From positions 1 through 64,000 of the forward strand of contig CM035307.1 of assembly GCA_002900995.3 (NCBI GenBank): a stretch of DNA of 64,000 nt, in the 5' to 3' direction. The DNA is from Ganoderma boninense (Eukaryota > Basidiomycota > Agaricomycetes > Polyporales > Polyporaceae). The translations under genes and the position numbers were made by a program. The stretch's first letter is position 1. Each line of letters starts with the position of its first letter. The notes beneath the pieces are model-generated. The model had not been told where the DNA came from. It saw only the letters and a list, made by a program, of their open reading frames with translations, and made no database searches. Below are positions 1-64,000 of this stretch, piece after piece.

Positions 1-1014
1 TGGTAGGTACGTCAAATAGGCACGCAGAAGAAGGTATAGGAATGGTTTCACAAACACCTTGACGGCCGAAACACCTCGCAAACGGACCCGTGTTCGAAAG
101 AGAAAGTTTGGCTAGCGAAAGAGGAACGCCTGGGACGCGAAGGCGCTGGATTTTGAAAATCAGGCACCGCCCGTAGCTCCCATCAATTTGCGGATGCCTT
201 CAATGTCTACTGAAATTGACACCTCCGACTTGGAAAACTGAGCGGGATCGCGCTAACGAACCCGGCGCATCAGCACGAAAGAATCCCGCCGCCTTCGCTG
301 CCAACTTCCGGGCTTCGCCGATTCCCGCAATATGGTCCTTGATTCAATTCGCTACTGCACTGCGGCCCGGAACCCCACAATTGCAGGCTACAGGCCTGGA
401 TCGATGCCAGACTACGCCACGATGCTCCTGACAGCATGAATGACTCGGATAAATGACATGTGGGCGGCAGGCCAGGGCCCCAGCGCTGAGCGCTAGGCTC
501 CTGTTCTGGCATCCGACTCTCATGCGACTGATATCCAATTGCGTCTAGAACGCACCCTACTCCAACGGTGCACACCGACGGCCTTCCAGTGACTTCGCCT
601 GTAAGCATGCTCGTGGGGAAGCATGACCTGGTCGCAGCTTGGTCGCAGCCAAGTTCCAACGCAGCACTGCCCAATCGTGTGCGATCCGGTGCGGCGGCTT
701 GTGTCCGTATATGGACCCCCGCGACCTGAGATCACAGTCGCCCAGTTACCGTGCCCCACAAGCGGCTTGTTTGTCGGAGCTGACCATGCACCTGAGTGTC
801 AAAATAATCATGGAAGTGTGAAATCGGGGGTCTGGTTCTCCCGCCTCACGATATCTGCCAGATTGTCTGCCCTATAGGTTATTGTACTTATGAGCGTGGA
901 TCGTCGTAAGTACTTACTTAATGCGCCAAGCTAATTATCATGAAGGACTGCGTCCCGATAAAGTCGGCGACGATGACTAAGTAGCGCCAGACTGGCTCTG
1001 AGAAGTCAGCACCG
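1..1014. other. No recognisable gene
   Basis: Only short overlapping open frames occur on both strands, without recognisable domains or plausible spliced structure. I see nothing supportable here apart from the last few bases. From about 1015 the sequence matches the far edge of the inverted AT-rich block near 60.19 kb. Confidence 0.5.
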
Positions 1015-1023
1015 TGGGCAAAT

Positions 1024-1069
1024 GGATGACTTCCCGTAAGAATCTACGGACGTCCCAACGTCCGTAGAT
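1024..1069 (+). repeat. Harbinger left terminal inverted repeat
   Basis: The first 30 bases match the reverse complement of the right end exactly. Bases 1044-1067 also form their own palindrome (CTACGGACGT-CCCA-ACGTCCGTAG), a hairpin in which the CTACGG motif faces both ways. Further CTACGG/CCGTAG motifs follow at about 1090-1145 and could be subterminal transposase binding sites (inference). Confidence 0.9.
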
Positions 1070-1213
1070 CATTTTTCGGAGTTTGAATAGATCTACGGCA
1101 GTGAGGCGCCGTACCGTAACGAATGTACGACCTGCCGTAGATACGGCCATAGATTAGCTTGATCCAATTCATCCAGGTCTCCTCCAATTCCGCACTCGCC
1201 CTGAGTCTCCCAC

Positions 1214-2560
1214 ATGTTGTATGACCAGCTCAGCAACAGTTCATCCGAGGAGGAGGAAGAAGACGAACTTGCTATTGCAGCAGCAGGTTTGATCGTGCTC
1301 GGTGCCGAAGAAGCTCGTCTCCACCGCGCCGAACGACGTCTTCCAAACCGACGCTACCTTCGCCGGCCGCAGTTGCTTCCATCCCCCAGGGAGGCTACTC
1401 CATGGCAAGCCTTATACGACAGCCGCGACGATCGTGCGTACATCACCACTATGGGAATCAACTGCGAGACCTTCGACTACATCCTGGACAGCGGTTTTGC
1501 TGAGCAGTGGGACGGCTCCCCAATTCCTCGATCAGACACAAACCCGGATGGAAATCCCCGCCTCGGGCGCCGCTCTCTTTCTGCTGAGGGTGCGCTTGGC
1601 CTTATCCTCCATTATATCACCTCCGCCATGCCCGACACCGCTTTGCAACAAATCTTTGCCCTTATCCCGACAACCGTCGCTCGTTATCGTGCCTTTGGCT
1701 TGAAGATCCTCCTGAAGACATTGAGAGGTCTTCCGGAAGCTGCGGTGCAGTGGTGGTGTTCTGCGGAAGAGTGCGAAGAGGACAACAACCTCATCCTCGC
1801 CCGACATCCACTTCTCGACGGCGCGATCGGCTGCATCGACGGGCTCAATCTGCTACTTGCCACATCCGATGACCCCGATATCGAGAACGCCACTTATAAC
1901 GGGTGGCTTCATGGACACTACACGAGCTGTGTTATTGTTTTCTCCCCTAAAGGTATATTTACGCCATGCTGCTTGTAACATGAGGGGGATCAATTGACAA
2001 TATTTACAACTCGAACAGGTGTTGCCAAGTCATGTGTCCTCAATGCACCCGGTAGTTGGCATGACGCAAAGATTGCCCGGTCAATCTACCACAAGCTCGC
2101 AAACAAGACACCGGAGGGATATTACCTTGTTGCTGACACGGCATTTCCGCGAGGCGCAAGATCCATTGCTGGCCGCATTCAAGCTCCTTTGAAATCTGGT
2201 CAGCGTGTTCCGCAGGATCCTGTCGAGCGCGAGGCCTTGCTCTCACGCGACCGGGAGCTGCTATCTTATCGGCAGTCAGCAGAGTGGGGAATGCGACAGG
2301 TACGGTCAGCGTTCGGGCGCCTGCGCTTGCCATTGGACGTTAACGATCCTGTCGGACGTGGTGAGCTAATAGAGACATGCATTCGTACGATGAATCTTCG
2401 TGCTATCCGGGTTGGGATCTCACAAATACGTACAGTATATATGCCAATTTGGCAAGAAGCTGAGGATACTGATATTTGGAACAACTTCGAGAATGTGCTA
2501 TTCGGTGATATACGTCGACGTGACCGTGTAGCTCGTTTCCATCGTATTGTAGTTGAGTAA
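1214..2560 (+). CDS. Harbinger-type DDE transposase (HARBI1-like)
   Basis: Predicted nuclease that cuts and pastes the surrounding element. Two exons, 1214-1952 and 2019-2560, with a 66-nt GT-AG intron, give about 426 aa. The first ATG is followed by a Ser/Glu-rich N-terminus. The DDE catalytic set of the PIF/Harbinger nuclease is visible: Asp in GCIDG, Asp in LVADTAFP (exon 2) and Glu in SAEWGMRQVRSAFGRLR. The family motif LNAPGSWHDAKIA is restored exactly by the splice, which supports the intron. A HARBI1-like transposase normally works with a MYB-type DNA-binding partner, supplied here by the convergent gene at 2851-4891. No frameshift or stop was found. Confidence 0.92.
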
Positions 2561-2850
2561 TTCTCACTGTTCACACACGCGGTGGCTTTTATTATTTACA
2601 AAGAATGATATATTTGCAAGAAGGTGAACTATTATGTGTACTTTGGATAATGAAAGGGTATGCAACGTACACTAGACACTATAACGAGTCGGAAGAAGGG
2701 CGATAATAAATATTAAGGCGAGCTAACAATAAATAGTAGTAGTAGGGACCGTGTAGAAACAAATCTATGTGAAGGCGTTGTGTGTTTATATGTGTATAGA
2801 GGCGGAGGGAGTGATTAGGTAGGCATAGTGCTAGTAGGAGAGAAAGGATA

Positions 2851-4891
2851 CTAGAAGGGTCGTGACGACGGACCAGCGTGGGGGTGAGATGCATCATCGC
2901 CGGTGTAGCGACGGCGGCGGGACGGCGTCAAAGTCAAGGTGAGCGAAGTCAAGCCGTCGTCAGTAGTACGCGAGGTGGAGGCCACTGTAGCGAGAGCATC
3001 GAGGGCACTTCGGGAAGGGCCCTCAGAGGTAGACGATGTAAACGGAGTCTGAGCGGTGTATGTGGGAGAATGTACAGGGGAATAGGGGCGACGCGGAAGC
3101 TCGAGGCCAGGAATGGGAGACCTACGATCACCAGAACGTCCATCTCCAATGTTCACATGCTGTGGAGCATCGTCCCAACCTGCGTGACGACGGTTGGTGG
3201 ACGATGACGGACCAGGGGATCCCAATTGATGGAGATAATCATCTCGCCGACCAAAGCGAGGAGGGGTGCGAGGAGGGGAATACATTGAGTTCATCTGGCC
3301 GTAGGAGCGAGAGCCGCCGTGCGAAAATGCCGAGGGGTAATGCATGGCTTCATCCCCATGACGAAAATAGCCAGGGTATGGGAAGGGAGGAAAGGCAGGC
3401 ATCTGGCGCTGCATGGCCTCGGCCGTGTCGACGCGGGACTGAAGGCGCAGCATGTCAAGTTGGAATTGAACGCACTTGTTCTGCAGCTCGGTATTCGCGG
3501 CACGGAGCTCCCGGTTCTCGTCGTTGACACGCTTGACTTCATCTTGAGCAAGCTTGCGAGCGAAACGTGACTCGTCGCGAGCCTCGCGTGCAGCTGGATC
3601 GAAGGTGGCAGCCATGGAGGCCATCAGACCATTGAGTTGAGAGCGGCGGTTGGTCCCTGGCGTACGGGTAGACGTGAACGTCTTGAGCACAGGAGCAGCC
3701 TCCGTGATCGCTGCATTACCCCGGGCGCTGGCCTTCGCTGAGGAGACAGGCTCGACGGTGTTGAGCTCGTCGTCTTCGGAGGCTAGCACATCGTCGTCAA
3801 CGTCGATCACGCCGGATGCTTCTTCAATCGCAGCCTCGATCTGGATGGCGCGCTCGATGTGAGGGGGAATCTCAGCCACTCCGGTGGGCTTCTTTGTACG
3901 AACAAGCTGCCAGAGAAATCAAGTTAGACTGGACATCTTGCCGCTGTACCAAACGTAGACTGACCGCCTCGAACTTTGTCTTCAGAGGCTTTTGCTCGCG
4001 AGATGGCCGGCCCACCGTATTTGCTCGTTTGTTGAAGGCTGAGGTGACACGAGCCCACATATCCGCACCGGCAGGTAAGATCTCCTCAACGACGTCGAGG
4101 AGAATGTCGATGTCCGTCATGTTGTAGTTGCGTGAACCTGACTGACGCCCCATGCGTGGCCCGCCCTCGTCCTCGTCCTCATCCTCGTCCTCCTCGTCCT
4201 CGTCCTCATCCCTCGCCTTCGCTTTTCCCTTTCCCTTTCCCTTCCCCTTCCCCTTCCCCGTCTCGCTATCCTTCTCCTTCCCCTTTGACTTGCTCTTCAG
4301 TCCCTCCTGTTTCGGCGCAGCCGGCTTGGCTTTTTTTCTCACGGCACCCGAGTCCACGTCGGTCGGAGGCTCCCGCTTCTTCTGCTGGTTGGCTGATGGC
4401 TGTTCAGTCACTGCATTGGCAGCCGATGTGACTCGTGCCGGAGCTGCGGGTGCATGGACGTCGGAAGACGAGGGTGGCAGGTCAGGGTGGTAGTCGCCCG
4501 TGAGATTGTTGTCGAACAAAGAATCGGACACAGGTGGGAATGGATTGAATGTATTGTAATGAAGGTTATGGTTATTGGTGTTGGATGGGGAAAACGAGCG
4601 TGAGGGTAAACGGGGCCCGGGGATCGCGGAGGACCAGGGTTGATAGGACGTGGCAACGGAGGGCCTTGACGCGGAGGCTGCGAACCATGGGAAGCGAGCA
4701 CGAGAGGGCGCCCCGCCGAAGATTGACTCTCGTCCGGGTGTTCGGGCTTCCACACCCACAATGAGAAGCCTGCTCGGATGCTCAGAAATGGTACATACCA
4801 CATTCCAGCTCGATATTCCCGGCAAACGAGGCCATTGGCCACCATGTCCTTGTCGATATCCCATATTAGGGTTGTATTCCGGGGGATCCAT
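2851..4891 (-). CDS. MYB/SANT-like DNA-binding partner of Harbinger transposase
   Basis: Two exons, 4891-3965 and 3906-2851, with a 58-nt intron (GTCAGT donor) give about 660 aa. After a Pro/Ser-rich N-terminus there is a lysine-rich stretch with repeated GK pairs, then an acidic DEDEDEEDEDEDEDE run. Next comes a SANT-like helical segment around NMTDIDILLDVVEEILP and the W of ADMWARVTSAFNKR, crossing the splice into KTKFEA/LVRTKKPTG. A coiled coil follows (about residues 420-480, ESRFARKLAQDEVKRVNDEN), then a Pro/Ser-rich tail. MYB-like proteins of Harbinger elements bind subterminal repeats and bring the transposase to the nucleus; that role is by family. The basic and acidic tracts create a long spurious serine-rich frame on the other strand. 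Confidence 0.85.
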
Positions 4892-5235
4892 CGGAAGTGA
4901 ACAGCAGAAAAGATGAGAGGTATGATTTAAAAATTATCAAAGAGTGGATGAAAGTAGGAGGGTCGAAATGAGACAAGCGAGCGAGGGAGAGGCGAGGAGA
5001 GAGTGCGCCCTGCGGACCCTCGCAATTTTCGAAATGAGCGTCTAATACATGTCAGCGGAGAGTCAAATCCTTTCCTTTTGGGGGCACAGAACTGCATCTA
5101 CGGCCGGATTTTGGTCTGGAAAGGGGGGTCGACCCCCCCTTCCAGACCATGAGCGCTTGCAGCATCTACGGAGCACCTGCAGAACAGCGGAGTCTGTATC
5201 GGACTCGGCATCTCGGCGGATAGGACAGATTTTGC

Positions 5236-5281
5236 ATCTACGGACGTCCCAACGTCCGTAGATTCTTACGGGAAGTCATCC
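5236..5281 (-). repeat. Harbinger right terminal inverted repeat
   Basis: Inverted partner of 1024-1069. The outer 30 bases are identical; the 4-base loop of the internal palindrome is in the opposite orientation. The AAT target duplication follows immediately at 5282-5284. Confidence 0.9.
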
Positions 5282-6785
5282 AATGTCGATAAAACCGTAG
5301 AACTGACCTAGATCTTATCATGATTACTGATCAAATCTAATCAAGCTTGATTTACTGAAATTACTAAGAAGATCACTGGGGCTCAAATCAAAGTAAGTTC
5401 TCTTCTAGTTCATGCCTGTCTCTCTTAACTAATCAGTGATGTGTCTGAGAATACACCTTTGTTCTTTTCGAGTACAAATCAACATAACATCTCAGGTTAA
5501 AGCATTGCAATTGTCTTCAGCAGTTCCTAGACCTTTTTGTAAGACAATTTTAAATAGGATCTACCAAGGTCTTTCTAGATCATTATATATATGGTTACAA
5601 TAATATCAAAACACCTTCAGTGACAACATTGTTACTAGCTTCTTGACAAAAATCTTTGACTTGAGCCAAGACCACATCTATAATGTGATACAAGTAATTT
5701 ATTTGTCAAATCAAGCATAGCTTTTCACACTATTCAACAAAGTTACTCAAGCTTTGATTATAATCAATACCTTTGTTGATTCCCCTACCTTACTTGCATA
5801 TAATTCTATCAGAGATTAACAGCCTTTGTAATAATATAAAGTGATCATTTAAGTAAGATCTCAACAAGTTCTAAATAAGTTTGTCTCTATTTCAATAGAT
5901 TCTAGAATCTGTAATAAAATTTATATTATAGCTTACTGTTATAGAAGACTGAGTAAGAGCCAGCATAGATCTGACAGTATCTATAATGACTTTTAGTTAT
6001 CTTTCTTGTATAAATATCCTAGACAGGGTAAGCTAATATCTAGGTATGCTCAAGTTCAATTTAATAGCCTGATTTTACTTTGACCTTACTTGAATAGAGA
6101 GAGCTGATGGCATTGATCTTACTGTAATACAAACCTGATTTTCCTTGAATAGAAACCTGATGTTACTTGGATTTTACTTGAATAGAACCTGTCATTGACT
6201 ATTAAAGTAGTATGACAATGTTCATGAAAGCTAAGAATATAATTGACCCTCATTGTTGACAATTAGTGGTAGTGGATTATAGTTGTTGACTATGTGGACT
6301 ATTTACTGAGCATTGTAGTAGTTGAGTATTTGTATTCAATGAATGGTGTTGACTATTGATCTATAAAAGTGAATTATAGTTGTTGAATCCTGAAATGTCT
6401 CATAAATGTTGTTGACTCTCAGCATAATAGTGTCTAATGGATGTTGAATATTGATGTACTGAAGTTTCTAATGAAATTTATTGACTATTAATAGTAGTAT
6501 TTTATATGTTTACTATAGATTTTATAGAGCATTTGATAAATGTTGTTGACTATTGACTCTACATTATAGTGTCTAATGAATGTTGTTGACCATTCCATCT
6601 ATATAATACACTGTTCAATGAAAAACACAATATTGACTGGGTGGACACTAGTGTCTCATAGCTTTGACCATGCACTAGTTTATCAATTGAAAGTTTTCTA
6701 ATGATTATAACTGTTGATTATTGATGCTAGTGTGAACATAATAGCATCATGTTATTGCCTAATGTACTAGTATATTAAAGCTTTC
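5282..6785 (+). repeat. AT-rich, CpG-free block D (left copy)
   Basis: About 1.5 kb, strikingly AT-rich and with no coding frame. It is the reverse complement of 58678-60197, near-identical by eye. In 5300-7370 I find a single CpG (5469-5470), whereas neighbouring DNA is CpG-rich. That is the signature expected of long-term cytosine methylation and deamination of a silenced repeat. The left copy was entered by the Harbinger element about 15 bp from its outer edge: bases 1015-1023, left of the transposon, still match the other copy. Confidence 0.85.
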
Positions 6786-7353
6786 TTGTATATAAGATAG
6801 TGTTCTGTATAGAATTTGGGTATTTGATCACAACTGCTTGTTCTCTAGCAGTCTCCAACATATAGTATATTCTGATGACCCTTCTAAATTCCTCCAACTT
6901 ACACTGCTTGTAGTTGTATTAGTGTACAGAATGATGAATCACTAGCATAACTGACTATCAATAGTGCCAGAGACACTAGTAGTGTCAACACAGTCAATAT
7001 TATGTTTTTCATTGAACAGTCTGTTATATAGATGGAAAGGTCAACAACATTCATTAGACACTATAATGTAGAGTCAATAGTCAACAACATTTATCAAATG
7101 CTCTATAAAATCTATAGTAAACATATAAAATACTACTATTAATAGTCAATAAATTTCATTAGAAACTTCAGTACATCAATATTCAACATCCATTAGACAC
7201 TATTATGCTGAGAGTCAACAACATTTATGAGACATTTCAGGATTCAACAACTATAATTCACTTTTATAGATCAATAGTCAACACCATTCATTGAATACAA
7301 ATACTCAACTACTACAATGCTCAGTAAATAGTCCACATAGTCAACAACTATAA
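6243..7353. repeat. Large AT-rich hairpin
   Basis: The arm at about 6243-6650 is repeated in reverse complement at about 6966-7353, separated by roughly 300 bp. Shared landmarks are GGACTATTTACTGAGCATTG in the left arm and its complement CAATGCTCAGTAAATAGTCC in the right arm. The distal copy of block D (58.7-60.2 kb) has only one arm, so the second arm is a local addition. No open frame. Confidence 0.85.
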
Positions 7354-7379
7354 TCCCTTCCACACTGATTGCAACTATC

Positions 7380-8424
7380 AGCGTGAGGCCGTTCTCTAGT
7401 CCACCAAGCGCATACCTGTGCAGGCAAGACCGAGGAGGCAAAGAGGCCCGGGACAGCGATGAAGCCCGGGACAATTGCTCAAAATCGCTCGGGACTCGCC
7501 AGAAAACGAGTACAGGTCTTCGTGTAGAAGACAAAGCATAGCCATTGGCCTAGTAGACATGCACGGATGTGATGGGCTCACCTGCCGCAAACGGGTTGAG
7601 CGATGAACGTTCCGGTGGCCACGTCTGGCAGCTGGTTGAGGGGTTGCACGTCTAACACACCCACCAGCCGCACTAGGGGCGCAGGGATGGGTCATGGAGG
7701 GGAGGGTCGCGGTCATAGCGAAGAACAGAGCACTACATGCTCGGGAGAACAACCGTCGTGGGCCACGGCGGAACAAGGGGCGAATGTGAGGTCAGGCCGA
7801 TGGTGCACAGATTGAGAAGGCACCTACCTGAGTATTCCAGGCGCCGAGCTGGTCCACGACGACTTGGCGGGGGCTCCATGGTGGGTGCCGAGTAGACGGT
7901 CTGGTTGCCAGGTCGCGCGCGCGAGCTTGTCCATTCAGATGACTGCGAAGATCCAGAGCCAGAATACAGAGGCTGGGCACCTGGGGGCCAGAATGTGGGT
8001 CGATGGAAGCAGTCGGAGAAGCCCTCGTCATCGCGCACCTGTGCCCGTTGGAGCCGTGTGACAGATAGCCTTCGGTGTCGGAATGAGTGCTGTCGACGAC
8101 GGATGTTGTAAAGGTGGACCTGGGACTCGACAAGTAGTCATTCGAGAGCCTCGTGCAGGAGTACTGTCGCCTGCCGTGAACATTCGGGTGCGTGTTGAAC
8201 ACAGGGAGATATGGATATGCGATCGACAGCCATACCTCAGAGTACATGGTCCGTGTCCTTTCTCGGACATCACCTCCTCAATAGCCATGCCGTTCCCGTG
8301 CTCGAATGCAGGCAAACAAGATCAGGCAACCTGTGATGCGGCAGGGTGACGACACATGTCAGCGAGATCGCAGAACGCAGGAGCACTCGGACGAAGACTC
8401 ACCATTAGCTGGCGTAGACGTCAT
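7380..8424 (-). pseudogene. Family X gene, left copy, degenerate
   Basis: Starts at ATG 8424 (MTSTPAN, then a GTGAGT donor), divergent from the RING gene at 8863. Several small exons can be read but not joined with confidence. Near 7460-7540 the minus strand encodes PVLVFWRVPSDFEQLSRASSL, similar to SVLSFYRIPEALRLSRAASL at about 57810 in repeat C'. The same family is therefore present here, in A' (truncated) and in both C arms. Function unknown; no domain recognised. The 3' end runs into the AT-rich block, so this copy may be broken. Confidence 0.45.
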
Positions 8425-9627
8425 TTATGGAGGAGAGTGCCGGGTCATGAGAGCGATAAGACGCGAAATCGTGGAGGGTCGAGGACGAGTGGGGTACAGA
8501 GTGCCGTCGCCTGACGTTACGACGACGAGTGAGATGAAGATGGAAGAAGATCGTTGAGAGACCGTGCGGTGCACAGTTTGCAAGTTGCAAGTAAGCGCCC
8601 GCCCATATCCCGATCTGGTACTGGCCAGTGTCTGGCCAGCCAGTGGCCTTCCGACTCGACCTCCACCATGTCTCGCCCATTTCTTCTATCCAGACCCCCT
8701 CGAACATTCCGCCGCTCCATCTCATGACTTTAAACTTTCAAGTACACTCATCAAAGATGGTTTTCAGTGGCTACAAAGAGCTTTGGTCATTCTCGACTTA
8801 TATCTTCGACTTACCTCTCCTTGGTCTCGCAACTGACGTCTCCCCAGAGCATCCTCGTCAACATGCACCCTACTTGTCCGATCTGCACAACCAGACTATC
8901 TCAGGACGTCCAGAACGAGAGGCCGGTTGTCCTGGACAGCTGCGGTAAGTCTTCAATCGGACGATCTGTCGTTCTTCTGTTGACGGTCATCAGGACATGT
9001 ACTGTGCGTCTCTTGTTTTCAGACGATCGTCCAGACAACGCGACCGTTCTGTCCGTTTCGCTGCAACACTGCTACAAAACTCGGCTTTGGAGACGGCAGA
9101 GTCCTCGAGATGTCCGTCAAGGAAAGTATTGTCGGCATCGACACGCCCCTTGCGGTTGAAAAGTACGTCTGTTCTGATGGATTATTTTTAAAGCTGTCTT
9201 TTTCATATCTCGACACCGTGTTCAGGCGAAAGGCGGAGATTGGCCGTGCTCAAGCTCGCGCTCGCAAGAATCGGAGGCAGACAAAGGAAGACATCCTTGC
9301 TATTTCCATCTTGATCCGCAACCAGGAGCGGTCACTCACCAACCGTCTGAAGTGCCTGGCTCGGGAGGCGGCGAAGGTCCAACGATTGAAGGACGAAGTC
9401 CCCAGAAGGCAGAAGGACTTGCGGAACGCTCAGGCTCGACTGGACAACGGCGAGGACCCGACGGAACCGGTGAGTTGCCTTCATATTTCGTCGCCCGCTC
9501 CCTTTGCTGACCATTCAGAATGCATCGTCATCGAAGGCATCCACTTCCGTCATCAGTCGCATGTCACCTCGCAAGGCTCGGTTGCCCCCGCGAGCCCCGC
9601 CCTCGAGGAGCGATGCCTCTTCGTGAC
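7765..9627 (+). repeat. Inverted repeat A (left arm)
   Basis: Reverse complement of 28637-30501, near-identical with scattered substitutions (for example ACA against ACG near 9037, synonymous). It contains the RING/coiled-coil gene, the divergent 5' part of family X and their shared promoter region. The inner breakpoint lies one base after the RING stop codon (9624-9626). The outer breakpoint lies inside the family X gene. Confidence 0.9.
8863..9626 (+). CDS. RING finger / coiled-coil protein (RING-1a)
   Basis: Four exons, 8863-8944, 8994-9162, 9226-9469 and 9519-9626, all GT-AG and in phase, give 200 aa. The N-terminus is a C3HC4-like RING: CPIC at residues 5-8, then DSCGHVLCVSC and CPFRC, so an E3 ubiquitin ligase role is plausible. 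Residues about 85-165 form a basic coiled coil (RKAEIGRAQARARKNRRQTK onward), followed by a Ser/Pro/Arg-rich tail. RING plus coiled coil without a recognisable B-box resembles a minimal TRIM-like layout. An intact second copy lies on - at 28638-29400. It is divergent from family X with about 440 bp between start codons. Confidence 0.85.
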
Positions 9628-9756
9628 GCTAGTGATTGTTCCTTTATGTTGTTTGGCTCGTCTTGTTGTAGATATGAAGTTCTGTCCGTTTCGCGGATTC
9701 TTTCTTAGGCCTGGCAGTTTATGTTGGAAATTCGCGGACTTCACTGAGGATTCGGT

Positions 9757-9763
9757 TATATAA
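9757..9763 (+). promoter_or_regulatory. TATA box of the CACTA-like transposase
   Basis: TATATAA, about 140 bp before the first in-frame ATG at 9905 and in otherwise non-AT-rich DNA. Position fits a core promoter element (inference). Confidence 0.45.
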
Positions 9764-9904
9764 GCGTGGCAGCTCGTCTGCGATCGAGCGGTTGAGAGCG
9801 CTTCTTACAAGATCGTGGTCGTCCGCCATTGTCCGACTCGATCAGCGACGCCATCGCCACTCCAGTCTCCACCAGCTACCCCCTCTCCGGCATACGTATC
9901 CTCA

Positions 9905-12900
9905 ATGTCGCGCTCTACATTGAAGCCCGGTAATGCGAAATCGCGAGTCAGCAAATCCACGCTGCGTCGCAGGCATGAAGATGCTGAGCTGGAACGTTTA
10001 TATCACGATGCATTCCCCACGGATCAGTTGGCTACAATTCGACGAGAAGTCCTACAGCGGACTTTAGAAGCTGCAGACCCTACGACACCCCCTGATCCCA
10101 TCCCTACGTCAACTCACGACCCCCCTCCTCGACCCCCTCCTATTGACCACCATCGCGAGGCCTTGCACGCAGAACTGAAGACGTTGTTGGGCGTAAATGA
10201 AACACTAGGCGATGCTCGTGCCGCTCTTCCACTGATTGGACAGTCCCTCAAGTTTGAACGGGACCCGCGTACGTCCGGCGTTTACACCCGTCAACGCTTC
10301 GAAGGCAATGTGACTACAAACTCTGGCCTGCACTCCCTATGTTTGGATGAGGATAGCAATCGACTCACCCTGAAGTTCGAAAGTACCCTCATACATCTCC
10401 TTGGCGTCCTCACATCTCCTGGCGCCCTCTCACACCCCGACGTGAACCCTCTCCGGAACGAGCTTCTAGGTCGCGTCCGGCAGGACTTGGAGAGCCTGGA
10501 CCTTATGAAGAGGCATGAGTGGGAACGGCAGCAACAAGGGATACCATCCATCCGCGAAGGCGGAGAGCACACAGTCGACACAAGTACGTATTGTGGCTAC
10601 TTTCCGTCACATGCCACTGAACCTTTTTGCAGAATACATCTTCGCGTCTTCCTGGACCCTCTGGTCAACTCGCGATGTCGTTCTTCACACAATCTATCTT
10701 GTCACTCTTGTGATGCACCTCCTGGAGGGGCTGACCCTTCGCGCATCAGAACTCCTCCTGGCCGGCCTCCGTGCGACTGTTTCTGTCACTTTGCAGTACG
10801 CTCGAGGCTCGGAGGGGCTGTCCCACCAAGACACTCTCCTAATCGATGATGTACACCGTGATCCACGCACAGTCCTGACCCGGTATAACTTGGAGCCTAT
10901 CCTCGATTCCTATACTTGCTGCCCCGCCTGTTTCGCACTCTATCCTATCACTTCCACGCCCTCCCTCTGTAGCTATCGAAGCGTTCCGACGGGCTCTACC
11001 TGCCAGGCAAAGCTACTCAGGACGCGAACCGTGGGCGGGAAACAATTAACTTCCTCCGTACGCACATACCTCCATCAACCTATGCGTCACTGGCTCGGCC
11101 GACTCGTATGTCGACCAGGGATTGAAACCTCGTTTATCGTACCTGACATGGAGGAGATCATGCACCCCCCGCTGACGAAACGCGACTTCTGGCATGGTTC
11201 CGCCCTCCGATCGTTTCTTGGTCCCGACAACTGTAAGCTATACGTCGACGCCCCGGAAGGGGAGACCAGGCTCGTTTTCAGCTTGGCCGTCGATGGTTTC
11301 AACCCATACCAGTCGAAAACGGCGAAGCAGAAGGTCACTTCTACGGCCATCTACATGGTCTGTCTCAACCTACCCCCGCATCTTCGCTATCTTCCAGAGA
11401 ACATGTATCTAGTTGGCGTTGTCCCTGGTCCCTCCAAGCCGTCCCTCGATCAACTCAACCACTTCCTCCGCCTCCTCGTCGACGACCTCTTACCTTTGTG
11501 GACCCCTGGTATCTCCTACACGCGCACAGATAAGCACACCGACGGCCACCATTATCGAGCAGCAGTTGTTCCGGTAGTCTGCGATGTACTGGCCGCACGC
11601 CAGGTCAGCGGACTTGGCTCACACTCCTCTACCTTCTTTTGTACCTTTTGTTATCTACCCCTCGACCAGATCGAACTCTTCGTCCCCGCCGCCTGGCCCA
11701 AACGAGATCTCGAGGAGCATAGGCTGAGGGCCAAAGCTTGGCGCGATGCCACTTCCATCATTGAACGGGAGAGACTGTTCGAGCTGTACGGCATTCGCTG
11801 GTCTGAACTTCTCCGTCTTCCCTACTGGGACCCCATTCGTTATACTGTGGTCGACTCTATGCACAATCTGTACCTCGGATTGCTAAAAAACCACTGCCGT
11901 GAGGTCTGGGGAATTAACCCCGATGTCGATGATGGCGATGCCTCCGCACACCCCACGAAGAAGCCTCCCCCTTTCCCCTCAAACTTGGAGTGGGAACGAG
12001 GTTTGGACATCTTGTACCATGGCCCGGATAGCGACCTACTCAAATGCAAGAAGGCTGTCCTGTGGCACCTTTGTGACCGTCGTGATCTTCGACGTGCTGG
12101 GACTGTGAAACAGCTATCCAAAGTGTTGATCAGCTGGGTAAGTCAAGACCTAATCGTTCGATGGTATCTTACTGACCGGAATGGTGGACAGAGGACGAGA
12201 TCTGGTCTTCCGCAACCGCGGAATGCCACAACCGCCACTGCGGTGCCGACAGCGACGCATAATCCTTCTACATCGAACTCGGATCGTGCTGCTGTCGAGC
12301 TCACGATCTCAGAGGATTTGAAGAGCGAAGTTGAGAAGGCTGAACGGAGCCTAGCGCGGGCAAAAGCTGCGAGAACATTGACGAACAGGAGAAAAAATGT
12401 TCTTCTGGCCATGTGTGCCACGCGGAACATACCCACTGCCGGTGCTACTGTGCCAATGCTAGCAGAACGATTGTGGAAGTGGAAACAGGCTGCAGTGAGT
12501 GTTAATCGTTGACTTATGGACGTACAGGAGATATCTCACATCTAATGATATCAGGATGCTGTCCCAGCAACCGGTTCAGCGGAAGACGGCGAGGTCATGC
12601 CGGACCGCTCTCGCTATGCCCTTGGACGTCAGTCTATGGAGGCTTTCAAAGAAATCAGGGAGGCTATGCAGCTGCCTAGTTGGATATCCCCTGCTCCTAG
12701 AGGGTTCGGGACGAGCGAACATGGGAAGCTCAGCGCTGATCAGTGGCACACGGCATGTACGGTTGTGCTACCAGTCGCGCTCATATGGGTATGGGCCAAA
12801 TCCGAAGACCGTAAGGTCCTCATGCTCAACAACTTCATGGATCTGGTGTCGGCGGTCGTTCTCGCTGGGCTTCTTGAAACCTCGGACCATCATATTGACC

Positions 12901-14026
12901 TTTATCAGGTGTATATGCTTCGATATCTAGAGGGACTGAAGGAACTATACCAAGAGGCCACGATTAAGCAGAACCACCATTACGCGCTCCACATTCCAGA
13001 CTTCATGGACCTGTTCTCCCCCGTCCACTCTTGGCGGTCTTTTGCGTTCGAGAGGTACAATTATATGCTTCAGACTTTGAATACCAACCTTACCTTTGGC
13101 GAGTTGCTTTTCAACTGTTTGTTGTTATTAAATTGCGTCATGCTGACAAAATAAACTTAGGTGAACTAGAGTCGACATTCATGAAGACCAGTTGCCGCGC
13201 CGCTAATCTGCGACCCCTTCTCAACGACTCTCGCATAGGACCCGCGTTTTCCGACTTCATGAAGGCCTATAATAAGCACTCCGGAGAAGATGAGCGCGGG
13301 CTGCGCCTTGATGCTATCTTGCGTTCTCGGAAGTCGGAACCCAGTGCGCCACCGTCACCTACGGGCGGCGACAAGACTGTCAAGCTCAGTGATCAGCAAT
13401 ATTCAGTGCTGCTTGCCATGCTGAACAACGAGACGCCTCAATATTTTGTCGACAACAGCATTCCGGATGCGGACTTCGGCTTTCGGAAGCTGACTCGCAA
13501 AGTCCAACCGTTGTCCAAAGTCCTCCTCTCAGGCATCTACTATCGCTCTATCTCGTCGTCGTCGAAAGACTGCAACATACTTTTCGCCCCCCCCACACCT
13601 CGTGGTTCGGACAGTGTTTCTTCGCTTTCCTACGCCGGCGTCATTCAAGACATCTTTGTTCACTCACGGACGTTACCTGACGGACGTCATATTTCTGAAG
13701 TCTTTCTCCATGTCGCCCAGTTTTCAGAGCTTAGTCAGGATGACCAAAGTCGTGACCCTTTCCGCAGGTTCCCCATCGCTGGGGGGCGACTTGTGTATGC
13801 TGAACTTCACATCAGGACCGTCATAATCCGCTCGTCGCAGGTGATATGTCACGTCGCGAAGACGCCACTCAACCTCGATGGAATTCAGGAAGCTTGCCTT
13901 CATATCCTTCCCCTAGATCGGGTAAGTGATTGTCTTGATACATCTTGACGTGACTGTTAATTGATCCCGAGATAGATGCTACGGTTCATGAAAATACAAG
14001 AGCGAACATATGAAGAGCGTGGATAG
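9905..14026 (+). CDS. CACTA-like (Tnp2/Plavaka-type) transposase
   Basis: Six exons, 9905-10583, 10633-12137, 12192-12494, 12555-13098, 13161-13921 and 13976-14026, join in phase to about 1,280 aa with no stop. Intron 4 (13099-13160) uses a GC donor (GCGAGT...TAG). I recognise the large transposase family expanded in Agaricomycetes: VDGFNPYQ, CLNLPPHLRYLPENMYL, VPGPSKPSLDQLNH, the Cys pair in FFCTFCYLPL, IRWSELLRLPYWDP and VDSMHNLYLGLLKNH. Acidic residues within these blocks are the expected catalytic ones; I cannot assign the triad. The start at 9905 is the first ATG after the TATA box. I found no terminal repeats, so element ends are undefined. It sits immediately after repeat A. Confidence 0.85.
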
Positions 14027-14078
14027 TGTACATGTATAAATATCCAAGTCATATAATGCTGTCTCATCGAATAGAGAG

Positions 14079-15484
14079 TCACAAATGCCTCCTTATAGCC
14101 AACCTAGCCTTCTCTTGGGCTAGAAGCTGACCTTCCTTCTGACGGCGCCTGCTCTTATACGAGCGCACCGTCTGGCCCTTAACCCAACTGGGCTCCAGTT
14201 TTGACCGGAAACACAGGTATCGATCAGGAATTGTGGGGTGAGGGTCGTATTCTTGAGCTGTTGCCCATCTCAAGTCCCAGACCCATACCTGAATATTTCC
14301 AGTTTGTAAGTGCTCGTGCAAAAACACGTCGCCAGACTCCCACTCTCCATCCGGCGGATGGAACAGAGGATATAACGCAGATGTTTTGAAGCTCCGCGTA
14401 AAGCCGTCCTGTTCACCTGCACGGAATCGATGCACGGTAACGACGGGCTTGAGGAACTGGGGAAGGAGACGAGGAGTGTTGTCGGTTGCAGTGGAACGAG
14501 GGGAGTCACCAGTCTGCATGGCAGGCAGCTGACTCGGTCCAGGCATAGGTCCCAGTACGCCAGCAGGAGAAGACGCAACCGGAGACAGCGCAGCCATGTG
14601 ATTTGGAAGGGGAAAGGGAGGCGCAAAGGGAGGCGACGGAGGCGCGTGTGGCGAGGAGCTTTGCAGCGTGAAGGCGGGAGGGGGGTTTGGCACGGTCGGA
14701 AACAGGGGGGTCCTGAATGGCAGATGATCCTGAGGGTATGGCATTTCGAGGAGCGAATGGTCAAGAGCAGGAGATGACGAAGGTCCTGGATCGGGCACCA
14801 CGCCACTCGAAGTTGGTGGATACAGTCCCGGTGGACGAAGGCCAGACACCAAGTGCGCACCCGCGTCATGAGTACTAGGTTGTCGCTGCCCTGGTTCAAT
14901 GCGCTCGATGAGGAATCGAACGTTCCTGGCGGGTGCCACCACCGCCATCACGGACTGAGCACCGGGTTGAGCGCCGATTGGAGGAGGAGACGGTGATTCC
15001 ACGTTTTCAATAGACGTCAGGAGAGACGTCTGGAGATCAGGAGAGCTTGGCTGGCTGCTGTCTTCGTTCGAGGCGTCAGAGCTAGGCCATGACGCTTCCA
15101 CGAGGGCTCCAACCGTAGGTGATGACCTAGGTGGCGCGTCACGGTGGTCGGAGGAATTGACCTACGTGCAGATCTCAGCATCAAGACGGTATCACGTATT
15201 AGCACCTGTACTGGACTCACGACTTGCGTCTGAAGTGCAGGCGACGATGTTTGCGCCGCCGGATGGCTGTCGCCACAAGCGTTTCCGGTCGATGGATGCG
15301 CTGCCTCTTGCCCATCGTCTCTACAATAAATACGTGGTCAGAATACCAATCAAAGCCATGGATGAATTACGCGTGCATACTCGTGCAGACGCTATTATAG
15401 GTAAATGAGTGTGTAAGACTTACGCGGATCCGATGGTTGTATCGTTTGCGTGACAAGGATGCGAGCTTGAGTCGGGCCTGACAT
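14079..15484 (-). CDS. Probable accessory gene of the CACTA-like element
   Basis: Convergent with the transposase, 52 bp between stops. The long last exon (from about 15161 down to 14079) encodes a Ser/Pro-rich region followed by a conserved-looking C-terminus with FLKPVVTVHRFRAGEQ, WVWDLRWATAQEYDP and a basic end (YKSRRRQKEGQLLAQEKARL). An acceptor at 15162 and donors near 15220 and 15423 suggest upstream exons, one beginning at ATG 15484 (MSGPTQARILVTQTIQ), but I could not join them all in phase. Function unknown. Its placement back-to-back with the transposase suggests it belongs to the same element (inference). Confidence 0.5.
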
Positions 15485-15528
15485 TCCGGGAAGAGAAACG
15501 TCTCCGGTTCAGATGATTCTGAGTCTGA

Positions 15529-17706
15529 TCAGAGTCTAAATTTTACATTTTGAAGTTGAGACGGACATACCTTCCACCCCCTCCGGGTGTCGTCGTCGGG
15601 AGGGTTGGAAGTTTTGACGGTGAAACAGCGAGGACGCGGACCCATAGTCACCAGGACTAGTGAGCCACCAGCAACGTCTTCTGTATGGGGGTCCTCGTAG
15701 AGTGAGTCTGTTTTATGGTAGCCCGTGCTATACCAACAGCTTGGTGTAAGTGTTACCAGGAGGATATGAAAGGTTGTAAACGCGGCGAACAAAAGGCGTA
15801 ACGCCGAGAAAGGGGCAGTTTTCTGGAAATGGGCATGCCGGCCCGGCGGCCAGTCGTTCCGGCAGCGCTTACACTGCGCAATTGCAATTCATCCATCGCT
15901 GAATGGCGGAAGAGATGTACAATGGTGGCAATTCGTAGCCTATGGCCATCCTGTGAGTTTGAAAACATCTTTCAAACGCAAAGCCAGTTCGGGATAACGT
16001 GTCGCGGATTCGCGAACCACGAAGGAGATGCTACTCTTCACCACAGAGTCCCCAGCCGCGGCGATCGAAAGGTCGAAATGCTGACAACCTTGAGTTAGTT
16101 GAACGGAGCGCGCAAACACGAGCTTAAGACCAACTAGTATTCGCAGTATTCGCAGGAACGGGACCAGTCTTCCGCCTAGATCACAATGAGCGATAGCGAC
16201 AGCTTATAGTACGTCACGTACTGAGGTCAAGGGAGATAACCAAGACAAGTACACCAGCGTATACGGGGCAAAACGGATAGGACCTTCGGCCGCTAGAACG
16301 GCTACAATCTGTTCTGCATGTAAGGGGAGATGGTGACTGTGTGCGAGTGCCGTGCACCGACGAAGGCTGCTGTTGGGCACGACCTTGCTGATGGCCGGCT
16401 GTCCTTCTGGGGGGAGTCATGGGTCCCGAGCGCCACACGTTGATCTCTGTACTGTGACCGCGCTCTGAGGATCCCGTCGCAATGAAGTGTAGTACGTTTC
16501 CTATTACCCCATACGCCTGGTGGGTGAAGGTGTTTCAATAATATTCTGAAACTTGCAAGTTTCAACTTACCACCGCTTGAATTAGGTCATCTGTCCCGAA
16601 ATCGTGAGCCCAGTGCACGTGGCTGCCGTGGAAACAAAAGACACAAACCTGTATGGTCAAGGGTCTGAATAACAGAACCGTCATCCTTGTCCACAACCGT
16701 TACGACCCCACAAGCACTGCCAAAGAGCAGTGCATCGCCGTTGTGAATGAAGGAAGCAGGGAGTGACACGTTCAAGCCTGCGGAAATAGGGTAGCTGCTG
16801 ACCAACTTCCGATGATCTATCCGGTAGCGGTCGAAGCCATTGCAAAGATTGCACACGACAACCGATCGACTATCCGGAGATATAGTCGTCCTGGCACTGA
16901 GTACGCAATCGTCAAGGCCTCGGAATAAAACTATCATGGAAATTTGACGTACATGCGGGTCTTCGTCGGGAGAATCCACTTGACCTGAGTTGTCTCTGTA
17001 TCCCAACATCTGCGGCTTCCAATTAGCCCAATCGACGCCCATCAGTTGCTAACTCACACCAATCCATGGTACAGATATGAGACGATCATAGTACGCCCAT
17101 CCTCGATGAAGTGTAGAGAGCAAGGTGAAATCTCTTTGGTGTCAGTCAGATCCGTAGAGAACGCGGGTTTGGGGAATTTCCGCAACCGATAGCTGCCTAA
17201 ATCACTTCGTTAGGGGTCAGTAACACCATTTAGACGATCTCATACCGATTGCCTTGCGCTTCAGCTTGCAAAGGATAACCTCGGATCCAACGATAGCCGC
17301 CAAGGTATCACCTGTATCGTCGTAATCCAGAGCTTCCACGGCACCCTGCGACTCCGTATCAATGCGACTCCCGGTGGGATCCATCTCCTGGGAATGTAGT
17401 TAGTTTTGAAGGTGGCAGTAGACGTCGAGATAGACAAGTAACCTGCGTGGCGATATGATACAGGAAAATAGCACCATTGCCGTATCCAACAAAGATGCTG
17501 TTGAGCTCAGCTGGATGCCAAAGGAGGGCCGTAACCGGGGCTGCTGCGACGAGGCTTATATCTCCATTTTCTTGATCGAAGATGTTGAAAATAGCGAGAC
17601 GACCGTCGTCGCCGCCCGCCGCGAGCTGTCCTCGAGTGCTGAATTGCAAGCAGTTGATCGAATCTTCGAACCCGCGCAGGGTTCGCAGCAGGGTGTAAGG
17701 CTCCAT
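15529..17706 (-). CDS. WD40-repeat-like protein
   Basis: Starts at MEPYTLLRTLRG (17706). The first exon runs to a GT donor at 17442 and carries WD40-type blades: FEDSINCLQFSTRGQLAAGG, DDGRLAIFNIFDQ, APVTALLWHPAELN and YGNGAIFLYHIATQ. Further exons (about 17380-17250, 17210-17090 and 17042-16620) add ALDYDDTGDTLAAIVGS, SARTTISPDSRSVVVCN and HNGDALLFGSACGVVTVVDK. A 3' frame at 15792-15529 has a hydrophobic stretch (FAAFTTFHILLVTLTP) that could be a C-terminal membrane segment of the same gene, but exons between 16565 and 15800 are unresolved. Beta-propeller scaffold; partner unknown. Confidence 0.65.
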
Positions 17707-17709
17707 GGA

Positions 17710-18433
17710 GTCGAGTACGAGAGGACTACACGAAGCTGAGACAAGTCGCAAGAAAGATGGGAGTTCGTGGCATTCTCGCTGCGCGATTCATCTCGCATGC
17801 TCGCCGCAGACAAAGCATGATGGACCTGTGGGAAGAGGTCACGCCACCAGGCTGAGATCACCCTTCGAATATTTTAAAGCGTAGACAGGCATCGCGAGCG
17901 TACAAATGTTGTAACGGCATGAGATAGCAGGTGGTCAGCGAGCACTCGAGCACCTCCGAAGTCCCTTGAGTCGAATCCTTGGCCATGGGACGAGATGAGA
18001 TTAGCGCTCGGTGGTCCAAACACACGTCAGCGCTCGCTCAGCATTCGTTTACTCACTACCCCCATGCATATGATAACATGGCTACGCATCCGCACTGCGT
18101 CTTCTCTCCAGCAACGAGCTTTATGGGCACTCGTCTCGAATCTCCGTCACTGTGACGATCTCACCCGACCCAGCCCGACGTCCGCTGCAGATCAAGGCTA
18201 TAGTCTTTCGACAGTAAGTATATGGGCACGTTTGTGACCGATTGTAGTACTCACTCAGTGGCGACACGTCTGGACAAACAGCCTTCATTTTTGCGGATTG
18301 GGAGCTATTGTTTGGGGGAGAGATATTAGGATGTGTGCGTACCCTCCTCATTTCCCCACCCACCTTACCGCCACGGCTCGCCTCTTCATCCCTAGGATTT
18401 CTTATACACCGCACACGCCTTGCCGAACCGCAG
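17710..18433. other. Divergent intergenic region
   Basis: Lies between the WD40-like gene (-) and the FHA kinase (+) and must hold both promoters. No gene or strong TATA element recognised. Confidence 0.4.
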
Positions 18434-20176
18434 ATGCACCCTACCGAGCTGCGGTCCACCCTACTTTCCGTGGTCGACGACGACGATCTGTGGGGCTTTC
18501 TCAGCCCGTTGCGTTCTGGTGTCAGCCGCGTAGAGTTTGGGAGATCGAAGACTCGATATTCGATCGGCCGTAATGGTGGTGCAGGTGTAAATGACATCGT
18601 ACTGCTTGATATGAAGATCAGTAAGTGGTGTTGTTCACTCCCTCTGCTACCAACATCCCGTCTCATATCTCACAGGTAACGTCCATTGTATCATCGAGTG
18701 GGATGGCGGTATGTCATCTGAGAGCGTGGTCACGGTGACTGATTTCTCGAGCAATGGGACCTTTGTGAGTTATCCGAACCCGTTTACGTGCTCAGTGCTC
18801 ATCACTCCTTGCAGATCAATGGCAAGAACATCGGCAGAGGCAACTCGAAGATTTTACGCGATCAAGACATGATTGCTTTCGGCACCCCGCTTGCCCAGCT
18901 GACTTCCGATGGCCGGGGTATATTGGACTCTCGTGAGCACTACCCCTGTAATCTTTCTATATCCGGTTTTCATCTTTTTAGGCTTCATCTTTCGGCATGC
19001 CGCTACTTCGCCGGTTCGCGGTTTATTGGGTACATACGAGGTACACTCTGAATTAGGCAAGGGCGGCTTCGGGACAGTCAAGAAGGCGTTGCACAGAACA
19101 GAGAGGAGATGGTACGCTGTCAAGATGATCCCCGCAAACAATCTCTGGAGGAAGTGGGGCAGCGCTGGTTGCCCTCAACTCGAGCCAGTATACGAGTTTA
19201 CTCGTGAGATACGCATTCTCGAGACGCTTTGTCACAGGAACATCTGTCAGCTAAAGGAGGTTTTCGTCGAGGACATTGGCATGAGTGCGTGTATTATTTT
19301 AAGTGTTGTGTGCCAAGCTGATCATGTCAGGACAGGTCTCGTGCTCGAATGGGTTCAAGGCGGTGACTTAGCGGATTACATCTTTAAGAAGCAAGGTCTC
19401 TGTGAGTTTTTTTCGGCGCTGGCTAGGGTCTTCTACTAACTCTGCATACAGCTGAACCCGAAGCACGCTCCTTCACATCCCAGATCTGCGACGCGCTTGC
19501 CGTAGGTGCAAATCGGTTGCTCTTCATGTTCCTATCTCATGGTTTGATTAGTACGTTCATCGTCAAGGAGTTGTACACCGTGACATCAAACCCGAGAATA
19601 TCCTTTTGACTGCTGACGATCCGCCGATTGTCAAGGTTGCGGACTTCGGCCTAGCTAAGGTTTTTAACCTTGGAAGCAAGCTCCGCGTAAGTCATCTTAA
19701 GGTTTTTTTTCGATGCACGCGTTAACGTTTCAGCAGACTCGATGTGGGACACCAATATTTTGTGCGCCGGAGGTCTCAAAACCGCATCCTAGGGGTGCGG
19801 GTTACGATCTCCTTGTCGACAGCTGGAGCGTCGGTGTCGTGGTCTTTTGCATGTATGATCCTGCTCATTTGCTCTCTCGGTACCTGCTAAATCATACTTT
19901 AGGCTCACAGTGATCCTGCCTTTCCCGGAGGATGAACACGAAGAGCCTGTGTCGCAAGAGCGCATTGAATGGACCATTCTTCGCGAACGTAACGTCAGTG
20001 ACAGCGGTGAATTTTCGTCTTGTCCTAGAGCACAACAATCCATCTAACGTCTGTTTCACGCAGCTGAGCACTTCATTGGCCGTCTCCTGGAGTATAACCC
20101 GCAGCGACGTATGGCGATCTTGGATGCACATCGCCACCACTGGCTGCGTCAAGATGGCACAGAAACGAGCAAGTGA
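18434..20176 (+). CDS. FHA-domain serine/threonine kinase (Rad53/Chk2-like)
   Basis: Start [20 protein letters not shown]. An N-terminal FHA domain shows [31 protein letters not shown] and a D-x-IAFG strand, and should bind phosphothreonine. The kinase domain begins [19 protein letters not shown], with the ATP-binding Lys in [38 protein letters not shown] and a D-x-WS-x-GV helix, ending in [21 protein letters not shown]. All catalytic motifs survive splicing over about nine short introns. It stops (TGA 20174-20176) right after the kinase fold, without the C-terminal extension of classical checkpoint kinases. Could be a DNA-damage kinase or one of the expanded Chk2-like kinases of mushrooms; the latter is favoured by the repeat-rich setting. 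Confidence 0.8.
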
Positions 20177-20229
20177 AAGGTTTAGACTGGCCTTGGAGGC
20201 TCCATTTCCGAGTTGTTATTTAGTCCACT

Positions 20230-20880
20230 GTCGTATTTAACTTGAGGTCCGGACTCTGGAAGTTGTGCGCGTTGCCTGCAAGCAGGTCGTCCTTCGGCTG
20301 AGGCGCTGACGTCGCCCGGTTGCCCTTTGGAATCCACACACCTGTCCACGGCCTTATTCACCGTTCGCAACGAACCACCATTGCCTGCTGCGCCCCATCG
20401 TCGAAGGGGAAGCCCTGCGTCTCCACTGTGACAGCATCTACCGCTTCAAGGTGACCTCCCTCATGATCAGGCTCACACCTTCAGACGCTCCCTGGGTGGC
20501 GATCAGTGTCGCCTTCTTCTGGAGAGGGAGCAGAGGTCGATGCGATCCGATGGAGGGGGAGGGGACCTCGTCACGACGCCACTGCAACGGGTCCCTCGGA
20601 ACGGATATCTGTACGTGATCCAACTACTCATCGCCCACAACGCGGACCCCAACATCAACGACGCGCAAGGACATGCACTTGTTAGTTGTCGATCATTGCT
20701 CTTCTCTACCTCCTCCTGATGTGGGCGGCATACCAAGGCGATTCTCCGTGGTGCTACTGTTGAAGCGCCTTACCCCACTGCACTGGGCGGCCATCCGCGC
20801 CGCGGGATTCGGGTGTGTCCTCGGAGGCTGGTAGAAGTAGGAGCAGATGTGTATGCGAAGTACGTACATCGCCTCCCGTG
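20230..20880 (+). pseudogene. Relic of Akr1-type ankyrin/DHHC palmitoyltransferase gene
   Basis: Scattered over three frames are pieces typical of fungal Akr1: TPLQ-RVPRNGYLYVIQL, LIAHNADPNINDAQGHA, MWAAYQGDS, LTPLHWAAIRAAG and RRLVEVGADVYAK. The pieces are in the right order for the ankyrin repeats. Frame changes and stops separate them, and no transmembrane or DHHC segment follows before 21.0 kb. This is therefore a truncated, decayed fragment rather than a functional Golgi palmitoyltransferase. It begins about 50 bp after the kinase stop codon. Confidence 0.65.
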
Positions 20881-21085
20881 AGGATATCTTCAATTCCCCT
20901 GTTTCGCGAATGATACCACTATTATCGTCAGGCTGACAGAGCCAGTTCTTCCTGTGTCCTTTTCTCCACCGTGCTCATCGATGTCGACTCGTAATAGGTG
21001 TGGCACAATTTCCAAAACATACGCATCATAATTACCCATAGGACGTCTACAATCGCGAGATGTTTGGTATGGAACAGAAGACACT

Positions 21086-22051
21086 TCAAAGAAGGGATAA
21101 GATTACTTTGCGACCCCGGGCGATCCGAATGTCGATGTCACTGACTGAGTCGTGAACACTGACTGTGGGATCCTGAACCGTGTCTAGCTGTATCCCAGCG
21201 TCCTGACAGGCGCCATCAGGTTGCGACTGAAGAATGGCAGCCTTCACGATACCCAGCTCTTCCCGCAAGTGGCGGAGCTCATGGCGGAGCCCCTCCACTG
21301 TGGAGAATAGGGACTTTAAACCCTGGGCGGATAATATGGTGAGAAATTTTTCCAGAAGGGAAGGAACCAACATACGGTTAGCGATCCACACTGCATGCAG
21401 TGAACTTGAGCGTTTACATCTTCCAAGCCATCAGGAGCGGTTTGAAGGGGAAATGCCCCAGATGACGGGGTAGCTTGAGCAGGCAACGATACATCTGCGG
21501 TCGCATTGTCGCAAGATGTGCTCATCCCGGAGCCGCCAACTGGGTTCGATGGTTCACTGCCGTCGTCGAAGGAAAGTGGACCATGCTTTCACAGAAGTAT
21601 ATTCAGCGAGAACACGAAAATAGTGAGCCTTAGAAACAACTCACCCAAACACTGTCGTTCTCGATGTCTTTACCGAGAAGCACCGGAGATCCAGGGATCG
21701 GAATCTTGTACATGTTCAAGTTGTCCCAGTATAAGGGTGCTTGGCTGCAGGGCGGAACATTCCTACACAGCGTCGTCCATGAAATGAATTACTCGTCATT
21801 GAAAAACCACACCTATATTTGCCACTGGCTTCGTCCGGGTTGTCAGCTGAAGGCTGTTGCAGGGCATGCAGTTTACGCTTCTTGGTCCGAGGCTTTGCTT
21901 TGTCGCGACTATGCTCCGTGCGGGTCGCAGATCTCGGTCGTTTCAAGCGAACCCCTGAAACAGCGTGATCGCTAGATGGCGATAAAGCAGTCAGAGAGGC
22001 TGCTAAGGCAGAAACTTGCGGCTCACCCGTGTGGCTGAGGATATTCCGCAC
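21086..22051 (-). CDS. CxxC / coiled-coil protein ZK-1 (paralogue of 55689-56545)
   Basis: Unnamed family. Reading on -: a basic, NLS-like stretch (VRLKRPRSATRTEHSRDK, then RTKKRK), LYWDNLNMYKIPIPGSPVLL, an exon with HGPLSFDDGSEPSNPVGG, then CMQC, an intron with a GTATGT donor near 21376, and a coiled coil GLKSLFSTVEGLRHELRHLR ending in DIDIRIARGRKVILSLL. The gene at 55.7-56.5 kb has the same order: CVRC, an intron at the same place, GMHTLLSSVEQVQEDLRRMR, DVDVRVARGRKLTITIL. The single CxxC could be half a zinc site. The start is not resolved; exons may extend to about 22.3 kb. Likely nuclear from its basic tracts (inference). Confidence 0.6.
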
Positions 22052-22339
22052 CGAGTGCCCTCATTTTCTGCTTTCCGCGTGCCTTCTCCGATCTAGAGAG
22101 TGTCACCATCTCTCGAGAGGAAGGAAGAACAGGAAGCAACCTGCTTACATCAATGGCACATTTGTCCCCTCTTCAGCCCAAGGGGAAGACAATACTGTCA
22201 AATCTTCGAAATTATGGCGACCTGTTTCAGGCGGGAACTCAGCTGTACCATTGCCGTGCCTATACGTTAGTATGACGGCGAATAGGCAAGTAGTGTGTTA
22301 CGAACATGTGTGCGCCATATGTGCGACGTCGGAGCCTTG

Positions 22340-23059
22340 AAGCCAAGGAGCCTGAGTGGATTCCATGCCAATGGAGCGTACGGCGATGTTGGCGCATTCG
22401 TGCACCGGTCCTCCTGCTTATATGGTGGCTCACTGAACAAACTTCTTTGTGCTTGCGATACTTATCTGATCATTGGCAGCCTAGGACAAAGCAACTGCAA
22501 CACATCTCGTGATTCGGTGACACATGCGTGCGGCAGTCAAGAGTGGCGGAGAAGGCGCCGAAAACTCCAGCATTGGGAGCGTCTAAAGGGTGGGATGCGA
22601 GCGCGCGCTAGCGCGCACATATGAGGCTGCAGATGGAGAGGGCCCGAGGGCGCGCGAGATAGCCGAGGAGACCAGAAATCAGTTCAAATTCCCGCAGGGC
22701 ACCCAGCGAGAAACGGGCCCCGCAGTCCAGTGCGTGCGCGACGTCAATTGGCGGCGAGAAGTCGATGTGGGGCTGGCTAGCGCCGGCGGGGCTGGGAGGA
22801 CTCGCGAGCCGCTGGGTGGGCGGGCTCCGGCCCTAATTTGACTTCAGCAAAGGGGAAACAGCGAAAACAGGCGGGGTGCGCACGGGCACAGCTCGCGGAA
22901 GGAGCGGCCGGGGGCTGAGATCTGAGAGTGAGCCTCTAGCCGTATCATGACGACGTTCTATACAACTCTGTTACAACTCTGTAGAAAAAATACATGGACG
23001 TAGATGTGCTTTGTGGACAGCGACGGCGGACGGCTGGAACACGCAGTCCCGTATTCGTA
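22340..23059. other. GC-rich intergenic region
   Basis: No convincing gene. It includes a short GC palindrome around 22600 (GCGCGCTAGCGCGC) and GC-rich sequence to about 22900. Confidence 0.4.
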
Positions 23060-24253
23060 CTAAACCCTACGCCCGGACGACTCATGCAATGCAGCGTTGA
23101 GTGAGCCAAGGCGCTCCTCCACAGAAACCGACATCTGGGAGAACGTGAATGATACGTCCATGTGGATGAATGACGATACTTACTTGGTTCAAGGCCGTCA
23201 AGTCCTCCCGTAGTCTTTCGTACTTCTTGGTGGCGAGAAGCACGTCCTCGGGCGATACCTGCTGTCCGTTTAAAGGAAGCAGGGACGGGGTGGTCTCCGC
23301 TACAATGAACCGCTCCTAAAATTGCCAGTCAGCTGGGAGCAAAAATTGTAACTATGAAATATCACCTCCAGTTCGAGGAGCAAATCATTCTGCCGCCACC
23401 GCCCCCTCTCCATACGATGACTTAGCTGCTGCACCTCCTCAATGACCACTTCAGGCAAGGCTGAAGTAGATACTCTCGCGACAACTTGATGCATTCTCTG
23501 CGTCTCCTTGAAAAGCCGCTTGAGGATGGCGTGCAGTGCCCGGATCTTCTCCGCAATGCGATACAATGGCCGTTTCTGGGAGCGTGATGGGAGTGGTGAT
23601 TTCAGAGGCATAGTCAGGGTTTCAAATGCGACCTGCTTATGGCATTAGCGGGGGTTTTCCGGGTTGTGAAAACAATCTTACCTCGGATAGGACAGCTGCG
23701 ATCGCGGGCCGCATGGAAAGGTATTCTCCCCGCGATGCGCGGACTCGCGTCCCCATCAAATGCACCCTATCTGCAACAATGCTGAGCTGATAGCGTAGCT
23801 CATCTTGCACGAGGGACGGGAGCGAGCTGCGGCAGTCCTCGAATAACGAGTTTACCTGTGGAATGTCACGGATGACGTATAGCGACGATGAATGCGATCC
23901 TTACCTGAATCAAGCGTGATCTGAAGGACCGTTCTTGTGCTACCGCGATGGAGATGAGGTTGGGAAGAGGAGACTCCAGGTCCGCAGTTTTGATCACTGC
24001 TGCGGATGCACGAAGTTTGCTGAGCACTTTGTGACGATAGTTTTCGTTCGTGCGCTGGAGCAGGGAGTGCAGTTCGCTGCGCCAGTCTTCAGTGTATCCG
24101 ACGCCGACATCGTTCAAGTACCTTGGCGAAACTCAGCTACGGCAGGGTTGAATAAACTGGAACGACGTACTTGGCAAACTCTTCGTCGGCATGCTCATAC
24201 GACTGCATAATGAGCTCGATGCTGTGGAGGACGTCGGCTGGTTCACGAGGCAT
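23060..24253 (-). CDS. Coiled-coil family protein CC-1
   Basis: Six exons on -, about 320 aa, entirely helical in appearance. Exon 1 starts MPREPADVLHSIELIMQSYE (24253). Exon 2 holds EDWRSELHSLLQRTNENYRH and KLRASAAVIKTADL. Exon 3 ends IAAVLSE, exon 4 starts VAFETLTMPL and ends NDLLLELE, exon 5 ends LREDLTALNQ and exon 6 is MSVSVEERLGSLNAALHESS, with stop at 23060. The same six-exon plan, exon lengths and junction motifs recur in CC-2 to CC-6 in this window. No known domain recognised, no signal peptide or membrane segment. Divergent from PHL-1 with about 840 bp between starts. Confidence 0.7.
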
Positions 24254-25040
24254 CTTGGTTGTGCATGTGGGGGTAGGATGAAGCTACGCTGTGTCCTTTT
24301 ATGCGGATGCGACGCTATAGAAGGACCATGGTCAAGACGCATGGTCATTGAGAGTCACGAACAATCGACTACGGGCCAAAAGCACTTGTGTATAATGAGA
24401 GGGCTCCTAGGTGAACACCGTTGCTTCAGACCTTTGAGCCTGACTGGGACCTGGAGATAACCAAAGAGACAAACGGACGTAGAGGAGACGGACATACCTT
24501 GCAAGAGAGCCTCATGAGCATCGGAGGGGCATATTAAGGGTCTTTGGTAGCTTGATAACGCGGCCCATCTGTTGTCCAACGATTGGTAAATGGTGGTAGA
24601 GGAGAAAAACGTGAGCGAGATATCTATCGGCCGGTGGGAGGAAGAGGTGAATATGTGTTGGAGCTTGAACGTTCATGGGCGATTGGCTGGGGCCCAGGGT
24701 GCTGGCATCCAACATTACGTAATGACAATCGCCGCCCGAGTCCGCACGCGTACGAGGACTCCATATTCCACACAAGCTAGACCCACAACCCTCTAGGCCT
24801 ACGAGCACCATCGACGACTTTCAGCAGCGCTCATCACCATCGGGCTGGCGAACCAAGACTATTTATCCCTCAGCACGTTTTCTGAAGATGGCAAGCACTC
24901 CACCGCCGCATACGTGACGTCTATCTTCCCTTTACACCATGACCAACTCACCTTGTTTCCGTCCGTTTGTCACAGGAATGTCAATGGCTTTTCGAAGCCT
25001 TTCTCAACTCCGCGGGGCAAAAATTCTTGTTTCTATTCCC

Positions 25041-25048
25041 TATATAAT
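25041..25048 (+). promoter_or_regulatory. TATA box of PHL-1
   Basis: TATATAAT about 50 bp before the PHL-1 start codon at 25098. Confidence 0.5.
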
Positions 25049-25097
25049 AGGTATCGTACACTGCCCCTCCATCACAACCTGCGACCGTTTGATCCCC

Positions 25098-25800
25098 ATG
25101 AGCCCTTCAAAGTAAGCCCTCCTCCGAACATTTCGTCTGCTTCGGCCTGACAAGGTGTGATAAATAGGGATATAGTGCCCATATTTGCCACGTATGCGGT
25201 GGCATACTCCTTCGCTAGAGAAGGAAATGAGGGTATAGACATCGATGTCAAGTGGTGTTATTGCTCAGTGCTTATTCCGATGTTCGGGGGACCGTCTTGT
25301 CAGTTCCCTTCTCTCTCCTGGAAGTCTTCTGTGTCACTAAGGAGAAAAGTGTAGTCGGGTTGGTCATTAGGCAGGCACCATGCGCTTTTTGCGATTTCTC
25401 TGGCCAGTGGATCACCTCGGCGATCATCGATGAAGAGATGCAATTTCTTACCGATCAGGCAAGCTCAATCCTGTCTTCAGTCCGATTGATTTAACTGATG
25501 CAGTGACAGAATCATCGCATCGCCAGCTTCAAATTACGAGGTGCAACGCGCCGAATTCAAGTACGCTTTTGCTTGGACGAAGACTTTTGGTGGTTCGTCA
25601 ACGAGTTCTCCGGGGCGATGCTTACTGGTGTCAGGGGAGTCGATGAGAATTGGCTTGAGGGACAGATGCGCGAAGTGCGTGAGCACTTCGCAACCTACAT
25701 GCTATGGGGAGCCCGGGATGTAACCCCTATCAAGCGTGTGTGGCTCGGCTCTCCCCCGAAGGAGGATATTTTGCCCCAATGCTTGTGTCGTCTTCGCTAG
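25098..25800 (+). CDS. Small beta-rich family protein PHL-1
   Basis: Starts MSPSK, intron (GTAAGC...ATAG), then DIVPIFATYAVAYSFAREGN. Later exons carry FSLLEVFCVTKEKSVVGLVI and, after a final intron near 25495, IQVRFCLDEDFWWFVNEFSG and a helical tail to the stop at 25798. The pattern of alternating hydrophobic strands followed by F-x(4-6)-FW and a helix is shared with PHL-2, PHL-3 and PHL-4, as is the very short first exon. A PH/EVH1-like fold would fit but is only an impression. One internal exon junction (about 25258-25310) did not join cleanly. Tandem with CC-5, 398 bp downstream. Confidence 0.55.
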
Positions 25801-26197
25801 CTTTCTGTTTTAGATTCATGTCGTTGCGTCCTCGTATCCTATGGTTCATTCCGTGCATAATTCGCCGAACCTACCAAACTATCAAATCTAGAGACTGAAC
25901 GTGCGCTTCAAGTCTCAGTGATCTAGAGCTTGACTACTCACGCGCGATACTGCTAGGGTGCATGGAACATGTTACGGCAAGCTCGCCGAGCACGCCGCCT
26001 CAGTACTTCGACCTTTGTCAACGTGTATCGAGCCTAGGGATCTGGTTTTACGGAAATCATCGACCTCAAGATAGAGGCGCCATTACCCGACGAGACCCAC
26101 GCACTCTGACTTTGAATTCCAAAGGCAGACAAAGCACCTTCGAACAGGACTCGGTAAGTCCTTTGTTCAACGAGACAGCTCATATTAAATCGCGAAA

Positions 26198-27436
26198 ATG
26201 AACTCTGACGGCTATCTCCCGTTCTCTCCCCTTTCTTATATCTTGCTGTGCATCAATCTGATGATGCAAGACGAGAGTTCCCTTCAAGAGGGACTAGACA
26301 GGATTCGAGCGACTTTCTATCGCTTGAATGGCAACTGGATAGTTGCTTCACGCCGGTAAGTTTTGTCGTCCATCTCGTTCGAACGAGGCTCATAGACACT
26401 GCCTCTAGGTTTATTCCCCCAAGCACCGACGTGAGAGACGTCAGCGCCTGCCTCTCTGCCTTCGTAGAGCTTGTGAGAAAGGGAAATGAGGTCTACCGAA
26501 CCCAGGCTCTTCGTGATCTGAGGGAAATGGCATGCCGGGCCCGTGCTGGTTGCCTCACGCAGTATACCGCGACCCAATTCACCACTGCCGTACGCACCAT
26601 CAATGCCGCCAGGTCTACCTGCAACCAAGTGAGCCGCTGTGATCAGTTCCATTGGCTACAGCAATTAAATACCGCCTCCTTCAGTTCGTAGCGCGTTACC
26701 GTCGCCTTCAAGTGACTCTTCCAGAAGAGCTACAGAACATGTGTGTCGAGGTCATTGAGACCTGTCGTCACGAGTGTGCTGCTGCGAGGACTCAAGAACG
26801 GAGACTTCGGGGGGATTTCCAAAGCTTAAAGCCCATCCTTGACGTTCTCACCCTTGACGAAGTAAGCAAGCCTTAGGAGCAATACCGGACATGGCTTACA
26901 CTCATTTAGGACGTCTCGGAGCTGATATTTCGCCCTTTATCGGAAGATGTCTACCTCGCTGGCTTCGAGGCGGAACTGCACGATCTTTGCTGCCGCATCG
27001 GCAAGCTTCAGATGCAAAGTAGACACGTGATGGACAATGCCGTCAAGGTGGTCGCCGAGGCACTTAAACCATTGGGTGTTACATCTCGACAGTTAACGAC
27101 AGACGACGCAAAGCTGAAGCTGACTACAATGCAAAGCAAACTGAGTAGGCATGTACACATACAAGATGAATGCCTTGCATCAGTAGCGGTACGATATCTC
27201 CCCAGTGCTCTACATTGACGACTTCCAGCTGACTGTACACAAGCATTGCATAGATATGGCCTGTCGTCAACCCGAGGGTCTTTCCATCGCAAATAACGAG
27301 TTTGTTACCCTTGAGAGCCTCCACGCTGCTATCGGCGAGTGTAGCCTCCTCCAGTCAGAGCTGGAGTCTCTTATCGCGGTACGTAGGTAGCCGTGATGTT
27401 TGCGCAGGAGCTGAGAATGCGTTCAGACAGCTTGTA
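26198..27436 (+). CDS. Coiled-coil family protein CC-5
   Basis: Six exons. Start MNSDGYLPFSPLSYILLCIN; exon 1 ends RLNGNWIVASR. Exon 2 is FIPPSTDVRDVSACLSAFVE to NAARSTCNQ, exon 3 FVARYRRLQVTLPEELQN to LDVLTLDE, exon 4 DVSELIFRPLSEDVYLAG to ECLASVA, exon 5 LTVHKHCIDMACRQPEGL to SELESLIA, exon 6 ELRMRSDSL and stop at 27434. Junction motifs match the other CC members (exon 3 ending L-x-L-x-E, exon 4 starting D-x(5)-RPL, exon 5 ending LIA as in CC-3). Function unknown. Convergent with RING-2. Confidence 0.7.
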
Positions 27437-27745
27437 GGGCCAAGGATTCGGTCGCCGAACTTTCCAAGAAATGCACAGAGATGACCAAGTAGCATCGTCG
27501 GCCGTGGTCCATATATATCTACTTGTCATCAGAGATTTGTCTGCCTTGTACCGTATACATATTTCACTGTATTTCGCCTCCTCCCGTGAAGTCTCTCAGA
27601 GGTCGAAGCGGCAGGACAGTGCGACGATTATTTTTACCTGCTCTGAGTTCTGAAGTTGGCAGGTGGGCGAACGATACAAGTGTCGGCGAGATATAGTCAT
27701 CCGCATTGTAATTTCACTATGTGCCAAAGTGTGCTGAACTCTACG

Positions 27746-28366
27746 CTACTCCGCCTGGTTCTGTCCTTCCTTCCGCTGCTCCCACTCAACCTGCAACTCA
27801 CTTGATCTAGCCTGAATGCGGAGCAAGCGATCCATTTGCATGGCGTGCATGGTCTGCAAGCTTGCCAGTTGGCGATCCAGCTCCTCCAGATATTTTTCGT
27901 TAAACGTGCGTTCCTCCTGGAGAGCTTGTACGTGCCGTTGTAGGTCGTCGATGCGAGCCTCCTTCGTCAGCTCAGCCAAATCTACAGTGGTAGACCTGCG
28001 TTCGGTCAGTGACTTATTTGACTTTGACCTCAAGGCCTAGCGCTGTACTCACGTTGTAACATTAGATTGGATCAGGCGGTCGTGTTCCCCTTCTTCGTAG
28101 GTCACAAATACCTTCCTCAACTCATCCCCTCCACCAAAACTGGCTTTGCACACCGGACACGCCGCTCCTGCCGTCGTAGCTTGTGGGGTAATGCAATCAC
28201 GATGAAAGACGTGTCCTGAACGAGCAAACACGGCGTTGAGAAATAGGTGATGGCTGGGGGTACAATTGTACATACCACACGACGTCGCGACTGTTTCTGT
28301 GGCAAAGCCACCGTCGGCATGACCTGGCAGGAATACCGATGAGCAGATGGCGCAGAAGTGATCCAT
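27746..28366 (-). CDS. RING finger / coiled-coil protein RING-2
   Basis: Three exons, 28366-28276, 28215-28053 and 27995-27746, with introns of 60 and 57 nt, give 167 aa. The RING is clear: MDHFCAICSSVF, then TSCGHVFHRDCI and CPVCKASF, a RING-H2/HC-type ligand set implying E3 ubiquitin ligase activity. Residues about 95-160 form a heptad-rich coiled coil (LTKEARIDDLQRHVQALQEE onward). Distinct from RING-1 in sequence but with the same RING-then-coil plan. It lies directly downstream of RING-1b on the same strand, so the two may be an old tandem pair. Confidence 0.85.
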
Positions 28367-28637
28367 CGTGTCGTCGCGATGTCGATGATGGGGGGAAGTA
28401 TGGGAAGTACGCAGACCTGTGGAGCATATTAAATATGCAGACGACCCAGCACCATTGCTGGATAAAGTTGGTTTGTCTTTGCCTTTGTGGCTCTCCGCGC
28501 GCAGGCGTTCTTTGTCGACATGTGAATACATCTTTGTCTCTTCGAACACACAGTGAACTGGAAGGGTTCTGGTAATCACTGGAGATAGGGCAACAGGGCA
28601 ACATAGGAGCGCGTAATCACAAAGCACAAGGGGTAGG

Positions 28638-29400
28638 TCACGAAGAGGCATCGCTCCTCGAGGGCGGGGCTCGCGGGGGCAACCGAGCCTTGCGAGGTGA
28701 CATGCGACTGATGACGGAAGTGGATGCCTTCGATGACGATGCATTCTGAATGGTCAGCAAAGGGAGCGGGCGACGAAATATGAAGGCAACTCACCGGTTC
28801 CGTCGGGTCCTCGCCGTTGTCCAGTCGAGCCTGAGCGTTCCGCAAGTCCTTCTGCCTTCTGGGGACTTCGTCCTTCAATCGTTGGACCTTCGCCGCCTCC
28901 CGAGCCAGGCACTTCAGACGGTTGGTGAGTGACCGCTCCTGGTTGCGGATCAAGATGGAAATAGCAAGGATGTCTTCCTTTGTCTGCCTCCGATTCTTGC
29001 GAGCGCGAGCTTGAGCACGGCCAATCTCCGCCTTTCGCCTGAACACGGTGTCGAGATATGAAAAAGACAGCTTTAAAAATAATCCATCAGAACAGACGTA
29101 CTTTTCAACCGCAAGGGCGTGTCGATGCCGACAATACTTTCCTTGACGGACATCTCGAGGACTCTGCCGTCTCCAAAGCCGAGTTTTGTAGCAGTGTTGC
29201 AGCGAAACGGACAGAACGGTCGCGTCGTCTGGACGATCGTCTGAAAACAAGAGACGCACAGTACATGTCCTGATGACCGTCAACAGAAGAACGACAGATC
29301 GTCCGATTGAAGACTTACCGCAGCTGTCCAGGACAACCGGCCTCTCGTTCTGGACGTCCTGAGATAGTCTGGTTGTGCAGATCGGACAAGTAGGGTGCAT
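28638..29400 (-). CDS. RING finger / coiled-coil protein RING-1b
   Basis: Inverted duplicate of the gene at 8863-9626 with the same four-exon structure. The open frame is kept, and the substitution I checked in exon 2 is silent. ATG is at 29400 and the stop at 28638-28640. RING residues CPIC, CGHVLCVSC and CPFRC are all kept, as is the coiled coil. Both copies staying intact suggests selection or ongoing gene conversion between arms A and A'. Confidence 0.82.
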
Positions 29401-29837
29401 GTTGACGAGGATGCTCTGGGGAGACGTCAGTTGCGAGACCAAGGAGAGGTAAGTCGAAGATATAAGTCGAGAATGACCAAAGCTCTTTGTAGCCACTGAA
29501 AACCATCTTTGATGAGTGTACTTGAAAGTTTAAAGTCATGAGATGGAGCGGCGGAATGTTCGAGGGGGTCTGGATAGAAGAAATGGCGAGACATGGTGGA
29601 GGTCGAGTCGGAAGGCCACTGGCTGGCCAGACACTGGCCAGTACCAGATCGGGATATGGGCGGGCGCTTACTTGCAACTTGCAAACTGTGCACCGCACGG
29701 TCTCTCAACGATCTTCTTCCATCTTCATCTCACTCGTCGTCGTAACGTCAGGCGACGGCACTCTGTACCCCACTCGTCCTCGACCCTCCACGATTTCGCG
29801 TCTTATCGCTCTCATGACCCGGCACTCTCCTCCATAA

Positions 29838-30501
29838 ATGACGTCTACGCCAGCTAATGGTGAGTCTTCGTCCGAGTGCTCCTGCGTTCTGCGATCTCGC
29901 TGACATGTGTCGTCACCCTGCCGCATCACAGGTTGCCTGATCTTGTTTGCCTGCATTCGAGCACGGGAACGGCATGGCTATTGAGGAGGTGATGTCCGAG
30001 AAAGGACACGGACCATGTACTCTGAGGTATGGCTGTCGATCGCATATCCATATCTCCCTGTGTTCAACACGCACCCGAATGTTCACGGCAGGCGACAGTA
30101 CTCCTGCACGAGGCTCTCGAATGACTACTTGTCGAGTCCCAGGTCCACCTTTACAACATCCGTCGTCGACAGCACTCATTCCGACACCGAAGGCTATCTG
30201 TCACACGGCTCCAACGGGCACAGGTGCGCGATGACGAGGGCTTCTCCGACTGCTTCCATCGACCCACATTCTGGCCCCCAGGTGCCCAGCCTCTGTATTC
30301 TGGCTCTGGATCTTCGCAGCCATCTGAATGGACAAGCTCGCGCGCGCGACCTGGCAACCAGACCGTCTACTCGGCACCCACCATGGAGCCCCCGCCAAGT
30401 CGTCGTGGACCAGCTCGGCGCCTGGAATACTCAGGTAGGTGCCTTCTCAATCTGTGCACCATCGGCCTGACCTCACATTCGCCTCTTGTTCCGCCGTGGA
30501 C
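29838..30501 (+). pseudogene. Family X gene, truncated copy in A'
   Basis: Starts at ATG 29838 (MTSTPAN, GTGAGT donor) like the copy at 8424. Later exons contain QVVVDQLGAWNTQ, similar to MIVVDHVGASKHS in repeat C'. Homology ends at 30501 in the intron after that exon, so the 3' half (the VLxFxRxP exon) is missing. Function unknown. Confidence 0.45.
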
Positions 30502-30688
30502 GCTATGTGTCTAGGTTGTTGGGGTTGGTCCGGCGTCTCCCGTCCGCACACGCGGTTGGCCGTCCTCGTTTTTGACGGAGCTCAGATTGTTCTGGGAAAG
30601 TCGCATGGCCTCGGTCTTCTCCGGCCGGGGTAGGGAGCAGCCCGCTCTTTGTGCCACTAACTTCATTGCTTTCATCCTCAACGTCGCC

Positions 30689-31941
30689 ATGATTTATCGT
30701 CCTGTAGTCGATGCTGGTGAAGCCGCTAGTGAGGTTCAAGACCTCCTCGTGACAATGAAGCGGGTGAATGAAGAACTCGAGACTGAGTTCATGGCGTATG
30801 TTCAGTGTCGATTCATACGGAGCTGCCACTGAAGTACTTACTTAGGTTATCCCGTGCATTCAATCTCAATCTCAACCCTGACGACCCCAATCAATGGCTA
30901 CCCGCATTTTCCTTCGCCCTGAAAGATATCAATTTCAAGTTTCGGACTGCCGCCTTGGAAGACATCGCGAAGGGCGTCGAAGGGGCTCGGGAGCGTCGCG
31001 CTGACACTGTCCTATGCCGAACTTTACCGTCTGTCCTGGCATTTGCCCAAAGTAAACAACCAGTCGTTGATAACGTGAGCTTCCAACCGGAGTGCAATAC
31101 AAATGGCACGTTAACAGTTCGTCTCAGATCGCGGCCATTTTGAGGCGCAACTACGACAATCTACCGTCCACTTCTCGGCCTCATATGAAGGCAAGCGTTT
31201 GGGAACTCAGGCAATCGTTCGAGGCCTGTGTAAAGCGCGCTCAGGACCTTGCACGGAAGAGTGCTCAAGCCAAGGAATGGCTCCACGTTCTGTCCCTGTC
31301 CGAGGTGCGCTTGCCTAGCCCGAGATCGTTGGTTACCTCGCGTTCATACTTGGCAGGATGCATTCCGAGCATATGTCGATGGCTTACAGGCGAAGGCCTG
31401 TGAACCCCCAACCACAGACTTTCAAGCCTGGTTTTCAGATCTCTCTGCGTTTCGCGATCAGCGCAGGCGTATCTCGAATGATGTCTTGGAGCCGCTCCAA
31501 AAGCAGAACCTCACAGGCGATCAATTGTCGCAGGAACGGTGGACCGAGGTGATCTCTCTTGTGAGGTCAGCCCACCGCGTACTTTCCAGGCAGCTGACGG
31601 CGCAATACGAGATACTCTTGGACTTGGAGGTGGGTTACTTCATGCGTTCTTCCGAGCCACTCGTCGCTAATCTCCCACCTAGTTCGCATTGGAGGCGGCG
31701 CGATACTCTTTTACTACCCTTCACTATCCCACCGGTGCTGGCTACGAGATCGCCCGTCTCGCGACCACCTTGACGATGTTGCCAGACCTCGAAGATGAAA
31801 CTATCGCCCTAGCGAAGGTCAGCATGTGCGCTTTTGGGGACATCTGCGTGGGAACTAAAACAGGATTCTCAGATGCATACCTCGATTGAAGGCCTCATCG
31901 CAGATGTCAGAGCGCAATTTCTGACATATCGTCTGCACTAG
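30689..31941 (+). CDS. Coiled-coil family protein CC-2
   Basis: Six exons. Start MIYRPVVDAGEAASEVQDLL at 30689, chosen because first exons of the family are 28-50 aa. Exon 2 is LSRAFNLNLNPDDPNQWLPA to KQPVVDN, exon 3 IAAILRRNYDNLPSTSRP to LHVLSLSE, exon 4 DAFRAYVDGLQAKACEPP to EILLDLE, exon 5 FALEAARYSFTTLHYPTG to ETIALAK, exon 6 MHTSIEGLIADVRAQFL and stop at 31939. The exon-3/4 boundary LSLSE/DAF and exon-4 end LLDLE match other members. It is the only gene in the 1.7-kb spacer between repeats A' and B, convergent with PHL-2a. Function unknown. Confidence 0.7.
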
Positions 31942-32265
31942 AGAACTGAGACATGTAATTTGAGACCATGTACATAGAATTACTCAGCAAGTGCGCTTTC
32001 GAGCTGCTCCGAGTGCTTGACGCAGTCATTGGGACGTTAGAACCTCAGCACGCCACTTACGTTACAGGAGAATTCGTTAATGCAAAGTGAGACGGGCGTG
32101 CAGCGGGCGCAAGATGTCCTCCAGCTCTTCGCACTTCAGTGCGTCAGAGCTGTTGACCTGTATCCAGCACGGCCATAGCATCAAGCTCAGCTAAGGTAGC
32201 GTCTGCTTGAGTACACAAGTAAATCGAAAACAGTTCATTGCATCGCATCGCCATACATCCACCGT

Positions 32266-32890
32266 CTAAGCTACGATCTCGCCCTCTTCAAACGCCTCCA
32301 TGGAGACCGGCGGGGCTAACCCTGACACGGTCCCGATGGCGTCCTGAATAAGTGCAGTCACCTTCTGTTCATGGGCCAACGCCACGGCCTTTGCTTCGGA
32401 GATGATCTGAAGAATTTCCCAGAAGGCCGCAGAGTCCCTCCCGAAAACAAGCGAGTAGGGCGAGCCGCGATCTTGGCCCTCGATGTTCACGTCAATAACA
32501 CCGCTTTTCTGGGACATGATGGTCAGAATGAAAGTTGATTCACAACAAACAGAGGGCTTACCTCGCATGTATGGAACGTGACTCGGTGATCGGGAATGTC
32601 GACGCGAACGACGACGTTGCCGGGAGCTCCATCATTGGTCAGGCGAAAAATGAGGAGAACGTCTACGCGAGCACGACATCATCAGAACGGACAACTTGCG
32701 GACACGGTAAGATCAACGTACAGCGATCCTTGGTGTATTCAAGCAGCAAAAGACGGACACGGTGTTCTTCGGACTCATAGAGGCCTCGAACGCCGCAAGT
32801 CGAAAACGCAACAACAGCTTTGCTGCAAGTGACCGGTCAGCATGCGGTTGTAGCTCCTGAGACGGGGGACACTCACTCATAGAGCGCCAT
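32266..32890 (-). CDS. Small beta-rich family protein PHL-2a
   Basis: Four exons, about 152 aa. A first exon of five codons (MALYD, ATG 32890) is followed by KAVVAFSTCGVRGLYESEEH and RVRLLLLEYTKDR, then YVLLIFRLTNDGAPGNVVVR and VDIPDHRVTFHTCE, then SPYSLVFGRDSAAFWEILQI and a helical tail, stop 32266. Seven or so beta strands capped by a helix containing FW would suit a PH/EVH1-like fold (impression only). PHL-4 aligns along its whole length with the same intron positions. The identical copy PHL-2b is at 48303-48927. The start codon sits directly beside the minisatellite. Confidence 0.65.
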
Positions 32891-32897
32891 TAATACA

Positions 32898-33000
32898 GGT
32901 GGGGTGAGGTCGAGGGGGTGCTGAGGTCGAGGGGGTGCTGAAGTCGAGGGGTGCTGAAGTCGAGGGGTGCTGAAGTCGAGGGGTGCTGAGGTCGAGGGAG
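32898..33000 (+). repeat. 16-17 bp minisatellite upstream of PHL-2a
   Basis: Six units of the type GAAGTCGAGGGGTGCT, 8 bp beyond the PHL-2a start codon, so within its 5' UTR or promoter. Units here mostly have four Gs; units in the other arm (48180-48293) mostly have five, showing independent drift. Confidence 0.85.
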
Positions 33001-33054
33001 TACGCGAGGGACCCTTATACTCGCGCAGAGAAACAAAGCACATTGCGTCTACTA

Positions 33055-33417
33055 CGGACTTTCGGACGCGGAGTGCGAGGGGAGACTGAGCAAAGGGATA
33101 TTGTTCCTTTGTCTTGCATGGCAAATTATGCCGGCCCGGGTGAACGCAAGCGGTGGGCGCGGTGAACGCGAGCTAACGGGGTTATCAAAACAAGTATGCC
33201 GATGAAATGACAGGACATGCCCCTCACCAGTGGTCAGTGCATCGTGAGGGTAGGCCACCTCCGTAGCGGGGGATGAGAGACCAGGTTGAATGGCGGAATA
33301 TGACAGGCGACAGGCACAGGAGGCTGCGGCAGATGAGCTGGCCAGAACGATCCGGGTGATGGAGATATGCGGCGGCGAGTAGGATGAAGAATAAGTACGC
33401 CGAAGAGTCATGGTCAT
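33055..33417 (-). CDS. Uncertain ORF in repeat B
   Basis: Single open frame starting MTMTLRRTYSSSYSPPHISI, Ser/Pro-rich, no domain recognised. It is open in both arms (other copy 47771-48136). It may be a real small protein or simply GC-biased open sequence; I have no intron or motif evidence for it. Confidence 0.25.
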
Positions 33418-33842
33418 AGTGGAACGCCGCGGGGGTGGTTCTCGCCGGCGCTCGACGTCCTGTGTGAGACTTGCATACGTCACGTGCGTCAGTCCGAATA
33501 TGGACTTGCAACTTTCTCTCCCCAGCCATTACACCTACGTCCAACAATGTTTTCGAACACGAGGGAGGAGTGCCTCCCGAAGAGGCCCACCGATAATCCT
33601 GGCCAATGATACATGTATGTTCTCTCTCTCGGGACGTGGATATGCACGACTTCGGACCCGCTTCCGGTCTTTCCTTCCCTCAGCAGCACGTGTAGTTTGC
33701 AGGGCTCCCGTCAGTATAAAGAAGAAGGTCTGACGTCCCGTCACCTCCAAATCTCTCTCTCGACTGATTACCTTGCCCCCAGCATCGCTGAAGTTCAAAT
33801 GCCTTCTGCCGTGGCACATCCTGCTGTCGCTATTCGGACGCC

Positions 33843-34430
33843 ATGTCCTGTTGTACGAGTACGTCGGGCTATTCCTCCCTCGCCCAGCGGAGATTTACAC
33901 AACGCCTCTCCTCACAGATTAGCAAGACCTTCCAAGGTCTTTATTACGGATACTCATCTCCCGCGCCTTCTCAAGTTAAAGTCCATACCGTCTTCCCGCC
34001 GCAAGAGAGCGCATTCTCCAAGCGATTCCCGATGTTCGAAGGCATCCTGGGCACATCCTACCCCATTCACGAGTGTCTCGTCCGCATCAAGGACGGCCCT
34101 ACTCGTGTCTCCTTCCTCATCGCATATCAAGAGCGGCCGCATTCCCCTCCCAATCAAGCTTTGTCCGGTATCGCTCCCAACGTCGAGATCTGCGGCGAGA
34201 TCCTTGCTGTACGTTCCGGTGAGACGGTGCTCGTGGTCAACATGGGGGGCCATCTAGGCGTTGTGGCAGCGGAGGAAGCTATACGCATGTGAGCATCTCA
34301 GCCATAAACCTCCTCGTATTCCGCTTCCTCACCCTTGATCTCTAGTTTCGTAGTCAAAATCGCGGCGCACAAGGCCCAGTATAGAGGAAAACGTCGTGTC
34401 CCGCCACTCCCTTCCCTGATCGAGGCTTAG
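33843..34430 (+). CDS. Unnamed small protein N (arm B)
   Basis: Two exons, 33843-34288 and 34346-34430 (57-nt GT-AG intron), give 176 aa. Start MSCCTSTSGYSSLAQRRFTQ, Ser/Arg-rich and perhaps a targeting sequence. A compact core follows: FPMFEGILGTSYPIHECLVR, RVSFLIAYQERPHSPP, VEICGEILAVRSGETVLVVN, then a basic end (IAAHKAQYRGKRRVPP). I do not recognise the family. The intact inverted copy is at 46762-47349 with the same length. Confidence 0.5.
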
Positions 34431-35233
34431 TACCCTCCATTGAGGCGTCGTCTTTCCGTCACAACCACCCCACCACAACCACCCCACCTCTACCTCTATT
34501 CTCCCACCTCTGGTTCTCTTCGTTCATCTCGCCGTCTTCTCCTCACCGCCGGCCTAATCATATCCGTCAGTTATACATGTTGTGTTGCGTACTGATACTC
34601 ATCGTATGGTCCCATGGTCGCCAATAGAGTGTATGTGTACTATCGACGTAATAAATGTACATGTTGGTGTTGTTGTTGCACCTTGTAAAATCAAGCATAT
34701 TTGCCGTTTGCAATTGTTCTTCAGCTGCCCTGTATTAGCGCCCGTGACATCTTCCAACCAATCAGCAACGGTATCAACTTTCAACGACCATTCCCGCGCC
34801 CTCCGTCTTCATCTCACGACCATCTGGCCATTGCTCTGTCTACTCGTCCTCGCGCGCCCATGCAATCCCAGGGTGCTTCTGGTTGTGAGTTCAGCGGATA
34901 TAGAACAAGAAGGTACGTCAGTTCGCTCCTCGTCAAAGGGACCCTTTCTCCCGCTTCTCATCCACTCTGCTGTCCTCGCGCTTCCTCCTCTTCAGACCTT
35001 TTTTTCTCACCCGAGTTGTACCAGGCGATAACAGCGAATAGCCTTACATTCTATGCCTTGGAGGATAGGAGCGTGTTTGGTTCGCGTCGGGCGTTTGAGG
35101 TGCGCCCGTCCTTGGTACTCAACTGCAGGCTTCTCTAATCTCGCAGTTCTCGTAGCGGTCACCTCGTTGAGGAGCATCCGGCTCCTGAGGTCGTCCGCAA
35201 GGTAGCGGTGAGTGTACATCCTGCGCTTTCAAA

Positions 35234-35706
35234 ATGCTTTTCAGGATGTTGATGGGCCATCGTCCCGTGAGTAGCCACCAAGCCTTCCACGCGAATCTTG
35301 ACATGTTCTCCTTCCCGGCACAATTCTACATCGCTGCGCTTCTCGAGCGCGGCATCCGCACGCTCATTTACGTCGGCGCCACCGACTACATCTGTAACTG
35401 GGTGCGTCTCTGTGTCATCGTCTCCTTGGTGAGATCTAACTCGCTGACATGCATCCCTGGCGCACAGATGGGGAACGAGGCGATGACGATGGCACTGGAA
35501 TGGACGAAGAAAGATGAATTCCGGCGCCAGCCGCTGAATGTGTGGACGATCAAGGGAAATCAGATCGCCGGTCTGACGAGGAGCGGCGGGGGGCTGACGT
35601 TCGCAACTATCGTCGGCACCGGACACATGGTGCGCCCGTCCTGCCATATCCCGCCCGTGTGGTGCTAATTCGAGTGTGGGTATCTCATGCCAGGCTACAT
35701 ACGTCG
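35234..35706 (+). pseudogene. C-terminal fragment of serine carboxypeptidase (S10), arm B
   Basis: Two exons encode the C-terminal part of an S10 carboxypeptidase: FSFPAQFYIAALLERGIRTL, IYVGATDYICNW (the conserved Asp of the catalytic triad lies in this motif), an intron (GTGCGT...CACAG), GNEAMTMALEWTKKDEF, GGGLTFATIVGTGHM (catalytic His). A degraded last exon (HTSPDDRVSLAERVWPL) has become part of a tandem repeat. The N-terminal half with the nucleophile serine (GESYAG region) is absent between here and gene N, so this is a fragment, not an active peptidase. Same in the other arm. Confidence 0.75.
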
Positions 35707-35707
35707 C

Positions 35708-36411
35708 CGGACGATCGCGTTTCCCTCGCAGAGCGTGTCTGGCCGCTCAAGTCTGGCCGCGTACGGCAGCGCACGCAGGTGCCCGGCGGGCGCAGTCATG
35801 CACGCCTCATTGGGGAGCATCTGGCTCCTGAGTCGTCCGCAAGGTAGCGGTGAGTGTACATCCTGCGCTCTCAAAATGATTTTCAGGATGTTGACCGCCG
35901 TCGTCCCGTGAGTAGCTCACCGGACGATCGCTTTCCTCTCGCAGAGCGTGTCCGGCCGCTCAAGTCTGGCCGCGTACGGCAGCGCACGCAGGTGCCCGGC
36001 GGGCGCAGTCATGCACGCCTCATTGGGGAGCATCCGGCTCCTGAGGTCGTCCGCAAGGTAGCGGTGAGTGTACATCCTGCGCTCTCAAAATGATTTTCAG
36101 GATGTTGACCGCCGTCGTCCCGTGAGTAGCCTCACCGGACGATCGCTTTCCTCTCGCAGAGCGTGTCCGGCCGCTCAAGTCTGGCCGCGTACGGCAGCGC
36201 ACGCAGGTGCCCGGCGGGCGCAGTCATGCACGCCTCATTGGGGAGCATCCGGCTCCTGAGGTCGTCCGCAAGGTAGCGGTGAGTGTACATCCTGCGCTCT
36301 CAAAATGATTTTCAGGATGTTGACCGCCGTCGTCCCGTGAGTAGCCTCACCGGACGATCGCTTTTCTCTCGCAGAGCGTGTCCGGCCGCTCAAGTCTGGC
36401 CGCGTACGGCA
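35708..36411 (+). repeat. 215-bp tandem array, three units plus partial (arm B)
   Basis: Units begin CGGACGATCGC at 35708, 35921, 36136 and 36351 (partial). Each unit contains the last S10-like exon, a GTGAGT donor and a CTCTCGCAG acceptor, so it was built by duplicating the 3' end of the carboxypeptidase fragment. A diverged portion also occurs upstream at about 35160-35275. The other arm has only two full units. Confidence 0.9.
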
Positions 36412-37323
36412 GTCTCCTCGATTCTCCGCTCCGTCAGCGTACTTCCCGGGCCCGGCCCATGAGCGCGACACGGCCCTCCATCATCGCACGCATGTGCCTC
36501 ACGCGAAGGCGAACATGCTCTCCGTCGGACTCTCGGAGCCTACAGTCATGTACGCCTGCCTGTCCAGACTGGTAGACCCTGTGACCGGTGAAACCCTGCG
36601 CGCGAGGAGAGCACGCACACACACGTTGCAGGCCGGGGGCAGCCGAGGGGCGACCATGGCAGCCAATTTGCATTTTGATACCGTAGCCAAAGGCCTCTAA
36701 GAAGATCTCCCTTTGCTTGCCGCTGCTCCGTCGATGGCCATCGCCCTAATTTTGGCATCCGCTCCCACAGACCTTCGCCTTCGCGGGTGCGGAACTCCAG
36801 TTCGATCGTCTCGGCGATTTCCTTGGCCGCAATAACCAAGGCCGAGTCCCCAGTCCTTACACGTTGCGCCTCCACACATCAATATCATTGGTCCGCCGTT
36901 TCGTGCCTCCTTTTTCTTCCTTTGTTGCAGTCACCTAGCACCTCCGGGACCTTGTCGACGACTCGTCTTCCATGCGCTGCAGAACAATCTATTCTCTGCA
37001 CGCCAAGTCCTCGAGGCAATCCTCCGCCGCGTCCCGTGCCCCGAAACCTGTCTTCCGTACGTTGCAGAACAATCTATTCTCTGCCCTCGAGGCTGAGGCG
37101 TGTCGTCCCAAGCTCGTGCTTCAACGACGTGCATTGTTTTCTTCACCTGGACTGCCTTCTGTTTCTGTCCCCTTTCCCAAAATCCCGTGGTTCGAGTGGC
37201 ACGCCCTTCTGGCTTTGTACACAAGTTACGACATCCTTCACCTCCTGCTCGCTATATCTTCTAACATCCCAGGCTGGGACCGCCATCTGACCCAGCGCTC
37301 TCTTCCAACCACTCTCTTCGACA
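36412..37323. other. No clear gene; inner end of arm B
   Basis: Several open frames on both strands (for example EIAETIELEFRTREGEGLWE on -) but no domain or splice pattern that I can support. Arm B ends at about 37040. Confidence 0.35.
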
Positions 37324-38118
37324 ATGAACCCCAACGCATGTCTTCCACCGTCGGAGTGAGTTTTCCCTGCGGTGTGCGGTTGCCCAGCATCTGACCCTGT
37401 ACCAGCCCCATAGTTCCCATTTTCTCCGGTGGCAGCGTCGAGTTTACATTCACTTCGCCCACCGGCCAACCGTTGCAATCCTCTCCTGACGACGTCGAGT
37501 CTGACATGGCCTTCGTGGTCATTGCTGAAGTTTTACCGGGAACCTGTTCGTTGCCTACGTCTTTGGCTTGTTTTCCGCTGAGCTCCTTCCCGATCTAGAT
37601 GCCATAGTTGTACGGGAGCATCCCGACAATTTGGAACCAGGTCAAGGTGTCAGCGAGACGTTGCTCACGTCTGAAATCGATGAAGACGTTCACATGTGCT
37701 GCGATAGCGTACGAAATTTTCTACACCGCTGTGTTACATGGTCGTGCTGAAAAGTTGACAGCTGCTGCTTTGCGCGGCGCTTCGGCTACCCGGTTTTCGT
37801 CGTTGGTACCGACTCCGCTTTGAATTCGATTCCGAGTATTGGGGCTTCGTCACCTCTATGGCAAAGGCCCAGAACAGCGTCGTCCGCCGTCGCGATCTAG
37901 TCGAGGACCAGATTGTTCGTCTTCGTGAAGATTTCCTCCACCATTTCGCGCCGACTGTGCCCCCTTTCAACGACGTTGAAGAGCTCGAGATCCTCCACGA
38001 TCTACAAGGGCAGAGGAAGGAGGACTTGAAGGCTGCGCAGGAAGCCGAAGGGCCCGTTGACGGTGGGGAGGGAAGCGAGGGTAGCCAGCAGGGCGATGAG
38101 GCCCGCGTCGGTGAGTAA
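37324..38118 (+). CDS. Small beta-rich family protein PHL-3
   Basis: Start MNPNACLPPSD, intron (GTGAGT...CCAG), PIVPIFSGGSVEFTFTSPTG (compare DIVPIFATYAVAYSFAREGN of PHL-1) and DDVESDMAFVVIAE. After a poorly resolved intron comes NLFVAYVFGLFSAELLPDLD. The last exon has YRLRFEFDSEYWGFVTSMAK (compare IQVRFCLDEDFWWFVNEFSG) and a long charged helix and acidic Gly/Glu tail to the stop at 38116. It therefore carries the PHL signature with a longer C-terminus. Lies in the loop between B and B', with a small coiled-coil gene next on the same strand. Confidence 0.55.
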
Positions 38119-38469
38119 CGTTGTATACGCTGCCTTCGGTGTGATCCCGCTGACCCCCATGGGTTAGATGGCAGTGTGTGAACGTTTGAACCAACCGTGT
38201 CGAAGTAATGCGTTTGAAGAAGACTGTGTTCTCCATCTCTATGTCCCTCGAGCTGTCTCTTGTTCCGTATACCAATGTCTTCTACAATCTATAGATGAGT
38301 CTCCGTGTACAGGTCAACGCAAAGTCCATGGGGCCTTAGCGTGAGGTCGAGAACGTGGGAAGGTATTATTAATGGGCGATCAGAGTCACCCTCTGCCCCG
38401 CGTTCACTTGCGCTTCAGTCTCGTCTCACAATCCACCTATCCCCTTGCGCAAACGAAAGGCTGAATAGC

Positions 38470-38813
38470 ATGTCAGATGCGATACGGAGAGAGCAATGTA
38501 AGTCGAAAGTCTAGAAGCCGAGCATTCAGCTCATTTGCAGCCGTTTCCTCTAGATATTTCTCAGCTAGAGGACTACGTCTCGACTCTTGAGACCAAAGTT
38601 GTCCTCCAGGAGAAGTTGATATCCACCCTCACGCACGACAACCACCGCAGCTCGAACGACGACGTCAGTACCACCCTGATCAACCTTTATCGGCTTTTAT
38701 GGGAAGGGGCAAGGTCTCGCTGCGCAGACTTGGAAGCGCTTTTCGTGGCGAACGTACACAACGTCGATCTCCTGCGGAAGTGGTTTCCGTTCTTGAAGAA
38801 GACGGAAATATGA
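38470..38813 (+). CDS. Small coiled-coil protein
   Basis: Two exons, 38470-38497 and 38554-38813, joined in phase, give 95 aa: MSDAIRREQ then YISQLEDYVSTLETKVVLQE, and LLWEGARSRCADLEALFV. The heptad pattern predicts a coiled coil. No known family. It is much shorter than the CC genes and could be a solitary small protein or a remnant of that family. Confidence 0.45.
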
Positions 38814-39176
38814 CATGGCTCAAGGTGCGTTGTTCGATTCTGTTCCTTACTTGGCATACAAACGTCCCTTGTCGCAGCGTCATCAATGCGCACCTCTACT
38901 CCATCCATTGACAACTATCGTCCGTTTCGCATCACGTCCCACCATCTCATTACCATCTCGTTTGCTCTTCCTTGCTTTGTCACTATCGCCACGGCTGCTG
39001 CGTTCTTAGCTCTCAAGTACATAAGCATCGCTTTCAATACAAAATAAACTCAATGGCCTTGCTGAGTCCCCTTTGTCTCATTTTCAACGGTGTTTGAAGG
39101 CTAATAGAGGTACTTAAAGGGAGTCTCAATTTCTCTCCTAGTACACTGTCTCCCGAGGGCTGCACCCAAGTTTGAC

Positions 39177-40089
39177 ATGGACTACCAACAGCAATATCCT
39201 CCTGGAGCCGAGGACCTTCAGGCAGCTTGGTCCGGAGCATCAGTTCCACAAGGCGCTCCTGTGAACCAACAAGGTCGGTTTTACGTTACCCTTCTCTCGT
39301 TCAGTTGACGGTGGAAACTCAGTCGTGTCGTGATGTCAGGGTTCGACAATACCGTGCATCCAGCACACTTTCGTACAGCCTCCTTGAATGGATTCGATGG
39401 TACGCCTTCCGTTTCACCAGTCTCCCTGATCTTACAGTCGTTTACGCAGGGAGTTATTCAATTGACCATATGGCTGCCCACTCTTATCTGGGTCATCCAG
39501 CCTTCCATGTACGTGCTGTTAGTCTTGCTCGGCCGTTTCTGCATCTCATACACCCTTCAGAACGGATATTCGACGCCTGTTGCGTATCCCGAGCCATTCT
39601 CGAACATGTATCGTGCACCCGGGCCTTCGAATGGTCATCAAGTCGATCATCACGAGCACTGGCAGCATGATGCCGAGCACCAACGCCATAGCAGCGAGTT
39701 CAGCTACCAGGAAGACGGCACGCCCTTTCTTGAAAGCGCTGAAGAGGATGATGGGGGCGATCAGGGTCGATCCTATAAGAATGATTTCATGAGCGATGAC
39801 GATGTCCACGCGGACGAAAACGGTGGTTATCTCGGCAGTTACGAGGACGGGATAGGTTCAGATTCAGATTCGAATTCAGATTCAGAGCAAGGGATGGAGG
39901 ATATGATTGACGAGAGTGACATGGTTATGTCTACAGGTGGAGGGTAAGTGTAACCGTTCAAGTCTTGTCCCACGCTAACGTCACTCAATTTTTCCAGTAC
40001 TTTGGACGATCACACTTTCCGCGCTGGCCATGGAGGTGGTCTGCGCTTCGTGTACGAGTCTCCCCGAAGCTACGACAGTGACAGCGACA

Positions 40090-40128
<39 letters not shown>

Positions 40129-42159
40129 GCTCTATGTAAGTTTTTCGTTCAACCTGTCTTGGTGGTGGTACATTGATTCACTATTTCGCTCTTTCGTCGC
40201 ATCAAGTGCGTCGTTCCCTTCAATCAGAGCCATGCTAAACCAACGCTCTCGCCGCCCATCAACGAATATGGTGGAGTACGTGCCTTGTCTTCTGCTGACC
40301 ATAAACTCCGCTAACACTTCGATCGCGTAGAACACGCATGCCTACACTTCATATCGGCGAGCGACAGGGGTTTATGCGATCATCGATTCCTATGGGCCCT
40401 CCAGCATCGGGCTTTCAAGTGAACAACCCTGGTCAGTCACACTGGATGGGATTGCAACCGCCACCGAGAGCAAACCCTCAAGGTCACGGGAGAATGCATC
40501 CTGCGCACGATGGTGCCTCTCGATCGCTAGAATCGGCGCCGATGAAGGAGTAAGATGACCATTGAAAAGTATAGGTGATCAATGCTGATTTTCTGGTTAT
40601 TTCTGTACAGGGGACTTAAGCGGTTTGGTTCTCCCCTTTCCACTGCTTCGAGGACGGACAGGGAGGAACGGGACAAACATGTGTCCAAGAAAACTAAGTC
40701 TACAGTCCCCAGGGTCCATGCTCCACCAGCTGTTGACCCGCCTGTGGTCTCGTCGCCAGTCTTCGACCCCTCTCCAGCCCTTGCTTCGTCTTCGAATCAG
40801 CCAGCTCAGCTCTTGGGAGAACTCCCGTCGCCCCCCGAGAATCCATACGTACGTGTACAAACTTTTACTTACGGCTCGAGGCTAAATGGTAGATCATAGG
40901 GCCACCCTGCAAGTCGTGGAGAAGTCAGGGACATCTATAGGATTTTGGACGGCTTGACTGTCGCAGTCCGGGATCTCGGCAACATCATTACGCACCCTTC
41001 AAGAGATCACGGTCGTGATCAGCATTCAACGAACTACGGCGGTGGGTCGGGAGTTTCTCGTCCACCTGCTGCGCATGCTCCGCTCCCGCAGCGTTTTGAG
41101 CCGAAGCGGAAGGGAGGTCCTGTTCACCGATCCGACGAGACCCTTTTGCTCTCCGTATGTCGATATTTCTTCTTGCCGTGAGTAGCAGCTGAATAGGCTG
41201 CGGTAGGACGAGGTGCAGCAGTATGCCCGCACCTTGCTCAAAAGGAAATCGGCAGATTCTCCCTTCAATCCATCTACGTTGGCTACACCGCGTCAAGTCA
41301 AAGCATGGGAAGTTTCCGGGAACGGCGAGTTCTGCTGCACCAAGGACGATTTTCGCATAGACATCAATACTGGTGCCTCCAATGAATGGAATTCGTCGGC
41401 TGCCATTGTTTTCGCTGAGGCCTTCGTGGCATCAGGTCAATACGAAAGCGAAGACAAGGAGCTCATTGCTGGTGCCTTCATGACCCATCTTCGGACGTTG
41501 CGTAAGAAGTATCGCGAGCGCGACTTGACGACAGCGGACGTGGCAAACAAGCTCAGACAAGCAAGACGGGACCAGCGCAAGGAGAAGGTGATTGTTTTTT
41601 CGAGCTGTTGAGCGTCGGTTGTTGATTATTTGATCCCATCTAGTTGTTCCATCGTCGTCGAAAGACGGCTCTCAAGTACCCAGAGCTCTCCGCGCATATC
41701 CCCATGTTGGAGACCCTCGGAGTCGATGGCATGAGCTCCGATGAATCCACCAACGAGGACGGTGAGATTCGGTACAGCATCTTGAGGAAGACGTGGAGAG
41801 CTGTGGAGATCACCAGTTGGCTCCAAGGGTTTGATGCAGTCGAAGCGATCACTCGAGGAAAACGAGGCAGGCGTCCCCATAAGCGGATGGTCTGCACGAA
41901 GATTGACGACAGCCGGCCGCCCGTAAAGGGTCTTCCGAAGAATGCATACGATGCTACGTGGTACGCAACTATCGGCCCGTTACCTCGCGCTAGCCTCCAT
42001 CGTAATGAGGAAGAATATCGTTTTGGGCATTGCGAAGCCGTTCGACTGTGCGTAATCTGTTCCCTCGTTGCCATTTCCGAGCTGAGAAGTTTTGTAGCGC
42101 CATCGATGGTTACAAGACGCGGATCAATCATCCTGCTCAGTATCGTTGATGCTTCTTAG
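39177..42159 (+). CDS. Basidiomycete orphan protein with acidic tract and conserved C-terminus
   Basis: A many-exon gene starting MDYQQQYPPGAEDLQAAWSG. Low-complexity N-terminal half: His/Ser/Glu-rich, then SDSDSNSDSEQGMEDMIDE, then a run of about ten Asp (40081-40128). The C-terminal half looks conserved: ARTLLKRKSADSPFNPST, GEFCCTKDDFRIDINTGASN, FMTHLRTLRKKYRERDL, LFHRRRKTALKYPELSAHIP, RYSILRKTWRAVEITSWLQG, PVKGLPKNAYDATWY. I recall this pattern as a family repeated in many mushroom genomes but cannot name it or give a function. Basic helices suggest nucleic-acid contact (inference). Exact end and some introns are uncertain. Confidence 0.55.
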
Positions 42160-42644
42160 TGTCCACTGCCATTGTATTACTTGCTTGGAATATATGTTAT
42201 ACAGACCTCCAATGGCGTAGAACGACTCTGAAGCATTGTCGGCCGAGTGGACGGAGTGCGGCCGCGGCAGCGATCGTCCCCTCTTTGCTTGATCACGGTC
42301 TGACCACGTCGCGTTTCCTTCCAGATCGTTCATCGGCGGCCACCACTTGCGAAGGACACAAAGCCGATTTACCGCCACAGGTGGGGTGGGCAGAGGGTCG
42401 ATTCCTCCCCTTGCTTGGGCTCTGTCGTCCGTATCTCAGCACTGCGTAGGTATTGTCTCATGCGTAAGCCGTCTAGGTGATCATGTAAGTCACGTTGGCC
42501 CAGGTCTTTGTCTTAGAGCCCGTTCAAGGTTCAAGTTTGACCTTTGTTTTCAGGGGATCTATAAAGTATGTCTCTCCCATCAACGCGGCTTATGGTGACC
42601 TTGATCTCTCGCGAGTCCGCGGCACGCCCCTTCATACCATTCTC

Positions 42645-43964
42645 ATGTCCTCTAACCGCCCGGAGGATCCGGTGACCCTCGCCGTCTTCGACCTCTTGCG
42701 GAGAAAGTCGTCCGAGATTTCTCAGTTGTTGCGGCAGCTGAATGCCGAAGTCCAAGAGTACGTTACGTCCATCATTATCCCTGCGGGGTAAACCTTCCAT
42801 TCACCCTTCATGTTTCATCTCAGAGACCTTGGTATTGGAATTAGTAATATCAGGCGTTGGGAATACGACTGTCTTTACGACTGGAAGGAGACGAACGCAG
42901 AATATCGTTCTCAGACCTTACACTCGCTTCGATGGCAAGCCCGGTTGGCTCAGAGCGGGAACTCTGTCGAACTCTGGGAAGCGAGGACTAATAGCTTTCG
43001 AATACTCTTTCCGCAGTTTCTGGAGAAACGTAAGCAGGTGCGTCTGGCGTTTGTACTGTTGGTATCTCTGTCTCTCTGTAGTGCTCATTAGTCATTCAGG
43101 TCTCAGTAGCTTATGAACGAGCTCTTGACCGTTTACTGGGAGCCAGGAAGATCCTTCTGGCGGGGAATATGGAGGAACTCCGTGTATATTGCTCGGAGGT
43201 GCAAGGCAGGTCTGACAATCTCTTGAAAGAGGTGGACAACGTCCAGCGTGTCACTCGAATGCTCACTCTCCCTGGTGTAAGTCCCCTAGCTCCATGGACA
43301 TCACCTATGCTTACCTTATATCGAAGGAAAAATACGAGGAAATGCTGAGACCGCTGACTCAGGACCCGGACATAGACAGAGCATCCACAATGTCTAGTCT
43401 CTGTGCGAGGCTGCATGAACTCCATGAAGCAGGTGAAGATGCCGTCAAGGAGGCTGCCGCTATCGTGAACGTTGCGTTCCAGATGTGGTTCAGCGGTACA
43501 GACATTGGCGAGACGCAACGACACGCCATCAAGACAATGTACCAGTTGCACGAAGAGGTAGACTCTCACGTACAAGGACAGAGGAAGATATTGGCTACTT
43601 TGAAGGCACGTCTTCTTGACGCCCTTTGAGAAGAATTGCGAAGAGCTGCTAACGCGCTGAGCCACTTTCTAGGAATACGAGCTCGACTCGATTCTCAACC
43701 CCGATACTCTGCTTGCGGATGATCGTCAAACCATTGCCATCAAAGACTTGCTCGCAGGAATTGGGTCGATCGAGACAGTGGGGGGGAAGGTGGAGCGTAT
43801 GTGCCAGGTGTGTTTCGACGATGAATTCATCATTCACAAGGGTACAGACTTATCTCCTTTAGGAATTGCTTGGGTGCATCGAACGGATGGAGGGACTCAT
43901 CGCATCGTTGTGCAGTGATTCACAATCGGACTTGTCGTGCCTTCTTCTAGTGTATTCTCACTGA
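42645..43964 (+). CDS. Coiled-coil family protein CC-6
   Basis: Six exons. Start MSSNRPEDPVTLAVFDLLRR. Exon 2 is DLGIGISNIRRWEYDCLYDW to FLEKRKQ, and its ETNAEYRSQTLHSLR matches RTNENYRHKVLSKLR of CC-1. Exon 3 is VSVAYERALDRLLGARKI to TRMLTLPG, exon 4 KEKYEEMLRPLTQDPDID to ILATLK, exon 5 EYELDSILNPDTLLADDR to VERMCQ, exon 6 ELLGCIERMEGLIASLCS, stop 43962. All junctions are in phase. Helical throughout, with no membrane or signal segment. Lies in the loop between arms B and B'. Confidence 0.7.
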
Positions 43965-44374
43965 TCAGAGCCAGGTCGTAGTGTCACTTCATGGCCAGAA
44001 GTCGCTCCCATTCCATTCCTGTACAGGATTCTAGAAAAAACACAGCCGTGACTGACCATCTTCACGTCCCCTTCTGAATCCCTCTGTCCCGCGTTGCCGT
44101 CTTCGGTGCGCGGCGTGGACACCGCAGGCATGTCATCCACTGTTTTACTCGAGCGTGCGGACGATGAGGGGCTACCTTCTGCCGGATCGTACCCTCGACG
44201 AGACGAAAAGATCCGCCCTGCGGCTAGTAGCGGTCGAGAGGACCCGGCGCCATGACCGTTCTCCGATTTCGCTATATTCGGAGAGGCGTCTCCACCTCGC
44301 CATCTCCAACGCGGCAAAAGGCTGTGGCGTGGAGTTGTCCGTCTGCCGAACACGCTATCAGAAACTGCTGGTGT
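43965..44374. other. Intergenic, up to arm B'
   Basis: No gene recognised. Arm B' begins at about 44375. Confidence 0.35.
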
Positions 44375-44999
44375 GCGGGACGCGGCGGAGGATTGCCTCG
44401 AGGACTTGGCGTGCAGAGAATAGATTGTTCTGCAGCGCATGGAAGACGAGTCGTCGACAAGGTCCCGGAGGCTAGGTGACTGCAACAAAGGAAGAAAAAG
44501 GAGGCACGAAACGGCGGACCAATGATATTGATGTGTGGAGGCGCAACGTGTAAGGACTGGGACTCGGCCTTGGTTATTGCGGCCAAGGAAATCGCCGAGA
44601 CGATCGAACTGGAGTTCCGCACCCGCGAAGGCGAAGGTCTGTGGGAGCGGATGCCAAAATTAGGGCGATGGCCATCGACGGAGCAGCGGCAAGCAAAGGG
44701 AGATCTTCTTAGAGGCCTTTGGCTACGGTATCAAAATGCAAATTGGCTGCCATGGTCGCCCCTCGGCTGCCCCCGGCCTGCAACGTGTGTGTGCGTGCTC
44801 TCCTCGCGCGCAGGGTTTCACCGGTCACAGGGTCTACCGGTCTGGACAGGCAGGCGTACATGACTGTAGGCTCCGAGAGTCCGACGGAGAGCATGTTCGC
44901 CTTCGCGTGAGGCACATGCGTGCGATGATGGAGGGCCGTGTCGCGCTCATGGGCCGGGCCCGGGAAGTACGCTGACGGAGCGGAGAATCGAGGAGACTG

Positions 45000-45489
45000 C
45001 CGTACGCGGCCAGACTTGAGCGGCCGGACACGCTCTGCGAGAGAAAAGCGATCGTCCGGTGAGGCTACTCACGGGACGACGGCGGTCAACATCCTGAAAA
45101 TCATTTTGAGAGCGCAGGATGTACACTCACCGCTACCTTGCGGACGACCTCAGGAGCCGGATGCTCCCCAATGAGGCGTGCATGACTGCGCCCGCCGGGC
45201 ACCTGCGTGCGCTGCCGTACGCGGCCAGACTTGAGCGGCCGGACACGCTCTGCGAGAGGAAAGCGATCGTCCGGTGAGGCTACTCACGGGACGACGGCGG
45301 TCAACATCCTGAAAATCATTTTGAGAGCGCAGGATGTACACTCACCGCTACCTTGCGGACGACCTCAGGAGCCGGATGCTCCCCAATGAGGCGTGCATGA
45401 CTGCGCCCGCCGGGCACCTGCGTGCGCTGCCGTACGCGGCCAGACTTGAGCGGCCAGACACGCTCTGCGAGGGAAACGCGATCGTCCGG
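45000..45489 (-). repeat. 215-bp tandem array, two units plus partial (arm B')
   Basis: The unit boundary GCGATCGTCCG recurs at about 45060, 45275 and 45490 (215 bp each). Same unit as 35708-36411 in reverse orientation, with two full copies instead of three. Confidence 0.9.
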
Positions 45490-45962
45490 CGACGTATGTA
45501 GCCTGGCATGAGATACCCACACTCGAATTAGCACCACACGGGCGGGATATGGCAGGACGGGCGCACCATGTGTCCGGTGCCGACGATAGTTGCGAACGTC
45601 AGCCCCCCGCCGCTCCTCGTCAGACCGGCGATCTGATTTCCCTTGATCGTCCACACATTCAGCGGCTGGCGCCGGAATTCATCTTTCTTCGTCCATTCCA
45701 GTGCCATCGTCATCGCCTCGTTCCCCATCTGTGCGCCAGGGATGCATGTCAGCGAGTTAGATCTCACCAAGGAGACGATGACACAGAGACGCACCCAGTT
45801 ACAGATGTAGTCGGTGGCGCCGACGTAAATGAGCGTGCGGATGCCGCGCTCGAGAAGCGCAGCGATGTAGAATTGTGCCGGGAAGGAGAACATGTCAAGA
45901 TTCGCGTGGAAGGCTTGGTGGCTACTCACGGGACGATGGCCCATCAACATCCTGAAAAGCAT
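45490..45962 (-). pseudogene. C-terminal fragment of serine carboxypeptidase (S10), arm B'
   Basis: Inverted copy of 35234-35706 with the same YICNW and GTGHM motifs and the same absence of the nucleophile-serine half. Confidence 0.75.
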
Positions 45963-46761
45963 TTTGAAAGCGCAGGATGTACACTCACCGCTACCTTGCG
46001 GACGACCTCAGGAGCCGGATGCTCCTCAACGAGGTGACCGCTACGAGAACTGCGAGATTAGAGAAGCCTGCAGTTGAGTACCAAGGACGGGCGCACCTCA
46101 AACGCCCGACGCGAACCAAACACGCTCCTATCCTCCAAGGCATAGAATGTAAGGCTATTCGCTGTTATCGCCTGGTACAACTCGGGTGAGAAAAAAGGTC
46201 TGAAGAGGAGGAAGCGCGAGGACAGCAGAGTGGATGAGAAGCGGGAGAAGGGTCCCTTTGACGAGGAGCGAACTGACGTACCTTCTTGTTCTATATCCGC
46301 TGAACTCACAACCAGAAGCACCCTGGGATTGCATGGCGCGAGGACGAGTAGACAGAGCAATGGCCAGATGGTCGTGAGATGAAGACGGAGGGCGCGGGAA
46401 TGGTCGTTGAAAGTTGATACCGTTGCTGATTGGTTGGAAGATGTCACGGGCGCTAATACAGGGCAGCTGAAGAAACAATTGCAAACGGCAAATATGCTTG
46501 ATTTTACAAGGTGCAACAACAACACCAACATGTACATTTATTACGTCGATAGTACACATACACTCTATTGGCGACCATGGGACCATACGATGAGTATCAG
46601 TACGCAACACAACATGTATAACTGACGGATATGATTAGGCCGGCGGTGAGGAGAAGACGGCGAGATGAACGAAGAGAACCAGAGGTGGGAGAATAGAGGT
46701 AGAGGTGGGGTGGTTGTGGTGGGGTGGTTGTGACGGAAAGACGACGCCTCAATGGAGGGTA

Positions 46762-47349
46762 CTAAGCCTCGATCAGGGAAGGGAGTGGCGGGACACGACG
46801 TTTTCCTCTATACTGGGCCTTGTGCGCCGCGATTTTGACTACGAAACTAGAGATCAAGGGTGAGGAAGCGGAATACGAGGAGGTTTATGGCTGAGATGCT
46901 CACATGCGTATAGCTTCCTCCGCTGCCACAACGCCTAGATGGCCCCCCATGTTGACCACGAGCACCGTCTCACCGGAACGTACAGCAAGGATCTCGCCGC
47001 AGATCTCGACGTTGGGAGCGATACCGGACAAAGCTTGATTGGGAGGGGAATGCGGCCGCTCTTGATATGCGATGAGGAAGGAGACACGAGTAGGGCCGTC
47101 CTTGATGCGGACGAGACACTCGTGAATGGGGTAGGATGTGCCCAGGATGCCTTCGAACATCGGGAATCGCTTGGAGAATGCGCTCTCTTGCGGCGGGAAG
47201 ACGGTATGGACTTTAACTTGAGAAGGCGCGGGAGATGAGTATCCGTAATAAAGACCTTGGAAGGTCTTGCTAATCTGTGAGGAGAGGCGTTGTGTAAATC
47301 TCCGCTGGGCGAGGGAGGAATAGCCCGACGTACTCGTACAACAGGACAT
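46762..47349 (-). CDS. Unnamed small protein N (arm B')
   Basis: Inverted copy of 33843-34430, same two exons and length. Starts MSCCTSTSGYSS at 47349, stop at 46762. In this arm small indels upstream place an open frame in phase with the start, giving a longer apparent ORF from 47778; the shared ATG is preferred because that extension is not open in the other arm. Confidence 0.5.
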
Positions 47350-47770
47350 GGCGTCCGAATAGCGACAGCAGGATGTGCCACGGCAGAAGGCATTGAACTT
47401 CAGCGATGCTGGGGCAAGGTAATCAGTCGAGAGAGAGATTTGGAGGTGACGGGACGTCAGACCTTCTTCTTTATACTGACGGGAGCCCTGCAAACTACAC
47501 GTGCTGCTGAGGGAAGGAAAGACGGAAGCGGTCCGAAGTCGTGCATATCCACGTCCCGAGAGAGAGAACATACATGTATCATTGGCCAGGATTATCGGTG
47601 GGCCTCTTCGGGAGGCACTCCTCCCTCGTGTTCGAAAACATTGTTGGACGTAGGTGTAATGGCTGGGGAGAGAAAGTTGCAAGTCCATATTCGGACTGAC
47701 GCACGTGACGTATGCAAGTCTCACACAGGACGTCGAGCGCCGGCGAGAACCACCCCCGCGGCGTTCCACT

Positions 47771-48136
47771 ATGACCATGACTCTTCGGCGTACTTATTCT
47801 TCATCCTACTCGCCGCCGCATATCTCCATCACCCGGATCGTTCTGGCCAGCTCATCTGCCGCAGCCTCCTGTGCCTGTCGCCTGTCATATTCCGCCATTC
47901 AACCTGGTCTCTCATCCCCCGCTACGGAGGTGGCCTACCCTCACGATGCACTGACCACTGGTGAGGGGCATGTCCTGTCATTTCATCGGCATACTTGTTT
48001 TGATAACCCCGTTAGCTCGCGTTCACCGCGCCCACCGCTTGCGTTCACCCGGGCCGGCATAATTTGCCATGCAAGACAAAGGAACAATATCCCTTTGCTC
48101 AGTCTCCCCTCGCACTCCGCGTCCGAAAGTCCGTAG
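47771..48136 (+). CDS. Uncertain ORF in repeat B'
   Basis: Inverted copy of the Ser/Pro-rich open frame at 33055-33417. No domain or splice evidence. Confidence 0.25.
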   Translation: MTMTLRRTYSSSYSPPHISITRIVLASSSAAASCACRLSYSAIQPGLSSPATEVAYPHDALTTGEGHVLSFHRHTCFDNPVSSRSPRPPLAFTRAGIICHARQRNNIPLLSLPSHSASESP

Positions 48137-48179
48137 TAGACGCAATGTGCTTTGTTTCTCTGCGCGAGTATAAGGGTCC

Positions 48180-48293
48180 CTCGCGTACTCCCTCGACCTC
48201 AGCACCCCCTCGACTTCAGCACCCCCTCGACTTCAGCACCCCCTCGACTTCAGCACCCCCTCGACCTCAGCACCCCCTCGACCTCACCCCCCA
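48180..48293 (-). repeat. 17-bp minisatellite upstream of PHL-2b
   Basis: Six units of TCGACTTCAGCACCCCC type ending about 10 bp before the PHL-2b ATG. Counterpart of 32898-33000. Confidence 0.85.
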
Positions 48294-48302
48294 CCTGTAT
48301 TA

Positions 48303-48927
48303 ATGGCGCTCTATGAGTGAGTGTCCCCCGTCTCAGGAGCTACAACCGCATGCTGACCGGTCACTTGCAGCAAAGCTGTTGTTGCGTTTTCGACTTGCGG
48401 CGTTCGAGGCCTCTATGAGTCCGAAGAACACCGTGTCCGTCTTTTGCTGCTTGAATACACCAAGGATCGCTGTACGTTGATCTTACCGTGTCCGCAAGTT
48501 GTCCGTTCTGATGATGTCGTGCTCGCGTAGACGTTCTCCTCATTTTTCGCCTGACCAATGATGGAGCTCCCGGCAACGTCGTCGTTCGCGTCGACATTCC
48601 CGATCACCGAGTCACGTTCCATACATGCGAGGTAAGCCCTCTGTTTGTTGTGAATCAACTTTCATTCTGACCATCATGTCCCAGAAAAGCGGTGTTATTG
48701 ACGTGAACATCGAGGGCCAAGATCGCGGCTCGCCCTACTCGCTTGTTTTCGGGAGGGACTCTGCGGCCTTCTGGGAAATTCTTCAGATCATCTCCGAAGC
48801 AAAGGCCGTGGCGTTGGCCCATGAACAGAAGGTGACTGCACTTATTCAGGACGCCATCGGGACCGTGTCAGGGTTAGCCCCGCCGGTCTCCATGGAGGCG
48901 TTTGAAGAGGGCGAGATCGTAGCTTAG
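48303..48927 (+). CDS. Small beta-rich family protein PHL-2b
   Basis: Four exons joining in phase: MALYD (ATG 48303), KAVVAFSTCGVRGLYESEEH to TKDR, YVLLIFRLTNDGAPGNVVVR to HTCE, and KSGVIDVNIEGQDRGSPYSL to the stop at 48925. Duplicate of PHL-2a. The end of exon 4 is 430 bp from the start of its paralogue PHL-4, which lies just outside the repeat. Confidence 0.65.
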
Positions 48928-49357
48928 ACTTAGTGGGTGTATGGCGATGCGAAATCTCCGTGAACAATACATGCGATCGATGTGACCTGCCCGCAGCTCC
49001 TGCCGCCTCTCAGGGTTAACGTTGATTGCGCCCGCAGACCGTGTACATGTATGCCTCCAGAGACTTCGCTTGCAGCGGTACCTCCGGCGGTCCGCTATTT
49101 ATGAGGCTCGTCTCTGAAGCCTGAGGCCTGAGGCTGCGGCCATGTCGCACGGAGCGTTGGTGTTCCCACTCATGCTCTCTGCATGGGTGCACCCACCGGC
49201 CCTGCCCTGAGGCCTGTATGGCATGTTGATCGTTTTATGGCGCGACGCAATGTCTGGGACTATGGCTCTTTGTCAAAGGCGGTCTTTATACTATTTGAAC
49301 GACGTGTCCGCACCGCGCTCCTGCTCCAATTCCCCCCACCACCGTGAACTGACATTC

Positions 49358-49985
49358 ATGGCACTCTACAAGTACGTGAAGCCAAGCCTTGAACTACTTT
49401 CATGCTTAACTGACCACGCGAATAGCTTTCCTTCCATCGTGTTTACTGTTCCCCATGTTCTCTGCCAAGAAGACAAGCGTGGTGGCGTTGCATGCCATGA
49501 GCCGCCTAAGAATGTCCGCGCCATCGTCGCGGAAGTGGGTGTTGACAAACGTGAGTAAAAGATTCGTTGTCTGTCTTGGGTAGGACGATGAGAACGCCAT
49601 CCTTAGCTGTCTTACTCGTTTGTGATACTGTCGATGGAAGTTTCATCGAGGATCCCCCTTCTGTGATCGCCCATGTCCACCTGGCTGAGGGTCCTGAGCT
49701 TGAAATTGAGACCTATAGCGTGAGTGCAGGCGCAATCAGTCACTTTTCAGCAAGTCACTCACCGCCTTACAGTCGCTGCTCAAGGTCCGCTTCAAAATGC
49801 CAAAAATCCAGACCTTCCACCTTATTTTCTCAAACCCTTCCGAGTTCTGGGATATCGTCCGCATTATCGCAGAGATTCAGGCGAAGAAAATCGACAACCA
49901 AGCCAAGGAGGAAGAGCTTGTGAGAGGCGTCTTTGGCATGGTTCCCAGTGTACCCCGCGTCTTGAAGGAGGAGTTGGCGGCTTGA
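49358..49985 (+). CDS. Small beta-rich family protein PHL-4
   Basis: Four exons, about 150 aa: MALYN (ATG 49358), FPSIVFTVPHVLCQEDKRGG to VDK, PVLLVCDTVDGSFIEDPPSV to IETYS, SLLKVRFKMPKIQTFHLIFS then NPSEFWDIVRIIAEIQ and a helical tail, stop 49983. Aligns with PHL-2 exon by exon, including the MALY start and the FW helix, although most residues differ, so this is an old paralogue rather than part of the recent duplication. It is the only gene in the 1.5-kb spacer between repeats B' and C. Confidence 0.65.
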
Positions 49986-50433
49986 ATGGTCCGCTGATCG
50001 TGCATTCATACTTCATTTCATCTCTAGCCCGTGAGGTGAACTCCACACAGCATGTCACACTCTGCATTGTTCCTAGACCGTTCAATTAGAAGCCGCCGAA
50101 GCGAGGATGGGCACACATAGCCCCGCACCCCTCTCCTGCCCCGCCGCGGCGTGTGCACATCTTCACTTACCGCCGCATCCACAGGTCACGGGGGTCGTCA
50201 AAAAGAGCGGCCTCCAAAAGAGAATCTCCTATGCGTTCCGCTACACGTTTTCCCGGAGGTCTGATTCGCAAGCTGCTGGGGTACATTCCGTAGCACGTAG
50301 GTCAATCTCCGCGCCGCGTCCGAGAGAAGGACGCGACTCACATGCGTTGATTCGACGGGTACATAAGCATTACTGGGACGTTCGTGGTGACGATTACCTG
50401 ATAGTAAGGCACATCCCTTCCAACATCCACGTC

Positions 50434-52051
50434 CCGCTCCTCACCCCCATCGAGTACCGAACACGGCGCGCTCCCCAGGATGGACCCATCTGCGCGACGA
50501 TCCGCCCGTCCGGCTCCCCAGCACCTTCCTTAGCTCGTCCATCCACGCCCCGAACTCGCCCTCCACTGTACCGCTCCTACATCCCCGGTCCTGCCACCTC
50601 CAGCCTCCTTCCCATAGCAGCAGCCTTGCCGCGCCCGGGCGACTTCAGCCCGTCCGACACTTGCTTGGCCGTCGGTGTACGTTGGACGTGGCGGAAGATG
50701 TGGCGAAAGATGGGAGGCGCGTCGCGCGCGGTCGGGCATTGTGCGGGTGAGGATGGCTTTTCGCACACGCCAAGAATGTCAATGAGCGTGGCTAAGCCGA
50801 AGTTTGAGGTTGAGTCCGCTCGCCACTCCACCAGCACATACCTGAGCGGGGACAAGTGCGCAGGGATGCGGCCCGGGACAACCTCAACGCCTCGGGGATT
50901 CGGTAGAAAGACAGTACAGATCTGCGTATAGAAGACGACATATAGTCAGTGACCTGGAAATGCACAGATGCGATGGGCTTACCTGGTTGCGAACAGTTCG
51001 AGCGATGAAGGTTTTGTGCCCATGTTTGGCACTAGGGGCGCAGGGAGTGTCATAGTGAAGAACAGAGCGCTATATGCTCGTTGTGCAGGGAGAACAGCTG
51101 TCATGGGCCACAGCAGACGAAGGGCGAATGTAAGGTCAGGCCGATGATCAATACACAGATCGGAGAGGCACCTACCTGAGTGTTTTGAGGCGCCGACATG
51201 GTCTACGACAATCATTTCCAGGTCGCGCGCGAGCTCGTCACGGTCCGAATTGTCCTTTCATATGGCTGCGAAGATCCGGAGGCAGAGTACCAGGAACGCG
51301 ACTGGGAGTGTTAGGCAGACTGTGGGTCGATGAAAGCAAAGCAGGCGGAGGAGCTCTCGTCATCGCGCACCTGTGTCCGTCAATGTCCTCAGTGCTCAAA
51401 GGACTTGAGGGATCTGGATCCTGATTTCTGCGTAAAGCTAAGGAGCGTCCTGGTTAGTACCTGCTCCAGAAGCGAGTAAGAGAACGACTCATGCGGGCGA
51501 CGAACTTCCCTCAGCATTTTCCACGGGGCCGAGGCAGGAACACTAGGTCTGCTGGCAGACAGATATGGCGTGAGAGCTCGTGGATGCCGTGGGGCGGGGT
51601 GGAGGGTCTTGAGGGAAGGTCGTCGCTGACCGACGATCGAAAAACTATATCCTGCACTTCATGGCCTCGGGAACCAAAACGCTCCCGTTGTCGGGCTTGA
51701 AGGACGCCAGTTTCCCGAGTGAGGTGAGGACTTGGCCATTGCAGCTAGCGTCGAATGTTATGAGAGTGGGTGCAGCTGCGGCATGCCGGTGAGAGCTCGG
51801 TCTGCGGGAAGGATCGATGGATCGCTCCTGGCGTCGGGCAAGAGGCGAGTAGTGTGAGCGAGAGGCGAATACTGTGACTACGGGGGTCAAAAAGGGACTC
51901 TTGGGGGACGGGTAGCAGTCCAGCATACCATCGTCTGAACGTGGGCACTGTGGTGGCGGTGGGAGGGCACTTTTCGATCGGTGGCGAGATCCTGAGAGAT
52001 GCGGGGGGAGAGCAAGAGTCGCGCGAGAGAAGCGCCCATGCCCTCTTCTGT
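50434..52051 (+). repeat. Inverted repeat C (left arm)
   Basis: Reverse complement of 56669-58292, near-identical by eye with small indels (for example near 51045 against 57680). Contains family X on the minus strand. Confidence 0.9.
50572..51215 (-). CDS. Family X gene, arm C
   Basis: Exons on - include MIVVDHVGASKHS (51215 end), VLPAQRAYSALFFTM with VPNMGTKPSSLELFATR, SVLSFYRIPEALRLSRAASL, and YVLVEWRADSTSNFGLATLI to GRRLEVAGPGM. Splice sites are visible (GTAGGT, GTAAGC, GTATGT donors), but two frames stay open through the third exon and I cannot decide between them. Unknown function. A short deletion relative to the other arm near 51045 may shift the frame here. Confidence 0.4.
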
Positions 52052-52516
52052 CCCTGCCGTCCTATTCGCCATGCATCCTAGTCACTTCCTCTCTCTACGC
52101 TCACGCCGCAGTATCGTGCGTGTAACCGGTGGGCGATTAGGTCTCCCAAGCATCCCATGCGCTGTTCGTTGACTCTGTTGCTGTACAACTTCAGGGTGGA
52201 CAGACACGCCTGCCGCCGCACCCCATGGACGGGGAGATAATGCAAGGACGGGCAGATAATGCAAGGACGTACGGGCAGATAATGCAAGGGCCCGGGTGGG
52301 CGTCGTGGTGAAAGACAGCAGGCCGTTGTCGCTCTAGATCCCTTCCTTCACGGGCAAACGCTCTTTGTGAGTAGTCACTGGTTTGTGTTCCCCAACTTTC
52401 GTTCACAAAGCACCTTTGACTTGAATCTAGGATAAAAGGAAGACGTTAGGTGCTATGATTGACCATTAACCGACCTTTCCTGCCATTTGTTCCCCTGCTC
52501 CCGACCCCACCCAATT
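52052..52516. other. Intergenic between arm C and CC-3
   Basis: Contains a short tandem motif GGACGGGCAGATAATGCAA (about 52235-52290, three units). No gene recognised; presumably holds the CC-3 promoter. Confidence 0.5.
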
Positions 52517-53789
52517 ATGCCGAAGGATCAAACGTTGCTTGCGCCTCTCTGGGCTGTGCAGAACAAGGCGGTAGATGTCGTCACGAATATGGATATTGAA
52601 GTATTTCAGTACGTGGGCTCGTCGCTATCCCTCGTTATCTACTGATCATTTATCCTCCCGTCGTACCTCTCAAGGTGTCTTGGTCTGTTTATCGACGGAG
52701 ATATCGACTCGTGGATGCAAGTTCTTCAACAGAGTCTTCGCGAGAAGAACGAAGAACATCGCGCGATGACTATAGCACAACTCCGAGTGTACTCTCAGCG
52801 TGCTCGGGCGCAGAACGCTCCTGCGCTTTTAGATGAGATGCATGATGAGGTTATGGGGAAGTTCGTCACAGTGAACTCTCAGCTTGATCAGGTACGAGTC
52901 TCGCGTTGTAAGCGCAAGGCGTGTCGTTGATGTTTGTCCATGGCCAGCTCACCGACATGTACGGAACCATTCTCTCGAGGGTTCCCCGAGATGATCCGCG
53001 CCGGAAGGTCGTCAACACAGAGGTGGACACGATCGAGTCGTGCATGGTCGGTATTCGCGAAAGTGTGGAAGAGCTACGCGATGAAATTCCCGCCGTGATG
53101 AAGGGTTTGGGACTTCTGTCCCTTCCGAGGGTGAGACTCTCTCCTACCCATGTGTTTCATCATCGCGCCACGCGGCTGAACTTGCCCTCAGGACCAGTTT
53201 GAGGACGCTCTCGAAGTGCTGAATCGGCCACTCGACCTTACTGCTGCCGTTGCCCAAGCCATCCAGGCGGCAGAGCGCCTCGCGAAGCTTCGGAGCAGTA
53301 GACAGAAGAGCTTCAAGGACATTCAAGCTATTGTCGGTCACGCAACTGACACGTGGTTGGACGCCAGGGTTTCGCGCTCCCAGCAGCGTAAGGTCTTGAG
53401 GGACGCGCAGAATTTATTGTCCCGGATGCAAGACCAGGAAGAGGAGCAAGGTGACATTCTGACTGAGATCGAGGTGGGTGTTCGTGACGCTGTGGCTCGG
53501 ATAACGCTCACGTTCCTCTAGCGATTGAAAGAGAAGGCTATCAAGGACCCCATTTCTTTGACTCATGCCACCTTCGGCAGCATCAAGGTCTCCGACTTGC
53601 TCACGGCCATGAAGGACTTCGCCGACATGAAGCTGATGAAGACATCTTTGATCGCAGTATGACCTCCAGGCTCGTATCAGAGTGTTTTCCACTAATCATT
53701 TGCTCGCATAGATGCTAGACACCATGTTCGAAAAGGTTAGCTCGTTCGTCGAGGAGCTTCGCCCTCTCCTGGAGGCAGTCGGCCATTAG
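52517..53789 (+). CDS. Coiled-coil family protein CC-3
   Basis: Six exons, about 325 aa. Start MPKDQTLLAPLWAVQNKAVD. Exon 2 is CLGLFIDGDIDSWMQVLQQS to NSQLDQ, exon 3 LTDMYGTILSRVPRDDPRRK to GLLSLPR, exon 4 DQFEDALEVLNRPLDLTAAV to DILTEIE, exon 5 RLKEKAIKDPISLTHATFGS to KTSLIA, exon 6 MLDTMFEKVSSFVEELRPLL, stop 53787. It gives the cleanest example of the family's exon plan. Long amphipathic helices suggest a coiled coil or helical bundle. No known domain. Followed in tandem by CC-4 after 369 bp. Confidence 0.72.
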
Positions 53790-54158
53790 ATTGGAGGGTT
53801 GTGATGGGCGCGAGGCCTGTATTTAGAGTTTTTGGTGTCGTCTGTGTCTTTCAATGAATTGCGCTTCTGTAATTTCGCAAGTTGCGAATGATCCGTTGAC
53901 GTGTGCTAGAAGCGCCCCCTCGTGCGCTTACGCTCAAAGGCCTCTTATCTCCTCACCAGCTCCGTCGATCGTTTTGTTGCTCATCGTACTCTTTACCTGC
54001 CACACGATTGCCCTCGATATCCCGTCGGTCCATCAAAGCCGTACAATGAAGGCTTAGGATGCAATGATATAAGTATCAAAGGACGATTATTGACCATATG
54101 GCCATTAAAAAGCTTCCATGGCCAAGGTGTGTCGTGTCGGCTTCCGTATCCTTTCGCC

Positions 54159-55453
54159 ATGGAGCTCATCCCCCCCTCTCGTAGTGTCTACAGTGAACTC
54201 TGCGAAGTCAGGGATGACTTCATAAAGCTACAAAACGACATGGACGTTCAGCTACATCAGTAAGTCACCAACTAGAATCTCGTTCGCGATCTCGACGTCC
54301 TAAACTCCATCATACTACCAGTTTCCTAGGAATAACTCCTGGTCTGTCTATGGGAGACTGGAAGGCAGCCATCGTCCACGACTTGCTACAAGCCAACGCC
54401 ATTCACCGATCGGCTATCCTACAGAAGCTCCGAGAGGAGGCACGGTATGCTCGGACGGCAGACTTGATCGCAGTGACGGATGAAGACTTCTTGGACATTG
54501 CCCACATGTCTGGAGAACTCCAGCGGCAGGTTAACATGGTTTGTCTGCTTTCCATTACGGCGATATTTTGCGTTAATCAAGTTTGGCAAAGTTGTTCCAT
54601 GTCTGTCAAGGTATCATTCGAGGAAATGTATCTCCGCAACAAGTGGAGCTGGAGACACAGGTTGATGATATCCTGGAGATTATCTCTGAATTGGAGAAGA
54701 CGGAGGTCTACCTTCGCGAGTGTCATAAGTGCCTCAGCCATTTACTTCGAGTTCTTGCATTACCTGAGGTGGGCATCCTGCGTTGAGAATGGCATCTTGA
54801 TGACTGAATGTTGTCGCAGGACCATTTCGAGTGCTTCCTCGCTCCCCTAACAACGTGCACCATGGCAAATGGGCATGAACTCATTGACAACGTTTCCATC
54901 GCGTTACAAGAGCTACAGACTGAACGTGACCAGATGAAGCGTGCTATGTCTTTTGTAGTTGATGCAGCATCGATAGGTTGGGACTCTGACCTTGTCAGTG
55001 AAGACGAGAAGCGTAATGCGTTGCAGCAAGTGTGCGACCTCCGTCAGCGCGCCTCGGCACAAGCTGTAACGCAGGGGGAGTTGACCAATTCACTTGTTGT
55101 GCATACCATTGATGAATTCCGAACAGTGTTCTCACCCTTTGTCTATCTAGGCTTTCCGATCTGTTGCTGTCGAGTCTCCGAAAGTGTTGCTTATGAGCGA
55201 CGGGAGTTCGGTCGCAGTATGCGATCTGATTAGCGCGCTTGAGTCCCACACAGTCCTTGAACGAAGCATTATTGAATTGCACAAGGTACGTGTCACGCTT
55301 GATAATAGAGACTCGCTTGGTAGTGATTCCCGCCCCTCGTTTCAACAGACTCAAGTTCATTGGCATATGACGCTGCAGACATCGCTGAGGAACTTAGACA
55401 CCATATTGGATAATCTCGACGCTGTGGGTGTTGTAGATCTTTCCCGCCTGTAG
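54159..55453 (+). CDS. Coiled-coil family protein CC-4
   Basis: Start MELIPPSRSVYSELCEVRDD (54159-54259). Exon 2 (54322-54538) is FLGITPGLSMGDWKAAIVHD to ELQRQVNM, including KLREEARYARTADL as in CC-1. Exon 3 is LFHVCQGIIRGNVSPQQVEL to RVLALPE, exon 4 DHFECFLAPLTTCTMANGHE onward, exon 5 SVAVCDLISALESHTVLERS to IELHK, exon 6 TQVHWHMTLQTSLRNLDTIL to the stop at 55451. The exon 4-5 boundary near 55120-55155 is uncertain. Same family as CC-3 directly upstream, but well diverged. Confidence 0.7.
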
Positions 55454-55688
55454 AGTGTAGAGCGTGCATCAGCTTATGTTCGCTCGGCCGGGCCCCAAAC
55501 TGGTGTACAAAGGTTCCATTGTACGTTATTGGCACGGCATATCCCTATACGCGGGCGTACCAGTGGCACAAACGAAATTGGATTATGAATACAATCAACT
55601 TTGATTTGTGTAGCAAGGTATATAAATTCCCGGGTTGACTCGAACGTCTTCACCACCCACATCCAGCCCCTAGACCTGGTCGACCAGA

Positions 55689-56545
55689 ATGGAGATTCGA
55701 GTCTCTGATGATCCCGAAGCCTCGAAAGATAGAAGTGGACATTCATGTGAGCATGCCATTCATACCCCCATTTCCGAGTTGAATATGGAAGTCTGCTGTT
55801 TGGCAACCTTGACCCAGCGCCGTAAGTAAATTCCAACTATCATACGTACCTCCTAAATTCTTACATGGTCCCACCCGATAGAGACACCTTCTACACAGCA
55901 AGTGAAGGCGATATCGATATCGAAGAATCAACTCAGGTCCTTGACAGTGATTGCGTCTCTCGCACCGTAAGCAGGGACTGGTAAATATAGTGTTCCTACG
56001 CATTCTAACTGCGAGTCCCTGCCTCATCGCAGATATTCGATGGCTCGCATTGCAACTTCAGCCCGACGTTCCAGGGACAGTTCAGCGGCAGTTTCGTGCC
56101 GACTCTAGACTATGCCACTATCCAACACTCGCCCGACATGATGGCGGTGGATCCAACGTTCCCTGTCCCGTCGCCTGCATTGTTTTATGGCAGCGAGAGC
56201 CTGCCCGACCCCGGCCGTCCGAGGGATCGTGAGGACTGCGTCCGGTGCAAAGAGCTTCAAGCCGTAAGAAAACATCTCATCCCATTTGACCACGTCTCAT
56301 ATGTCTACTCCCAGGGCATGCACACCCTTCTGTCGAGTGTGGAGCAGGTTCAGGAGGATCTACGACGTATGCGAGAGGAGCTGAGCAGGATCAAGCGTAG
56401 TGCAGCTCATTCAGTGGGAACTCAGAGCGACACCGTGAGCTCCAGCCCAATCCGCGCGCAGGTGGGAGGGTCTGCTCCTGCTCCTGCCGGCGACGTTGAT
56501 GTGCGTGTAGCCCGGGGACGCAAGTTGACAATCACTATTCTCTAA
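55689..56545 (+). CDS. CxxC / coiled-coil protein ZK-2
   Basis: Start MEIRVSDDPEASKDRSGHSC. After an intron (GTAAGT near 55824) comes an acidic exon HTFYTASEGDIDIEESTQ, then IFDGSHCNFSPTFQGQF, PVPSPALFYGSESLPDPG and CVRCKELQA. An intron interrupts the coiled coil, which continues GMHTLLSSVEQVQEDLRRMR, with a Ser-rich linker and the C-terminus DVDVRVARGRKLTITIL, stop at 56543. Paralogue of ZK-1 at 21.1 kb, sharing the CxxC, the intron after it, the coil and the VRVARGRK end. Function unknown; possibly a nuclear adaptor (inference). Confidence 0.65.
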
Positions 56546-56668
56546 AGTGTCCCTGGCACGTTGAGACTTCTTCCGCAACCACGCCCACTGTATTATATAG
56601 ATCTCACTTTACAAGTAGCTCAGCGTTGAAGGTCAAGGTGTGCTCACAGGAAGCTCAGAGAGCCGTAG

Positions 56669-58292
56669 AGACAGAAGAGGGCATGGGCGCTTCTCTCGCG
56701 CGACTCTTGCTCTCCCCCCGCATCTCTCAGGATCTCGCCACCGATCGAAAAGTGCCCTCCCACCGCCACCACAGTGCCCACGTTCAGACGATGGTATGCT
56801 GGACTGCTACCCGTCCCCCAAGAGTCCCTTTTTGACCCCCGTAGTCACAGTATTCGCCTCTCGCTCACACTACTCGCCTCTTGCCCGACGCCAGGAGCGA
56901 TCCATCGATCCTTCCCGCAGACCGAGCTCTCACCGGCATGCCGCAGCTGCACCCACTCTCATAACATTCGACGCTAGCTGCAATGGCCAAGTCCTCACCT
57001 CACTCGGGAAACTGGCGTCCTTCAAGCCCCGACAACGGGAGCGTTTTGGTTCCCGAGGCCATGAAGTGCAGGATATAGTTTTTCGATCGTCGGTCAGCGA
57101 CGACCTTCCCTCAAGACCCTCCACCCCGCCCCACGGCATCCACGAGCTCTCACGCCATATCTGTCTGCCAGCAGACCTAGTGTTCCTGCCTCGGCCCCGT
57201 GGAAAATGCTGAGGGAAGTTCGTCGCCCGCATGAGTCGTTCTCTTACTCGCTTCTGGAGCAGGTACTAACCAGGACGCTCCTTAGCTTTACGCAGAAATC
57301 AGGATCCAGATCCCTCAAGTCCTTTGAGCACTGAGGACATTGACGGACACAGGTGCGCGATGACGAGAGCTCCTCCGCCTGCTTTGCTTTCATCGACCCA
57401 CAGTCTGCCTAACACTCCCAGTCGCGTTCCTGGTACTCTGCCTCCGGATCTTCGCAGCCATATGAAAGGACAATTCGGACCGTGACGAGCTCGCGCGCGA
57501 CCTGGAAATGATTGTCGTAGACCATGTCGGCGCCTCAAAACACTCAGGTAGGTGCCTCTCCGATCTGTGTATTGATCATCGGCCTGACCTTACATTCGCC
57601 CTTCGTCTGCTGTGGCCCATGACAGCTGTTCTCCCTGCACAACGAGCATATAGCGCTCTGTTCTTCACTATGACACTCACTCCCTGCGCCCTAGTGCCAA
57701 ACATGGGCACAAAACCTTCATCGCTCGAACTGTTCGCAACCAGGTAAGCCCATCGCATCTGTGCATTTCCAGGTCACTGACTATATGTCGTCTTCTATAC
57801 GCAGATCTGTACTGTCTTTCTACCGAATCCCCGAGGCGTTGAGGTTGTCCCGGGCCGCATCCCTGCGCACTTGTCCCCGCTCAGGTATGTGCTGGTGGAG
57901 TGGCGAGCGGACTCAACCTCAAACTTCGGCTTAGCCACGCTCATTGACATTCTTGGCGTGTGCGAAAAGCCATCCTCACCCGCACAATGCCCGACCGCGC
58001 GCGACGCGCCTCCCATCTTTCGCCACATCTTCCGCCACGTCCAACGTACACCGACGGCCAAGCAAGTGTCGGACGGGCTGAAGTCGCCCGGGCGCGGCAA
58101 GGCTGCTGCTATGGGAAGGAGGCTGGAGGTGGCAGGACCGGGGATGTAGGAGCGGTACAGTGGAGGGCGAGTTCGGGGCGTGGATGGACGAGCTAAGGAA
58201 GGTGCTGGGGAGCCGGACGGGCGGATCGTCGCGCAGATGGGTCCATCCTGGGGAGCGCGCCGTGTTCGGTACTCGATGGGGGTGAGGAGCGC
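56669..58292 (-). repeat. Inverted repeat C' (right arm)
   Basis: Inverted partner of 50434-52051. The loop between the two arms holds CC-3, CC-4 and ZK-2 only. Confidence 0.9.
57508..58149 (+). CDS. Family X gene, arm C'
   Basis: Same exons as the copy at 50572-51215: MIVVDHVGASKHS (or, in another frame, MSAPQNTQ from ATG 57525), VLPAQRAYSALFFTM with an extra TPCAL tract, SVLSFYRIPEALRLSRAASL, then YVLVEWRADSTSNFGLATLI to the stop at 58147. The VLSFYRIP exon is the part shared with the distant copy near 7.5 kb, which supports that frame. No function can be assigned. Confidence 0.4.
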
Positions 58293-58677
58293 GATATGTG
58301 GACAGGGAGAACATACGCATTGTACGGGCAGGTGCCGTTTTTGTGTGGGCGTTGTGGCCAACGTGCATCCAGATTGCAAGTAACAGTGCTGCTGTGCGCA
58401 ACCTCGAAGAGAGATTTGGCTGTTCAGCTGTCGCTGGAATGCTGTTTCTGCAAGTTCAAGGATCCGACTTCTCTCGCGACTGGCTGAACTATTAAGTCAG
58501 CCATATGGATTATAGGGATATCGCCCTCCGGCCGTCGTGCACCCCTCCCCCCAGCAATGGAACTAGAGAGTCTGAGCTGAAATGAGTATAAACATAAAGC
58601 TTCAAGACTGTAGCTCCAGATATAAGGGGATCATGTACGCAAAGCTGAGTTCCGAGCGACGTCTACGACACTATCTT

Positions 58678-60197
58678 ATATCTCAGAAAGGTTTAATGTA
58701 CTAGTGTATTAGGCAATAACATGGTGCTATTATGTTCACACTAGCATCAATAATCAACAGTTATAATCATTAGAAAACTTTCAATTGATAAACTAGTGCA
58801 TGGTCAAAGCTATGAGACACTAGTGTCCACCCAGCCAATATTATGTTTTTCATTGAACAGTGTATTATATAGAACAACATTCATTAGACACTATAATATA
58901 GAGGCAATAGTCAACAACATTTATCAAATGCTCTATAAAATCTATAGTAAACATATAAAACACTACTATTAATAGTCAATAAATTTCATTAGAAACTTCA
59001 GTACATCAATATTCAACATCCATTAGACACTATTATGCTGAGAGTCAACAACATTTATGAGACATTTCAGGATTCAACAACTATAATTCACTTTTATAGA
59101 TCAATAGTCAACACCATTCATTGAATACAAATACTCAACTACTACAATGCTCAGTAAATAGTCCACATAGTCAACAACTATAATCCACTACCACTAATTG
59201 TCAACAATGAGGGTCAATTATATTCTTAGCTTTCATGAACATTGTCATACTACTTAATAGTCAATGACAGGTTCTATTCAAGTAAAATCCAAGTAACATC
59301 AGGTTTCTATTCAAGGAAAATCAGGTTTGTATTACAGTAAGATCAATGCCATCAGCTCTCTCTATTCAAGTAAGGTCAAAGTAAAATCAGGCTATTAAAT
59401 TGAACTTGAGCATACCTAGATATTAGCTTACCCTGTCTAGGATATTTATACAAGAAAGATAACTAAAAGTCATTATAGATACTGTCAGATCTATGCTGGC
59501 TCTTACTCAGTCTTCTATAACAGTAAGCTATAATATAAATTTTATTACAGATTCTAGAATCTATTGAAATAGAGACAAACTTATTTAGAACTTGTTGAGA
59601 TCTTACTTAAATGATCACTTTATATTATTACAAAGGCTGTTAATCTCTGATAGAATTATATGCAAGTAAGGTAGGGGAATCAACAAAGGTATTGATTATA
59701 ATCAAAGCTTGAGTAACTTTGTTGAATAGTGTGAAAAGCTATGCTTGATTTGACAAATAAATTACTTGTATCACATTATAGATGTGGTCTTGGCTCAAGT
59801 CAAAGATTTTTGTCAAGAAGCTAGTAACAATGTTGTCACTGAAGGTGTTTTGATATTATTGTAACCATATATATAATGATCTAGAAAGACCTTGGTAGAT
59901 CCTATTTAAAATTGTCTTACAAAAAGGTCTAGGAACTGCTGAAGACAATTGCAATGCTTTAACCTGAGATGTTATGTTGATTTGTACTCGAAAAGAACAA
60001 AGGTGTATTCTCAGACACATCACTGATTAGTTAAGAGAGACAGGCATGAACTAGAAGAGAACTTACTTTGATTTGAGCCCCAGTGATCTTCTTAGTAATT
60101 TCAGTAAATCAAGCTTGATTAGATTTGATCAGTAATCATGATAAGATCTAGGTCAGTTCTACGGTTTTATCGACATTTGCCCACGGTGCAGCACGCC
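58678..60197 (-). repeat. AT-rich, CpG-free block D' (right copy, empty Harbinger site)
   Basis: Reverse complement of 5282-6785 plus the 9-15 bp left of the Harbinger element. It has the same near-absence of CpG. At 60171-60184 (CGACATTTGCCCAC) it preserves the unoccupied insertion site with a single copy of the target trinucleotide. It lacks the second hairpin arm seen on the left. Confidence 0.88.
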
Positions 60198-61329
60198 CGC
60201 ACTGTTCGAGAGAACATCAAAAGTCTATTTCCCCGCCCAGAGAAGAGCGCATATTGGAAATTAGAATAAGCACCAGCTGACCGCAAGTGCTAGATCTGCA
60301 CCGTATAATTTGACTAGATTGATGTGCGATGTCTAAGACTGAGACTTGTGAAAGAAATGAGGAGGTACAGTAGTACTTATTGACCTGGTCCTGGTCGGTG
60401 TCGGCCTTTGCTGCTTGAGGGGAGGACCCGGAAGAAAACGGGGGTGGTTTAGACCACATCGGGGCTGCCGGTGTCCGGCCCGCGAAACTGTGCAGTCCGG
60501 CTTTCTCCGGTGCCAGCCCCCATCGTCAGATCGGCGTCGACGGAGCTCCCGCTCCGACCGACTATGTCACTATACAGATTTTCTGGCCATCTGAACGGCA
60601 ATCCAGTGGAAGCGAAAACATGGTTAGTCTCACCGTCTGCTCTCAGAGTGTCCGTATGATATCAATGATAGGCGGAGGTACGATTCTAGGTCTGTAGGAA
60701 TGGGCGTCGACGCCTTGATCAGCAAACGTTGTGGCTGATCTGCGGCTTGCAACTGATTCAGATATACTTATACGAGCTGTGTGCAACGTATCCTACTGGT
60801 ATTGACAGCGGGTGAGTTCGTACTCCTTCCGGTTGTACTGCGTAATTTTCTGATGAACGACATGACTTGTTTAAAGACCTGAGTATTTCCTGTCACCGTT
60901 GGGAAGTGCCAAGACATGCTGGAAGTAACTGGCGTCTTCCAAACTCAAAATCTGTGTCGGTGGGACCCATCCATTGGTGTATATCTCACGGAGTTGGAGG
61001 CGTGGATAGCTGTCTTGAAGCACATGGCCGGTTTGCATGACATCCACCCGCCAAAACGCTTCTCTGCAAGTCATGCGCGTCGTTCACGTTCGAGAGTTCA
61101 GTTCGCTCTGCGACTTCATCGCGATTGCGTCGGCGCCGACACGAATTTCGTGTATACTTCCCGCACCGGTAGGCCGAGAGATCCTCACGTCCGTGCATGT
61201 CAGCTCACATGCATTCAGTTAGGGGAAAATACGGCCGACGACGACGACTTAAAGACTAGGCTTCTGCGTTCCAGATCGTGGCGAGAGCCAACCCTCCAGT
61301 GGCCCACCCCCCAGCGAAAACAAATCGTC
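60198..61329. other. No clear gene; upstream of the oxidase
   Basis: Open frames on both strands without recognisable domains. The region directly before 61330 presumably contained the oxidase promoter. Confidence 0.4.
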
Positions 61330-63190
61330 ATGAAGTGGTCATCTCTCCCTTTTCTCTCTCTACTCGCCGCCCTATCCAGGGCTGCGCCTTCTGCACCTAG
61401 GTGGTCCTTCAGCCTCAAGAACACGACGTCGGGGATAGTCGCTCTAGAGTCCATCGTGGTCTCGCCTACCCTTGTCGTCTTCTTCGACCGCGCGTCCAAC
61501 GACCCTCTGCAGATCAACGACCACTCAGCGTGGGGTGCGCTTTGGAATCTCGAGACAGAAACGGTGACGCCGCTTGACCTCCTGACTAACTCGTTTTGTG
61601 CGAGTGGTGCTCTGCTCAGTAACGGTACCATGGTACGTACTCTGTTCCCCAAAGCACCTTGCGCGCCTTATCGACAATCCCGCATAGGTCAGTGTCGGTG
61701 GAGATCCCAATGGCTTCGCGTAGGGAACCCAGGTATTCAGCCTGGACAGCAGGCTATCCGCCTCTTCGAGCCTTGTGCATCGCCCACTGGGGTGGGATGC
61801 ACCGTTTTCGAGGATCCAGTCAACCTTCATCTCTCTCGAGAAGCGTTGGTACCCATCGACAGCGCGCATTTTTTCGACGGCAGTCTCCTGATTGCTGGCG
61901 TATGCACGAAGACACTGGTTTCTACAACACTGATCCCGCCCTGAGCTTCGAGTTCTTCCCACCAAAGGACACCGCCCCACGGCCGTCCGAGTTCTTAAAA
62001 CGAAGCCTTCCTGCTAACCTGTTCCCCGCGGTATGTCCCGTCTCTCTCCCATACTATCGCTCGAAGTGCACCGACGCTCCCTTCCGATAGCGTTTTCGCT
62101 CTGCCGGATGGGAAAGGTCTTCATGGTGGCGAACAACCAGTCGATCATCTACGATGTCGAGGCCAATACCGAGACAATACTCCGGACATCCCGAACAAAC
62201 GTCCGCGTGACGAACCCGATCGACGGTTCCGCAATCCTGCTGCCTTATCCCCTCCCCACTTTATCCCCGAGGTGTAGTGTGTGGCGGCACGGCTGTCGAT
62301 CCCGCGATCCAGCCGCCAAACCTCTCGTCGCAGTTCCCGCCACCTCCCAGTGCTTCCCGCATCACGCTTACACCGGAGGGAATCGCGAAGGGCTGGGAAG
62401 TCGAGCACATGCTCGAGGGCCGCACCATGCCGGAGCTCGTCCACCTCCCCAACGGCCAGGTGCTCATCGCGAACGGCGCGCGCACTGGCTTCGCGGCGAT
62501 CGCGCAGGTTCCTGACGCAATCGGGGGCTCGAACTCTGACCATGCCGTCCTCACACCCTCGCTCTATACGCCGTCGCTCCCACTCGGGCAGCGCATCAGC
62601 AACAAGGGCCTGCCAACGACAGATATCGCGCGCGTGTACCACTCGAGCATCACGCTGACGCCCCAGGGCAACTTCCTGATCGCGGGGAGTAACCCTAACG
62701 GGAACTTCACCGCGCCGGCGGCTGGGATCAAGTTCGCGAGCGAGCTCCGCGTCGAGACGCTGGACCCTCCTTTCATGTTCGTCGACCGTCCGAAGATCCT
62801 GAGCGCGCCCGCGAAGGTACCCTTCAACAGTCGCGTGACTGTCCCCATCTCGGTCCCTCCTGCGTTGCGCCGCCGCAATGCCAAAGTACAGAGTACGTCT
62901 CTATCTCAAGTCTTCGTCGCACCTGCGAAGCTGACTAGAATTTGCACTCTTGTACAGTCTCCTTGATGGATCTGGGCTTCTCGAGCCATGCGTTCCACTC
63001 CAGCGCCCGCCTGGTCTTCATGGAGGGCAGCATCTCGCCCGATGGCAAGTCGCTCACATTCTTCACCCCGCCGAGCGGGCGCGTGTACCCTCCCGGTCCA
63101 GCGACGATCTTCCTGACCATCGATGATGTCTCGAGCGAGGGCGCATGGGTCATCGTTGGCAGCGGTAACCCTCCCCCCACTCTCGAATGA
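61330..63190 (+). pseudogene. Glyoxal oxidase (copper radical oxidase, AA5_1), frameshifted
   Basis: The order of blocks follows white-rot glyoxal oxidase: signal peptide [54 protein letters not shown] with the cross-link Cys; [86 protein letters not shown] (Tyr and His ligands); [17 protein letters not shown] (His ligand); end GNPPPTLE. Such enzymes oxidise aldehydes to make extracellular H2O2 for lignin peroxidases. The 5' half contains about seven small indels relative to the family (61720, 61836, 61869-61874, 61900, 62112, 62245, 62273), one giving a TAG at 61721. The segment with the RWYPS tyrosine is out of frame. The 3' half from about 62280 is intact. Pseudogene or clustered base-calling errors. 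Confidence 0.88.
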
Positions 63191-63612
63191 GCATACACGG
63201 GACTGCTCGGGTACGGTGGTCTAACCTTTGAGGGAAACGGGGTTCTTTTAGGATATCGTTCAGGAGTTTGAATTTGCGTTTAATTTGAAGGAGGGTGGAC
63301 TGTAGGATGGTACTTGTAGGTGTGCACACATTGAAGTCCAGATTCTCTGCGAGATTCGCTGCTCAGAGGGCCGACATGTGTGCTCTGAGTTGACCGGCAC
63401 ATAGGCAGAATGCATGCATACGAGGGCAAGGAATTAATCGAATACCTGAAGGACGAATTGGCTGCGGTAGTAAGGAGCAGACGAAACTCAAGCGAGCACG
63501 AGCTCATAATTGCTCCGCCGCGGTTCTCTCCCCGCCTCTTATCAATCACATACATTCAACAAAGCATTGTAGACAACCAGGCTCTCTCACTTCTATGTCA
63601 AGTGCACTTACG
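63191..63612. other. Convergent intergenic region
   Basis: Lies between the oxidase 3' end and the terpene synthase 3' end. No gene recognised. Confidence 0.45.
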
Positions 63613-63990
63613 TCAGGCTGCCTTCAAGTCCTCGAACAGCAGCACTTTAACGTTCTCCCGCCGCAGCTCCGGGTCCATCTCCCGCTTGGCAAGGAGAGGC
63701 GTCCTGCCCGATCTGCGAACCTCGGCCCCATTCTTCCCGAAGTACCTCTCCGACTCAAATCTCCACAAATCGTTCCCGCGCGGCCACGCAGCCATGCCAG
63801 CCACATACTCTTGCAGCGCCGCATCGACTGCAGGATTGAAAGAGGGCAGGCGTGTCAGGGCGTCGAGAAAACGCGCCTGAACCGTCTTGTGGTATTTGGC
63901 AACCCACTCTGCGGCATGATACAGGTCGAGATCGAACTGGTGCATCACGACGGAGAGGATGTTCCAGTTCTCGTAACATGATGCTTGTTC
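63613..63990 (-). CDS. Sesquiterpene synthase, C-terminal part (runs off the window)
   Basis: The last exon on - reads EQASCYENWNILSVVMHQFD, AAEWVAKYHKTVQARFLDAL, LPSFNPAVDAALQEYVAGMA, WPRGNDLWRFESERYFGKNG and ends LLFEDLKAA (stop 63613). The order EQA, NI-x2-VVM, WxRGNDxWxFESERYF matches basidiomycete class I sesquiterpene synthases of the Cop/Omp type. The metal-binding DDxxD and most of the NSE motif lie in exons beyond 64000; an acceptor (CTACAACAG) is visible at 63992-64000. The product probably cyclises farnesyl diphosphate; the specific terpene cannot be told from this part. Confidence 0.85.
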   Translation of the reverse strand, partial: EQASCYENWNILSVVMHQFDLDLYHAAEWVAKYHKTVQARFLDALTRLPSFNPAVDAALQEYVAGMAAWPRGNDLWRFESERYFGKNGAEVRRSGRTPLLAKREMDPELRRENVKVLLFEDLKAA

Positions 63991-64000
63991 TCTGTTGTAG

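Follow-up and report, generated by a model that had tools for sequence, protein, structure and literature searches.

The window analysed here, a stretch of 64,000 nucleotides at the start of the 4.6-Mb contig C4 in a basidiomycete-like assembly totalling 55.6 Mb, carries serial inverted repeats, and it raises the question of whether these pairs are real and what keeps their arms alike. We consider it likely that they are real inverted duplications, whose arms would be kept near-identical by non-reciprocal arm-to-arm copying (ectopic gene conversion). The main new result is that one of them, palindrome A, has an older paralogous counterpart on contig C3.

Self-BLAST and a repeat search of the window confirmed the four inverted pairs of the original prediction, both in place and in order, D-A-A'-B-B'-C-C'-D' (Table 1). 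The arm identities and self-comparison that it had proposed as checks gave 98.4 to 99.7% over kilobases, far beyond chance. The arms measure 1.865 kb in A/A' (99.7% identical, 19.0-kb loop), 4.8 and 4.6 kb in B/B' (99.2 to 99.4%, 7.3-kb loop), 1.62 kb in C/C' (99.5%, 4.6-kb loop), and 1.52 kb in D/D' (98.4% overall, 51.9-kb loop). Arm alignments of A, B, and C reveal chiefly short indels, of which many fall in base runs; when arm edges and any substitution next to an indel are disregarded, substitutions number three in A (with two indels, across 1865 columns), one in B, and none in C. A fifth, small inverted pair at D, d/d' (95.7% identical), was absent from the prediction. The direct match of d' to D' (0.4 kb, 92.5%) is the one exception within the window to the claim that long direct duplicates are lacking apart from tandem repeats, and that claim fails next door on C4, which carries a direct duplication (C4:96993-107605 and C4:108906-119507; 10.65 kb, 97.7%). 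Repeat density was controlled against a single neighbouring stretch, C4:64001-271400, read in one piece. It also holds long repeats in both orientations (65 to 98%), so that a claim that the window stands out within the genome has only this one repeat-bearing stretch behind it. The window contains no telomere repeat TTAGGGTTAGGG, no Rfam family at gathering score, and no tRNA gene. A Pfam scan of 146 ORFs, hand-picked from a set of 216 that reach 88 aa or more and lie outside second arms, short exons not being included, listed 23 families, including carboxypeptidase and ankyrin matches.

Table 1. Features of the window, in order of position
Feature	Position	Strand	Basis or remark
DDE_Tnp_4 match	1979-2557		Pfam scan of window ORFs
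D arm	5282..6803	+	Self-BLAST; 31% GC, CpG observed/expected 0.08
d arm (small palindrome overlapping D)	6246..6657	+	Self-BLAST
d' arm	6970..7384	-	Self-BLAST
Segment matching part of the C arms at about 70-73% (DNA)	7454..8048		DNA comparison
A arm	7763..9627	+	Self-BLAST, arm alignment
RING/coiled-coil gene in A	8863..9626	+	200 aa, 4 exons by our own splicing
tnp2-type transposase gene region	9764..13945	+	PF02992 in ORF 10509-12509; directly 3' of left RING
A-loop ORFs	16590..17787	-	WD40 repeat in 17362-17787
Protein-kinase-domain ORF, A loop	18903..19436	+	Domain search
Right-hand A-loop anchor	28047..28217		420 bp from A' inner edge
A' arm	28637..30499	-	Self-BLAST, arm alignment
RING second copy in A'	28638..29400	-	Frame shifted by one-base homopolymer indel (sequence error or real)
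B arm	32243..37036	+	Includes 215-bp tandem array 35707-36412
B-loop segment	41204..41975		Relative at C3:1518924-1519691, 68%
B' arm	44376..48952	-	Array 44997-45489, one 215-bp unit fewer than B
C arm	50432..52055	+	Self-BLAST, arm alignment
C loop	52056..56666		ORF 56009-56542 distantly related to A-loop ORF 21089-21430 (31% aa)
C' arm	56667..58294	-	Self-BLAST, arm alignment
D' arm	58668..60177	-	Self-BLAST, arm alignment
Terpene-synthase match, sub-threshold	63616-63999		Pfam scan of window ORFs

The counterpart on C3 serves as an internal yardstick for A. Its 2.1-kb arms (C3:1524132-1526245 and C3:1548133-1546019) are 99.34% identical, enclose a loop of 19.8 kb, and, like those of A, carry the RING gene in convergent orientation. 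The two loops are collinear over about 18 kb at 65 to 73% DNA identity (A-loop positions 16643-17687, for example, match C3:1533352-1534396), and the portions of the outer flanks that were compared show no match to each other. On the left, the distance from loop anchor to inner edge is 692 bp in A and 646 bp in the C3 palindrome, and the right anchor on C3 lies 393 bp from its edge, close to the value in A; because these distances are alike, the second arm occupies a homologous place in both. Between the loci, the RING proteins share 106 of 199 aa (53%), with a saturated pS of 0.82 and a pN of 0.30, and the tnp2 proteins share 323 of 446 aa (dS 2.2, dN 0.18), a dN/dS of about 0.08 that looks like the mark of selection. 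The same layout in both loci, with synonymous sites saturated between them, argues that the palindrome is older than the locus split, and the near-identity of its arms despite that age points to concerted evolution. It is for A only that these comparisons make the palindrome older than the differences now separating its arms. Arm-to-arm copying at A would thus have been ongoing since before the locus split into its C4 and C3 copies, whether as recombinational gene conversion or as template switching between arms.

The arms of both A-type palindromes end at the RING stop codon, with edges 1 and 9 bp past the stop (the left stop codon in A ends 1 bp short of the inner edge). Selected coding sequence may have stayed alignable up to this point, and the untranslated flank may have drifted beyond the reach of conversion. 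In both A-type pairs, an indel shifts the reading frame of one RING copy, which, if real, weakens the case that both copies are selected. None of 174 candidate homologues of the RING protein reached an E value of 0.001 or less in a large protein collection that is perhaps poor in fungal proteins.

A different kind of evidence comes from D, whose sequence was found nowhere else in a search of the assembly. D and D' differ by no substitution in the outer 1.2 kb and by 13 in the inner 0.3 kb (about 4% divergence), and the substitution-free run of 1216 bp was reached in 0 of 20000 shuffles. A pair outside the window, E3 (C4:255996-257136 and C4:269966-268740), has 28 substitutions, all within the outer 191 bp (about 15% divergence), and none in the inner 950 bp; this run, too, was reached in 0 of 20000 shuffles. 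Such identity steps occur within the arms of D and E3, and none is present in the A, B, or C alignments. Their abruptness supports reading them as probable boundaries of conversion-type tracts.

The same copying may also act on B and C. The only relative of C elsewhere is a partial one at A, where the matching segment crosses the outer arm edge on the left but not on the right. For the B arm there is a single match on C3, and no second arm was detected among the best candidates scored, either at the C3 relative of B or at that of E3 (collinear, C3:386-399 kb); the B and E3 palindromes may therefore be young. The prediction that arm genes are homogenised thus appears well supported for A, by the C3 yardstick, and supported for D, by its identity step, whereas for B and C we infer it. 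The evidence base is one genome assembly, in which the consensus could in principle have over-unified near-identical arms.

A quite different reading, to which we would give only a modest chance, is that both A and the C3 palindrome are tnp2-type DNA transposons of giant size, about 23 to 24 kb. Their arms would be long terminal inverted repeats (TIRs) that transposition and gap repair copy and hold alike, B and C would be further elements, and all of them would be nested in D. In A as well as its C3 relative (C3:1.527 Mb), the tnp2 gene does follow the left arm on its loop side, adjacent to RING, and the two genes adjoin again at C4:265 kb (within C4:263-268 kb) and C3:388 kb (within C3:386-391 kb). 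Inverted arms flank three of these four loci; tnp2 stands between inverted arms in A, the C3 relative, and E3, and higher identity within than between elements is likewise shown by long-TIR transposons. Fungal Plavaka/CACTA (CMC) transposons, as described in the available text, share the tnp2-type transposase (by Pfam name) and inverted ends, but the loci here have kilobase arms, RING inside the arms, no target-site duplication, and other termini (PMC12730594, PMC12810828). Specifically, no duplication of at least 2 bases accompanies any of the six pairs examined, and the arm edges match neither the TGT..ACA termini given for PlavakaA nor the CATCA..TGATG termini given for PlavakaB in the accessible part of that source (PMC12730594). 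Both A-type arms start with CCACG, and the TIRs of the Cryptococcus CMC element CNEST start with CACGG; B, C, D, and E3 start otherwise, and the two CMC elements whose TIRs are described in the available portion have just 24 and 33 bp (PMC12810828). The Cryptococcus KDZ elements are large (about 9 to 11 kb) with TIRs of >100 bp, but in the same portion these are 139 to 241 bp long, with 4- to 8-bp duplications and a KDZ transposase, as opposed to tnp2 and arms of 1 to 5 kb here (PMC12810828). The E3 arms are not the ends of a shared unit, since collinearity with the C3 relative runs past the outer E3 edge (C4:254335-255001 with C3:398407-399081). Moreover, the 20 B-loop ORFs contain no Pfam family at an E value of 0.01 or less, the six C-loop ORFs contain no transposase (and one sub-threshold Pfam match), and identity steps inside arms would still require conversion. 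A long-TIR transposon remains a rival of, or a complement to, conversion. It is very improbable that RING and tnp2 drive their own palindrome, with the transposase repeatedly cutting in or near the arms and triggering arm-to-arm repair that keeps two identical RING copies; if true, this would be a transposon-derived, self-repairing palindrome away from mating-type genes.

About as unlikely as the transposon reading is that all four pairs arose recently and independently as inverted duplications, through fold-back or template-switch repair, and are too young to have diverged, so that conversion is unneeded. The scarcity of substitutions in A, B, and C would fit, as would the second arms of B and E3 unseen at their C3 relatives. 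However, the A palindrome is common to C3 at saturated synonymous divergence, and the arms of D and E3 have older parts beside substitution-free ones. That the second arms are false copies, created by an assembly artefact or haplotype misjoin, seems to us highly improbable, although the short base-run indels between arms do suggest a noisy long-read consensus. A homologous right-hand arm recurs on C3, the D arms differ at 13 substitutions, and a two-haplotype assembly is unlikely because STE3 and Homeobox_KN each match in one region only. A misjoin as one mirrored block is ruled out by the serial order of the pairs and by loops that, like the queried flanks, have no other near-identical copy in the assembly.

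We also considered whether the window is a mating-type island. This was rejected, as STE3 lies at C7:2.199-2.240 Mb (24 of the 24 matches listed) and the sole Homeobox_KN at C5:2.335 Mb; the ORF at 18903 was ruled out as a pheromone receptor by its kinase domain. The likeness to sex-chromosome palindromes that had been drawn for this locus therefore holds as to mechanism but not as to place. Rozen and colleagues reportedly found in 2003 that mammalian sex-chromosome palindromes are kept alike by arm-to-arm conversion. Maintenance of arm likeness through conversion in these palindromes is also described in the available text of a further source (PMC6790999). Shared with them are gene-bearing inverted arms (about 98 to 99.7%), unique loops, and, at A, a structure that appears older than arm divergence; our case differs in being fungal, in lying away from the located mating-type genes, and in having a transposase gene in one unit. 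In Caenorhabditis, according to the accessible part of the report, inverted repeats of gene pairs are maintained, with symmetry lost in one relative, and as here they involve convergent or divergent paralogous genes and a palindrome conserved while its sequence diverges (PMC1803023). That comparison is between species, with spacers of 126 and 414 bp in two examples (PMC1803023, available text), whereas we compare paralogous loci within a single genome, where the loops span about 20 kb and a tnp2 gene is present. Among the titles and opening abstract lines surveyed, from a collection thin on subscription journals, none describes nuclear gene palindromes in mushrooms whose arms are held alike.

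Sex chromosomes without a recombining partner are the usual setting in which long-lived palindromes with copying between arms are discussed. A fungal case away from the located mating-type genes lets the causes of palindrome upkeep be asked, with an older paralogous palindrome at hand for comparison and an adjoining transposase gene that looks selected. In fungal single-spore progeny, conversion and loop inversion would be directly countable.

Homogenisation of palindrome arms, which the original prediction had likened to that of sex chromosomes, finds support in the A palindrome, whose near-identical arms, each carrying a RING/coiled-coil gene (RING), have a far diverged twin of the same layout on another contig (C3); the original prediction also proposed loop inversion. 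With the A-arm RING protein as query, two convergent copies were retrieved from C3, and these sit in 2.1-kb inverted arms of their own. Because the two loops are collinear, with right-hand anchors 420 bp (A) and 393 bp (C3) from the inner arm edges, the simplest reading is that the second arm was already in place in the common ancestor of both loci. Between the loci, the RING proteins are identical at 106 of 199 positions (pS 0.82) and the tnp2 transposases at 323 of 446 (dS 2.2, dN 0.18). Arms so old should not be nearly identical unless they have been homogenised.

The distribution of arm differences points the same way in two further pairs. In D/D', all 13 substitutions fall within 6499-6789; the outer 1.2 kb holds one single-base indel and no substitution, and the inner 0.3 kb is divergent. 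In E3, an inverted pair farther along the contig of the window (C4), differences are confined to the outer 191 bp, and the inner 950 bp has none. Substitution-free runs as observed were reached by 0 of 20,000 shuffles in either pair, and we refer to these identity steps as putative conversion footprints. D occurs at this site only in the assembly; it has 31% GC and a CpG observed/expected ratio of 0.08 (about 1.0 elsewhere), and looks like DNA with a long history of methyl-cytosine loss.

Self-comparison recovered the four inverted pairs D, A, B, and C where they had been predicted, plus a fifth, d/d', in a window where genes with introns are visible. Across C4:1-271400, self-BLAST (at least 200 bp and 97% identity) gave 15 rows, several overlapping, 10 inverted versus 5 direct, the latter including a 10.65-kb duplication, a 454-bp pair, and 215-bp units. 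All results derive from one assembly (55.6 Mb in 74 contigs; C4, 4,597,913 bp, with the window at C4:1-64000). Among the mating-type genes located in it, none lies near these islands; STE3 receptor matches cluster on contig C7. This cluster and the presence of introns indicate a basidiomycete.

Coordinates of arms, loops, and neighboring features (positions without prefix refer to the window)
Feature	Position	Partner or match	Remarks
D/D'	5282-6803	58668-60177	13 substitutions, 2 indels; low GC and CpG over 5282-7384 and 58668-60177
d/d'	6246-6657	6970-7384	overlaps D
A/A'	7763-9627	28637-30499	3 substitutions, 2 indels
B/B'	32243-37036	44376-48952	7 substitutions, 15 indels
C/C'	50432-52055	56667-58294	6 substitutions, 2 indels
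C3 palindrome	C3:1524132-1526245	C3:1548133-1546019	99.34% identical; 7 substitutions, 6 indels
E3	C4:255996-257136	C4:269966-268740	28 substitutions, 3 indels
A-loop blocks, in order	10639-12145, 13632-14484, 16643-17687, 18972-19292, 19550-19935, 25546-25709	C3:1527208-1543355
Right-hand loop anchor	28047-28217	C3:1545456-1545626
RING frame-shifting homopolymer indels	29118	C3:1525708
B-loop relative		C3:1518924-1519691
Single B-arm relative		C3:1514067-1514445
215-bp tandem array	35707-36412 (B)	44997-45489 (B')	one extra unit in B
B-arm stretch near array	35277-35703	C9:2840746; C9:2846009	92%; 78%
Direct duplication	C4:96993-107605	C4:108906-119507	97.7%; 1.3 kb between copies
Small palindrome	C4:226207-226515	C4:227013-226706	arms 309 bp, 99.7%
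Large palindrome	C4:254001-259225	C4:299822-294585	about 100%; arms at least 5.2 kb; 35-kb loop encloses most of E3
DDE_Tnp_4 transposase match	1979-2557		left of the island
DUF6818 match	2854-3918		within 2854-4933; flanks the island
Glyoxal-oxidase-like match	60883-61941		sub-threshold; flanks the island
Repeat ending about 13 bp inside D	5094-5295	C4:148198-147997	78%

Of the seven substitutions between the C3 arms, three are consecutive near an indel, three are no more than 15 bp from the inner edge, and one is elsewhere; in B, four of seven adjoin the indel at 33658, two are no more than 21 bp from the outer edge, and one is internal; in C, four of six stand beside the indel at 51037 and two are at most 3 bp away from an arm edge. 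The B arms show many indels of one to three bases that resemble sequencing errors, several of them falling in base runs, and they also differ by one 215-bp unit. No mirrored second B-arm match was found on C3 in a search scoring best candidates, and we therefore do not take the B palindrome as ancestral. A 70% segment, putatively coding, common to the A and C arms and one C-loop open reading frame 31% alike to an A-loop frame hint that these palindromes are related, but the outer part of the segment is absent on the A' side.

A transposon origin of A is plausible, as tnp2 adjoins RING there. The A-type arms (A and its C3 twin) start CCACG, similar to the CACGG with which CNEST, a CMC element of Cryptococcus, begins (PMC12810828). 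Three observations speak against ordinary terminal repeats: two CMC elements described in that paper have terminal repeats of 24 and 33 bp, whereas the arms here are kilobase-long; the arm edges lack Plavaka termini as given in PMC12730594; and none of six pairs examined has a target-site duplication. No transposase was recognised among the open reading frames scanned in the B loop (n = 20) or the C loop (n = 6).

The inner arm edge lies 1 bp past the RING stop codon in the A arm and 9 bp past it in the C3 left arm. Conversion would need alignable sequence, and selection might preserve alignability of the coding part alone. One RING copy per A-type pair is frame-shifted by a one-base homopolymer indel, its partner being open; these shifts, if real, would weaken the case for selection on both copies.

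Flanking inverted arms occur at three of the four RING-plus-tnp2 loci found. E3 holds tnp2 and a single RING copy, just inside its right arm, and is collinear with a relative on C3 (385.9-399.1 kb) where a search scoring best candidates yielded a single short match to the arm and detected no second one. Since homology also extends past the outer arm edge of E3, this pair may have become symmetric only after the locus arose. Absent second arms are weak evidence, as genome searches scored best candidates only, and C3 loops and control regions were read in part. The nearest precedent found is the inverted repeats of worms, whose structure (PMC1803023) is conserved while sequence changes and is lost in one relative; likewise, the symmetry of A is retained, whereas B and E3 have relatives at which no second arm was detected. 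Transposon origin and arm homogenisation are compatible: the unit may have been born from a transposon and may now be held symmetric by conversion.
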